Shown here piece by piece: positions 1 through 64,000 of a stretch of DNA of 64,000 nucleotides. The DNA is from Tribonema minus (taxonomy: Eukaryota > Sar > Xanthophyceae > Tribonematales > Tribonemataceae): positions 496,001 through 560,000 of the forward strand of contig JAFCMP010000135.1 of the NCBI GenBank assembly GCA_017506865.1. Reading direction: 5' to 3'. Every line of letters begins with the position of its first letter. The stretch's first letter is position 1. The notes beneath the pieces are model-generated. The model ran no database searches, had not been told where the DNA came from, and saw only the letters and a program-made list of their open reading frames with translations. The position numbers and the translations under genes were made by a program.

Positions 1-574
1 AACTTGTCCACCTTTTGTTGCTTGCAGCAGAACAGCCACGTCCACTTTTCTTTGCTTTATTCGGGGCAAAACTGCGCCTGGCGCTGTTCATACCTGATAA
101 AACAATGTATACCCTGAACTACACTTACCTCGAAGCATCGAAAATAGGGCATGTCTTGATATCAGTTGGCCTGCAGAGTATCAAGCACAACCTGTTGCTC
201 AGGATGCCATTCAGCACACACACTGTGGCACTGCAGCTCGGCAGACTTGTGCTATTCCTGAAACACACAGATACCTCATCCAGGACCCACCACTGCTTGC
301 TGGTGGTGCCCTAGGCTAGTTTTTGAGGTGGCAGCACAGTAACGAACTGTAAACGCCAGCTTTGCCTTGTGCGTATCCCGCTTTCACTGATGAGCCTGCC
401 CCTTTTCCGCTCGCTGCTTGTAATGACAGCAACTGGGGGGCAGCGCTGAGGCCTTTGCAACATGCTCAAAGGACGTCAGCCCCATCATCACATGGCCGCG
501 CGCCTCCTTCGGCACCCTGCCTTTTCTGCCAAGCAACACTGCCAAGGTAGTGAGGGCACCGTAACTGCATGCAG

Positions 575-3500
575 GTTCACTTGCAAAAAATCTATCATAA
601 TACTTCCAAGTCTGGCTACAAGCTAGAGCCTACCATGTACATCATGGCGATGCAGGTGACGCTGTGCCTAGCGTCACAGGACGACGTGTCATTATGTTGC
701 CCCCCTGTTCCCGTTGTGCACACAGTCAAGGTAGGCACTGCAAAGCTTCACTGACACAGTCAACTGATATATGCCTGTCTTTCAATGATTCAGTGACAGT
801 GATTCATGGCTAGGATTCAGGCCTCGCTGCCTTGTGCCTTGTGACGAGCACAAATTCGATACTTCCGATTGAGTTGATATGTTGAATGACGTGTGGCAAC
901 CCATTCTGAGACACCATGATTGACCCCTGTCGGCAAGTGTCCGTGACAACACATCTGGTTTGCGCAACACCGCCAGGTACCACTCAAGGTACACTGTCAA
1001 TGCACGCGGCGCGCAGGTGTCACTATAGCACCTGGAGTACAACTTCACACACAGGCTCACATAGCTGTTGAGTTTGTCCGTCGCATGTTCAGGCTCCTGC
1101 AATGCCACAGGTTTAGCAGTGCCGCCGACCTGCTCAAAGTCCTAGGCGCCATTACCACTGGCTAATTTGCCCGACATGGCATGAATTTGTCACAGATATA
1201 GTGATGCTAAGAGCGGATACTTTGAGCATACGCAAATCATCTACCTTTGGCGTTTGATATGCATTTGTTTTGCACGTGCGGTTTGCATGCGGTTCGCAGG
1301 ACCTGGTCATTCCGCTGAGCTTCACAGGAGCTACCGATGCCATTGACATCAAGGTCACCGCCAAGACGCCCAGTGGCACGATCATCACCAAGACCGCTAG
1401 CAACAAATCTGGCTTTGGCACCACCAGTGCCACTCTATCGGTAGGTAGTCTATGAAGTTATCGATATAGCTCAGACCTGGAGAATCGCGAGGGCACTCAA
1501 TTATCATCGCAGCAACAGCCACCTTCACTGTCAACTCTTTTATTGACAGCGTGATTTCTCAGTTGGTAATGCCGCCACATCGCTATCAAGGTTTAGGTGC
1601 ACAATAATGCGTGTCCCTGTGCAAGGTGCAACAGATGCGGCATGGCCGCATCGTGGTAGCACAACCAGAACAGTCATACTCAACGCGCTTCAGCGTCAGA
1701 GCTACCCCTGCTACATTCATCCATAACCCAAACTATCCCTGCTTGCGAGAGGCATGGCGGGGGTAGTGGCGATATGCTCACCTGGTGGGATCACGAGACA
1801 CAACTAGAACAGCGTGACTCAACGGAGATGCTGTTGCAACACCATGACAGCTGCTGGCATGCTGGATGGGTGATGGCTACAGTGGACGTGGTGACAACAA
1901 TGTGGGAGTGCGTCCTTGCCGACAAACCCCTGGCGCCCTTCCTAAATTCAAGCCAAGTGTATAGTTCCTGTTCAATCTTCAAGCAGCACTCTTGCGCTGT
2001 AGCATCTTGTTACTGTCGCAAAGCAAGCACAGACAATGCCCGTGCTACTGGCAATTTGCCACCAGTACTCAACCCTACTGTAGTCCTCACCTGAACCTGA
2101 AAGTACGCGCTAAGTCTTTGAGAGTGGACCGCTGTGAAGCTGAGCAGTGCCGCCCTGCTGACATGTGATGCATGCTGTGCTAGACACTGACACGACAGTG
2201 TGCCCTGTTGAGCTGTCGCACATCCAGAGAGCTGAACCGCAAGCCTGCTGAGCCTATTTGCAAGGCAAAGTCGGCACTCAGCCGCTGGGCTTGTTTGAGT
2301 GCATCATGATGGCACTTGCTGGCCGTCGGCATCTCTTGGCGATTTACAATGTCTCTGGAACGCTGCGCCTACTGTGGATGCACCATCGCATAATAGCTTG
2401 TAGCTGTGTCTCAGAAGTCCTGTGCCTCTTTCCCATGACCCTCTTGTCGACCGTGCAGTCTGCGCTTCTGAATACTCATTTAAATGGCCTGTCTCAGTTT
2501 GCAATGTCACATGGTGTACTGATGAATACGTGCCGCAGATGCCTGCCATCCCTAATGGCGGCACAGTGAGCCTCTCCCTGGGGCTTTACAAAACGGGCTC
2601 GTCGACTCAAATGGACCCTCCCATGACAGTTGTGGTGAGTGCACCCCTGTGTTGTTGCACGTTGTACATTATCACATTGTAGTTATGCGAGCAGTCGGAC
2701 GCGCAGAATCACATGGGAACCGCGCTTGCATATGATCCATTCAACCTGCACAGCATCACGTCTATACTTGTACGAATACGAAGAAAATTGGAGAGCTTTC
2801 AGGCACAGGCTTGCATCAAGGACAAACTTCACGGCGATTGCATTGCAGCGCTCGACCCCTGGCGCGTGCAGCCGCAACGTCGCATGCCGGCCCGGCTTGC
2901 GCAGCCTGCTGTGCAGACGCTGACGTAGATTCTGAAGTGTGCCACGGTGGGACACTCCCATGGCAGCATTGAGTCGCACACAGCATATGAAAGCAGACAC
3001 AGTACTCCACTCAAACGATGTGTCTCCTTGAAATATCCAAGGCGATGTTCTCCATAGCTGACAGCTGTTGGCGTCGCTGTCGTACGTACTCTGCCCATCA
3101 GTGAAGGTCACGCTTACATTGGTTGTTGATCGCTGTGGCCCTTTAGGCCTCGTCAGAGGGTACGCGCTGCCCACCTCACTGGATGTCCTCCCCCTGCTGT
3201 ATCAACTATGCTGCAGGCAGCGCTGACCGCCGGCGGTGCCATACTGAGCTTCGTTAGGCCTTTCCAAGTCACTCCGCCGCAATGGGTGAGTGTGTGCGTG
3301 CACCTGTGGATTCTCTCTTGCACTGGTGTCGATCAACCTTAATGTCACAGCCGCAATGGGCTGCTGTCTTGTCCTCTGCAGCGCGTACTTGGTATTGTAA
3401 AAATCCTGGTTGGTTTTGCAAAAATTCTGGGCGCTTGCAACTCTGAATTGCGCAAGCTGCGCTACTCATGATTTGTGCACTACTGTCATAGGCTGTGCTG

Positions 3501-3846
3501 GCATCCAGAACGCCCCCTACAGTTCCGCGAATGCACTTACAAACTGCGCTTCGTGACTCATGCGCCTGCGGCATTATTAATGTTCAGAAAATGCGGCTGC
3601 CTGGTTACATGGCAAATGCAGTTCATACTTCTACTTGGTGTGTACTAGCTGCTGATACACCCGCCCAAGCGCAGACACCAGCGGGGAGTTCAGCTCGAGA
3701 TGGGACCATCTGCTTCACTGTGCTCAACACTTACATGCCGCTTTCTCCACGTGCAGGTGGACCCACCCGCGGGTGGGCTGGTGGTTGAGCCGGTGATTGA
3801 GTTTGCTAGCTTGACGACGGGGCTGGGCGGGCCACGCCCGTGGATG
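575..3846 (+). CDS. N-terminal exons of the fusion gene, unknown beta-rich region
   Basis: Five candidate exons (575-730, 1300-1440, 2459-2634, 3217-3285, 3757-3846) precede the dehydrogenase domain. Each has an AG acceptor and a good GT donor, mostly in phase 0. The 1300-1440 exon reads like a beta-sandwich strand set (for example AIDIKVTAKTPSGTIITKT). The 2459-2634 exon has three Cys (CASEYSF, CNVTWC) and ends PMTVV. The 3757-3846 exon begins VDPPAGGLVVEPVIEF. I do not recognise a family. It could be a carbohydrate- or cell-surface-binding module fused ahead of the enzyme. Exon 575-730 is the least certain. A small exon between 1440 and 2459 is needed to reconcile phase. Confidence 0.5.
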
Positions 3847-6800
3847 GTGAGTTTTTTTCTGTCACAGAGCTCCATGTTGAACAAAACAAAGTCTTTCTTT
3901 GGTGTTGGAGCTGGTACTGCGAGAGAGACTGGTGCTTTTCGCTGCATTAGCTACAATATGAGTGCAGCACAATCAGGGAGCTCTGCGGGGGAGCGGGAAA
4001 ATCGTGTCATGCAGCCCTGTAAGCAATCGATTGAGCAGTGGGGCCACCGTAACACCCAATTTGTATCTTAATTGGAAGGTTTTGATGCCGGGACCATTTA
4101 GGTACATATGTCGGTTCCTCTCTGCACACTCCTCAGATATGGAAAAGGAGTCACGACACTGGCGGAAGCCTGTGACATGCCAATAGATGTGTCGAGTAAG
4201 TACACTCACTATGTGCGAGCGTCTCACAGCGCTCACTGAGTGCTCATAGACATCGTGCATGAGGTGACATTTGCCAATCATCATTGATGTCTTGCTGATA
4301 GCAACATGCCCCCAGCGCACTACCAGCACAGGACATCATTAACAGACACTCGGGCAGTGGTGCAGCCAGTGAACGGCCTGTTGGGGGAATGAAATTGGCA
4401 CAGTTGACACGGCTGCGCACACTTCGGCTGCATGTTTGCCTTCAACAGCCGGTCTCGCCTTGGCCCTTGCGTAAGTGCGCATCCTGCATGCTTCACAGTC
4501 TGCCACACTTGCTCAATCACCAAGTGCCTGCAATTGCTCGAGAGCTGCCGCCTCTTTAGTTGCGCTTTCATCACTTCAACCCTGCTGCTGCTGCCGGTGA
4601 CGTACCGCCAGATGCACTTTATGCCGGGTTCCAACATGTTCATCACGGTTCACAAGGAGGGCCAAGTGCGGCTGTTTCGGTCGCTCAACTCCAAGGAGTC
4701 GGATGCCATCACCATACTGGACATCAAAGACTCGGTGAGCCGCTGCGATAACTGCTGCGATAATGCACACGTGCATGTGCGCATGTGCAGCAACCTGCCT
4801 GCATATCAAACAACGGAGCAAATTACAGCACATGCAGAGACACCGTGAAAGGGAGAGTGCATGCCGTAATGATGCTGTTAGGACTCGCTGCACCCACACA
4901 TTCGGGCGACGTAAACATGAAGCCGCCGCTTGTTTGTGCCCTTCCTGCTGGCGCTTTGCTAAGATAGAGACTTTTAGCAGATGTATCTGAAGTGTTGGCT
5001 ACAAATACAAATGTGTTTTACCCCACGCATGTCCTTGGACATCACATCATAATTGTCAAATCTTGTGCCTCGCAGGTCAACAATCGCAGCGACAACGGCC
5101 TGTACACATGCCGGTTTGACCCCAAGTGGCCGGCGACGCCTTACATGTACTGCACCTACACAGATGACAGGTTCAAGGTGAGTACTGTAACACAGGACGT
5201 CCGCAGCAGCAAGTACAGGTGATGAGCAGTACCCGAAGTGCACAACTGAAGAATCTTTGAAGCAAGTGTAACAGAAACTGAATGTGCCCATCAATATGAA
5301 CATTTTGTGACCGTTGTGAAAGTTTGAGGCTTAGTCTACGCATGCGACATGGCATTGTTCTGCGACACGTGCAATATTTGAGTTGGGTGCTTGATGTGAA
5401 GATCAGCCCATGATACCAGGGGCAGGACCAGGGCAAGAATGCGAGTCATTGGCAATCAAGACTGCGTATATCGCCCGCCTTTGTGTGCATTTCCCGCTGC
5501 TTTTTGTTGTCAGACTCTGGCTCGACAGTGTGCTTTAATGCTGAATGCTTGATGTTTGCCTCCAGATACGGCATTCCTGACGGAGGTCGACATCATGCAT
5601 GCAATGTATCCTGATAAATGTCGAAGAAAGGCGATTCCTACTCTGGATGACGAAAGGCTGCATTGCACTGTCAGACCTTGCGCACATGTACTTCGAAGAC
5701 CCCATAATAGAAGTATAGATTTTTGCTCAAAGGACAGTCTGCACGATTGTTCCGCCTGCATTCCATTTTGCTTTCAGTCGAGATGGACTTTTGTGTGTGC
5801 TCACAGAGACTACTGTCATCGTTGCAGGAGGTAATGCAGGCTGCAGGCAGGCACGGCACACTGCCAGATGACTGCGCATGTGTAGCACAGTCCATTTGCT
5901 GAGGCTAGACACGCACGAAGGGGCACGTGATAATGCAGCAGCCTTTGCATAAAACACCCAGCAGCGGCTTCCACCAAGGATGCACTCAGCAGTGGCACAC
6001 CTCGGCAAACTGTCAAGCTCTAAGCTGCTTACTGTTCCAGCACTGTTCCTTTCAAACAAGCGTCGAGGCAGTGTACAGCAGCAGCGCTCTCCAAAGCTGC
6101 CCGCGCGCCGCTACATCGTGCGGAACATTTCCCCTTCGAAGTCACCTGCCATTGTCACGCACCTGGCCTGCTGCGCTCAAAGTGCTCAAGTTCAACTTGA
6201 ATACAACACGTAATGTGCGTGTCCGCAAGCCCGTGTGCACCCCTCTCAACGATGCACCTGCCCCATTTGCGTCATATGACACGCGCGCTGCAGGACCCGG
6301 CATTCGGTAATGACTACCCCAACAAGAGCCAGACCATGTACAACAACCGGCCAACACAGTGGCACGACGTGTGCTCCAGCGTTCCAGGGTGAGCGGCGAT
6401 GAAGCCCAGACAGTATCACGTTTGCGCTGTTCATCTTGCTCGGCTGCTGGCCCCCGCTGTGGTACACTGCATGACATTGTGCTCTTGTGACCCGCTGCGG
6501 CTGGTGACAATGCTCATATATTTGTTGCTTCACCGCATTGAGTACTTCAGAGCCACCTTGTGCAGCGCTGCTTCAAGTTCGGTTGCGCACATGCTGCGGA
6601 TTAGACGTGCAGATGCTCAAACGGCACTGTACGGGCCGTACTTTGGTTGAGGCACAGCAAGGCACACACGCGAGACACCTCCACATTTAGGTACCTCAGC
6701 GGACGTTTGTGCTCCTATAAGGCACAGCTGCGGCATGCAACAACACAGGCTGACCCTCGCTCCAGGTGGTTGGAGCGCAATTGCAGCGGCATCTGCACTG

Positions 6801-9800
6801 TTTTTGCTCATGCGCTGGAAAACGTTGCCCTCACGCATACTTCAATCTATCCACAATGCACCACACGCACTTGAGAGTTTGCATTTTCATAACAAAAGGA
6901 GCGCATGCCATGAGTTGCCATTGCAAAATGGTACCAGTATCTGGACACATGAATGCGCGCCAAGAGGCCAGCCAGCTGGCACGTACCTGTTGACATGTGG
7001 CAATTGCCAGCACGTGCCGTCCCGTACAGCATTTGACAGCGTCGGTGCTCTGTTGTACCTCTGCATGCCTCGCAGACGAGTTCTCTGGCAGTTGTCTGTA
7101 AGTACAAGGAGTGCATAGTTTGTCAACGTGTCGCACTCGTACACTCTGGAGCAGTTTCAACCTACGTGACGCTTTGTGCATACATTTGAAGCAATTTGTG
7201 CTATTGCACATTCCATGCTAGTTTACGCTGCAGTCAATATGTATCCCGCTGTACTAGTACTCAGCAAGCGGTGCTTGATTTCGCTGTGATGCGCTATGTG
7301 CAAAGCAATGATGATCGCTGATGCCTCCTCGTCACTCCCTGTTGCAGCAACGACGGCTATTTCTGCGAGGGCAAGATGCACATTGAAAGATTCAAGTATG
7401 ACCCAGCAAAATTTGCTTCAGCGGCACCAGGATCAACCATCACACCTCTGAGCTCCTTTGTGCTATTCAGGTGCGTACTTGTCTCAGCGACTGGACCTCT
7501 TGCACACTACTAGAAGTGAATGGATGCCCCCTCTCGCCACGCACTCATGTGTCAGTATGACCTTGTAACGCGTCAAAAACACCTCACACGAGATCTCTAA
7601 CACGGGGGGGTGGGGGGGTGGCTTGACCTTCATGCATCGCACGGGTCCGGAGGGACAAAGTGAAAGGCATGCTGCATAAGATTGTGTTGATGTTGAGTTG
7701 AGATAGCCTCTGCTTCATTTCGGCTGCTAAAATGGAAACTATGCAGACCGCTGCATCTCATATACGGGTCTTCCAGCGAACAGACTTGCTGCAGCCATGA
7801 TGGGGGTCATGAAGTTGTTGAAAGAGCTCAGCGCTACGCTGTATGAGCGCTTCTCATGGACTACTGTACTAAGTCCCTCAATTGATAATTGGTATACTAT
7901 TGAGCAAGCAAAAATGTGACCATGCAATGCAGCACCCATGTCACTGTTTTGAATGTTTTCCGTGTATGGCTGCTAGAGGTGCCAAATTTTTTGCGTCAAC
8001 AGTAGAGGCCAAGGCCATATGGGGGCCTTGGTCGGCACTCGACAACTCACCGTGGAGCCTCTGAGTCACACTAGACTACTAGTAGCACTCGGTGAACATT
8101 TTTTCTCTATCGAAGAAAGCCAATGTCCTATTGTTTCATTGTGCGGCTTTGATGCTACAGGGACTTCTGCAGCGACGGTGGGGGCCACGGGCTCAACGAC
8201 ATTGTGTGGGTGACTGTGCCCGGCAAGGCGGACGCTGAAAATCCATACATGGTGCTGGCCGTCGGCGACAAGTAAGCACATCAGCCGTTCCTGTCGTTCA
8301 AGCTGAACATTGCGCGTATGTGGGGATGCATGCATTGCTGCCCCTTCTGTGCACGTGCAAACAGGCTTCCATGCTTCACAACACCGACTACCGTCTTGTC
8401 GATACTTAAGGCCCGGGACGGTATTTTGGTACGTTTTTACTGCAGCAACAATAAGTACTCCCCCCCTTTTATCGGCTGCATAAAATTGCGCCCCCCCCTG
8501 TTTTTTCATCCTCCAGCAGGGCGCGGAATGCATGTTGTGATGCTGCTAGCAGCTAGATAAGGGCCTCGCAGTAGCCTATAATGAGCGGAGACAGCAGCCG
8601 CCTTCAATTTGTCAGACACCACAGATCCTCACAGCAGCTCCAGGAGGGCTCGAGTGCGTTCAAAAAACTGCGAAAACTTCGATCAACTTTAAGCGTGACC
8701 CTGGCAAAGTCGGTGACGGCAAAAATCTCCGAGCATAGCCCTTGCGACGCAACAGAAACAGGAATCAAGTGGTGAAGACCTGATCATGATGCTAATTTAA
8801 TTAGCGCCCCCCCTTTCAACTCGCCTCACAATAAGCACGCCCCCCCCCCCTCTTTTTACCCCAAGATCGAAATACCGTCCCGGGGCCTTAATTATCGACA
8901 GGACGATACTATTCATCATGTGCTTTATGTGCTTTGGAGTACTTTGCTGCAGATGAATTTGCTCATTGAGGATGTCCTCAAGGAATTGTGCGGTACATTG
9001 CTGGGTGATGCTTGCAACATCGAAGCATAATAAACGCGGTTTGACTATGTGAATTCTTAAAAGGCAACGCGCCCCCGCCAAGACAGCTGCGCAGTTGTTC
9101 ATGGTTGCAAGAGCATCTTTGTTTCAACAAGGGATGCTCACACGTGCTTGTTGCTTGGCGCCTGCTGTTTTGGTCGCAGGAGCAAGCCTAATGACGGAGA
9201 GGCAGACCCTGGCAGCGCTTTACAAACGTGAGGCAAAGTCGGAGTATAGAAGTGTTGACGTACTAGCACCAATATGCAAGCCTGTGCCAAGCAATACCAC
9301 ACACAGCTGTGACTTGTAAACCTGGTTCAATTTGACGAGTTTCCCTTCTGTTGACCTCCTTCTGAGGCACAACGCTAGAATATGCTACCTCAGAGTCTAC
9401 GGTTCATTAACAAGATTGCACTTCAAGACCTTCACGTTGTAATTGTGCACCCAAAAGGTGCTCTGCTTTGAACGTGTGGAAAGCTCATGCGCAACAACAC
9501 ATGCTTTTCCTGAATTTATCATGAAGTGCTCTCGGGAAAGCACGCAGGGTATCCTATATGCACACTTAAGACACTGTATGCTACATCTAGCGATTGTTAT
9601 TTGCCGCGTTGCTGGTGGAGGAGCAGGGCATGCAGGTGGCTGTGATGCCACCTTGGGCAACGCCTGCATTTGTGTATTTGTGCTGGCATGGCACATGGTC
9701 TTGAAAAAGTAGGAAAAGGCACTATGCAAGAAGAAATTATGCGCACAACGTGCCTGAACCTCTCCTGCATGCTCCATGCATCTGAAGCTCCCAATGCAAA

Positions 9801-12800
9801 TTTTTCTTCTGTGCATCACTCGTGTCAGGTGCGCAGAGCCGCTAAAATGAGGCAACAATCCTCGCTCCAGCACTTGTACTCTGCAACGCAAGTACTCGCA
9901 ACCGATATACCGGCGCCGTGCCCCGCAAATGTATGTGTTCAGCGGGAAAGTCACTGTAATCTTTGCAGTGTCAGATGGTTTTTTTGCATTGCAGCACGTG
10001 ACAACTCCTATGGCTCGTGTACGACAAGGGGCCGGGTGCACGCCACAGGCCGCCAAGAGCGGCTGATTGCGTGATCTCATCTCGCTCGAGGTGGTCGAGC
10101 GCCCTGCTTGTCGGTGCCTTGCCGTCCAAACAGCTCATATATTTAAGAAATGATGATTGAGGTCTTCTAAGAATGGCACCTAACCCCTGCTCACTCCTGC
10201 GCCCGGTTCCTATCATCTCATGCAGCACGTTATGGTAGCTTTTGAGAAGTCGGACCATCATGATGCGCAGCAACTCTGCATATGCATTCAATGCGCCTCG
10301 CGTACTGCTGTAACAGTTGTCCCACGTGCCAATAATCTGCACCTTCTGACTTCCGTCGCTGGCGTTCTGGCGCATGACAGGATGTGCTGGGACCCAACGC
10401 AGGGGGCGCCACAGAATCAGTTCCGCGCCATGCGTGACGCTTTCATGAATGGCAAGGTGAGCTTGGGGGCTGAGCAGCCATGGTGTGACTCGTGTCACCG
10501 CGAAGTAGCTGCTTGCAGCACTTGCGACGTGGCACTGTGTGGAATGGCTGACAGCGCTCTCCGCTGTTCCCAGTTTGCACAGTGTCGCATTTTGATGGAT
10601 GTATGCCAGTGTCCTCTGCAATCTGTGATGCCTTCATGACACTGCTTCAACAAATTCAATTCAAAGTTGCAATTTGATTTTACGTGGCCGTCGCAGTGTT
10701 GGGGGGCGGCTCCGTTATCATCCAGCTCAACAGGGGCACAGACCTGGTTCACCCGCTGGACGCTGAACTTACGCTGTTCGCTCAAAGCCACTGTTGTGCT
10801 GCGGTGCCTATCCACGACAGGAAACACACAGAAGACAGCTGCTGCCGCCGCCGTTACTGTACTAACTTGCGTATGCCCACGCTGCACGACAGATGGTCGC
10901 CATCCCGCGCACCAAGTACGCCAAGGACTCCACCGCGGCACGCCTCGTCAGGGGCACCGACTACTTCTGGGCAGCTGCAGGGCTCCGCAACCCGGTTCGC
11001 CTGGCGCTCGGGCCGGACAACTCAGTCTTTGCGGCGGTCGTGGGGGATGGTGCGTGTAATTTGTTCTCACAATTACGCAGTCACTGTGCTGCGCACCAGC
11101 TGAACATCATATCATACTGTCATGCAGCGTGCGAGACATCATGGCAAGACTCAGCGACACAGATCAGTGTGTCTGTGCTCACGTTAATTTGCGTTGCCAT
11201 ATGCACATGAGAGTCTCGCATATACATTTGATTGCAGGTTGTGCCTGCATTAATCCACTGTTGCATACTTCTATCTTTGTTATTAGAGGAACTTGAGCAA
11301 TGCACCCGCAGCTAATGCACTCACATGCTCGCTGTATCGCTACCATCAGGCGTGAGTCTGACGTCGGAGCTCATCGTGCAGGTCACAGGCGATGACTTTG
11401 CAACCGCAAGAAAGGTGTGTGCGTCCGCATCAGCTTCAGTTTGGTACTTGTACTTCAGGTATTGACAGATGGATGCCAAGGCAATGTATCGCAATGTGCA
11501 CATAATGCTGGTGGTACAGTAGTGTATGGGATATCCGAATTTACGCGCCCGCCTCTGAGGCAGTCGGATGACACAAATATCATCTTTAATCAATTACTCA
11601 AGTTTCAATGCCATGCATGTAAACTTCATGGGTGTCGTTTGCATAGCCTGAGAGGCCCTTGTAAAACAGTGGCTAGCAGGTACTTCAAGAAGGATACCAG
11701 GAGCTGAGACATGCATGTGCATTGCGCTTGTATGCACATTATGTGGACGCACGCCTCCACATGCATGCATGCGACCATAGCAATCAATACATCGATTCGT
11801 TTTTGCACGGTATCTTCGAGATTTTTGCCATGTGCTCCTGCATGGTGTTTTTGCGGGGATCTTTGCGATTTTCGCCATGTGCTTCTGCAGCTGGCAGGAA
11901 GCTCGCGCTACCTTCGTGCGCGCCACTGACTGTTCCTGTCGCCGTCTGCCGTTGCAGCCCAACTTCTGCTGGCCCTGCGTCGAGGGCAGGGCCATCGACT
12001 CCGTCAAGGAGTACAAGAGGAGAGACGGCGTCAACGCCGCGGGATGGACGCTCTGCGACAGCTGCTGGCACTCACGCGACAACCCCATCCCGGGTGAGAA
12101 GGCAAGTGGCCAAGTCCAACGCAAAGTTGTACTGCGGGTCTGACAACGTGCACTGCTGGGCGATGCACAGCGAGGCTTCCAGTTGAACTGCGTACATGTT
12201 GAGGGGGGGGGGGGGCTAGATGACAGGCTGTACCTTGTGTGGCAGCTGCGAGGGTTACTGGGCCAGCTCCCGCTATAGTGACAGGGAATTCATTGCAGTT
12301 GTGTGCAGAGTACAGGAACAATTGCACACCCTGAAGGGTCAGTGGAGGGGTAAGGATGGCATGGCGCAACCTCTGCGGTGATGGTTTTAGCGGACTCTAT
12401 TGTACGTCAGAGGCATATTAAGTTTGCACCCTTTTTGGATGTGCATGTACTTTTTATTAAGTCTCGCTCGGGGCGCGAAATAGCCCAAGATGAATGGCAT
12501 CTAACTTGAAGCTTGCTGTACGGAATCTACACTGTGCATGCACATGTGTAGGCCAACGTTTGTACCATCATGACCCCCTGGGTCGTTTGCCTGGAGGTGC
12601 GTGCATTTTACTGCATGTTTCTCTCCTTCAGTATAACTGGTCGTTACTGAGACCCTGCAGATGTGTAATCATCACTTCCATTTTGTCCATTTTGTGCTAC
12701 TGTACTGCAGTATGGTGTAGCATGATGAGGATGCCTGTCTAAGGCCTGCGGGCAGGGGCAGGTTTAGTATTGTGAATGAACAGATTTCTCCGTGCAGGTG

Positions 12801-15800
12801 ACCAAGTAGAAGTAGTGACAAGATGCGCTTTCGTCACTGCTGTCGTGACGAATTGCTCTGTTGCAGACCTCCTGAAAAAGTGCGCACAGTTTACCTTCAT
12901 ACCTTCACGCTGAGTGGAGCAGTGCCATGCAATGCAGGAAATCTGCAGCAGATGTGCACACATTGCTGCTTTAAAAAGCAACTGCCAACTGTATATGGCT
13001 CGAATGCTGTGCACTCATCTGCAGATCTACAAGCTGCCCCTTCTGGAGTACCGTGATGGGGCTGTTGATTGGCGCCAGGGTGATCTGGTGAGCCCGATGT
13101 TGGAGTTGTGGTTGTTTTTGTTACATTCAATTATGCTGGACCGGCACTCATTCCTTACAAACTCTCGCTTACTGCAGGGTGCGGCCATGGTGGATGTGTA
13201 CTTGCTTTGTAACTTTCGCTCAGGCGTGAGAAAGCCGAGCGGATGAATGGAACAGGACGAGTCAAGGTCTTGTCCCAAATAAAGCAGTACAAGGTGCTCA
13301 GAGCCTGCCAAAGTGACTGTAATTGTTGGCGCCTGTCCCTTCACACCAATGAAGGTTAGAAACTGAGTCACTTCAAACTTCAGGCTGCGATACAATGTTA
13401 CAAGAGACAGAGGGCGGTGCTACTGGACTTGAAGTTTTTCTGCAATTTTGGTTGTTGGTATTATGGACAATTTTAAGGGCGCCTCAGTACAGCTGCCCAT
13501 GCCTCACACCTTACGTGCAGACGCGCTTATTTATGAAGCTCGAAAATACAACTGACACGGATGGGCAATGGGTTATGCCATGGCATTCAAACAATTGTTA
13601 AGTCCATGTTGATCGAATGATTGAAGCAAGCCTTGCAACACGACTGTTGTACAGTCAGCGAGTCGTTTCGCACAGTCAAGACTAAACCTGTGCCAGTTTT
13701 TGTTGTCGACACTTCACTTCAAGGTGTCTTGACACCATAGTTTGCTCACAACATTGGCCGCACCGTACTTCTGAACGGCCATGTTTAAAGCTAGGCCGTA
13801 GTCTACAGTGTATGAATATGTACTACACCCGTTGACCGTGCGTGTTGTGTTGGACACCCTGGTTGCACGTCGACTACCTCTTGAAGACTTTTGGCGGCGA
13901 GATGTAAGACTCGGGATGCGGTCACTACAAATTTGTGCAGGCACCTCTCGCTGTGTTGAATCAGGCACGCGTCTGCCAGAGTGTGCTCTACATTTTTGCC
14001 AGCGCATTCTGTGTCCTTGTTGAGAGCTGTTCGCTTTTGTCGCTCTGCGAACCGAGAAGATACTCATTGCACTCTTGTTGTTTACACGTCACGCGAGTCC
14101 TGACAGGCATCGAGTTGCAACATGGACGTGGCAAGCATCACGGCCATCCTCTACTACACTGGGACAGCACTGCCCGAGGTGTTCCGGGTGAGTCGCTGCT
14201 GTACCCATTGCATTGTGAAAGTGAAAGCAACCTCCACCGGGTGTTGTTCATGCGCTGACAGCCATCACGCCAATACCTCAAGTAGTTGCTTTGCAGAGCT
14301 ATCCCAAGGGCCGGCCGGCAGACCACATTCGGAAAGCATGGAATTTGGCTCTTCAGGGGCGCTGTAGAGCATCCTGCCACAACAACAGCAGGCTGGTTAT
14401 TATGTGCAGTGGGGGCCGCAACAACCCCTGAGAGGCTTCCGGTGGTCCTCTGACCGTACTGAGCACTGTCGCAGCCTCGGCGAGAGCCCCCAATCTGCAC
14501 ATGACCTGCATAGTGTGGTGGCATGGCAGCGAGCGCGCGCTCCTCCCCAAGCTGACTTTTTTTCAGTCCGCTCAGGGCGTGGTGTCTGCCTATATAAATT
14601 CCAGATCTTTACCTCCTTGTTTCGCCAACAGTTTGCACTTTCGCAGCTCACCTGCAGCTGCACCGCATGCGCCTTGCACCCTCCTGATTGCGCTTTTGAA
14701 CCGCAGCAGGCCGCACCTAGGCCAGTGCACCCCTGCCAAAGCCGCTGCGTGCAAACAGGCATTCCTTGATGGTGCAGGCTGCAGTGACTTGTCAAGGCTT
14801 AAACCAGCGTGCCTGCCCCTAGGCCCACCCGTGCGCTATCCGTTAACGTGTGGCGTGGACACTGACAGCTCGGCGACCACAGTGCATGTGCCACCCTCCG
14901 CTGTGCCGGCTTATGTCATTTGTCAGTGCTCCGCATGCATACGCACGATGGAGGTGTATTGAAACTGCAAGCTTGCTTTGATGGACGCCACTGCACACGA
15001 GAGGCCGGCAGCTGAGCCGCGATATACTGTGGGCGTGGCTAGCACAGGTCAAGATTGGCTCAGACTCAATAATCTCCCTCATCAGTTCCGTCAACGTACG
15101 AGTATTTTCCTCTGAACTATTCCGACTGCTGTTCACTGCTGCGCTCGCAGAACACGGTTTTCTTCAGCGACTACACGAAGCAGTGCACATATTACCTGGA
15201 GAAGAATCCAGATGGCTCCATCAACTGGGCCAAGGTCAGTGAGGCGGCAGTGACCGCAGCTTTCGCTGCTTGAAATTTGCAGCATTGTAGAGTCATAAAC
15301 TCACCTCATACACAGAAGGTTGGCCAGTCGGCACCCAGCGCATACATCACAGGACAGCGTCGAGCAGCTGCCTTGGCGAGGAGGGGTGCAGGATGATGGC
15401 AGGCCATTCAGGGGTGTGGTAGTGCTTTACCGACAGGTTACCTACCCAGGGCATTAGGAGTGCTGGGCTCTGTAGCAGCAGCAGTCTCCAAGCTGCGGGG
15501 GCGCAGTGCAGGTTATAACATGTAAGAAGTTGATCCTTCATGAACTGTGAATAATTACATCCTACTGTATACGATTTGACTGCAGAGGAACACACGGCCT
15601 CTTCTGGGCTTTTTATCATGATTTTAAATGCAAAGAAGCGCATGTGTACCCCAGCTATACATATAGTGGTGGTGCTAAAGTAATGCTGTTTAAATCTGGC
15701 GTCAGTGCTCCGCAAGCCCGTGACTGTGCCCTCTCTTGTTGGGCCAAACGCATTTCACTGAACAAGTGTCTATGAGCTGCTGCTTCAGGGCAGTCATTTT

Positions 15801-18800
15801 TACTTCTGCTGGTGATGCCAGCACTGTTTCGCAGTCTGTGTGGACTGCTTGTGTCAGGTTTTAGCCTGTAGTTAGCTGCAACTGGTTTGTCAATGCCACG
15901 CTGCAAACGCTGTGTTGCGTCCAGCTCAGTGTCTGTTGTGCTCTGTCCCCCGCCCCCCCCCCCCCCCCCCGCCCCGCGCGCAGCCACGGGTGCTCTTGAC
16001 AAAGAACGGCTTTACCCATCTCACGGTCAGTGACGGTTGGACACATCAAGAGCAGAGCATGCGTGCCCGCATGCATGTGGGCTCAGCTTGTGTGGTTGTT
16101 GAAGTTTGCTTGATGAAGTTTGCTGTGGTGCACGACATTGCGGTGCTCGTGACGCAATCCAAATTTATTGTGTACGTTCACAGCAGCGCACTTTGAAGCA
16201 GTTGTCCAGATGATGATGTGGTTATAACGTGGTGATTACAGTCCAGTTCAACAACGGCCATGTGTTGCGCCCCCCCCCCCCGCTCTGCGAAGCGCAAGCG
16301 GACAACGGCGGTCGATGCAGTGCCTGTGCCTCAGATCGCTTCACGTTTTGGTTTCTGTCACCTTGAAAGGCCATTTGCGAAGCCGTGCACAAGTTGGTGG
16401 CATTGACTGTTGCTACATCGCCCTGGCATTAGTCTCACATGCAGCAGTTGCGAGCACATGCACCCAGAGACTCTCGCGGAATGCGATGGAGTGCAGTTGA
16501 AGTACATCTATGAAAATATCTGCGACGCAGGTATCTGAGAGGCATTGCCGAGTTTGCCTGCCCACATTGCCTGGCGCGACTCCCGTCATGGAGCTCTCAC
16601 ATCCGCCAAAGCATCAGCGCAACAGCACAGAGACCAGTCAAGGTCGAGCAGTCAGGGTCTTACATGTTTCTTTGATCTCACTGGTAACGCGGTCGCAGAC
16701 TGGCCCCGATGGTTTCATCTACGGAACCGATTTTGACAATGCGCGCACCACGCGCATCTCATACCAGAGTGGACTGACAGCAGGCAAGTGCATGGTGCCA
16801 CTGCATCTCCTGTGCATAATGTGCGACTGCTAGCAAGGTGCACCCATTTGTTTTGTGAATCTCCAGCAGCTTCCCTACTTGCCTCACCTTGCATCGGCCC
16901 TTGTTCATGTACAGCTTTGTTGAGAACACCGGGTATGTAGCAGCGGCGTGATGTGACAAAGCCCCCATGTGCTCACTTCTGCATTGTGTGACAAAGGGCA
17001 GGCTGCTCGCACCGAACATCCATGTTGAACTACAGCGCACAACAGTACAAACATGACTGCACAGCCGACCTTCACCACAGCTACATTTCACATACTTGTC
17101 TTTTCAATACCACAACATATATGAATATGTAGACGCAGTGCAGGGGAGGACAACCAGACATACCACAGACAGCACGCGGGCGCCAGCGTAGGCGCCACTT
17201 CGGATCCGAACAACAGACAGTAACAAGTCCTCGACAATGCAGCAAAACTACTTTGAAGTATGCTGTAAGAAATGACTGCTGTCCATTACATACATGTGGG
17301 TTAACAAATTTGGTAAACCTGCCGATTTGTGCCCCCCCGCTTGCTGCTGCAGCGCCCACGGCGACGCCGACCAAGGCTCCGCCGCTCCCGTCAAACTACT
17401 TCAAGTTTAAGGACAATGGACAGTGCAAGCCGAACTTGCCTGAACTGGAGTGGACTTCAACAGGCTGCGAGTACGTGTTGTGCTTAGCTTTTACATTTTA
17501 AAAGAATGAGTAAAATGGATGAGTAGAGGAAGCTGGACTGGCTTTGACTAACAGCTTGCGGGGAGCTGCATGCACTTTTTCATAGTGAATCTGCTCGGAA
17601 ATGTGCCCGAAGAATGTGCAAGACATTATGAACATCAAAGCCCTGCGAGTACCGCATATGCTTGTGATGCAAACATCAAGCAAGAAGACCGCTGATGAAG
17701 CAAGGCTAGCGTCGAGTACCTGATGCTCAAGCTGATGCCTGCAAGCATACTGTTGGGGCCTGTCAGCCGCGTCTGCTTGTGATCTTGCGCAACTAAATAG
17801 CCCCTGTCTGACGAATCTCACGGTCCTGTTCCCTGGGTTGGCTGCGCGTGGATGACTGACGATTGCCTTCTCATTGACGACCAGCGTGCATGCTTGCGTA
17901 GCGCAGCAGAATCGAGACGCTGCATAACATTGCAATGAATGCAAGTGTTGTAGGATGGTCAGGGGCAGAACTAGGTTCTGAGGATTAAACGTGCAGCAGA
18001 ACTGCCTAAGTAGGTTTGTTGTACAACGAGAAAGGAGCTAGCAGTGGGTACAAGACGTGTGCACTGCGCCACACAATCTCACCATAGCTCTACGCAGACA
18101 TGCTTGGGGTTATGGTTGGCTTTAGGAATAGAGGTGGGACTTCAAATAGGGCTAGGACTAGGGTTAACCAGTTAGAGTAAGATTTGTTGTTGCGCGTGTG
18201 CACTGCAGATGTAGACGCTTCTGCAAAGTGCCCCTTTCTTTGATGGTGTTGAGCCCACCATGACTGCTCACAATGCGCTCCCCTTTCGACGGTGCCCTGC
18301 CTTCAGGTGCGTGGTTCGAAGCCTTTGTTGCGCACTGTGCGTCAATTAATGCAGAGTCCCTGAATTGTGTCATGCAAACTGCCCTCTAGTTGACCGTATC
18401 TGGTGTCTAATACGAACACAGGAAAAGGCTTTTGACTGTCGCTTGCATTGCGTGTGCCTCCTGCAGCGCCGGCTACAAGTGCGCAAACCTCAGCTTTGAT
18501 GTGGTGGAGTACACCAATTCGTACGGCACAACCAGGTAATCAGGCGCACGTAACAAATAGCCACGCAATCCCTGCCGTCGGTGTAGCCATTCTCAGTCAC
18601 GACGCTGCAAATGCCATTCTTTGCGGTACGCTGATGCATGCGCCAGGTCCATTTGAATACCCGTACATGCACTCAACAGAAGCGCTGCAGTTGGTGTAGC
18701 CGTCCTGAGCCGCACAGCGCTGCAGATGCCATACTTGATGGTACGCTGACCTGCCTGCATGCGCAAGCGCCAACTTAACACCCCTACACTGTTCCCCTAA

Positions 18801-21800
18801 GGGCAATGCGACAATTGCAAGGCCCTCAAGGCTGCTGCTGCAACCCACTTGCCAGACCGTTGCCAGTGATTTCATCTCTGACATCTTGTCGCTATCCATA
18901 AGGATGAACACACTTGCGCTGCACCAAGTGCAGGACGCTGCAGATACGCTGTCGATTTGCACTACAGAGGTAGTGCTCAAAATGTTTTGAATACCCATCA
19001 TTTGCTGCCAGGCGCTGCCGGCTTTGCGCCCTTTATCGAGAGCCAACGTAAATGTATGCTCAACCCCATTCATGCTGCTGGCCTTGTGTGACCTGGCTGG
19101 TTGTACATGGTGAGGGGTTCTGAGAAGATGTGTGCAGTTATGGCAATTGAAAAACGCTTCCGAAATGTGCATCCAATCAGGAGCACATTTACATCCAATG
19201 AGCATGCTCGACCGAAGCCAATAAGGAGCACATTTCCATCCAATGAGCATGCTCGACAGAAGCCAGTATTTCTGCGCCACACGCAGGATCTGTACAGTAT
19301 TGCAGCTGTGTGAGATTGGAGTACACGTGAGGCAATTGGCTTTCTGGCTGAAAATGTCTGACCAGGTAGAGCGCGTACCTCTTGGTATAGTTCCCCTGCA
19401 AGGCAACTGGAGATCTGATTGAGTAAGTCTGACCAGCCAGTGCGAGTACGTTCTGGTATACTTCGAAGTAGCAAGAGTGCCCCCTTTCGCAACAGCTGCA
19501 GATGCCGTCGTAGAGCGCTGCACTCTAATGCTCGCATCAAACTGGCTTCAGACGCACCTGCTTACCCAATACTGAGTCTGACAGTGTCTCCCCATGCGTG
19601 CGTGCACACAGGACCCGCGCCTTCAACCTGTACAATCCCACCATACGAATGAAGGCCTGCGGTGAGTGCTCAGCGGTTTTGCAGTGCGCGTGTGCACTCC
19701 CCCCCTTCCCCATGCACCCACCCACCCACCCCCTTCCTGCTCCACTTTGTTGCTAGTCTGGCGTGCTTCATTTGCGTTCTCGAATGCTCTGGATGTACTG
19801 GGCAGAGTGCACAGCAGTGTTCTTGTTTTGAATGCACAATCTTCAAGTGCCTTGACTGAGATGACAGCATCCTAGGTTGCCCCTGTTTGCCACTCCCAGG
19901 TATTGTTGGAGTTGGTCTTCTTTTCGTCGTGAACACTGGCATGTCAGCAAGGCTGATGGCTGCCACCCCTTCTGAGGGGCCCTCGCCCTTCCCGGAAGTC
20001 TGTGCTGCCGCGCCGTTTCTGACAACGTTTTTCTCCTCTCTGCAGGGAAGTACCTGATAACCCTCACAAACGACCTTGCTGCGGGGTGGGGTGACCCGAC
20101 GGGCGCCATCAACACCCTCCGAGATCCTCAGGTGCAGACCGAGCGCTGCAGACATCTCATCATCGTTAGCAATGTCGCAGCATGTCATTTTTGACGGCCT
20201 TAAGGTCGCCTAGGAAAATAGAACTGGCGATTGGTTGGCCGCTGCGTGGAGGCGTCATGCGCACTTTCTGCTGAGACGACTGGTGATGAGAGGCCTAAGT
20301 AGGCTGGGTACATTGCAGATCAGCGGTGTGCGTGACCATCGTGGCAGTTGCTGCTTGCGCCCCAAGACCCTACTGACAGCAGGCATTCAAGCAGCTGTGT
20401 TAATGCCGGCCACCTTCATTCGCTCTAGTTTCACACTTTGCAACGCTGGCGCACTCTGCGATTTCAGATCAACCGCAGTGTGCATCTAGGCCGTGTGCTG
20501 CATTTCTGCTGTGCGTTGGTTGCCCCCCCCCCCCCCCCCTCCTCACACCATCATCAAGCGCAACAGTGGGAGCGCGGCTGTTGAATCGCATTCTGCAGTC
20601 ATACTCTGTGGCGTGCTGCTGGGTGCCCTCGCATACTTTATGTAGTTGTTTGCCTTTTGCATTTGTGCACATCAGCTGAGTTGGTCAAACAAGACTTCTA
20701 GTAAAGGCGGAATGAGCGTCTTTGCACGGGAACTCAGAGTGTTGCACCTCAAAAAGGCCAAGCCAGACACGAATGTGTTGCTGCGTGCCGCGCAACCTAC
20801 CTACCCTATCCCTAACGCCAACCCTCGCCCTGCCCCCACAGCGTACCAACCTGCACGTGCACGGCCTGCACATCAGCGGCAACGGCGCGGTTGACAACGT
20901 GGTTGACGTGCAGCTTTCGCCGGGGGGGGGACACCTGTAAGTGGTGCGACGGTCAGCCTTGCCCTGCCTTTTTACACCAACAGAACCGGTTCGATTGACT
21001 GGTGCTGGCGCCTTGATCTCAGACCGAGATTCACTGTTTGAATCAGGCTCGCTGTCCAATTCGCTGTCCACCATGCCTGAGTCAATGCATGCACCGATTT
21101 CTGAGTCATTGTGCGAGTCTAAGTCACGCTCTGAGTCGACCGAGTCAGAGAGTTTCAACACTGCGCTCCCATCACGTTGCACTCCGCGTGCTGACACATG
21201 AGCGAGCGTTGAGGTGGCGATTCGGCATGTCCATGCACAACGCCGAAGCCGATCTGGTGCTTCAGGACTTGCAGTACTTCATGCTATCCGAGCTTATGAT
21301 TGTGAATGGCGGCCTACTATCGTCTGACGCCTTGATTCAGCCAAATATTGCACAGCGATTCATGACGATAGATGCAGTGAGCCAGCGCCTGACAGCACCA
21401 TGCACAGAGGCAGAGCTGGTACCTCAGACACACCTTTATTTCTGCTTCAGTTTTGGGCGCTAACCTGGCCGTCCGCGCCCCCTTGCCGCAGGTACAAGTA
21501 CGAGATACCCTGCGACCACGCGAGCGGGCTGCACTTCTACCACACGCACCACCACGGATCTGCGTCAGTGCAGGTGAGGGATTGACTTGGTGTAGCGTCA
21601 CCTGTTGCTGCACCTCGCACCTCACCTGCAGCGCAGGGGAGCGGCACCTGGACGTCGCATGAGTAAGATCACTGCTGAGTCCGGCGACCAGGACAGCCAC
21701 ACGCTCCCGGTTGGTGTTTGTTTGACCTGCCTGATGCCTACAGCCTTTCTGAGGCTTTTTTTGTGATGTCGACATCTGATCATGGCTCATCGTAGCAGGC

Positions 21801-24800
21801 CCGGCACGGCACCACTTTACAGCCCCTTGTCTTCACTGCAGCCGCGCAGGCGTACAGTAGCAGGCAAAAACAACGAGGTCTAGTGATTGTTGCTGTAAGT
21901 CACCTCTCTGCGCACGTGTATTGCCACTAGCAGAAAGCAAGGATTACAAACTGCGTCGGAAGGAGCAGGTGGTCAACTCGTGTTCTTTGACCTTACAGTA
22001 GTGCGCAACCACTCGCATCAGCATTACGGCTCCTTCTTGGTAAACATGCGAGGCTGTTGAGCGTCAGGGGGTACAGGCAAGGTGTCCAGGTATCTGACGA
22101 TGATGGCTTCAGTCGCGATTGGGGTCAGAGGTAGGGCGGGGGGTTAGAGCTGCTGCAGGGCTGTTTAAATCCTGTTGCTTCATTTTTTGCAGCAGTAGCA
22201 CGCGTCAGCAATTGTAGCTCATCTAAGCATGGTTCACAATGCCGTGTAGTCACGGCGGCTTAGCCTGCTGCCCAATCTAGTGTTTATGCCGTGGCAATAA
22301 AGCTGAAGGATTCTCTCTCTGGTGAAGCATTGTGCCACACTCTTCAGGATGAACAACTTTTTTGCGACGCATGCACGTGCCATGTTTGGTAGTGCCGCAA
22401 CGTGCAAATGCTGGACGCTGCTTGCGCCCTTCACAGTGATTTGGCTGTTGTGTGACCACCGGTTGTGCGTGGTCCGACTCGCATGATACTCAATCAGGCA
22501 GCGCGCAGGAACTCTCACACTATGCAAGTCTATCGTGCGTCCCCCATCGCGTCGCCTGTCTTATCACCTCAGTGCGTCTGCACACGCGTAATTTGATTTT
22601 CATCTCCGTAACATGCTCGCAGGCCGGCGGCGGCGCTGTTGGGCTGATTGTGATTGAGGACAACCCACAGGTGAGGCCGCTTGACTGCGCTGACCTACAG
22701 AATTTGAACCTGAATTACGCTCGCCTGTGTCAACCCTGTTGTGTGAGGAACACGATACGGTGCTGCGCTGATGCACATTGATGACGCTGCCATGTCGCAC
22801 ACGATACGGTGCTGCGCTGATGCACATTGATGACGCTGCCATGTCGCACACGCCAGCCGTGCCCGCTGAGCAATTGCAGTGTGGCGCCGCACATTCCGCA
22901 GTGTGCACAGGGTCAGCAGCTGCATCTTGAAGTTGCGCTCATAGCTGCGCCTGCCTTGGGGGGGGGGCTTTGCAAGAATTTCAAGGAGGAAGTAAACAAA
23001 AATCTGTGAGGGCTTGGTGTGTTGTTGACGCTGTGCCCCCCCCCCCCTGCCCCCTGCGTGGCTGCAGTTTGAAGGCACGCTGCCGGGCTGGTTGAACGGC
23101 ATGCCGGAGCGTCACCTGCTGATTGAAGTTGTGGAGCCGGAGGCCGTCAGGTTAGTTATCTGGGCCTGCGAGGCAACGCGTGGCTTCATCAAGTGCAGAC
23201 TGGGAGAGCATTACTTGGGCGTCGTGCAGTTCCTTGCTTCATTGACAGCATGCGGAGGCAGGACGAGCGCGCAGTCTTGGTGGAGCTACGCCCGCCCTGA
23301 GTCACAAGTCACTCACCAACCATACTGTCACTTGCAGGTGTCAACTTCTAGGACTGTTATACTCACATCAATCCGATGTAGTTTCCTTGTGAGTTGCGTA
23401 GTGCCATTGCCCTGAAACCCCCAGGAAAAGTTCTAGGTGAGCAGCATGTCAGTTGCAGGCGAGCCAGATTTGCACAACCACATTTGCATCGCAGGTATGC
23501 GTCCTCTTTATATCTCTTGTCTGCGGCACTGAGTAATTCTTTCTTTGATTATCTCCTGCAACACCAACTGCCAGGGCGCTGCTCCCAGGGATGTTAACGA
23601 CGTGAAGAACACCCGCATATGTTGTTGTCTGCGAGTGCTGAGAAGTATCACAGCATTTGACTGCTTAGCGTTGCTGCAAAGCGCAGGTATATGAAGTGCA
23701 TGCAGGGTTGTGATGTTCACGCACTTTAGGGTTTCCAATGCAAACAGCATGCAGTTATGAACTGTTCAGGCTGCCTCGTGCCACCAAGAGCTTGCAATTG
23801 CAGGTGCATTTTGTACGTGCATGTCAGACGGCGTGCACCAGCGTCGGCACGCTTGCATCAGCGTGTACTGTGTCAGGTAGTACACCCCTGTACTGGCGTA
23901 CCCATGTTGGCTTACTCAAACATCACGTGCACAGCTCAAAACTCGCCGCTCTCGATGCTCTCCAAACTTGCACAACGCAGGGGCTACGCCAAGGACATGA
24001 GTGACACGGTTTACACCAGCACAGCTACGAAGGATCACTATCTGATCAACAAGTGCACCAGCGTCAGTGTCACGGTGAGCGATGTGCTGCTGGCGGTGCG
24101 GTGTGCTGCACTTCAATGTGACATGCCAATCAAAATGCGTAAAGTCCCCGTAGTGCGAAGTCAAGCCATCACCACTCACCATGAACCCTTCTCAGGAGTA
24201 AAGGTAGACCTAAGACCTGTGTTAGTCCCCCATTCCCCTCCCCACAACCTGCTGCGGCCGGCACGGGCACCTCCATGCATGCACACGCCTTCAAGCATGT
24301 AATCATTGTTGGCGCCGCGATGCCTATGCCCCCGCCCCCCCCTTTATACATACATACATGCTACGTAGTACATACACTCCCCGCCCCTCACCCCCCACAT
24401 AACATGCCCCCCCCCCCCCCCCCCCCCACGCCTGCATCAATGCGTGGCGCACTCACAGGCTCCCGCCGGGCGCTGGACGCGGCTGCGCATGCTGCACGTC
24501 GGCGGCGCGCTCAACGCCAAGATGCGCATCGGCGGCGGCGGCAGCAGCGCGGCGGCGTGCGCGGTGGGGCTCGTGGCCAAGGACGGCGTCTACGTGTCGC
24601 ACGTGCCGCGCGCGCTCGCCACGCGCGAGGTGTTCTTCTCCGTCGCCAGCAGGGCGGACGTCGTCGTCAGGTGCGGCGGCAACGACGCGCATCGCTTCTG
24701 GATGCGCAGTGGCATGCCTTCTGACGTTGTCAGCATCAGCGGCGGCGTGTGGCGGCGGGCTGCTTGTCAGGACTGCTGCCCAAGCGCAGGGCATCTGTGT

Positions 24801-27800
24801 CTCAGGGATTGTCAATGACCTGGCGCTACGGTTATGGCTAGACGCGCCCGGTCTTGCACACTCTGCTCGCCTGTCCGTATGCTGTACAGGCGTCCGACGC
24901 CAGTGACATAGCCCCTCTCGAGCCTTCCGCTCGATTGCAGTGGGATCCCATGCGGCCAGCGAGTCCCTTCTGAGCGCAAATTATCAACACAGGACGTTGT
25001 GCGCACACACCATGATTCTTATTGGCAAGCGTTACACCATCACTCGCTCAACAAGGCACTGAGCACGATGTTGTGTGTGCGTTCCGCAGGTGCTCCACAC
25101 CGGGGACGTATCCGCTCCAAATCCTGCGGCTGGATCCCAGCGGAGGGGGCGCTTGGACCGACATCGGATCCCTCGCGATCACGAAAGCAGACGCGGTGAG
25201 ATGCATAGCGTGCCAGCACTCGATGGCTGATGCTCTGCAGCGCTCAAGCATCTTGATCATCATCTGCACTCTGTACCCCATGCTGATTGGCTCAGCTTCT
25301 GGCGAACTACTTGAAGTTCTTGACTGGGGTTGGCATAAAGCCCAGAGCGTTGCTGCGCTGGCTCTTCTGCACACCTGCCAGGCAGTGCAGCCCTATATGG
25401 ACACAAACAAGAATCGAACAGTAGTGACAAACACAACTGCTTGATATACATCGCTTGCTGTACACGAGCACTGTGTGCGCTCGCAACGGGGACAGCGCAG
25501 TGACTGAGTGACCTGCCCTGCTGAGACGAGTTGCAGGTGGTATTAGGGCTAGGGTCAGGATTTGGTTGATTCAGCTCTGTGCCACTGCCTTGCTGGCGCC
25601 ATACACGCCCTTGCAGGGTTTATGTTTGTGACATTGCCAATTCAATGGTCGCATGTGTAACGTTGTGCTGCCTGGCACGCAATGGGCTAGGCTCCTCTCA
25701 CAGCTTATGTGGGTGAATGCTGCCAACTAGTTCATCTAGCTGACTGAACCCGTGTCCTTTGCCTGTTCAGGTTCCTGGCCCGTATGGAATCGCGCCGCTG
25801 CCGACATGGAGACCTTGCAGGTGAGGACCAGCTCTTGCAGTGATTGTGATGACCGCAACGATAAGTAGCTGCACGCATTGCAAGAGGACCCTGACAAGTA
25901 TGCTCACAACAACCTGTCACAGTTGGTCACATTGTTGCTACATGCATAAGTTTACCTGGTATTGAAATACGCGTTGCACCCATGTGATTGTGAAACTGGT
26001 CTTTGCTGGACCAGCGGTCCAGCTGCTGGGAACTTTTTTAGTGTGCTGCAAGGTTCCCCTGCTGTACGATGGAATCATTAAAATGCCTACATGATGGAAG
26101 TCAGAGCTGAGGATATGGGAAATTGCTGCCCAGGCTGCAGGATGTGACCTTCAACATGCAATGCGTGACCGCAGAACCAACAGCCAAACATTTGCGGGTG
26201 GCTGATTTACACCCGTACGTGTACGCACTGGCAGCGGCATGTTGCTTGGCAGTATGATGTAGGGCCACTACGCGCATGGTCGCCAAACATACAGAAGCTG
26301 AGCTCAGCATATGCGGGGGGGCCGGGGGGGGGGGGGGCTTCAATCAAGATCGCACAACAGCGCAGGAGGTGAACACAGTACCGCCATGCCGCTACTTAAG
26401 CCAGCCGGTCACCTAATTAAAAGAGGCATTTGTATACGTCTGACAAGCAAATCGAATGACGCCTTGGTATCCCCAGGCTTATATTGAGCTGACCTCTATA
26501 TGCCATTCTTACGAGCCACACAACTGTTTGCAGCGCAGTACAGAAACGGCGTTTTAGTTCAAGTTGTTGTTGAGTTTTGCATGTTTTTTCCGGCGGCTCC
26601 TGCGTACGAAGAAACAGGCTCAGAAGTGGGCTGCAGACGTTGGAGCGCAGCGTTGCATCACAAATATCTCCAAGAGGGCGCCCTGAGCCTCTCGTGCAGG
26701 CAGCAACAGCAACTTCAGTTCAGCGCGCAGGCAGCTACACGCACAAGCTTGTTGCACACCAACTGGGGGGTCAGCTTTTATTGAATCCAGCGAATGTATT
26801 ACCTAGGCTTTGATAGTTTTGGGCCCAAATATCACTTTGATTAGGTGTCCGTCCGGCTTAACTAGCGACATGACGGTAACTGTCGACATCCGCTGACGTG
26901 CCCCCCCCGCTGTGTCCCCTCTGCCACAGGCCTGCATACCTCCAGAGCCTGCTCCTCGAACCGGTGCCCACCGCCAACCAGTACAGTGTCCTCATGCAGA
27001 CGGGCGTGAACGGCGCGCTGTACTCCGAGGGTACAGTGCTCAAGCAAGTGCACTTGGGCCAGACGTACGAGTGGCAGCTGGAGAACACCATCACGCACCC
27101 GTGGCACATGCACGTCAACCACATGCAGGCAAGCGTTGCAGGCGAATCCTGCGGGATGAATTGCTGCCGTGGTCAGCGAGCGAAGCGCAGCAATGATGAG
27201 CGTCAGCTTTATATATTGTAGACACTTTGAGCAACAGCGCTGAAAGTATAATAAGTTATGGACTTTTGGTAGCAATTATGAGTGTCAGCTGCATGCTGTG
27301 GACACGCAGCTGTCATGTGCAGGCGCACTGCTCTCGTTGGGGATATGCCCCTGCTTGCTGTGCACTGGCGCGCTCTGCGATGCAGATCAGATCTGCGGGT
27401 TCACACACTCTGCATCAAACTCAACATGTGTGATGGCTTTGTGCAACAACTGGCGCTGATCAACATCCACGCCTACTTGCTTCGTGCGGTGATGTCGCGT
27501 TCACTACCCCTCAGGTTGTGACAACTTCTGGTGTTCCAGAGTACCCCGGCTGGCACGTTGCTGGTGACTGGGTCGACACCTACTCAGGTGAGGATGACAG
27601 CTGCATGTCAGTGAAATGCTTGAAGTAGCTGTGGGAGGCATACGTGACGTTCACTGCTGCATGCTGCATGTGCAACTTACGCCCATTGCCAGGGAACCAC
27701 TAAAAGCTTTCCCACAACTCTTACAATCCTGCAAGTTTCTCGTAAGGTTACAAGGAGGTACTTCAGAAGTATTCTTTAGTTGTTTATGCACAGTTATATG

Positions 27801-30328
27801 TTGGAGGATGGTTGAGCAAACATGTTGTTGACAAATCAGCAGAGAGGTATGCTTGCCTTTGCTGCTCTTGCGAGGGCAAACAAACGGTGCACAATATGAG
27901 TCTTGTGCCGTGAGACGATACAGCGGCATTGGATGACCTGACCGTGCACCAGTCAGAGCACACTCACGTGCGTGTACCCGCTGAAACCGCCTCTTGCCAA
28001 CCCCTGGCACGGCAAACTCGCCCAATGTGCATTGTGTCGACATTCATATAGCGTGTAACACCACGTGCTTTGCTTGCGCCTTGCCATGAACGTTCCCATC
28101 TCAGGGCCTGATGGCAAGGTCCGCTTTCGCCCTGAGCGGTACGCGGGTTACATGATTGTTCACTGGTGAGTTGACACCTGGCAGTGCCTGTTCAACTTGT
28201 ACAGTAGAACACTGCATCACCACTGCAAGATTGTCAGAACTAAAGGGTAGCGCATGCAGAACACATGGTGACAGTCTACGTTCGCTGACAGTATGTTTCA
28301 CTGGGCGTGCTGCATTGTGACGTCAAACGTTTGCCTCAAGGTAGGGGGCAAGGGGATGTCAACAACGATGCCGCGGCCTGTTGCACAGCAGCGGGGCCGG
28401 ACAAAGCGCTGTCACTGCAGCAGTCTGCTGACCAGCGGTGGCAAGCTCATTCATATTCACGCCCACTCATCATTTGCGGTTGCTTCTGTCCCGCTCACAC
28501 AGAGTGTGGAGCACATGCGTGTTGCTCTGCACAAGAACGTAGCTTGTGCGCGTTGCCAGCCATCAGAGTGTGTGCTGCAGCCCTGGCTGAACGAATTCTC
28601 TCGTGTTCCACTGCTTCTCGCGTATCTCACTGGCAGAGTTACTGCGCATCAGGGACATGGGTTCAATCACGCCTGTGGTCGAGGGTGTACAACAGCAAGT
28701 TGCAGTGTGTTATCACATATGCAGAGGATGACACTAGGTCTTGCCTGGTGTTTGAAGATTTTGCTGATGCAGTCAGTACTGTCGCATTTTGACATGGCGT
28801 GCTCCATGGTCACACATCTGCAAACACTTAAGCGCGCCACCTGCGCAGGCAACGTTGGAGCAACTGGCTGCTGTAGACTGGCCATTGGGCGAACTGAAAT
28901 ATTGCAACCACAAATGTGGTTGTGGAGGCTGTCATGGCACACACATTGATGGGGCTAATTCGCAAGCTACTTCTGCTGCAATTTACATTGCTGAACGTGG
29001 ATCAAACAGAGTTCTTGAAGTTCAACAACTTTGGAATACATTATTCAGGGAGCATAGAAGTGTGGAGGCTGATCACAGCATCCCCCTTGTCCTCACCTCG
29101 TGCCATTGCAGCCACGTGTACGTGCACGCTGACAAGGGCATGATGGCCCTTGTCACTATCAACGGCGTAGGGCCATCTGAAGGCAACCAGGTACGTGGGT
29201 GCTAAGAGTGCATAGCCTTACGCAGTCTGCTGGCGCCTGCCGCACAGCCCAGCCACTGACGGTTGCATGCACCCTGGTTTGCTGCGCGGTGGCTTATACT
29301 GTAGCAGTGCGATGCTATCGCAAGGTTTGTCGCGGCCCGCAGCTTGGCGTAAAATCATACTGAGCTCTGTCATGCAAATTACATGGCTTGATTGTATATT
29401 CTTATTGTTCGAAGTACGTGGGTTGATCAATGCAAATCGGTTCCGAGACTGAGGCTCCAGGGCCCTGCGCTTGAATACTGCATCGGCACGCTTTTAGCCG
29501 CAAGGAGAGTGTGCGGCAGCGCTCAGCTGCTATACATTGAAAAAGCACGCTGAGTACGGGTAAACCCGGCAATGTATGCTGAGCGTACTGTTGTTTTTCC
29601 TGTTGGCATAACTTACCGAGTTGGTAGACAAGTAAGCTGCATTGTACTTGAAGTATAGTACTTCTTGGAGTATAACATGTTCACTTGATGCCGTTGCCAC
29701 CCCTCACGTCAAAGCGCTCTTGATCGAAGCGGTGGCAAGCTTTTTTACCACACCTGGTTGCGGCGCAGCCTCCCAGTATTTTGTGGTCGACCCACCAAGC
29801 CGCAGAGGAGGGCACAAGTTCAACGCACAGCATCACGCCCTAGATGCACACACTTGGATGCATAACTTTATGAACGCGACGAGCCTGTAGATGAGGCATG
29901 TCACGGCGCAGCATCCCTCAGGCTCCCGCCTCCCAATGGCATCAACTCTTCCGTGTGACAGCACTAAGCACCAGCTGGGCATCACCATCATCGCGCAAGT
30001 TGCAAATGCACCTCAAATTATCGGGTTGTGATGTCATGTGTCCATTGACAGCGTGCACCGAAGCGGTGCCCATGTCCAAGGCGCCTCCGCAGCTCGTAGA
30101 GCACTGCCGACACGTGTACACGACAACATTGCATTGCACGACAGCCTCATTCAGCCCCACACATCAACGCTCCGCACCTCAGGCCGCGGACCCGACCTCT
30201 CGGGTGTGCCCCGCACCCTAACTGTGATGCTGTTGCAGTGTCACTGCTCCGGCAGTGAAGCGCCAATCGTGGCTCACAGGGCTGTGCCCGAATCTGCAAG
30301 GTGCAGTGGAGCGGCGCGGAATTCATGA
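575..30328 (+). CDS. Glucose/sorbosone dehydrogenase - multicopper oxidase fusion gene (multi-exon, 5' end open)
   Basis: A single plus-strand gene reconstructed from splice sites, phase and motifs. Supported exons: 575-730, 1300-1440, 2459-2634, 3217-3285, 3757-3846, 4612-4734, 5076-5177, 6294-6388, 7348-7470, 8161-8271, 10381-10456, 10893-11049, 11350-11414, 11958-12093, 13025-13087, 14107-14187, 15151-15234, 15984-16025, 16699-16783, 17353-17470, 18467-18535, 19612-19661, 20046-20131, 20842-20936, 21492-21573, 22623-22670, 23068-23150, 23935-24074, 24459-24670, 25090-25195, 25771-25820, 26930-27128, 27515-27587, 28105-28165, 29112-29190, 30239-30328. Phases agree at all joins except 1440/2459, 12093/13025 and 23150/23935, where a small exon is probably missing. 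About 1,150-1,200 aa are visible. The predicted role is oxidation of a sugar-type substrate by the propeller and four-electron reduction of O2 by the copper domain. The start codon and any signal peptide lie upstream or are unrecognised. Confidence 0.82.
4612..16783 (+). CDS. Glucose/sorbosone (PQQ-type) dehydrogenase domain exons
   Basis: Exons from 4612 to 16783 spell a glucose/sorbosone dehydrogenase six-bladed propeller in the expected order. The entry strand is MHFMPGSNMFITVHKEG. Next comes SDNGLYTCRFDPKWPATPYM, matching the family pattern DRGLLGIAFHPDF..YVY. A GGGHGLNDIVWV segment (8161-8271) may carry the active-site His. YFWAAAGLRNPVRLALGPD (10893-11049) holds the diagnostic GLRNP. 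FCWPCVEG (11958-12093) corresponds to the family GWPCYEG. IYKLPLLEY, ITAILYYTGTALPEVFR and TVFFSDYTKQCTYYLE (family YRG.LP..Y...FGDY) follow, then GPDGFIYGTDF. Family members oxidise aldoses or related sugars with PQQ and Ca2+; the cofactor is not provable from sequence. The domain ends in a GC donor at 16784 (AG|GCAAGT), supported because it restores phase to the next exon. Confidence 0.82.
8389..8908. mobile_element. MITE-like TIR element in an intron
   Basis: The left end 8391-8426 (CCGTCTTGTCGATACTTAAG...) and the reverse complement of the right end near 8870-8906 (TCGTCCTGTCGATAATTAAG...) match over about 36 bp with three substitutions and one indel. Both continue through CCCGGGACGGTATTT. 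TA dinucleotides flank the ends (8389-8390, 8907-8908), as in Tc1/mariner-type insertions. The interior has no coding capacity but contains three short AATAAG/GCG-polyC segments in the same orientation. It lies between the dehydrogenase exons ending 8271 and starting 10381. Confidence 0.6.
15951..15970. repeat. Poly-C tract before an acceptor
   Basis: A near-pure C run ends about 10 bases before the CAG acceptor of exon 15984-16025 and forms its polypyrimidine tract. Similar C or G runs occur near 7601, 12202, 16271, 20523, 22960, 23038, 24408 and 26316. Homopolymer length here is a likely source of assembly error. Confidence 0.8.
17353..21573 (+). CDS. Thr/Pro linker and first cupredoxin half of the multicopper oxidase
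   Basis: Exon 17353-17470 starts with a linker (APTATPTKAPPLP) and continues in phase from the dehydrogenase exon into a region with paired Cys. Exons 18467-18535, 19612-19661 and 20046-20131 give the first beta strands. Exon 20842-20936 carries TNLHVHGLHISGNG, the first copper motif (HxHG). Exon 21492-21573 carries GLHFYHTHHHGSASVQ, the second (HxH) plus the HHHGS variant. Phases are 1-2, 2-2, 2-1, 1-0, 0-2 and 2-0, so every join matches. The linker between two catalytic folds is the best evidence that this is a natural fusion rather than two adjacent genes. Confidence 0.85.
18578..18780 (+). repeat. Diverged tandem duplication, about 115-bp unit, intronic
   Basis: GGTGTAGCCATTCTCAGTC near 18579 and GGTGTAGCCGTCCTGAGCC near 18695 start two copies. 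Both continue through GCTGCAAATGCCAT / GCTGCAGATGCCAT and GGTACGCTGA. The copies lie in the intron after exon 18467-18535. Confidence 0.6.
19179..19268 (+). repeat. 45-bp tandem duplication, intronic
   Basis: Two adjacent 45-bp units (19179-19223 and 19224-19268) start AGGAGCACATTT and share CATCCAATGAGCATGCTCGA with a few substitutions. They lie in the intron before exon 19612-19661. Confidence 0.85.
22623..25820 (+). CDS. Middle cupredoxin domain exons of the multicopper oxidase
   Basis: Exons 22623-22670 (GGGAVGLIVIEDNPQ), 23068-23150 (FEGTLPGWLNG...LLIEVVEPEAV), 23935-24074 (KLAQRRGYAKDMSDTVY), 24459-24670 (GRWTRLRMLHVGGALNAKM), 25090-25195 and 25771-25820 form the central domain. GRWTRLRMLHVG matches the family pattern G..WR.RIINAG at the start of this domain. 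The 24459-24670 exon is markedly GC-rich compared with the AT-balanced introns. The join 23150/23935 does not match in phase (2 out, 1 in), so a short exon is probably hidden between them; 23804-23876 is a possible but imperfect candidate. Confidence 0.72.
22752..22849 (+). repeat. Perfect 49-bp tandem duplication, intronic
   Basis: Units 22752-22800 and 22801-22849 are identical, beginning ACGATACGGTGCTGCGCTGA and ending CCATGTCGCAC. They sit in the intron between exons 22623-22670 and 23068-23150. Identity implies a very recent duplication or an assembly artefact. Confidence 0.9.
24406..24427. repeat. Poly-C tract
   Basis: About 20 consecutive C shortly before the acceptor at 24458 of the GC-rich middle-domain exon. 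It probably acts as pyrimidine tract. Confidence 0.8.
26930..29190 (+). CDS. C-terminal copper-binding exons of the multicopper oxidase
   Basis: Exon 26930-27128 encodes the third copper motif, ITHPWHMHVNHMQ (HPxHxH), and ends in a GC donor (CAG|GCAAGC). Exon 27515-27587 encodes PGWHVAGDWVDTYS and exon 28105-28165 ends YMIVHC. The next exon, 29112-29190, supplies HVYVHADKGMM. Splicing across the split TG|C codon creates HCHVYVHADKGMM, the type 1/type 3 motif HCHx3Hx4M with the Cys ligand and an axial Met. With the two upstream motifs all ten ligand positions are present, so the copper centre should be functional. The order and spacing fit a three-domain laccase/CumA-like oxidase. Confidence 0.9.
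30239..30328 (+). CDS. Candidate terminal exon of the fusion gene
   Basis: The last copper exon leaves phase 0 at 29190. An acceptor TGTTGCAG at 30231-30238 opens a phase-0 reading frame of 29 codons (starting CHCSGSEAPIVAHRAVPES) to a TGA at 30326-30328. There is no homology support, so the choice rests on phase, acceptor quality and lack of another candidate. The true end may differ. Confidence 0.35.
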   Translation, partial: CHCSGSEAPIVAHRAVPESARCSGAARNS

Positions 30329-31916
30329 CACCGTGCATGGTGACCGACGATAAAGGCTGCTCACGGTGCCGAGCAGCTAGCTGCCTGGACCAAGGCAGTC
30401 ACCGTCAGCCAGCCAGCCAGCCAGCACCTTTTTTGCTTTGTTGGGTTGCCTGCGACCTTGGGTCTGGCGACCGCGGACGCCGTGGAGTGTTGCTTTGAGA
30501 CATGATGCTTTTTCAAAGTTTGATGTTATGTACGTTCCTGTGTGGATTTGTGTCCAGAGTAGACAAAGCCCTGTCGGCGGTGTGTTCAGTGGTGCTGCCG
30601 ACACTTACGGCGGTCATCGGTTGAGGCAGCTGAGCCGTCATAAATCCCCCCATCTCACTCGATCCGATCATGTGAGCATGCAGAAAAATTGTCCAAGTGG
30701 TTGAGCTTGCCTTGCGCACATCTGCAAGGCGGTGTGTCATTGCGGTTTGTGATGCATGCCTGCGTGCTCTCCGGTAGTATGAGTTGATAGCATTGAGGCC
30801 CAGCCTCCGTTTTTTTCAGCGACTCTTCAAATTAGAAGCATTATGTGTTTGCAGTCTAATTCAGCTTCACCAGCGCCTGCAATCCTGCATTTCTGTACAT
30901 TTATGTGTGTGATGTCTGCCCTTTCTTGCAAACTGTGCAAGGATGTAAGCATGCCTGCGGCTTTGTAACCTTTCAACCAGTTCATTGCATGCATCCGGTG
31001 GTGTTGGAAATTGCCCACTTGACATTGTGGACATCGCGTTGTACGTATGGACTTGTATTTCGCGCTGTACTGCATGTGTACTACATAATGTATTTTGCTT
31101 TACAGGTGGCGAAAACCCTGCATTGTACTGCTGACGGTCTTACTAGTTCGCGTTTACCTGCCGAGCCGACTCTTTAAAATAAAAAATCGTGGACTTGCAT
31201 ATATCAAGGCCGGGTGTCCTGGTTTTGGGTAGCATGCGCTGCGAACTGCTGGAAAAGCTTATCCTTTTCAAATATGTCCCAGGTGCAGTTCTTGTCGAGC
31301 AGCTCCCAAGGGAGGCTGGCTGGCCAACATCACTCTTCTACTCAGACCCTGCAACACATCCTGGCAGGCCAGATGATGACTTTGGGGTTGGGCTAACCCT
31401 ACCCTTGAACCCTGCCGCCTGCGTTGCTGCACCGCATGATGTAGCACATTCTGCAAGCATGTAAAACACTGGTTGAAAGCACCAAGGGTTGACGCTGGGC
31501 ACGTACCGGGCACTTGTTTATACCTACCTGCCCTGCCCGTCTGAGCTTAGCACTGCTCTGTGATGCGAGTGGGCAGTTGCCAGGAGGGCACATGCGCATC
31601 TCAAGTGCCAGTTGCAGGCGCACACCCTCGACGTGGGTAATTTCTCATTTTGACCATTTTGATGCATGCAACAATAACACTGCAAACTGCTACTTGGCAG
31701 TGTGTATTTTTAATTATATAGTACGCCCGGCAAGGTTAGGAGGAGCCGCTGGCGGAGCGGCGGCACGGAAGGCGAGGATGCACAGGGGACACTGAGGGCA
31801 CAGCAGCACCGCACGCTCAACCTGTCGGCCTGGCTACAGCCGAGGACTAGAGAGCGGATTTTCGCTCCACCGCGGGCCTGAGGCGAAGAAGGCCAGACAC
31901 GCAACGTGGGTCGCCG
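30329..31916. other. Region without a recognisable gene
   Basis: Between the fusion gene and the first retrotransposon I see only short, low-quality reading frames, a few CAGCCAGC copies near 30413-30424 and AT-richer sequence near 31180. GC content rises at about 31735, which may mark the 5' edge of the retrotransposon. Confidence 0.5.
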
Positions 31917-33452
31917 GTGACAGCAAAGTCGCCTTTCAAAGCTATGGCTCTCCACTGGCTTACCAGCCCTGCCTCACGTGGGGAGGGGTCACCTCTGAAA
32001 CGCAAACGGGGACAGCGCAACCACGGGCTGAATACTGGCTTGTGGTGGTGGCAGGTCAAAGCTGCACCGCAATCTGACACATGCCGCAGACGCCGACATG
32101 GTGTTGGCCGTTGGGTACGCCTAGTAATACCGCCGCCGCCACCGATCCCGGGCCCGCCGCCAATCCCGGGCCCGCCGCCGATCCCGGGCCCGCCGCCGAT
32201 TCCGGGCCCGCCGCCGATAGCGGCCCCCCCGCCGATACCGGGCCCGCCGCCGATACCGGGCCCACCGCCGATACCGGGCCCGCCGCCGATACCGGACCCG
32301 CCGCCGATCACTGGCCCGTCGCCGATACCGGGCCCGCCGCCGACCCCGGGCCCACCCCCGATCCCGGGCCCGCCGCCGATCCCAGGCCCGCCGCCGATTC
32401 CGGGCCCGCCACCGATACCGGGCCCGCCACCGATACCGGGCCCGCCGCCGATCCCGGGTCCGCCACCAATTTCGGGCCCGCCACCGATACCCGGCCCGCC
32501 AGCACCTCAGCTGATGGCCCAGAGCTCTAGACCGCGGCCGATGCCAGAGGTGCCAGTGTGCAGTCAGGTTGCAGAGCTGTGCAGAAGCATGCGCAGACTA
32601 CACTTGTCGTCAGCCGACTCGGACGAGCCTCAGGGCAGTGGCAGCCACGCGCACGTCAAGAAGCGCCGCCGCCATCTGACCAGCCCAGGTGCCACTAATC
32701 ACTGTGACAGGGGATGCCCACAGACGAAGCGCCCGCGGCATCAGCCTGCCAGTGACTCGGAGTCTCAAGCGGCGAGTTTACGGGAGGCACTGCCGCCAGC
32801 AGCGATTATTGTACTGAGCTTGGTGGTACTACCGCCACCAGCGGCAAGTACACGCCGTCGGGCGACACTGCCGCCGGATTCACCAGTAGCGACAACGCCA
32901 ATGCCAAAACGACGTTCGCGGCGGAAAACGCCTTTAGTGACGGCTGCCACTGCCGCACCAGCGGCGGGGCCCGCACCGGCCAACCCGGTGGTTGCACAGC
33001 CACGGACGACTGTCACAGCCGCCGCTGCATGCGGTCGCAAGGTTACCTCCGACTTAACGGCGGCGGCAACGCCACGTGCGGCAGACATGGTGCCAAAACC
33101 GCCGGCAGCCGCTGCCGCATCAGATGGCCAACGCGGGGCAGCTGCATCCCGGCGGGGTCGGCGTCGCGGCGCCAGCGCCGGGCCGCCCCTGGGACGCCTC
33201 GGAAGCATTGGCAGCATCAACCGCCCAGAGTCGCCGTCTGGCAAACTGAGTGCGCTGGCAAAGGCGGTCACCATGACCGTGCCCGTACCGATGGAAGTTG
33301 GCGAACCACCAGTGGGCCAGCGGGTCACCAGAGACGGATCACGTCGCGGCCTTCGCAGCCAGCTAGCAGCGGCGCCTCTCCCCAGTGGCATCCCGGTCCT
33401 CAGCCGATGGAGGTCACCGCAGCGGAAACCCCATGTACTGCAGACATGGTGA
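31917..33452 (+). CDS. Element 1 first ORF: Pro-repeat, basic, gag-like
   Basis: An open frame of 511 codons without an assigned start; the first ATG is near 31943. Residues about 70-200 are roughly 21 copies of a six-residue unit PPPIPG. A Ser/Arg/Lys-rich part with KKRRRH and KRRSRRK follows, then an Ala/Pro-rich tail. No enzymatic motif is visible. By position it may be a nucleic-acid-binding first ORF of the retrotransposon. Its last third is duplicated downstream in another frame, so the ORF end at 33452 may be a product of decay. Confidence 0.5.
   Translation: MTAKSPFKAMALHWLTSPASRGEGSPLKRKRGQRNHGLNTGLWWWQVKAAPQSDTCRRRRHGVGRWVRLVIPPPPPIPGPPPIPGPPPIPGPPPIPGPPPIAAPPPIPGPPPIPGPPPIPGPPPIPDPPPITGPSPIPGPPPTPGPPPIPGPPPIPGPPPIPGPPPIPGPPPIPGPPPIPGPPPISGPPPIPGPPAPQLMAQSSRPRPMPEVPVCSQVAELCRSMRRLHLSSADSDEPQGSGSHAHVKKRRRHLTSPGATNHCDRGCPQTKRPRHQPASDSESQAASLREALPPAAIIVLSLVVLPPPAASTRRRATLPPDSPVATTPMPKRRSRRKTPLVTAATAAPAAGPAPANPVVAQPRTTVTAAAACGRKVTSDLTAAATPRAADMVPKPPAAAAASDGQRGAAASRRGRRRGASAGPPLGRLGSIGSINRPESPSGKLSALAKAVTMTVPVPMEVGEPPVGQRVTRDGSRRGLRSQLAAAPLPSGIPVLSRWRSPQRKPHVLQTW
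32133..32505 (+). repeat. 18-bp tandem repeat encoding PPPIPG
   Basis: About 21 copies of an 18-bp unit of the form CCGCCGCCGATCCCGGGC with synonymous and a few non-synonymous changes (IAA, IPD, ITG, TPG, ISG variants). It stays in frame throughout, consistent with coding expansion. Confidence 0.9.
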
Positions 33453-33712
33453 CAACAGCACCAGCGGCCGCAGCGGCTGCTGCACCGGGCGGCGAACGTG
33501 GGGCGGCTGCACCCCGGCGGGGTCGGCGCCGCGCCAGCGCCCAAAGCACTGGCAGCGTCACCCGTCCAGAGCCACAGTCTGGCAGTGCGCTGGCAAAGCC
33601 GGTCACCGTGACCATGCCTGTACCGATGGAAGTTGGCGAACCTGGGCCGGCGGGTCACCAGAGATGAATCACGTCCCGGTCTTTGCAGCCAGCTGGCAGC
33701 GGCGCCTCTCTG
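33081..33712 (+). repeat. Tandem duplication of about 330-360 bp in element 1
   Basis: Unit 1 (about 33081-33380) and unit 2 (about 33441-33712) both run from GCAGACATGGTG through CGGCGGGGTCGGCG and CCGATGGAAGTTGGCGAACC to GCGGCGCCTCTC. They encode similar Arg/Ala-rich peptides (RGRRR, MPVPMEVGEP / VPVPMEVGEP) but in different frames. Unit 2 has a TGA (33665-33667) where unit 1 has CGG. Confidence 0.8.
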
Positions 33713-34901
33713 TCAGGCGGCAGCGTCACCTCTGACGGTAACAGTCGCTACGGGCACCCAATATCCGGCATCACCGCTATGACAGTTTTGGCGCCCGCCA
33801 AGACACCCGCTGCCAACCGGAAGGTCAATATCCCGGGGCTGGACTGCCGCATGTGCGACAAGTTCATAGTGCAAGCAAATCCTCAGGCCCCGGGAAAGAA
33901 TTGCCCAGCGGCACACGCGCCACACAGGGAAAGGGAAGCAATTTGCAGAACTGCATGTTCAGCTTTTCCTAGACCACCGACCAATATGCGGCGGCCTGGA
34001 GCAGGTCTGCGATGGGTGCGGCAACCTCTTCATCAGACGCACAGCAGCAAGCGCCACGACACCATCTGGTGATCTAGGGGCCCTGGACCAGTGCGACGTG
34101 TGGCGCTGCGCCGACTGCCTCGCAGGCCCGGTCGCCGCGACAGCATGCACACTGTCAGGCTGTGACCGTGCATCAGGCCATGATCACATTGCTGACATAC
34201 ACACCCGACCAACGACATGCGCGGCGGCAGCGGGTGGTGCAGCTGTTGGTGGGGGGAATAGCCTGAAGCCAACAGCCGCGCTGCTCGCCGCCGCTAGCAA
34301 ATGTGGTCCCATACGCAAAATCCTCGGATGCGAGCACCTGGGGGTAGACCCCAGGCAAGCCCATGCATCTACGTTGGACGGTGTGGCAGATGCGCCGCTG
34401 CCGAGACTGACCCGGAGCAGCACAATGGGTGTGATGCCTGGCGAAAGTCGTGCTAGCGATAGCGGCGCAACAATGTCAAGCAACTATCGTGTGCCCAGCA
34501 CATCTGGCAGTGCCGCAGCTGCTGTCGCAGCGGGCGCTCAGTCTAGCGAATGCCCCAGGGACCCGACGGGATCACACTGGCAAGGCTTGCTGGGGGCGGC
34601 TGGCGCACTCGCGCGCAGGGTACGTGCACTGGCCCTTGCCCCCAATCGGGCACGCGTCACGGTGCTTTGCGCTTGGCCGACGGGTACCAAGCTTGGACCC
34701 TGCCGTACGTCACGCCGACTGCATATGCGGCCGGCGGCCAGCGACGCGCCAGCAACACAGACCCTGCTGGGCCGGACTCCCTGCGCACCGCTGGTGAGTC
34801 AGATGCATGACCTGACGGTCACGTTCAGCTTGCTCTCCCTCCGAGAAGAGGGTAATGACCTGGCAAATTGTAGGATCCGCTCCGCTCATCCGCGACCCTG
34901 A
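33683..34901 (+). pseudogene. Element 1 zinc-finger region, frame-broken
   Basis: In one frame, about 33830-33950 reads LDCRMCDKFIV followed by H and H, a C2H2-like finger. After a frame change, about 33990-34130 reads VCDGCGNLFI and CDVWRCADC. The same pair of patterns occurs in element 2 (YKCNLCDLVV...H...H, then ECALCKNLFH...HCRNCRP), so this is homologous retrotransposon sequence. The frame then runs to 34901 without a recognised domain. At least one frameshift lies between the two fingers. Confidence 0.55.
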
Positions 34902-35325
34902 AAGTGACTGAGTCTGTTTAAAACCCAAAAAGCAAACGAGCGCTTATGCTATAGTGAGGTCAGTCAAGACACTCAAACTGTTGAAGTTTGATGATAGTAG
35001 GTTGTTGGCCTCACTCAGACGCACCAGAAGAGCTATTGGTTGTTGAAGTTGAGACGGGTGGAGCCGTGCTATTGCATGTTGAGCAGTGATATGGCAGTTG
35101 AAGTTAGCATGAAGTTGAAGTAAGAATATCACCGTTGAAGTACAATATCACATCAGGATCAACATCAACTTCAACAACTGAGTAGTCAGCAGATGCCCCT
35201 GACATAGGGCTACAGCCTGCCACGACCCAACTTCAATACCAGTTCTGCCCTGGAGACTTCACTATGGACAAGGGCGTCGGTTGCTTCTTGGCTTTCAGGG
35301 TCGCGGATGAGCGGAGCGGATCCTC
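34871..35325. mobile_element. 455-bp TIR element inside element 1
   Basis: A perfect 33-bp inverted repeat (34872-34904 against 35292-35324, AGGATCCGCTCCGCTCATCC...) encloses 387 bp of AT-richer, non-coding DNA rich in TTGAAGTT/AACTTCAA motifs. ATTG occurs directly outside both ends (34867-34870 and 35326-35329), a possible 4-bp target duplication if the element ends one base beyond the perfect repeat. This fits a MITE that inserted after element 1 was established. Confidence 0.6.
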
Positions 35326-35330
35326 ATTGA

Positions 35331-36377
35331 ATGGTGTTTGACCAACTCTCCCTTAGGGAACCGGTCGTTGCCAGGTCGCCTCGCCAGCCAGCCGGGAAAC
35401 GTGGTGAGTCAGACGTAACGCAGGCTGGTGATAACAGCACCCACGCAACAATGACCGAGACAGCACCTGTCACGGCTATGGTTGCCAGTGGAAAGCGCAG
35501 TCGACGCAGAGGTAAACACAGACGGCGGACGCAGGAGCGACAGGCCCAGTGCGACAATTCTCGTGCACCCCTGGCACCAGCCACCACACCGCCGAGGGGC
35601 GGTGCCTCTGCCCCCTCAGCACCAATGTCCGGGCCGGCGAAGGTCACCACCGTGACGGTGGCGACCCGGATACCCTCAACCGTGTGCCATACAGTCACCG
35701 TGGAGGAGCAGCAAGACGCGCTGGCAAAAGCCACCAACTATGGTTTTTCCACTTGGCACACGGGCCTGCAGGCACTCCACAAACAGGCGCTTGGGGAAAA
35801 CACAGCGACGCTAGCACGTGGTGGGGAGCTTCGCCCCGTGAGCAACGTGGGCAACGGCAACTGCCTGATTCATACAGCTCTACACGGCATAGGCAGCGTC
35901 GCAGTTGAGCACGGACTGCCGGCCCCAGCGCTGGTGATTGCCATGCGAGAGGCACTGCTGGACGGGATGGTGGCATACGTCACGCAGGGGGCGGGCAAAC
36001 AAGGGGCCAGCATGTCATCGATGCGTCAACTGACCGCGCATGCAGCAGCCCAACCTGCGCGTACACGTGAACAATTCCACACGTACGGGACACGCGCTCG
36101 CTGCCTCGCAATCGAGTACCGTAACGGTACAAATGAAACGGACAGCGCGGACAGCGGGCACACGCTCCTGCTGCAACGCCTACAGGAAGAGGGCGTGTGG
36201 GGACGGCCCCTCGGCTTGTCTGTGTGGGCCATTGTTGCAGCGGTCTACGCGATCTCGGTGACGGTGTGGCAGGCAGCCTCAGGCCACTGGCAGCACGCAA
36301 AAATCAACAGGGCTGGTGCTGGCACAACTGATGGGGCTGCCAGCGGTATTCGCACCGGCAACTCCAGCTCAGCCTGA
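35331..36377 (+). CDS. Element 1 OTU-like cysteine protease ORF (catalytic Cys half)
   Basis: A 348-codon ORF with a disordered basic N-terminus (KRSRRRGKHRRR). The core SNVGNGNCLIHTALHGIGS matches the OTU active-site Cys motif (usually GDGNCLF; the Asp is Asn here). EEGVWGRPLGLSVWAIVAAV matches the later OTU pattern (WG...L.A.A). The catalytic His part, TNVGHFELLV, is found only in the overlapping +1 frame at about 36430-36445, inside the RT ORF. OTU enzymes normally cleave ubiquitin; in retrotransposons they are thought to process or protect the polyprotein. The split is either decay or a programmed frameshift in the 36.29-36.38 kb overlap. Confidence 0.65.
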   Translation: MVFDQLSLREPVVARSPRQPAGKRGESDVTQAGDNSTHATMTETAPVTAMVASGKRSRRRGKHRRRTQERQAQCDNSRAPLAPATTPPRGGASAPSAPMSGPAKVTTVTVATRIPSTVCHTVTVEEQQDALAKATNYGFSTWHTGLQALHKQALGENTATLARGGELRPVSNVGNGNCLIHTALHGIGSVAVEHGLPAPALVIAMREALLDGMVAYVTQGAGKQGASMSSMRQLTAHAAAQPARTREQFHTYGTRARCLAIEYRNGTNETDSADSGHTLLLQRLQEEGVWGRPLGLSVWAIVAAVYAISVTVWQAASGHWQHAKINRAGAGTTDGAASGIRTGNSSSA

Positions 36378-39300
36378 CTGCCATCTGGATGTGCTGTGGA
36401 CGCCGCCTGGGCTATATACAAATGTGGGACACTTTGAACTGCTTGTCGCCCCTGCGGCAGCTCCGCCCTTGCCAACCACTGTGACAGCGTCGGCGACCAC
36501 TCAAGCTGACAGCACCCACATCACGGCTCCGAGTCGGACACAGCCCCGTACTGCGCTGCAGTTGCCACAGCAGCCTGAGCCACTGAGGTGTCCACTATGC
36601 ACACTGGCATTTTGGCAGCTTGGTCAGAAAGAGGACAGCAAACAGCGAGGCAAACTGTCAGCTGCGAGCCGCATGGCACCGGTAGTGGCCCACTTCAACG
36701 GTGGTAGCTGCACGAGGTCGATGCTGACCCCTGAGGCGAGCACATCACACTGTCAGCAAAATCCGGCGGCAGCATACGCCAAGGGCATCCGGCAGCAGGT
36801 TGATCACGACCCATCCGGTGACCGTGCCCCTTCAGGCAGCAGTACCTGCAACACTGGGGCACGCCATGCCAAGCGTGTGCAGGAGATGAGCACCATGTAT
36901 GGTTGCACGGCAGAAGACTTCCTACGGGCGGTAAGGAAGCTGAGTGCATGCACAGGTGCCTGCGGTCTGGTCCATATGTCAGCCAGCGCGGGGCAGAGGC
37001 AATGCGCGCTGACCTCGCCATGCCACACGTGTCGACGGAATGGACGCGCCGCCACGCGCGCACGCCCGGCAGTACCCCTGGGCCAGTCCGAGGGCGGGGG
37101 TGCGGGTAGCGACGGCGCGGCCGCGGCGGCGGGGGCTGCCGCAGCGACACCTCCAAAGCCACCGGCGGTGCCGGCTAGTGGCGCTGCCAACTCAAAGTCC
37201 AGCAAGAAACGCCCGGCGGCCACGGCAACCGGCGCGCAACGCCGGCGCCGAACGGCAGCTGCTGCGGCACCGCCTGGCAGCGCCGGCAGCCGCACTCAGT
37301 CTAACAGCCTAAGGCTGCAGGACAGCAGCCCCCCCCACGGGACGGCCGTGGGATGGGCGGACATGGACTTGGACCCGCCGGACGATGCCGCGTCACCGCC
37401 CCCCCCGACCACCACCACCAGTGGCAGGCCCTCAAAGCCCCAGGCACGAGCATCCCTGGCTTGGGACCTCTCGACGCCCTCGGTCGTCCACGCACTTGAC
37501 CAGACCAATGAGGCGGATCTACTGCTGCTACGGTTCACCACGACTGCCAACCCCTTCCGCACTCAGCTGCAGTGCACCCAGTGGGCACAGCTAGTGGAGC
37601 ACGCCACACGACTACTGGCGGACGCCACAGACAGTGCACGTGAGGCGGCACGGGTGCGCCTCCACCATGGTGCCGGGGCGTTTGCTCATCAGGTTTCTCA
37701 GACTCTAGTGCAGCGCGGCTACAGGCTGCTGCACCTGCTAGCAGCAATGGCCTTTGGTAGGCAACCGGAGGGAACCGGTATGCCGCCTGCGGCCCGGCTG
37801 GCAGCGTTGCTGTCTGGCGACTTTGCGGAGCTACTGAGAAAGACGCTGTCAGCAGCAGCGGCGCTGCGGGCCCCCAAACCAAACAACGCAGCTACGGCGT
37901 CGGCACAAACGAATTTCGATGCCGACTGGACGGAGGCTGACTCCAGGCAGCAAACAGCATGCGCTGCCCTCTCAGGCAAGCGACGGGGGGTAGGCCTGGC
38001 TGCCGCACGACTAGAGGCGCGTGAAGCATGCGCCCCAGCAGACGAGGTCACGGCACAGGTGCTGGCAGCAAAGCACCCTGAAACTGGCAACCGGTGCGGG
38101 GTAGTCGATACGCCAATGGAGCAAGTGCGCGGCCTGGTACGCGACGCCCGGCGGCACTGCTTGCACGGCGCAGGGGTGGCAACGACCGCCGGGCCCGCTG
38201 GCAGCGGCAGTCCCGTCTTCGAATCGGGTCAGGCGCATGATCGCAGCGATAGGCCTGAGGATGCTGCCAGCGCAGCCGGACGGCGCCTCGAGGTGGAGGC
38301 GACAGACACACTGTCGACCTTGTCCGCAGCAGGGGCGGGGAAGGCAGGAGGGCTGGACGGCCTACGCTATGAACACCTCTTGATGGCCGCTGGGCCTGGT
38401 GCACCAGTGAAAGCAGCCACCCGCCCCGTGGGCAGTGCCTCGCCAGGACTAGCTGGTGATTCAGAATCGGATGTGATGGAACCGGCATTCGCCCATCACC
38501 TGGCCAAGGTGTTCACGACGCTGCTTGTTGAGCCCGAACTGCTGCCGGAGCAATCGCAACGGCTTCTCCGCGCCGCGGCCCTCTCAGGCATAGGACAGAA
38601 GCGGCGTCCGATCGCCTGCTCCAGTGTCTGGCGCAGACTCCTCGGGTCCACAGCGGCACGGAGTGTCAAGGGCAAAATATCGGGGCTGCTGGCCTCCATG
38701 TCGCAGTTTGGCGTAGGATACCGGTCTGGCGTCGAGCATGTGGCAGCGCGCGCGCGCGTGTGGCACGAGCTGTATGGCACCACAATCCAGCTGGACTGTG
38801 AGAACGCATTTAACAGTGTGGATCGCGCCGCCATTGTGCGGGGACTTATGCTCTTCTGTCCGGAGCTGCTCCCGCACTTTGAGTCCGTATACTGTGGTGA
38901 CACTGCCCCAGAGATGCGAGTGGAGGTGAACGGTGAAGCTCGCATTATCTGCTCCCACCTAGGGTGCCAGCAAGGGGACCCTCTAGGGCCGCTGTACTTT
39001 GCAGTGGCAGCGGCCTTCCTACTCTTCTACCCTGATGGAGTGAATGCGACGCCCGGCAGTATGCCGGCCTACGGCCACAGCACAGCGGAACCGCCAGCCC
39101 CGCACTGCGCTTTCCTGGATGACCTCAACGTGCTGCAAGCTGCCTACTTCGACGATGCAGCGGCCGCTGGGGTGGCAGAGGTGATCCGTCGGCTTGCGGC
39201 AGGGGGCCTACGCGTTCGACCAGACAAGTCGCTGGCCATCGCCATGCGCGGCACAGTGTTTGATGAAGCGGCCAGAGCACGCCTGCGCGCCCTTGACATA

Positions 39301-40539
39301 CCGTTTGTGGACGCCACCATGCCAGAATCCAGTCAGGGCTTTACGTCGGTCGGGGTACCGGTAGGGCACCCAGCCTATGTGCATGCTGCCATGAGCAAGC
39401 ATCTTGTTGACGCAGGGACATGGCGATTGTCGTGGCAGCTAGCTGGAATGGCGCGGCATCACCTACAGGCAGCACAGTTCATTCTGCGCAGGTCACTGAC
39501 GAAGCGCATGGGCTTCTTAGCTCGGGTCGTTGACACGGCTTTGAGTGAGACATGGCTGCACGCATTTGACGGGTTCTGTGCATGGACGCTTGAACGCATG
39601 CTGCACCTGCACGGCTGCGCTACCGCGGCAGTCATGAAGTCACACCTGCTGGCCGCCTGCACTGCTGGTGACAATGAGGTAGCCAGCAGTGGCAGCGTGC
39701 TGGTATTGCCGCGCTTGGGCCCGCCAGAACTCACGGACATCGCAGTGCCACTGCGGGCGTCACGGTTGCCGGAGCGACGAGGCGGTCTGGGCATGCCGCT
39801 TTTGGGGCTACTGGCACCAGCCGCATACACGGCCCAGGCATGCACAACACTGCGGCCTGCAATAATTCATGCCACTGTGGCAGCAGGGGCCCTGAGGCTC
39901 GGCACTGACGAACACGGCGCAGTCACCTGGTTCGCGCAGCACTCATGCGCAATACGCGAGGACCAGGGACTGCCGCCAATCATCGAGGCCGTGCGACGCT
40001 CTACGCGAGCGCTGACAGCTGATGGCGGCGAAAAATCACGCACAGCTGTGGCCGAGCAGCTCCCAGCATCGTTGCTACGGTGGGCAGCAGATACGACGGC
40101 CGCAGCGTCGACGCTCCCCACTGCGGTGCAAGCGATCTACGCCGCAACTGCCGTCACGGAGACGGGGACCACTGAGCCAGCCCCACACACCCACGGCATT
40201 GTGCCTGGCGCCGAGGCGGCCGCTGCGGCGGCGACCGTACCTGGCCCTCAAGCCGCTGCCGCGGCTGCCTCTTCCACGCCCGCTAAAACACAAACTAGCG
40301 CGGAAGAAAGCAGCTGCAGCGGCGGGCAGGAGGACGACGACGACGACTGGGAGGCCTATGCTGACGAGATCTGCAGGAAGGTAGTGCCCCGCCGCCGGCG
40401 CGGTCACTTCACGCACGGACTACAAGCCGGCCTTTCAAATGTTCTTCGACGTCAATACGAGGACTGCCTGGTGGAGGACCCAGAGGCTGCCTCGGCTGGG
40501 TGCTGTGGGCAAGCCGACGCAGGCTACACTTATTGGTGA
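36316..40539 (+). CDS. Element 1 reverse transcriptase ORF
   Basis: A 1,407-codon open frame. It starts with the OTU His segment (VGHFELLV), then zinc fingers (RCPLCTLAF near residue 90; CTGACGLVHMS...CHTC near 215-240), a low-complexity Pro/Ala/Lys region, and the RT domain at about residues 650-1000. RT motifs: GLDGLRYEHL; KRRPIAC; motif A QLDCENAFNSVDR; motif B GCQQGDPLGPLYF; motif C CAFLDDLNVL with the catalytic DD. A thumb region with GLGMPLLGLLAP follows. An intact frame of this length suggests fairly recent activity. It ends in an acidic/Ala-rich tail (EDDDDDWEAYADE), and the endonuclease follows in another frame. Confidence 0.85.
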   Translation: MLAQLMGLPAVFAPATPAQPDCHLDVLWTPPGLYTNVGHFELLVAPAAAPPLPTTVTASATTQADSTHITAPSRTQPRTALQLPQQPEPLRCPLCTLAFWQLGQKEDSKQRGKLSAASRMAPVVAHFNGGSCTRSMLTPEASTSHCQQNPAAAYAKGIRQQVDHDPSGDRAPSGSSTCNTGARHAKRVQEMSTMYGCTAEDFLRAVRKLSACTGACGLVHMSASAGQRQCALTSPCHTCRRNGRAATRARPAVPLGQSEGGGAGSDGAAAAAGAAAATPPKPPAVPASGAANSKSSKKRPAATATGAQRRRRTAAAAAPPGSAGSRTQSNSLRLQDSSPPHGTAVGWADMDLDPPDDAASPPPPTTTTSGRPSKPQARASLAWDLSTPSVVHALDQTNEADLLLLRFTTTANPFRTQLQCTQWAQLVEHATRLLADATDSAREAARVRLHHGAGAFAHQVSQTLVQRGYRLLHLLAAMAFGRQPEGTGMPPAARLAALLSGDFAELLRKTLSAAAALRAPKPNNAATASAQTNFDADWTEADSRQQTACAALSGKRRGVGLAAARLEAREACAPADEVTAQVLAAKHPETGNRCGVVDTPMEQVRGLVRDARRHCLHGAGVATTAGPAGSGSPVFESGQAHDRSDRPEDAASAAGRRLEVEATDTLSTLSAAGAGKAGGLDGLRYEHLLMAAGPGAPVKAATRPVGSASPGLAGDSESDVMEPAFAHHLAKVFTTLLVEPELLPEQSQRLLRAAALSGIGQKRRPIACSSVWRRLLGSTAARSVKGKISGLLASMSQFGVGYRSGVEHVAARARVWHELYGTTIQLDCENAFNSVDRAAIVRGLMLFCPELLPHFESVYCGDTAPEMRVEVNGEARIICSHLGCQQGDPLGPLYFAVAAAFLLFYPDGVNATPGSMPAYGHSTAEPPAPHCAFLDDLNVLQAAYFDDAAAAGVAEVIRRLAAGGLRVRPDKSLAIAMRGTVFDEAARARLRALDIPFVDATMPESSQGFTSVGVPVGHPAYVHAAMSKHLVDAGTWRLSWQLAGMARHHLQAAQFILRRSLTKRMGFLARVVDTALSETWLHAFDGFCAWTLERMLHLHGCATAAVMKSHLLAACTAGDNEVASSGSVLVLPRLGPPELTDIAVPLRASRLPERRGGLGMPLLGLLAPAAYTAQACTTLRPAIIHATVAAGALRLGTDEHGAVTWFAQHSCAIREDQGLPPIIEAVRRSTRALTADGGEKSRTAVAEQLPASLLRWAADTTAAASTLPTAVQAIYAATAVTETGTTEPAPHTHGIVPGAEAAAAAATVPGPQAAAAAASSTPAKTQTSAEESSCSGGQEDDDDDWEAYADEICRKVVPRRRRGHFTHGLQAGLSNVLRRQYEDCLVEDPEAASAGCCGQADAGYTYW

Positions 40540-41252
40540 CTCGCGTGACACCAGCCGCCGCCGCCAACAGGCTAGCGCACGGGTCCTGGCGCAGCTGCGC
40601 AGCCAGCGTGCGTCCGGGGCAATGGCGTGGATGAGCGTGCCACCCGCTGCCAATGACCGCCCGGGTGCGGCGCCCATGTCCAGTATGGCAGCAGCCACGA
40701 TGATTTTGGTTGCGATCTTTATAGACGGGTGGGGCATACAGGGCGAGGTGTGCCCATGGCGGTGCAGTGACGTGAGCCCCACCTCCACGCATGCGATCAG
40801 CTGCCCCAGCCAGCACATACGGGGGCACAACGCGACACACTGGCAGTGCCCAAAAGCGGTGCCTACAGCGCATCTTGAGACAGCACCATGTCTCTATTGT
40901 CCGCAATGAGGACGCTAGCGTCTTCAAGGTACCGGGGTATCGGGCGGACACAGTCATTGACCCAGGGTGTCTGCACTTCAGCAGTGCATGCCGTAACAAG
41001 GGAATAGTGCTAGACACAAGTGTGCGCGCGCCCACAGCGAGCTCGTACCTGACAGGAAAAACAATTGCCTTGAACACGGACGGCTATGCTGCTGGGGTGG
41101 GGGAGGGCGCAAAGGTCAAGCGCCACACCGGCACCTTGACGTCATCTTGGTCCTTTGTGCCATTCGTGCAGGAGTCGTACGGACGGCTGGGCAAGCAGAC
41201 AAGACTTTTTGGCAATGCACTCAGCACTGTGCTCAGGGGGGTCATGGTCTGA
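40439..41252 (+). pseudogene. Element 1 restriction-like endonuclease, split by frameshift
   Basis: Frame 2 (to 40909) reads SARVLAQLRSQRASGAMAW and then CPWRCSD...HAISCPS, the region before the nuclease core with its Cys/His zinc ligands. The core continues in frame 3 (about 40880-41252): YRADTVID, GIVLDTSVRAP, then WSFVPFVQESYGRLGKQ. This matches the (R/K)xD...(L)D.(T)V pattern and the PFV.E..G tail of RLE nucleases, which nick target DNA for target-primed reverse transcription. Breaks lie near 40.45-40.54 kb (RT to RLE) and 40.86-40.90 kb. Confidence 0.65.
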
Positions 41253-41808
41253 CTCAGACAAGGGCCCCGGGGCAGCGGCAATGACTGCCATGTCTCATCC
41301 GAGCGCTGTTGCGGCGGCACTGCTCACAGACGCTTGCCAAGCATTGGCGCCTGCGTTCGCGCGCCATCATGATGTGGAAGGATGTAGACGCATGTCAGAC
41401 AAGGGGCGGCGGAGATGACCGCCGTGCCGCATCCGATCGCCGGCGGTGCGACGTTGCTCACTGGTGCTTGCGGCTGGCCTGTGTGTATACTATAGCACTA
41501 TACTATAGCACAGCCAGCTTTCAAATTTCAAATTAGACAATTCGTAGGCTTGTGCCAATCCGTACATTTGGATTTCAAATGTACTGTATATACACGTATA
41601 TACGGTATATACATGTATTTAACCGTACATTCCGTATGTTGACAAACACTTTGCAGAAAAAGGGCCCATAGACACTTTAGCTTCAACTTGAAGTTGCAGT
41701 TGGGTAATCTGTCATGCTATTAAAAGTGTGTAAGGTGCTGCAAGGCAGTCATTGCATGTAGAGTTGCTGCCGCTAAGCTCACAAAACACTGACCGCGCAC
41801 TGCAGCAC

Positions 41809-42250
41809 TTAAAGTGCCGCGCCCTCAAGGATGTTGAGCATGATCTCCTCATCCGGCGCCACAGCAGAGACGCCGTCGTTACCCGCAATGTACACCAGCT
41901 TCCCTCCCCGCTCTAGGGCCAGCCTGCTGCGGCACTTGGGATACATCCTGCCCCACAGTGACCAGTTGCGCTCACTCGAGCAAGCAGTGACTTGCAAAGA
42001 GAGCAGGCGCACTGCGACTCTGGCAATGTGGGGAAAGTCTGTGCGGCCCATGGTCTGCCACCAGCCACGGCGCATGCGGCTGCTGGCAAGCTCTACTTTG
42101 CCAGACGGGAGCGTGGTGCGCTTGACACGCGCAGGCAGGTCATCGCAAAGCTGAGGCGTCAGAGCACCAAGCTTGAGGCTCGTCAGCTCTTGCAAGATAG
42201 CAGCCTCGTTCTCACCCCCCCCCAGCCGCACCAAGCACTTCTTGACTGCC
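41809..42250 (-). pseudogene. hAT transposase C-terminal dimerisation domain fragment
   Basis: The minus-strand frame reads RGWWQTMGRTDFPHIARVAV then LSLQVTACSSERNWSLWG, matching the hAT C-terminal dimerisation signature (lA..iL.i..ss..ErnwS..g). It joins the BED fragment directly with a frame shift, so the DDE catalytic domain has been deleted at about 42250. Confidence 0.85.
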
Positions 42251-42256
42251 TCAATC

Positions 42257-42448
42257 TCAAACGTTGGAGCCGGTAAGCCTGGCCGAGCACCGCTTGCACA
42301 CCAGCTTCGCAGCTAGCACGTCACCAGTGTCATCGAGGAGCACCTCGAATGACGACCACCAAGAGGCTCTGCCGCCCTTCTTCTGCTTGACTAGCTGCTC
42401 ATACAGCTGCCTGGCTTGCCGGGCTGCATCCTCAGCCTCGGCTGCCAT
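42257..42448 (-). pseudogene. hAT transposase N-terminal BED-like zinc finger fragment
   Basis: 63 codons with WWSSFEVLLDDTGDV followed by VCKRC, the first half of a BED finger (aromatic start, CxxC). The His-containing second half and the whole catalytic core are missing. The frame meets a TGA just after SARLTGSNV, where the C-terminal part begins in another frame. Confidence 0.7.
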
Positions 42449-42585
42449 CAGAGAGGGTTTGTGTGGCTCAAAAAATCATAAATACGGTGTATACGGCCCG
42501 CCACGTCATATCTACTGTATATACTACGTATATTCGTATTTGCCGTATATATACGGTCTACGTATGGCACAACCCTAACAATTCG

Positions 42586-44629
42586 TTACCGCAGTACCTT
42601 TGCTCTGGCCTGCGGCGGTGTCACGACGGTCGCCGCCGTCGCTGCGTTGCCGACTCAGCGGCGGCGGCGGTGCACATCGCAATGATTAAGTTGATGCATG
42701 CTGCGCAGGAGCACTGAGGGCCGTGCTGGCCACGGCCCTCTCTTTGATGACGTCAGCGACCGAATCAACAACTTGAATGCCACAATGATTTGTAGGGACT
42801 CGGAGTGCCTGTGAGTGCACACTGACGGTGTGCACCACGCATTAAGGGCCACGATGGCAAAGTCCTTACTGACAACGTCGGCGACCAAGTTCGCCTATGA
42901 CGCAGTCTTCAGGAAATAACTGCTGTGGGCGCGCAAAGACGGTGTGCACCTCGCGCATCCTGTTGACCGTTATGGTGAGTGCACCATTTTTGCATACTTC
43001 TAACTACTACCGTAACTTCACAGTATTCATGTTCTCGCTAGGATACAAGGAAGCGATATGACGTGTGCTAAGCTTGCTACCTGAGGCTTTGCAACATACA
43101 CGCTGATGCTCATGAGAATGCATTGATGGTACTTGATCAGAAGCAAAAAACAAGAAAACACACGAGACAAGGTCGCAAGGTGCAGGTCCTGATGTTCCCA
43201 GGCTGGGTAGCGTCAACTTTGAAAGGATGTGCGCAAGTAGCATTGAGGACAGAATCGGCAAGCTGTCAGATGGAGCTGACATCACTACGCGCTTGTGTGC
43301 AAACTTTGAAGGTGTACACCAGACGCTGAATCTGAGATCCAATCGTGTCTAGCATATGTGCAGAACCCCCTCCCTCACTCACTCACTGATGCTGCGCCCT
43401 GCACAGTGGCACAGTGCTACATTCCTGCAATTCGGACACTGCCTGCACTTTACAACGATTGCTGGGAAAGGCAACGGCGCATCTTACCTGTCCCAGCGCA
43501 GCAACACTCCAGAAATGAATGTGAGCCTATGTTTCGGGCGCGGTGGTGACCAAGCATTTGCTGCTAATGGCAGTAGTTTGATACCTCAAAACTATCAGTT
43601 TCAGCACAATGATCAAACTGGATAACATTTTAGTACTCCCTCTCCCTCTGTTTACGAACTCACATTGCAGAAGTACACACCTGATCATTCCAGCTCAACT
43701 CGCATCAAGCAACAAGACTCATGGGCAGCAGCAAAAATAAGTCAAACATAAATCTCGTTTTGCATATTTGTTGACATGACTACAAAGACTCTCACAGTCA
43801 CCAAGCAGCTATGGACATCAATCACACTCATGTCTAGGTCAGGCACCTGGCCCTGGCACCACGCATGGGGGAAGGGGTCCCAAATGACAGGGACTACTCT
43901 TGACGAATATGCACACACAAGTGCCGTCTTCTAGTGGCAGTGCGCAATGATGCCCGCGCATGCGCACAAACACCATCAGAAGGCTGCAGGAGGGAGTAAG
44001 TGCCAGAGTGTGCTCCCAACCATGCACCACGCAAAAGCAAGGGGAAGACACACTTGTGACAACTAGGGACGTACAGGGCAGGAGACATCAGGACTGCCAC
44101 AGGACTGCAGCAGCTTGTGCAGTAGCCTCCAAGCAGCCAAAAGCTGCCTTGGCCAGCGCTGCTTGCAGCACCGCTGCCACTGCATAGCCGGCTGCGCTAC
44201 CATTGTGACTGCTGTCCCATCATATGGCAGCTGCAATGCCAGCACAGACGGCGCAAGGAGGCTATGCAGTGCAGCAGCCATGCCTCGTGAAGACGACCAG
44301 ATGACAACAGTGCCGCATGCCAGAAGTGCTGCTGCGCACTGCCGCGTAGTGCCGCCGCCGACGCAGCAGTACACCTGCAAGCCACAGCAGCATTGCAACC
44401 GGCACTGCGGAGGCGCCGCCAATCCGGCAGCTCAGCATAGCCGCTGCAGCGACGCTGCCGGTGCAGCAGCGAAATTATCATGCTCTTACTGCCTGAGCTC
44501 AGTACTGCCGCACCCGCAGCAGGGCGGTGACGTTGCAACAGCACGTGTGCACTGGTGCTACAGCATGTGAGCCACACCGCCGCCGCCGCCGCCATCACCG
44601 CCGCCGCCACCGCCGAAACCGCCGCCGCA

Positions 44630-44676
<47 letters not shown>

Positions 44677-44705
44677 AGCCACGCTGCAGCTAAACGCAGC
44701 GGCAG
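42586..44705. other. Region without a recognisable gene
   Basis: After the hAT target duplication I see a diverged duplication of about 120-150 bp (GACGTCAGCGACC...GACGGTGTGCACC near 42748-42836; AACGTCGGCGACC...GACGGTGTGCACC near 42875-42950). There are only weak reading frames. Sequence 44000-44570 is downstream of the stop of the minus-strand cysteine gene and probably includes its 3' UTR. Confidence 0.45.
44577..44692. repeat. (GCC)n/(GGC)n trinucleotide array
   Basis: About 38 near-perfect CCG/GCC units with a few interruptions. It lies just beyond the TAA (44706) of the minus-strand cysteine-module gene, so it would be in the 3' UTR. It would translate as poly-Ala or poly-Arg in other frames, explaining misleading long ORFs here. 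Confidence 0.9.
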
Positions 44706-45099
44706 TTACGGCAGCCACTGCGGCGCCCCTGGCGACCCGTCCGGCCGCCACGCGTGCCCCTCCGCAGTGTCGGGATACGGCAGGCATATGGGCATGCCCT
44801 CCACCGTCGCCACGACGAGGCACCCCGCGATTCCGCGCGGCAGGCAGAACGGCACCCCCTCGTACGCGCCGCCGCGCGCGTAGTACAGGTACTCCTGCGT
44901 GCACGGCATGCACGACGGCAGCAGCTCCGCGTCGAAGGCGATGGATGTGCACCCCGGGGAGCCCAGGGGGAGGCAGCGGGGAGGGATGATGGGCGAATCG
45001 TGGACGTAGATGCACTCTAGGGGGCAGGGCTGCTGGGCGTTGAGCATGAGGCACTCGAGCGTGCCCGTTGCGAAGTCGGTGTAGATGTCCTCCTGAGGG
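44706..45099 (-). CDS. Cysteine gene exon 9: divergent C-terminal module
   Basis: 394 nt to TAA. It reads PQEDIYTDFATGTLECLMLN, PCPLECIYVHDSPIIPPRC, SPGCTSIAFDAELLPSC, MPCTQEYLYYARGGAYEG, VPFCLPRGIAGC, GMPICLPYPD and ends APQWLP. It has more Cys and Pro than the other modules and appears to contain two fused, diverged copies. The acceptor follows a poly-C run. Confidence 0.8.
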
Positions 45100-48000
45100 C
45101 TGCACAGGGGGCGGGGGGCGGGGGGGGGGGGGGGGGGGTAAGGGGGAGAGGTGGGGGGTCTTGTGGCTGTCCGAATATGAAGAGGCATGGATTGTGGTCG
45201 AGGCAGCTGTCAAAATATGCGGTACTTAGCCGTAGGGTTTCTTTGGTTTAGCTAGCACTCCATGCACTGGCAGCAATCCCCGAATTTCAGACTGGGGCCA
45301 TGTCTAGCATCGGCTCGGTTGGCATCGTCAAGTACGCACTTAGTGTGCATACATTGCTGGACATGAGTGCATGGGTGAGCACTGAGACAATACCATCCTC
45401 CACAGCATAGATGTATGATATGATGCATCACACTGCACCAAAACGCAGCAGGCAGCTTTACGAGTACGTATGGACTTGTATTTATAAAGGCCCAAGGGAG
45501 GCCGGGTTGCCTATGCAATCGAAAAGCTTGCGTCAACGCAGCAGCCTAGTCTGCGCTGTGCCCTAGGAGCTTGGACACCGGCGCCGCAACACAGCCCAGC
45601 ATTCGCGCTCCACGTGTGTACGCTTTACGAGTACATGTGCCCACTGAACATTTGCCTCCACGCATCTGCATGGGGATGAGGCAGGCAACTCGCTGGTGCC
45701 GTAGTCGGACTGCTTCGAACCGCACAGCGGCGACTGCCTCCGACGCCGTGTGTGTGTGTGCGCGCGTGCCGCATCGTTCGCTCACTGACACGCGCACTCG
45801 CAGACTCAATCCAGAGTGCACCTTTTGCCTTACGCCGAAGTTACAGTAGCCTAAGTGCTACCGTGGCTTCGACATCAACCCCCCAAGGTCGGGGCCAGTG
45901 GGGACCCAGGCGTAGAATGGGTACTTTTTATGCAACTTGAAGACCCCAGGGAAAGCCGGCATCACGCCAAATCACACCTCGTGCTGACAGGCAGCCAACA
46001 AGGGCTGGGCACAGCTGCAGTAGATGCAATAGCTGGTAGGCAGAGTTGAACGTGGTGCCAATGATGTGTACCCGCTCTACTCACCCAGGTTGCACAAAAG
46101 CGCATTTTAAAGTTTATTTCTGAGTGCGAGTGCCGCTTTTGTGGTGGACTGTACGCTCGGAATCGAGCAGACATGCCGCACAAGTACGCCCTTTGCGCAG
46201 CATGCTATCATGTTGAGGTTTGCTCAGGACGTATTCCTGGTTGCCAGATACGCCCCAAATGCGCCGTATCTGTGTAGCCAAAATCCGTTTTTGTGCAACT
46301 CTACTCACCACACCGCCGCAGTGCCCCCCGGCACCAGCACGCACACGGGCATGCCGCCGGCGTCGATCGACACCTCACTGCGCGTGCACGGGTCCACATT
46401 GGGGGTTCAAGACCCACCTTGTGACGCGCAGGTCCAAGCTGGTGCTTCCGATTACTCAAGCCGCAAAAAGGCGGCACTGTCATGCTGTCCAACTTGCCCA
46501 CTCACCACACGGCCCCCGTGTCCCCCGGCACCAGCACGCACATGGGCATGCCGCTGGCGTCGATGGCTGCCTCGTCGCGCGTGCACGGGTCCACATTAGC
46601 GGTGCAAACCCCATCTCATGACGCGTAAGTCCAAACAGGTGCTTCCGATTCCCCAATCACCAACAAGGCGGCACTATCACAACGCCTGACTCGTTCACTC
46701 ACCACACGGCCCCCGTGTCTCCCGGCACCAGCACGCACACGGGCATGCCGCCGGCGTCGATCGCCGCCTCTTCGCGCGTGCACGGGTCCACGCACACCGG
46801 CCCCAGCGGCGACGCGAGGCGCGTGACGCAGTCGCTGCACTGCGGAGCGCTGCCACTGCCTGCGGCACTGTCATAATAAATTCGGTCCGGCGCGCAGGGG
46901 GAGCCGTCTTGCGCGAGGACGCACACAGGGGCGCCGCCATCGGCGGGGAAGGCGACGGATGCGGGGGGGCTGCTCAAGAGGAGTTTGAAGTTGATGGGGG
47001 AGGGGTTGAAGTTAGGGCTGACAGCGGAGGCGAGCATGTAGGTGGCGTCGCCTGTCGAGCGTCACAGTGGTGTTATGGTCATGTGTAACAAACTGGTTAT
47101 TCGTGTGTCAGCATGCGCTTTGACGGGCGCACTGCTGTTAGTGCCGGGATGGGCAGTGGATGCTGGGGCGTCATGCAAGGCATGGTGCACGGCAGAGAGA
47201 ATTAAAAAAAATCGAGTCTGGGCGAGCCGCTGTTGGCAGGGAATGCGACGGATGCAGGGGGGCTGCGCAAGGGGCATTTGAAGTTGGTCGGGGAGGGCTT
47301 GAAGTTAGGGATGACAGCGGAGATGAGCCTGTTTATGGCGTCGCCTGTGGAGCGTGGCGTTGTGGGTGTGTGAGACGGCTGAAGCATCTCTTGTGTCGGC
47401 TTGCGCTTTGACGCGCCAGCTGCTGTTAATGGCGAGATGGGCAGTGGACGCTGGGGCGCAACACAAGGCGTCATGCACATTAGGGAGTATCCAAAGAGAT
47501 TGAGGAAAAGTAGAAACTTTGAAAGGGCCGGAGCACTGGTGCCCGTGTTGTCTCAGCTAGATTTATGTGGCACAGCAGACAGGACCGGCAGCGCTTACGC
47601 GGGTGGCCGCCAAGCATCAGGCAGGCCGTGCAAGTTTGGATAGGGTTAGGTTTAGGGTGAGTGTTAGGGTTGGTTTCTGACCCTAATCCTTACCAATGCA
47701 TGCCTGGGTTTAGGTTTAGGCCCTGACCCTAACCCTAATAAATGCATGGGTTTACGTCAGGGGAGAGTTCTGTGGGTAAGCTTCTAGGCAGGCTAGTGTT
47801 CACTCACGTCTTAGCGCTGTTGCATGGCAGAGCCAAAGGGATCTGCCTATATGCATCATGTAGTCATGTGCCTCCTGTCTCCAGCATCAGCATGGACACA
47901 GCGAGGTCGTCACCACAGCAACTTTGACTCTTAGGCTTGCAATTGAGGGGGAAGACCCAGCCACCAAGCTTCATCCATGACACCATAGCTTCACCTCTTG

Positions 48001-51000
48001 CGTCATTTCCTTCGAAACACGGCGAAACCGGGCGCACATGGGGTTGCTGTTTCACAGCGCTCAAAGGCGCAGGCGGACCGCGCATGCCGTGCAGGCGACT
48101 ACTTTACAGCGCTGTGTGCATTGACTTCACAGTGTATCAGACACACCATGCAGACTAAATTGCTGCGTACGATTCAACCCCTCGAAACACGCAGCGTACC
48201 CCCGGGGCGTCCCCCGGTAATTTCATGCCCGTGAGTACACTGAGTACATGGCTGGAATGCCCGCCCTGCCAGTGTAGCCTCATTGCTCACCATATGCCCC
48301 CCGTCCCTGGCACCTGCACGCACATGGGCGTGCCATCTTGCCCTACAACCACCTCATCGCGCGAGCACGGGTCCACACAGACCGGCCTGCCAGGCGACAA
48401 CAGCTGCGTGGCGCAGTCGCTGCACTGCACTACGCCCGCTGCGTCTGTGTAGAAGCGGTCGGGGTCGCATGGCGTGCCGTCCTGAGCGAGGATGCAGACG
48501 GGCGCCTTGCTGAGCGTTGTCGGGTCCGTCTCGATGGCGATGGACTCCATGGGGCTGTGGCGGGGGTGGGGTGGGGGGGGGGGGGGGGGCATGGGAGGCA
48601 GGAAGGGGGGGGGGGGGGGGGGGGGGGACAAGTTATGGTGTGCATGCCTTTCTCATTAAGCAGTTTGCATCGCCAGTGTATGCTCGTCCTCCTGCAGCTG
48701 GCATTGTTGTTCAATTTGAGCTTGCTTTTCGGAAGCTCGGGCATGGTCAGGCTGAAATGCGGTCAAAATGCGTTGCAGCACTTTGCTGACTGCTACAGTC
48801 ACGCAGTCGTTGGTCCACCCTAGCATCCTAATGGAACACTACAGGCTCGGTACAGCCTAAACCCTTTGATGCCCATCAACGACGACGCAAAAAATCGCAA
48901 ATACTCAAAGAACATTTTTCTTGTTCTGAGGTGGACGCACAAGCTGGTGTGAGATATATGTGCATACCTGCTTCGCGCACATGCGTCTCTAAGATGTGAC
49001 AGCCTGCATCAATATATGCGTGAAAAATAGACTTCTACATTGGTCTGATGTCGCCTCATCTGTCATCTCCTGTCACAGGTGGGGAGATGAACAGATACTG
49101 GCAGTACTAATCCCAAAGAATGAAGACAACGTGATCGATACCAGCGCCGCTTTGCAACAAAACAGTGGTACTGGTCTGCTATGTTGCACTTGACAGCACT
49201 ATGTCAAAATGGCACACACTTACAAATAAGTACTTCAAAACACAAACCGCAAGAGCTACCAAGTTCTCCAGCTGAATATGTAGGGTGAGGATCTCAGGAG
49301 AAGGCCTAATGGCAACTCAGCAGCTGCATATCGTTTGAGCGGTCCTTTGCGATCATTGCAGCAGCAATGTGTGAGACCTTTGCGACCTTGCACGTGTAGA
49401 ATTCAACTGAACGGGTTGGCAGAACAAAGATCAGAGTTGGTGGAATTTCAACTTCCTGCTCCTTCAAGAGTATAATGATGCATTTTTTGATGTGTATGCA
49501 AAATGTCTTTCAAGTAGATGTATACATCATCACATGCTGACATCAGTACTTCTATGTTCAGTGCTCTAACTTTCTAGACTTGAGTAGATCATTTTTGTTT
49601 GTACGCTCTCCATGACAGCGGTGTCGGTGAGTTTGTTTTGGTGCCACCTGGTGCTAGCTGCACACAATATACGCAAGTAGCTTATAGCAGTGTCTTCTGA
49701 GTAGGGGCCACAACTGACGAGGTCCTCTTGATTGTGGCTGGCCTTGCTGAGCGTAGTTCGCGCTAGCTTCTCAGCTGCCACCTTATAGTTGCGCTGTGAG
49801 CACACACATTGCGCGGGCATCAGACCTGCATATCCTGATTTTTTCACAGGGTTTCCTCCCCTCAAGCTGAAGTATATAAAGTACAACCACATGAAGCGCG
49901 TGCCTCCTACACATTACTTACTCACCAAATTGACTGGCCGGCCCCATAGGTGACGCACATGGGCTCGCCTGTCACAGCAGAAAATGGTGGCACGGATCAG
50001 TGTTGCGCGTGGCGGTGTAGGTGCGGCGGTACTTGGGGGCAGACATCTTATTGACAAAATTCACTGATTTGCATACTGTCATGATTTTTCTAAGCTTGAG
50101 GGGCAGCTGAATCACGGCAACGCGCACATTGCTGACAAACCACTGTATGCGGCAGCAAGGGTGCAGTCACGCATCGAAAGCACGACCAAATAATGCATAC
50201 TATATGCCATGTGTAGTGAGCAACGCATCAGTGGTTTGTATGCTGAAAGCAATGGCAGCGCTCAAAGCACTCCGCGTTGCTGCGCTCGCCATTCAGCGGC
50301 ACAACGTCGGCCGCAGTGCACGGGTCGATGCACATGTGGGCGTTCTTGCATACCGTGTGCTTCCGCACACGTGGCAACCTGCCCCTGCACCTGCCGCACC
50401 CTCACCAACCTTACAGCGCCATTGCTCAGACGCGCTCTGCGGCCAGTGGCCTGTGTTACACATAACCACAGTGCTCGCCATTCAGCGGCACGGCGTCGGC
50501 GGTGGTGCACGGGTCGACGCACTTGCGGGCGCTCTCGCGTACCGTGTACTCTGCGCACACACGCCAACCTGCCGCAAATTCACCAATCTTACAGCGCCAT
50601 GCTGATCGCTTAGACACGCTCTGCAGCCAGTGGCCTGCGCTGCATACATTCACAGTGCTCGCCGGACTCACCGTTCAGCGGCACGACGTCAGCCGCGGTG
50701 CACGGGTCGATGCACTTGGGGGTGCTCTGGCATACCGTGTACTTGCGCACACGTGGCAATCTGCCCCTGCACCTGCCGCACTCTCACCAATCTCACATCG
50801 TCATCGTTCAGACACGCTCTGCAGCCAGTAGATCGCCTGCACACAGTGCTTGCCGCGCTCACCGTTCAGCGGCACGACGTCGGCGGCGGTGCACGGGTCG
50901 ATGCACTTGGGGCCCGTCTCGCCGTACAGCGTGGTCGCGCACGCGGGCAGCTGCGCGCACACGACGCCGCCGCCGGCGTCGTAGTTGATGTTGTCGGGCG

Positions 51001-54000
51001 CGCACGGCGCGCCGTCGCTGGCGAGCACGCACTCGGGCTTGCCGCTGGCGCCATCCGCCGCCACGGACGACGGCGGACTGAGAGCGGAGATGACGGTGTG
51101 ATGCGGATAACGCGTGAGTATGCGCTACTTACGTACGCGAGGGTAAGTTACAATGAGGAGCTCTAACAGCACCAATGTTGCTGTTCACGATGTGAACTAC
51201 ACTTATGAATGGAGCACGTTTACCGTTGGCGCCGTTGGCCGCCACGGATGATGGTGGGCTGAGAGCGGCGATGACGGGCAATGCGGAGCAACGCCAGGGG
51301 GGGATGAGCGCTGCTTGCACACTTGAGGAAGAGTTGCAGTGAGCAGCTTGTAGCAGGTATGTAGACGTATTGCGGATCATAAACTGAACGAGTGTAATTT
51401 TGAATGGAGCACGTTTGCTCCTGGCGCCGTCGACCGCCACGGACGATGGCGGGCTGGATGCGGCGGTGACGGCGCCATACAAAGCGGCATGGTTGATGCG
51501 TGAGTATGCGCTACTTGTGTTCTTGAGGGCAAGATGCCGTGAGCAGCGTTGACTGGCACCGTTGCTGTTCATGAGATGAATTTCAGTGACTGATGGATTG
51601 TGGTTGCCTGAAAGTACGTTTGTTGCTGGCGCTGGTGGCCGCCGCGGACAATGGTGGGCTGAGGGCGGCGATGACGGTGCAACGTGCAGCAGCGCGGATG
51701 CACATGAGTAACTGCTGTTTGCGTCCTTGATAGATGGTTTTATTAGGCACAGTATGTGTTGCGGCTCACGAAGTCAGTTGCAATCATTGTACCTGCTATG
51801 AATTGCAGTTGCCGGAGAGCACGCTAGCGCCATTGGCCGCCTCGGACAAGGGCCGGCCATGGCTATGCTGTGCGAAGCAACTGACATGTACAAGTGCGCA
51901 TTGATACGCAGAGTACACGTCGTCACGTGACTTGCAAATAGTTTATGCAGACTAAACGTGGACACTCTCTGCTCAACGTCCTCCTCCCCTTCCTTGCCCC
52001 GCTGAGATGTGTTGCATGCGCAGCCTTCTGCATTCGCACTTCTTGGTCTACTTTATTTACACCAGACTCTGCGACTTCACGTGTGCAAATTGCTGCTTCG
52101 TACACGCACTGACTAAGTTGATTTGAGCATCGAGTATCCTACAATGCTGCAAGTGATTTGGCTCCAAAACCTTCATTCCTCAAACTTCACCTTTGACTGC
52201 CACTCACCAGATCTGAGTTGAATTGCCCACGGTCAGACACACAGGCACGGACACTGCAGTGGACAGGAAGCGCAAGCATATCGCAGCACGAAGTGGATCA
52301 ACTGCAGCTCATGAACAGTGCGCAGCCAATTTATGCGCCATCACATCACCACACGCCATGGCAACACGAGGCATACTTTGTGAGCATACCCTGTGCACAG
52401 GCGTAGAAGGCAAGTGAATTCCATGTAAACATGCGCGCAGCAGGGCCAATGCGCACCAGCCAGGCATACCACCTGCAAAGTGACGGCTTTTAGAAAGCGT
52501 GCATTTGAGTTCGGCGGCACGTTGGCGCCAGCTGCTTCGAGGCTGCTTTCTCGATGCCTTCTAGTTTGAGACCCGTTATGCTGGTGCCGCCGGCCGCCGA
52601 TTAAAACCTGTCCTCTAATTTCTTTGTTGCCTCTAATTTCTTTGTTGTTGGTGCCCAGCACACTTCTGCCACATCTCGCAGCATCGCTGAGGCGCCACCT
52701 CAGTGCACCAGGCGAGAGCAGTTGCTCGCATGCCCGGCGGTTTTCCAGCAACGCCCTGTGGCTTCGCATGACACACGTGTGCAGTACCCACCAGCTCAGC
52801 CTCAATACCCCTCCAAATACTAGATACGCCCCACAGATCATACAGGTCAACGACTAACACAACGCCATATCACTCAGTTGACCCACGCCCTCACCTGGCA
52901 CGCCCTGCTGCTGGTCATCCGATTTGGGCCGGCCCACGCCCACCGTGTCCACCCCCCCCGCATTTGCGTAGTACACGTCCTGAGCGATGTGCACCTGATC
53001 CGACGTGCAGGGGTCCACGCACACGGCGCGCGGCAGCCCGGCGGCGTCGTAGTACATGATGGTGGCGCACTGCGGGAAGAGGGCGGCGCCAGGCGGCACA
53101 CAGCGCGGGTTGTCTGCCTGGTCGAAGTCGATGTAGTCATCGGGGCACGGCGTCCACGCATCCATCATGAGGCAGTACGGGCCTGCGGCGTCATACCAGA
53201 TGGCGTTCCAGGGGCTGTGAGGGGGGGGGGGGGGGGAAGGGGGGGGGGTACTGAGTTGTTGAGATGCGCTTTGAGAAGGCCAATCATGAGGCAGTGCGGG
53301 CCCGCGGCGTCGTACCAGATGGCGTTCCAGGGGCTGTGAGGGGGCAGGGGGGGGAGGGGGAGTTGTTGAGATGCGCTTTCAAGGAGATGCTGAAGCGTCG
53401 TGGCATGCTTGCGCGATACTGAACAGCACGTGGGCTGTTGCCAGCGTAAGCACTGTACAGCAGGGCTTTGTAGAGCAGCGTCCCTTTTAATGCGCGGCAA
53501 TACTGCATGGGTCAGCAGCACAAAATACCAGCACGTCGGCGATGTGGTCTTGCACAATACCAGCACGTCGGCGATGTAGTCTTGCACAAGGACCAGTGAG
53601 TGCGCAGAGAACGCTCCAGATGGTGCCCGTCAATACAGGTGACATGGTTAGTTGAGCCAGTACACGGACCACTAATGCCAAAAAGGTCTGACACACGCAC
53701 CACTTTCTGGGTCACATGTACAGGGATGAAGTCAATACATGACACCGCCACGCTCTGTCAGATTGTAAGTGTGCCATATGGCCTGGACTTCACGGAATCA
53801 AAGCACTTGCTTGCCATGTTTCTGAATGACTTGACACACGCACGCTTGGCCTGTGAGACAGCAGCGGTTGCTGCAGTGTGCGAGCGTTCACTCATTGAAG
53901 CGTATGGTGCTCCAAGACTGTCACTGCTGCAATCTGTGGACTTTCGCTCATTCAAACTTCAGCGGCTCCAAGACTGTTGCGAGCCTTAAACCATTTTACC

Positions 54001-54451
54001 ACAGTTTGAACATACACTTCAAAACCATGCTTTGCACAAAGCATGGGTTGCACTCACCATGGTTTTTTGGCGGGGCCATACGTCACACATTTGGGTATGT
54101 CTGCAGCACATCAGAGAGGCCAGTGCAGCATACAGCAAAGGATGCATCATTCAAAACTTTCAAAACGGACGCTGGAGGCGAGTGAACTGTAGCCTGGTTT
54201 GTGCGTGCTTTGAGATCGGTTTTGCAGGAGTGCTTGCAGGGCGATGAGAACCGTCCGCTTTATCATGCTGCACATAGTTCTGCTCAAGACTTCAAGTACG
54301 TAGTCTTCTTACCTTGCAGATCGTACACCACAGCGCCTGGCTCACAGGGGTCCAGGCAGAGCTCTCCGATCATGTTCTTACATCGGCTCCCCCCTCCTTG
54401 TGAGGCGCTGGTGGCCACAGGCAGCATAACTATAAGCAGTCGTGCGAGCAT
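44706..54451 (-). CDS. Secreted multi-module cysteine-rich protein, nine exons
   Basis: Minus-strand gene with exons 54451-54313, 54100-54058, 53214-52895, 52253-52208, 51077-50863, 49968-49926, 48554-48291, 46969-46703 and 45099-44706. Together they make 1,731 nt, 576 aa plus TAA. All exon phases match (0-1, 1-2, 2-1, 1-2, 2-1, 1-2, 2-2, 2-2, 2-stop). The N-terminus MLARLLIVMLPVATSAS is a clear signal peptide. The rest is a series of modules of about 85-120 residues with the pattern P-x-CVLAxDGxPCxPDxIxYD...C..C.T.L...GPxCVDPCTxxxV...GxPxCVxVPG...C. Each module ends in a codon TG|C (Cys) split across the intron. I do not recognise the family. High Cys content and signal peptide suggest an extracellular or cell-wall protein. 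Confidence 0.85.
46304..46790 (-). repeat. Three tandem copies of the exon 8 3' edge plus donor, about 195-bp unit
   Basis: The real exon end (46697-46790) and two copies (46497-46593, 46304-46407) share the segment encoding VDPCTR...GMPVCVLVPG, the GTGAGT donor and following intron. The copies lack an acceptor, so they are not complete exons, but they keep good donors. Confidence 0.8.
46703..46969 (-). CDS. Cysteine gene exon 8: complete module, phase 2-2
   Basis: 267 nt: ASVAFPADGGAPVCVLAQDG, SPCAPDRIYYDSAAG, CSDCVTRLASPLGPVCVDPC, TREEAAIDAGGMPVCVLVPG, ending AV TG|. It is the closest relative of exon 7. Its 3' edge with donor is duplicated twice downstream and its 5' edge once upstream. 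Confidence 0.88.
46945..47370 (-). repeat. Duplicated exon 8 5' edge
   Basis: The acceptor-side sequence near 46945-47060 (GCGACGGATGCGGGGGGGCT, TTTGAAGTTGATGGGGGAGG, GGCGTCGCCTGT) recurs with changes at about 47235-47370 (GCGACGGATGCAGGGGGGCT, TTTGAAGTTGGTCGGGGAGG, GGCGTCGCCTGT). Confidence 0.75.
47641..47752. repeat. Interstitial telomere-like tract
   Basis: Mixed TTAGGG/TTTAGGG units (TAGGGTTAGGTTTAGGGTGA, GTGTTAGGGTT), then inverted CCCTAA units, then GGTTTAGGTTTAGG, then CCCTGACCCTAACCCTAA. Both orientations are present within 110 bp. It lies in the intron between exons 7 and 8 of the cysteine gene. Confidence 0.8.
48291..48554 (-). CDS. Cysteine gene exon 7: complete module, phase 2-2
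   Basis: 264 nt, 88 codons: PMESIAIETDPTTLSKAPVC, ILAQDGTPCDPDRFYTDAAG, CSDCATQLLSPGRPVCVDPC, SRDEVVVGQDGTPMCVQVPG, ending GGI TG|. The acceptor CCACAG follows a poly-C tract (poly-G on the plus strand) and the donor is TG|GTGAGC. As a symmetric exon it can be duplicated or skipped without a frame change. Confidence 0.88.
48564..48630. repeat. Poly-G tracts next to exon 7
   Basis: Two G runs separated by CATGGGAGGCAGGAA on the plus strand. On the coding (minus) strand they are the poly-C tract upstream of the exon 7 acceptor. Similar tracts precede exon 9 (45119-45138) and exon 3 (53221-53250). Confidence 0.85.
49926..51077 (-). CDS. Cysteine gene exons 5-6: canonical module split by an extra intron
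   Basis: Exon 5 (51077-50863) reads PPSSVAADGASGKPECVLAS, DGAPCAPDNINYDAG, CAQLPACATTLYGETGPKC and IDPCTAADVVPLNG. Exon 6 (49968-49926, 43 nt) reads EPMCVTYGAGQSI then TG|. The two together equal the single exons 7 and 8, so an intron was gained here or lost there. Exon 5 is flanked on both sides by tandem copies of its own edges. Confidence 0.82.
50280..50912 (-). repeat. Tandem copies of the exon 5 3' edge, about 190-bp unit
   Basis: The real exon 5 end (50863-50912) and copies at about 50669-50721, 50478-50530 and 50288-50340 share the plus-strand segment TTCAGCGGCAC..CGTCGGC..GGTGCACGGGTCGA. The nearest copy keeps the GT donor; the two distal copies have lost it (GC). The decay is graded with distance. 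Confidence 0.85.
51050..51870 (-). repeat. Tandem copies of the exon 5 5' edge, about 180-200-bp unit
   Basis: The acceptor and first codons of exon 5 (PPSSVAADGA, near 51050-51095) are repeated at about 51220-51275, 51421-51475, 51627-51680 and, degenerate, 51815-51860. Each contains GGCCGCC.CGGA.GATGG.GGGCTG on the plus strand. Confidence 0.82.
52208..53214 (-). CDS. Cysteine gene exons 3-4: module with YDAAG repeats
   Basis: Exon 3 (53214-52895) reads PWNAIWYDAAGPYCLMMDAW, PCPDDYIDFDQADNPRCVPP, IMYYDAAGLPRAVCVDPCT and VHIAQDVYY. Exon 4 (52253-52208, 46 nt) closes the module with VPVCLTVGNSTQI and the split Cys. YDAAG occurs twice. Exon 3 has a degenerate copy of its 5' edge just upstream (53284-53341). 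Confidence 0.8.
53165..53341 (-). repeat. Duplicated exon 3 5' edge
   Basis: The segment CATGAGGCAGT.CGGGCC.GCGGCGTC.TACCAGATGGCGTTCCAGGGGCTGTGAGG occurs at the real exon start (53165-53221) and again at 53284-53341, with the acceptor retained in both. Confidence 0.85.
54058..54451 (-). CDS. Cysteine gene exons 1-2: signal peptide and first half-module
   Basis: Exon 1 (54451-54313) encodes the signal peptide, then CKNMIGELCLDPCEPGAVVY, corresponding to the CVDPC half of a module. Exon 2 (54100-54058, 43 nt) supplies IPKCVTYGPAKKP and ends TG|. The ATG at 54451 is preferred over an in-frame ATG at 54568 because the hydrophobic signal starts directly after it. Confidence 0.75.
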
Positions 54452-54555
54452 GGCAGCCCCCCTTAGCTTCGTGCGCCAGCATTCGCTAAATACGTTCCAT
54501 CCAAGCTCAGCCGTTACATCGTTGAGATTTTTCTGAGAAAGGGGAAATTCTCCGC
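54452..54555. promoter_or_regulatory. Short divergent promoter region
   Basis: 104 bp separate the minus-strand ATG (54451) from the plus-strand candidate ATG (54556). If both starts are right, the two genes share a bidirectional promoter and their 5' UTRs may overlap. No TATA box was identified. Confidence 0.4.
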
Positions 54556-55645
54556 ATGATGCTCTCATTCTCTAGCACCGCCAGCACGAGCCATATTCAA
54601 AAGCGCCAGGTGAGCATTGGTTCTGTGAGCTGTAGCTGTCTGAAGAAGCCATCAGGCGTGGTTTCCACATGAGCTTGGCATGTGGTTGAGGCGGCGACAC
54701 ATGATTGTCCGCGCGTCAGATCTTGTTAGCTTGCTGCTTGCACTTGCATTGCTGCCACCTGTCATGCGCAGTCGGCAGCGTCTTTCGATTTCTGTGTTGC
54801 AGGACCCTCGCACAAAGGCATTGTTGACCTCGCACAAAAGCATTGTTGAAGAGGGAGATTTGTTCTTGCAGTTGTGCTTTCCAAACAGGAAATCAAATCG
54901 AAGTATACGAATTCCCATACCTATACGTGTAAGCATTTTATTCATGAACATTATCAGGCGTAAAGATATGTTTACAAGCAGTTCAGTATTGCGCACGGGA
55001 TGGCATGCACACTTCTAATGTTGAAAAAGTTTCACCCACAAGCCCCAATTGGCTCGGATTGGCTGGCTGTTCTGGCACGTCATGATGGGCACACACAACA
55101 AATTCCTAAACAAATAAAGCCGGCTCTGCCACTGACACGCATTCACTGGCTGTTGACCTCTCCGTGACGCAGAGCCAGCAGCAACACCCCGCACCGTGCG
55201 CAACATTCACGTGCACACTGATTGGTCGTCACCGCAACAGCCACCCACAGCGCCGCCCTGCATGATCAGCCACGGCGACAAGTACCTCAGCTGGGTCTAC
55301 GACCCGCGCGTCGGCAGCTACGTGGAAGCGAGCCCCGCCGCGCACCAGCTCCACGCCGTCAAGAACGGCGCGCTCTGGGTCTACGACACTGAAGCCGGCA
55401 ACTTTGTGGAGGCGAGCCCCGCGCACTCCATGCCGATTGCGACGACAGTGCTCAGCGCTCGCCGGCTGCCTCATGGCCCCGCCGCGGCGCACTTGAAGTC
55501 TCTGTCTGTCAAAAGCTCCACTGAAGCTGCTGCGGCGGCGACGCCCCCCCGTCAGCAGCGGACGCCGCGCAGCGTGTGCTGCCCGTTCCGCAGGGACCGG
55601 TACGGGCCGCGCGACGACAGGTGCCGGGACGGCGGCTCGCTGGTG

Positions 55646-55682
<37 letters not shown>

Positions 55683-55813
55683 CGCCGCCGCAAGCGCGCG
55701 CAGCAGGGGGGGGGCGCTGCCTGGCGCGCGTGCTGGCGGCGCTCGCCTGCCACGCGTGCGTGTGCGGCGGCGCAGATGCGGTTGCGGCGCGCGCAGGCGA
55801 AAGTCTGAAATGA
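54556..55813 (+). CDS. Small three-exon protein with WVYD-VEASPA repeats and Cys-rich tail
   Basis: Predicted exons 54556-54609 (MMLSFSSTASTSHIQKRQ, donor CAG|GTGAGC), 54803-54928 (DPRTKALLTSHKSIVEEGDL...) and 55241-55813, all joined in phase 0, giving about 250 aa. The last exon holds two repeats, YLSWVYDPRVGSYVEASPA and GALWVYDTEAGNFVEASPA. A basic region with a Cys pair, an 11-Gln run and a tail CLARVLAALACHACVCGG ending at TGA follow. The tail resembles a CYSTM-like Cys-rich membrane module, but that is only a guess. No function is assigned. Exon 3 is well supported by the repeats; exons 1-2 rest on splice signals and phase. Confidence 0.6.
55649..55681 (+). repeat. CAG repeat encoding poly-Gln
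   Basis: Eleven CAG codons in frame inside the third exon of the small plus-strand gene. Confidence 0.9.
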
Positions 55814-56507
55814 AGGCTGCGGCTGCGGCGCGTGCCGCACAACGCATGGGGACAGCAGCCTGTATACTATTATGTGAGGCTTGCGGCGGTCTAGGCGTTG
55901 CAGCTGAAAGCGGCGGCGACGGCAACAGCGTGGCGACAGCAGCGGCGGCGGCGGCGGCAGCGGCAGCAGCAGCAGCGGCCCGATGCAAGCGCCGACTGTA
56001 CCTATGCAGCACCAGCAGCAGCAGATGGCCCATCGCAAAGCAGCGCTGCTGTTTTGTGGGCATACCAATAATTTTCACGCAAAACCGACAGCCGTGTGAG
56101 AAGCGCAAAGCATAGCACGCCGACAGCACTGCCTGGACAGCCAAATAACTGCCGGACTGGTATACCAGTCGCTGGCGCGTGTCGACCACATAGTTTCCGT
56201 ACATAGTACGACCACATAGTTTATGTACATGTGTCTAGACACTCCTGCGTTCAGGGCATTGCATTGTGCATGTGCCCATAGTTCCATACAGTCCGGTTTG
56301 CACCGGCGCAGCGCCGTGCAATGCGGCCCATAGGCCGTACAAGTGAACGAAGCATGGATTGGGCTCGTATCCACACACACACTAGCACAAAAACCTTTGC
56401 TGCCTGTTGCGGGCCCATCCGACAGTGCCAAAGACACAGACCAAGGATTGCCACTGCATGGGCTGTCAACACCAGACCCCAGTATGCCTGTTTCACAATG
56501 AATTCAG

Positions 56508-56884
56508 CAATTGACTCATTGTTTCATCAATGCTCGTGGCTTTGTGCCCGTATCTTTGTACCTGCCTGTGCACATGCCCAGACCCTTGAATTTGCAGAAG
56601 GCGTTGTTTACACGCACCCGCGCAGGGCAGCACTTCCATGGGCAAGGCATTGTGGTCACTGTCACTGCTACAATTAGGGTTAGGACTAGCTAGGGTTCTA
56701 AGTAGCTGTGGTTAAGATGAGGGCTAGCCATATGGCGTAATTGACTCATTGTCTCAACAATGCTTGTGGCTTTGTGCCTGGATCTTTGTGCCTGCGTGTG
56801 CACATGCCCAGACCCTTGAACTTGCAGGAGACTTCGTTTACACGCGCCCAACGCGCCCGCGCAGGCAGAACTTCCAACTGGGCT
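56508..56884 (+). repeat. Diverged tandem duplication, about 140 bp copies 231 bp apart
   Basis: Copies 56508-56645 and 56739-56884 share AATTGACTCATTGT, GTGGCTTTGTGCC, GTGCACATGCCCAGACCCTT and the TTTACACGC...CCCGCGCAGG segment. A telomere-like TTAGGGTTAGGACTAGCTAGGG stretch lies between them (56675-56697). Confidence 0.85.
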
Positions 56885-56958
56885 AGACGCTGCGAACAGC
56901 GGGCGCTCGCCAATGGGTGCCCCTGGGACAACGACAAATCATCGTCTAGAAGTACATG

Positions 56959-57003
56959 TTCGCGCCCTGAGCGAGAATTAATAAAAAGTACATGTTTACA
57001 GTG
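56959..57003 (+). repeat. Left direct repeat flanking element 2
   Basis: TTCGCGCCCTGAGCGAGAAT then TAATAAAAAGTACATGTTTACAG. The sequence at 62501-62546 matches it with one substitution and one inserted T. Confidence 0.85.
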
Positions 57004-57082
57004 ACAGCCTGCAGTAACAGCCTGCACGAGATGCGGATAGGTATGTAGCTGTAGCATGTAGCACCATGGCGTAGCAGAGATC

Positions 57083-60000
57083 ATGAAAAGAATATCATGG
57101 CGGCGGCGGGAGGCCCGTATTGCCAACTCTGAATCAGCGCAGAAATGCAAGGAATCCGATCTAGCGTGCGCACAAGCGCAGGATATTAGCACCAGTGCTG
57201 CAGATGGCAATGGCGCTTGTCAACAGGACGATGGCACGAGTGGCAGCAGCAGAGCAACTGGAGACGGACGCGCAGCGCACAAACGCAAGAGGGTACAGAA
57301 TGACGGTTGGTCAATTTCCGATCAAACAGGCGAAGGGGAGCACACGGGCGGGCAAAGTGCAGTCAAGCGCTCTAGAACAGGTCATAACAGTCTGGAACAG
57401 CCACGTCTGATGCTAGACGACGAAGCTGGAGGTGGAGGCAGTGCGGACCCGGAGTACAAGTGCAACTTATGCGACCTCGTGGTGAAGAAGGGCATGTCGC
57501 TGCTCTCGTTACAGCAGAGGTTAAACGCCCACATCGCGGCGAAGCACCAGCGCAAACACCACAGTGGGACAGCAACAACGTTCCTGGAGCGCTCCGACCT
57601 CAGCACCTCGCGCTTGCAAACCATCTACACCGAGTGTGCCTTGTGCAAAAACCTGTTTCATGCCAACAAGACATTCAGAGTGGACAGCAGCGATGCCAGC
57701 GCGGGCAAGCACTGCCGCAACTGCAGGCCTATCACTTCACCCGCTGCAGTGGCGGCAACATTGTCAACAACAGCATCAGCAGCACCGCTAGCACCTGATG
57801 CATCGACGGCAACAGCTACCACGTCGCTGCCACAGCAGCAACCGGCGTGCACACCCATCGGCAACCCCTACGCAAAGGGACCAGCGCACGCGCAGCAGGC
57901 ACCTGCTGCTCAGGCTGGTGGCAGCAGCTCCTCCGGCAGCTCAAAGAGGCCGGAACGCGGGGGCAGCAGTGCTACACGAGGGGGTCGGGGTCGCAGTGGA
58001 GGGCGCGGACGTGGCAATGGAGGACGCGTTCGCAGCGGCAGCAATGATGCAGACATCAGCAGTAGCAGAGCGACTAGCGGCAGCAGAACCGGAGGCGGCA
58101 GCAGCAGCGGTGCCGGCGGCGGCAGTGCAGCCGGTACTAAGGACAGCGGCGCTGGCAACGGCCGCAGCAGTGATGCCAGCAGCCGCAGCGGCGGTGCTAG
58201 CAACAGCGGCAGTGGCGCGCGAACTCAAAACGGCCGCGGTGGCCGTGGCAGCGGTCGCAGCAGCGACAGCGGTGGACGAGGCTGTGGTCGTGGCGGCCGC
58301 GGCGGCGGCGGAGGGGGCCCCAGAGCGGCAGGTGCGGCGACAGCAGCGGCAGCGCCAGGCCCTGCAGGCGCAGCAGGTGGGGCAGGTGGGCTTTTCACGT
58401 GGACCATCTCAACCCCCGCAGTCGCAGCAGTGCTTGACAGCATCAGCCTCGATGAGCTGTGCCAGCTGCAGTTCGCGATAACTAGAAGCCTTGCTAGACC
58501 ACGCAATCGTCGCTATGTGGGAGCTGCACTGGAGAACGCAGCAACACATCTGTTGGCACACACAATGACGATATTCGTCAATGCGGCGCGGGAGCCAGAT
58601 TCCGCAGGGCGGGTGCAGCGACTGCAAAGATCCACGATTCTACACCACCTCATGCCATCACTCATCACCTCCACCGATGGCGCACCTGGCATCACTCGCT
58701 CCGACAGAATCAGAATGTTGGCATGCGGTGAGCTTGACCGGTTGGTGCCAGCGCTCCTCGCACACGCGCGTGCGCACCGGCGCTGGCGCGCGCGCCAGCA
58801 AACGGAGGCAGCGATCAACGCCTACGTCCTACAGTGCATGGGCACACGGGGGGGGCTACAGCAGGCAGCGCGTTTCCTTCAGCCCAAAACGGTGGCGATA
58901 CCTGATGATGACTGCTTTGCCGCCATGCAGTCCAAACACCCCCCCGCTGCGCCAGGGGAACAACTCCATGAGCTATCCGGCATGGTTGATCAGCTTGTGG
59001 CGAAAGCAGCCGACATGCCAGCAGAACTCAGCTTGTTACAGGGGGAGGGAATTGAGCCAGAGACGGTTGCCAAGCTCATCCAGCGAGCAAGCCCTTACAG
59101 TGGAGCAGGCCCATCGGGGCTGCGCTGCAGCCACCTGCAGGATGCGCTACGCACAAGCTGGGGACGGCATGAGTTTGCTGCTGTCCTCACACGGTGGCTT
59201 CAGACCGTTATGCGGGAGGCTGCGCGGCTGCCGGATGCCTTCTGGCAGTTGCATGGCGCGGGGCGCCTGACGCCACTTGCAGAACAACAGGAAGATGGTA
59301 CAGCTAAGCAGCGGCCCATCGTTTGCGGCGAGGTGCTGCAGCGACTATGCACTTCGGTGTACGTGGCAGACCGCAAAGACTTCCTGGCGGAGCTCCTTGA
59401 GCCAGACGGGCAGTATGGGGTAGCCGTCTCAGCAGGAGCGGAGAAAGCGGCCATGGCCGGCAAACTCACGTATGAGCTCGGTCACTGGCAGTTCGTGCTG
59501 GACCTCAAGAATGCCTTCAACATGGTGTTCGTCCTGGCGGCAGCGGAATGGGTAGCAGCACAGCTGCCGGACTTCCTCGACTACTTCATCGGCACATACG
59601 TTCGCACTCGGCCACGCCTGCTGTTCCAGCACGTCGACGGCTCCACGCGCATCATCATGTCTCAGCACGGGTTTAAGCAGGGGGACCCCGCGGCACCGAT
59701 GCTCTTCTGCGGCGCCATTGCTCAGTGCTTGCAACGGTTCAATGAGGCGGCGGCCGCGCAGCGCGCGCGGAGGCGGATGGGCGCCTACATGGACGATGCC
59801 AACGTCCGAACAGGCGCTTGCACGCTGACTCAGGATGACATACAGGCGGTGGCGCAGCTCAAACAACACTTTGCGGAGGCGGGGCTGGAGCTAAACCTCA
59901 CCAAGTCACGCGCGCTGCCTGGCAGGGGGCATGTGGTGACAGACCACGAGCGGCAACTGCTGCAGCAGCTGGGCGTTCAGCTAGTGGGGGATACGGATGA

Positions 60001-62421
60001 AAATCAGAACCGTGGAGCTGTGTTGCTGGGGGTGCCGGTGGGCCACAGCAGCTTTGTGGACGCATGGCTGCGCAGGGAAGCGGGTGCAGGCGGGGCAGGG
60101 GCTCGATTTGCAGAGCGATGCGCGCGCCTGACATCTCCGAGGGCTATGTTCAGGTTACTGCGCTACTGCGTGGTGCCTCGCATGACGTACTGCCTGCGCA
60201 CCATTCCCACTACGCAGACAGCGCCAGCCGCCAAGGAGTGGGATCGGGTCACGCAGTGGGTGCTTGAGCACTCAATGGGCCTGCAGCCACCAGGCCAGAC
60301 CTGGCGCCAGTTTGAGCAAAGTGGGGCCCACTTCCATCTGGCAGCGCACGGCCCAGCCTTACAGCAAGCGCGACTCCCAACACGGCATGGCGCCTTGGCA
60401 TTACCAGCGCCTGCGACATCGCTGATGCTGCGTATGTGGCGGGCACGTTGCAAGCGCTGCAACCAGCACTCTCTGGATGGGCGGGGGTGCTGCAGCAGGC
60501 GGCTCCTTAAGCGGCTGCAGACAACGCTGCTGAGGATGCGGCAACACAAGCGGCACCGGCAGCAGCGGCAGCAGCACCAGCACCAGCAGCATCAGCAGCG
60601 GCAACTGTTACAGCGGCAGCGGCGGTTGCCAGTGGAGGCGCGACCGCTCCGGCAGCGGCAACTGCATCAGCGGCTGGCCGCGCTTATGGCGCAGCCATTC
60701 CGGCAACACACGACGCAGCTGCCGCTGGATCAGGGGCCGCGGCGGCAGCACAGGCGGCACCAGCGGCAGCAGCAGCAGCGGCGGCGCACGGCGCAACTAC
60801 TCCGGCGGCAGCAGCAGCGGCGGCACCAGCAGCTGCTCCAGCATCAGAGGCTGCTGCAGCAGCGGCAGCACATGTTGCACCTCAAGTGGCCTCGGCGGCA
60901 TCACTAACTGCAGCATCAACAGCAGCGGCTGCGGGCATAGGCAACACAGCTGCTACAGGCCCTACTAGCCTAAGGGCTGCTGCAGCACCTGCAACAGGAG
61001 CAGCGTCGGCAGGCGGCGCCGCGACCGTGCCGGCTGCGACAGCGGCAATGGCGGTGGCAGCGGCCAATGCGGCAGGTGCTGCACCAACACCTGCGGCAGC
61101 AGCAACACCACTGGCAGCAGCAGCAACGGCAGGCGGCGCAGCTGCAGCACCAGCGCACGCAGCAGCGGGAGCCGTCAATGCAGGCGCTGCGCGTTCCACA
61201 CCAGCAATGCTACAAGGCGCAGCAGCAGCAGAGGTGGCGCGCCTGCCCCTCATGCGGACGATCGCCACAGCTGCCACATCTCTACGTGCAGCAACAGGTG
61301 ACAAGCTGGAACATATACTGCCACCAGCGCTAACGCCACTGCAGCAGCAACCACCTACGCAGCAGCCGCCGCTGCGGCCGACAGCAGGTGGTGGCACTGG
61401 TGCGGATGCTGCTTGCGTACTTGACGCCAGTGCTCTGCAGTTGCAGTGTAGCCTGAAGCGCCCCAATCAGAGTGCGCTTGCAGATGCCGTCGCTACCGAG
61501 CTTGCAGATAAGGTGGAGGCGGACCTGCAACAGCTGCCGCAGGGCACGCAACGCACGCAAGCACTTGCTCGATTCCGGTCGCAGCGCCACATGCACTCGA
61601 TCGGCATGGCATTCCTCAACGAGCCCATGTACTCCACAACGGCTTCGTTCGATGGCCTATCCTGGCAGCTGGCCGTCAAACGCGCCATCGGAGTAGAGGA
61701 GCAGACGGCAGGCTGCAAGCTGTGCGGGAAGTCGCCGGGCGGCACCCTGCATGCACGGCTGTGTCAAGCGCCACGCGTCAAGGCGCACGACACCATTGTC
61801 CACAATAGCGTCAAGAGGGCCACGCAGCGCCTCCTGCGGCAATACCTCAAAACGGGACTGGTGGACGAGGACTACACGCCGTTTCTGGGGTCCGCCGGGC
61901 CGCCGGGGAGTCGCAGGATGGACATCGTGCTGCCTGCCGACGCCTTCCCGGTGACCGGCTACGACGACCCGACACGCCACCTACCGCTCATGGTGGACGT
62001 TACCTGCTTCGAGGCACAGGTGGCGTCGCGGGCGGCGAAGACTGCAGCAGACCCCGAGCGATGCTGCCGCGACCAAGAGGCCGCCAAGACTACCCACTAT
62101 TCTGGTCATTATGATCAGAATTGCTACAAACTTGCCACTTTGGCAATAGGGTCATTTGGCAGCATCGGGGAGCAGGGGCGGAAGCTGCTGGAGGCTGTGG
62201 CGACGGAGTATGCCAGCAGGATGTCAGTGCCCGGAGGAGCGCGCCCTAAAGCTCTCAAGGGCATCGCCCTGGCGCGCTTACGCTCGGCACTGTCGGCAGC
62301 GCTCCACATGGCGTACTCTGGCCGTGTCATGACACACATGGCAGAATCCAGGGGGGGGGGGCACATGGAGGAGGACGTAGGGGAGGACCCCGAGATGCCA
62401 TTTGGCGGCGGCGGCGTTTGA
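57083..62421 (+). pseudogene. Element 2 polyprotein: zinc fingers, RGG, RT, RLE (one frameshift, one stop)
   Basis: ATG at 57083. The N-terminal part has YKCNLCDLVVKKG...HIAAKH (C2H2-like, about residues 130-160) and ECALCKNLFHANK...HCRNCRP (about 200-235). A Gly/Arg/Ser RGG-rich stretch spans about residues 310-430. RT domain at about 665-950: KQRPIVC; motif A FVLDLKNAFNMVF; motif B HGFKQGDPAAPMLF; motif C GAYMDDANV. After RLPTRHG the reading shifts frame at about 60392: a one-base deletion relative to the GGLGM region of element 1, with the other frame continuing LGITSACDIADAAYVAG. It then meets TAA at 60508. The same frame continues through an Ala-rich linker of about 270 residues to the nuclease and TGA at 62419-62421. 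Confidence 0.85.
60886..62421 (+). CDS. Element 2 C-terminal part: Ala-rich linker and restriction-like endonuclease
   Basis: Open frame of 511 codons, the 3' portion of the polyprotein. Residues 1-190 are mostly Ala/Thr/Pro. Then CKLCGKSPGGTLHARLC forms a CCHC zinc site, followed by RVKAHDTIVHN (the R/KHN-type motif before the nuclease core). Next come RRMDIVLPADAF and HLPLMVDVTCFEAQ, the D...(x)DVT pattern expected of PD-(D/E)xK nucleases, with a Lys (RAAKTAAD) downstream. This enzyme nicks target DNA for target-primed reverse transcription in R2-like elements. Catalytic residues look intact. Confidence 0.8.
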   Translation: MASAASLTAASTAAAAGIGNTAATGPTSLRAAAAPATGAASAGGAATVPAATAAMAVAAANAAGAAPTPAAAATPLAAAATAGGAAAAPAHAAAGAVNAGAARSTPAMLQGAAAAEVARLPLMRTIATAATSLRAATGDKLEHILPPALTPLQQQPPTQQPPLRPTAGGGTGADAACVLDASALQLQCSLKRPNQSALADAVATELADKVEADLQQLPQGTQRTQALARFRSQRHMHSIGMAFLNEPMYSTTASFDGLSWQLAVKRAIGVEEQTAGCKLCGKSPGGTLHARLCQAPRVKAHDTIVHNSVKRATQRLLRQYLKTGLVDEDYTPFLGSAGPPGSRRMDIVLPADAFPVTGYDDPTRHLPLMVDVTCFEAQVASRAAKTAADPERCCRDQEAAKTTHYSGHYDQNCYKLATLAIGSFGSIGEQGRKLLEAVATEYASRMSVPGGARPKALKGIALARLRSALSAALHMAYSGRVMTHMAESRGGGHMEEDVGEDPEMPFGGGGV

Positions 62422-62500
62422 GTGGTTGTCGTTGCGACACTTTTAGACTGTCATACGACATGTAGATTCCTTACAGCTAGATGCCAATCATCTGGGCTTT

Positions 62501-62546
62501 TTCGCGCCCTGAGCGAGAATAAATAAAAAGTACATGTTTATCAGTG
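62501..62546 (+). repeat. Right direct repeat flanking element 2
   Basis: TTCGCGCCCTGAGCGAGAAT then AAATAAAAAGTACATGTTTATCAGTG. It is either a long target-site duplication or the element's 3' terminus, in which case the left copy would be the tail of an older truncated insertion. Confidence 0.8.
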
Positions 62547-63199
62547 GGCACGGGCCAATGGCTGCCGGCGGTAATCACGCCGTACATTGTGCAGTCAGTG
62601 TAGGCGAAGTGCAAGTGTTGTAGCACCTAGCACGTCAGCCCGGCCAGTGTCGGAGAGCTAGGTGATTGTACTTGGCGTGATGGCGCAGCTGTAAACATCA
62701 TAGACCAGTATGTGTGCATGAAAGCTGAGAGCTTCAGTGAGACAACATCATATGAATGAACGTGTTCCATGTACCGATTGCGGCTTGTTGGCATCATACT
62801 GCTGCAACGTTGTTGCTCGCAGATGCAGATGCACCTTGGCTGCAGTCACCTGAGCACGTATCGGTATCAAAGGCGCATGTCAAGTGTCTGATGTCTGTTG
62901 GGTACACAAGGCGCATCAGCGTTGCAATGGAAGCGATGCAAACTCTGGTTGCCACGCACTATTGTGAATACATCCATGCTCAGCACACCCATGCTCGTCA
63001 CTGCAGCCAGCACGCATGTTGTCACGCATTGCAGCATTTGTTCGCATGGTGGAAGGTGCGTACGTGGTCAGACCATGGCTGCAGCAAGGCTTGTGATTAG
63101 CAAAGTGCGACAGTTGTTCACTCAGCGAGCCCAAACGGAAGCTCAGCAGGCTGCAGGCATGCCTCAGGGCGACACATAAATATTTTACACGCGCATAGG
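62547..63199. other. Region without a recognisable gene
   Basis: No domain, splice-consistent exon or repeat was recognised between the right repeat of element 2 and the fragment at 63.2 kb. From 63,546 to the window end there is also nothing firm. Confidence 0.4.
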
Positions 63200-63545
63200 C
63201 GGCAGCAGCAGACCCACAACTTCGGCGACGGCTGCGCCTCGTCACGCGCGCTCTCGCAAAACTGGAAGTGCCGCATGGGTTTGATGCCGCTGTCAGCGTC
63301 ACGGCACTGCTGGAAAAGCGCACAAAGTAGCGGCGACGCAGCAGCAGCGCACGGCGGTGCTTGAACACACAGCTGACCTTGTGCAACGCTGGAACACAAT
63401 GCCCGAGCTGCAGCTGACCGTGCATGGAGGCAGTTGCGCCACATGAAGGCGCTTGCAGTGGAGGCGGGGGCTGCAGCTGTGGCGGCAGACGGTGGTGGCG
63501 ATGGCTCACTGAGCGGCGGCGCGCACCGCTGCCGCCGCTGGCGCG
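63200..63545 (+). pseudogene. Frame-broken coding-like fragment
   Basis: Starting after GCAGCAGCAG near 63210, one frame reads LRRRLRLVTRALAKLEVPHG then FDAAVSVTALLEKRTK to a stop. The adjacent frame continues ATQQQRTAVLEHTADLVQRW, NTMPELQLTVHGG, and a third continues QLRHMKALAVEAGAAAVAAD. The amphipathic, helix-like pattern passes through two frame breaks, as expected for a decayed exon or transposon ORF. The family is not recognised. Confidence 0.4.
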
Positions 63546-64000
63546 TGCCTAGAGCTCACCCTTCAGGGCGAGACGCTCTCACCATGGCGCAGCTGCGGTG
63601 CTATGGTGAATGACTTGCAGGTGGGTAATGCATCAAAGCAATCAAGTTGCTGCAGAGGCAGCCGCCAGAAGGAGAAGGCAACTGCTAACGCCTGATTCAA
63701 GTGCTCATTCTGACAGACGCCAGTGGCAAGCTCAATATCCCAATTGCTTTTCAACAGTGAGTGGTGGTGACCTTGATGTACGGCAGAGTTCCGAAGGAAG
63801 AAGCTAAGCTCTAATGGTAGAACTTGCTACTTTCCTGGCTTTGCAATGGCGAACGACCCACGCAACTTGAAGTCCTGAAATGCCAGCATTTTGCATGTGG
63901 ACTTTGTCTTCAAGGACTGACAGACGCGCTTTGCAGTACGCACCGCAGCTGCGGGTACGCAGCTGCGGCGCATTGACATCACCTGGGTGCACACATACAA

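Follow-up and report, generated by a model that had tools for sequence, protein, structure and literature searches.

Two sets of exons follow one another on a stretch of DNA from the yellow-green alga Tribonema minus, a stramenopile (Xanthophyceae), the first resembling a sugar dehydrogenase propeller of the GSDH type and the second a multicopper oxidase. Do they encode a single polypeptide, and if so, what might such a protein do? The window (the whole stretch of 64,000 nucleotides analysed here) had been the subject of a preliminary description, made from the letters alone, which proposed a GSDH, a Thr/Pro linker and a complete multicopper oxidase in one polypeptide, and which thought of algae as the place to look for such fusions. 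The host is indeed an alga, and the one-polypeptide reading is borne out by a transcript-named ORF, by homologous proteins and by a structure model.

Extent and splicing of the gene

The fusion gene, as assembled from splice sites, occupies 37 in-phase exons of the forward strand between 430 and 30221 (Table 1), with 1151 codons in one frame and only one in-frame stop, at the very end. All 37 acceptors are AG, and the donors of the 36 introns are GT (33) or GC (3); taken together, these splice signals and the open frame exceed chance expectation. The model is 95.2% identical to P0001, a transcript-named ORF of 988 aa, over 990 columns with one gap opening, and this match runs from model residue 162 to the end, that is, through the last 33 exons (the first of these in part). 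The NCBI protein from this contig (P0002, JKP88DRAFT_244414, Tribonema minus) errs, as judged by eye, at all three GC donors (12101, 16783 and 27128).

Both ends given in the preliminary description had to be moved. Its end at 29190 was too early: the open frames beyond this point that had been considered as last exon were replaced by the exon that encodes the C-terminus of P0001, and the short exon at 9180 was likewise identified from P0001, not from splice-site reading by eye. Its start at 4612 was too late: exons also lie between 430 and 3846 and, beyond the upstream edge of the window, in L008. In L008 we tentatively place two, one at 949-1052 (P0003 similarity judged by eye) and one at 9122-9232 (E 0.007). 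The gene start and any signal-peptide exon were found neither in the window nor upstream in L008. One candidate, 656-730 ('VTLCLASQ', present in P0002), was removed from the model because the T. minus protein then aligns to P0003 gap-free at this place (by eye). The N-terminal domain, taken as a slice of P0003 (residues about 25-285), gave no Pfam match even at E 10; a stretch like it, and like the upstream exons 430-3285, is carried by P0004 (by eye).

Table 1. Exons of the fusion gene in the window
Position	Strand	Feature	Evidence
430..546	+	N-terminal domain of unknown family (tentative)	AG/GT, in phase; 37.5% identity to P0003, E 0.003
1300..1440	+	N-terminal domain (tentative)	AG/GT, in phase; in P0002; no P0003 match at E 1
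2539..2634	+	N-terminal domain (tentative)	AG/GT, in phase; P0003 weak, E 0.89; missing from P0002
3217..3285	+	N-terminal domain (tentative)	AG/GT; in P0002; P0003 weak, E 0.30
3757..3846	+	GSDH propeller start	AG/GT; P0001 match begins within; P0003 E 0.007
4612..4734	+	GSDH; starting exon of the preliminary description	P0001 ORF
5076..5177	+	GSDH, with SDNGLYTCRFDP	P0001; motif at 5088
6294..6388	+	GSDH	P0001
7348..7470	+	GSDH	P0001
8161..8271	+	GSDH; His aligned to catalytic His144 of sGDH (P0001 H168)	P0001, alignment
9180..9227	+	GSDH, SKPNDGEADPGSALQT	found from P0001
10381..10456	+	GSDH	P0001
10893..11049	+	GSDH, GLRNP (Arg228/Asn229 equivalents)	P0001, motif, alignment
11350..11414	+	GSDH	P0001
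11958..12101	+	GSDH, NFCWPCVEG, GC donor	P0001, motif
13025..13087	+	GSDH	P0001
14107..14187	+	GSDH	P0001
15151..15234	+	GSDH, FFSDYTKQC; sGDH Lys377 column = Thr	P0001, alignment
15984..16025	+	GSDH, NGFTHLT; sGDH Arg406/Arg408 columns = Gly/Thr	P0001, alignment
16699..16783	+	last GSDH exon, GC donor	splice model vs P0001
17353..17470	+	linker PTATPTKAPPLPS and oxidase start	P0001; low-pLDDT linker
18467..18535	+	oxidase	P0001
19612..19661	+	oxidase	P0001
20046..20131	+	oxidase	P0001
20842..20936	+	oxidase, copper motif 1 HVHG	P0001, motif
21492..21573	+	oxidase, copper motif 2 HTH inside HTHHHG	P0001, motif
22623..22670	+	oxidase	P0001
23068..23150	+	oxidase	P0001
23981..24074	+	oxidase	P0001
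24459..24670	+	oxidase, middle domain	P0001
25090..25195	+	oxidase	P0001
25771..25820	+	oxidase	P0001
26930..27128	+	oxidase, copper motif 3 HPWHMH, GC donor	P0001, motif
27515..27587	+	oxidase	P0001
28105..28165	+	oxidase, first part of HCH	splice model, P0001
29112..29190	+	oxidase, remainder of HCHVYVHADKGM	splice model, P0001, motif
30183..30221	+	last exon, stop codon	P0001 C-terminus

As to the surroundings, L008 holds a retroelement-like block with similar ends at about 2100-7600, apparently intronic between the two tentative exons there, and about three tandem copies of a roughly 300-bp unit at about 7860-8820 (both by eye). Retroelements seem abundant in the right half of the window, where long open frames on the forward strand (36262-40539 and 57062-60907) match the reverse-transcriptase domain RVT_1 (E 4e-7 and 6.5e-11). 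Tandem repeats were recorded at 32136-32500 (18 bp x 20), 46303-46791 (197 bp x 2.5) and 50285-50927 (193 bp x 3.4), and Rfam gave no match within the window.

Junction, oxidase half and fusion family

The two exons that meet at the junction, 16699-16783 and 17353-17470, had been predicted exactly to the base. The intron between them (16783-17353) has a GC instead of a GT donor and brings in-frame stops if retained; this donor is probably why P0002 skips the linker exon and reads on into the intron. The error of P0002 at precisely this place might lead one to regard the fusion as an artefact of gene model or assembly, or as two genes read as one. We consider this extremely improbable, because the transcript-named P0001 is continuous across the junction, four more T. 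minus proteins and one Chrysoparadoxa protein hold both domains, and the oxidase has neither a start nor a signal peptide of its own that could be seen by eye ahead of its exons. A stop and a new start at 16.8-17.4 kb, which had been proposed as the sign of separate transcripts, are absent from P0001, and we reject the two-gene reading on its evidence. In all, the junction is crossed by four ORFs (P0001, P0003, P0006 and P0024) whose transcript status is taken from their Trinity/TransDecoder-style names, P0006 and P0024 carrying one common Trinity gene number.

The structure prediction that the preliminary description had called for models both folds and a flexible linker in one chain, the linker having pLDDT under 50 at P0001 474-486. 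With a pTM of 0.57 the docking of the domains is not fixed by the model, and so neither is the distance for electron transfer between them. The stretch between the GSDH and oxidase halves yielded no relay domain, of the heme type or any other.

The oxidase motifs of the preliminary description were located at 20854 (HVHG), 21547 (HHHG) and 27096 (HPWHMH), and HCHx3Hx4M arises when exon 28105-28165 is joined to exon 29112-29190. The four copper motifs are present in both P0001 and the window gene, with ten His, the Cys and the axial Met. The assembled protein (taken for all Pfam scores and for the first protein-database search without the exons 430-546, 9180-9227 and 30183-30221) matches Cu-oxidase_3 with 32.1 bits (cut-off 21) and Cu-oxidase_2 with 55.4 bits (cut-off 20.4). 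For the middle domain, Pfam Cu-oxidase PF00394 gave no match at E 1, and the predicted structure aligns over 500-967 to Thermus laccase. Among NCBIfam models the best for this half is CueO (75 bits vs a cut-off of 525). Judged by its motifs and domains, the oxidase half is a laccase-type multicopper oxidase with complete copper ligands, probably of the three-domain kind.

Is the fusion an isolated case? A domain-architecture search, suggested in the preliminary description and done here with one profile per half, found both domains together in 12 proteins (P0001-P0008 and P0022-P0025), five of them from T. minus (P0002, P0004, P0007, P0022 and P0023) and one, P0025, from Chrysoparadoxa australica. 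In the oxidase tree (27 of 80 loci used; P0003 and P0004, with incomplete oxidase, excluded) 13 of the 47 rows, the algal-type domains, group in a single clade (99/95); in the GSDH tree a branch (100/100) separates the 12 fusion domains from 10 bacterial rows. The trees, which are rooted for drawing only and carry no dating, would fit a single fusion event followed by duplications. The fusion label needs two changes on the oxidase tree, because P0009, P0010 and P0011, labelled apart, nest inside the clade; of these, P0009 and P0010 come from truncated models that still retain a piece of the GSDH end (E 0.0017 and 5e-5, respectively, when 13 sequences were searched), and the P0011 model starts inside the oxidase.

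No prokaryotic source of the fusion was recovered. Around the best 80 of 280 prokaryotic oxidase loci (with flanks of at most 4 kb, less where a contig ended), none of 3,932 frames of at least 80 aa matched the GSDH profile at E 1e-3. The protein-database profile search (7,998 candidates scored, these searches scoring about 8,000 each) returned bacterial GSDHs without oxidase. Plasmids gave matches in 69 records, none spanning 80% of P0001 (5 of the 69 being listed).

Members of the family differ in their C-terminal parts. In P0005 the oxidase is repeated at residues about 1140-1600, with most copper ligands lost from this second copy; the whole protein has just one HPxHxH and one HCH motif. 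Long C-terminal extensions are found in P0007, P0008 and P0009, and searches at E 10 gave sub-cut-off Pfam matches there in P0008 (GH115_C, E 0.02; CBM_6, E 0.059) and P0007 (CBM_35_2, E 0.22) and none in P0009. P0004, P0007, P0009 and P0011 have hydrophobic C-terminal tails (P0010 also scores, but is a cut model). The window gene has no second oxidase repeat, long extension or hydrophobic tail. T. minus carries no fewer than five fusions, which suggests that this paralogue set has a functional role in the lineage rather than being a curiosity.

More oxidase genes of the same family occur in T. minus at L001 (G000:C290) and L002 (G000:C457), neither having any stretch of at least 90% identity to the five annotated fusions; the same is true, more weakly, of L003-L006. 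The L002 frame extends into a CBM6-like stretch (by eye).

The propeller and its possible cofactor

The GSDH motifs of the preliminary description were also recovered, SDNGLY beginning at 5088, GLRNP at 10980 and FCWPC at 11964. The assembled protein scores 29.1 bits with Pfam PF07995 (GSDH; curated cut-off 25). Of six further fusions, P0006 scores 25.0 bits with this family, P0004 and P0007 stay below the cut-off, and P0003, P0005 and P0008 have no match at E 0.01. From its sequence, then, we class the window protein as a divergent member of the GSDH family, and in the predicted structure this half has the six-bladed propeller fold.

When the profile is aligned to Acinetobacter sGDH, the invariant His falls on His144 and GLRNP on Arg228-Asn229; P0001 and the window gene each have the equivalents of both His144 and Arg228. 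The catalytic His is kept in all 12 fusions and in 22 of 22 rows (the 12 fusions and 10 bacterial relatives), Arg228 in 11 of 12 and 21 of 22 (P0005 has His there), and Asn229 in eight of the 12 fusions and all 10 bacterial relatives. Eight further positions (Arg132, Arg230, Lys237, Arg332, Arg369, Lys417, Lys435 and Arg465) carry a basic residue in 11 or more of the 12 fusions. For P0002 and P0022, faulty models disturb the propeller columns in part (e.g. P0002 position 369).

The cofactor site is another matter. We take Arg406 to be a further PQQ anchor of sGDH, besides Lys377 and Arg408. The latter two are given as PQQ-anchoring residues in an excerpt of PMC6881789. P0001 has Thr, Gly and Thr at these three positions; Lys377 is absent from 12 of 12 fusions and Arg406 and Arg408 from 11 of 11 testable ones (P0002 lacks the exon). 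In 11 of the 12 fusions the residue after the Lys377 column is Lys or Arg, but this is no clear replacement, since sGDH has Arg378 there. The bacterial GSDH relatives also lack all three anchors (9 of 9 testable), and for this reason the loss looks like a trait of the subfamily rather than decay of the algal copy. The missing anchors are moreover compatible with PQQ, because the fungal enzyme CcPDH binds PQQ through partly different residues (see below). We infer that the propeller may use a quinone-type cofactor, PQQ or a similar compound obtained by scavenging, which it would bind with a non-bacterial set of residues.

The same data can be read otherwise. The propeller of HHIP binds a protein partner. 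By analogy, the algal propeller could be redox-dead and bind glycans, fixing a laccase or metallo-oxidase to the cell wall; catalysis would then lie solely with the oxidase, its substrates being phenols, Fe(II), Mn(II) or Cu(I). The absence of all three bacterial anchors favours this, as do the presence of HHIP structures among the PDB matches of the propeller profile (E about 1e-9), the weak carbohydrate-binding and GH-associated matches at the C-termini of P0007 and P0008, and the CueO match of the oxidase. However, it is sGDH and not HHIP that scores best in the PDB (E 4e-22), and the conservation of His and Arg228 throughout the rows (which are sequences, not proven enzymes) is hard to explain for a pure binder. 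We regard such a binding-only propeller as the chief rival explanation, and as somewhat unlikely.

Proposed electron flow and comparison with known systems

GSDH propellers pass electrons to an outside acceptor, and copper oxidases need an outside donor, laccases accepting single electrons and reducing O2 to water. That the two are tethered suggests that the oxidase serves the dehydrogenase. It is quite possible, and the likeliest of the readings considered, though we stop short of calling it probable, that this one gene encodes a secreted two-part oxidoreductase that carries electrons from a sugar-type substrate to O2 and makes water. A six-bladed GSDH propeller would be tethered via the flexible Thr/Pro linker to the laccase-type oxidase in a member of the family that is presumably secreted; the propeller would oxidise a sugar or a wall-saccharide end with its quinone-type cofactor, and electrons would pass singly to the oxidase's type-1 copper, either directly when the domains are docked or via a small shuttle. 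O2 would then be reduced to water at the trinuclear cluster; each O2 would take up four electrons, supplied by two substrate molecules, and no H2O2 would form. The bolder form of this proposal, in which a quinone-type dehydrogenase is wired to a laccase as a natural single-chain sugar:O2 oxidoreductase with four-electron reduction of O2 to water, we put forward tentatively and with more doubt than confidence. To our knowledge it would be the first such dehydrogenase-laccase wiring, and the first quinoprotein in photosynthetic stramenopiles; its cofactor pocket would differ from the one in sGDH.

Both domains might instead be active and unwired, the dehydrogenase reducing a diffusible quinone or phenol that the oxidase re-oxidises, and the linker holding the two together. 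The flexibility of the linker agrees with this, mediator cycling between separate cellobiose dehydrogenase and laccase is documented (excerpt of PMC10146812), and free PQQ acted as redox mediator with CcPDH, whose cytochrome domain feeds copper LPMOs (excerpt of PMC5960967); it needs, however, a mediator in the wall. We think this version unlikely, and note that it shades into the two-part oxidoreductase proposed above.

If a dehydrogenase is truly joined to a copper oxidase here, it would be an oxidase that makes no H2O2, useful for biosensors and fuel cells, and, if wired, would in effect combine the two electrodes of an enzymatic fuel cell in a single chain. It would also show how Tribonema-type algae may process wall or exudate sugars using O2. 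The fusion family lets PQQ-type enzyme use be tested directly in eukaryotes beyond fungi.

The preliminary description knew of no described enzyme with this architecture, and our search of the open-licence literature found no paper describing one, which is weak evidence of novelty. Partial likenesses do exist. The bacterial PQQ glucose/aldose sugar dehydrogenases that we compared (sGDH, 1c9u/1cq1; Asd-type, 3a9g, 2g8s and 2ism) are stand-alone, and sGDH has the Lys377, Arg406 and Arg408 that the algal family is missing; sGDH is not among the 50 fold matches listed for the predicted structure. The nearest propeller relatives found are bacterial GSDH proteins (P0014, P0016, P0012 and others, many with PKD repeats), which share the Arg of RNPxR in 9 of 10 cases but have no copper-oxidase domain in precomputed Pfam lists. 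In the group of P0014, P0016, P0012 and similar proteins the catalytic His/Arg/Asn are kept and the sGDH PQQ anchors absent. On the oxidase side, Thermus laccase and the CueO-type multicopper oxidases are stand-alone, unlike the fusion, and no GSDH frame accompanies the best bacterial relatives found (L010-L013, whose stop-to-stop frames span 713-757 aa) in the flanking sequence analysed. Cellobiose dehydrogenase, a flavoprotein (excerpt of PMC6881789), resembles our proposal when combined with laccase in that sugar oxidation is coupled to O2 via a copper oxidase, lactose being oxidised via a mediator; these are, however, two separate fungal enzymes with the mediator added (excerpt of PMC10146812).

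Finally, CcPDH is a fungal AA12 PQQ-dependent pyranose dehydrogenase with the order AA8 cytochrome - AA12 - CBM1, and thus, like the algal protein, a eukaryotic six-bladed sugar-dehydrogenase propeller sharing its chain with a redox partner (excerpt of PMC6881789). It too keeps the catalytic residues (His363 and Arg430) and has PQQ residues partly unlike the bacterial ones, binding PQQ through Arg273, Arg621, His539 and His560 (same excerpt) with a Kd of 1.1 nM (excerpts of PMC6881789 and PMC4133262). Its Arg621 is conserved in bacterial enzymes, and if it equals Arg406 of sGDH, as we gather from the excerpt of PMC6881789, the position is Gly in 11 of 11 testable fusions. The solved AA12 structures lie outside the 20 distinct sequence matches at E 1 or better and the 50 fold matches listed, which in neither case is evidence of absence. 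The partner in CcPDH is a b-type cytochrome exporting electrons, not an oxidase; even so, CcPDH is the nearest precedent for a tethered dehydrogenase and redox partner.
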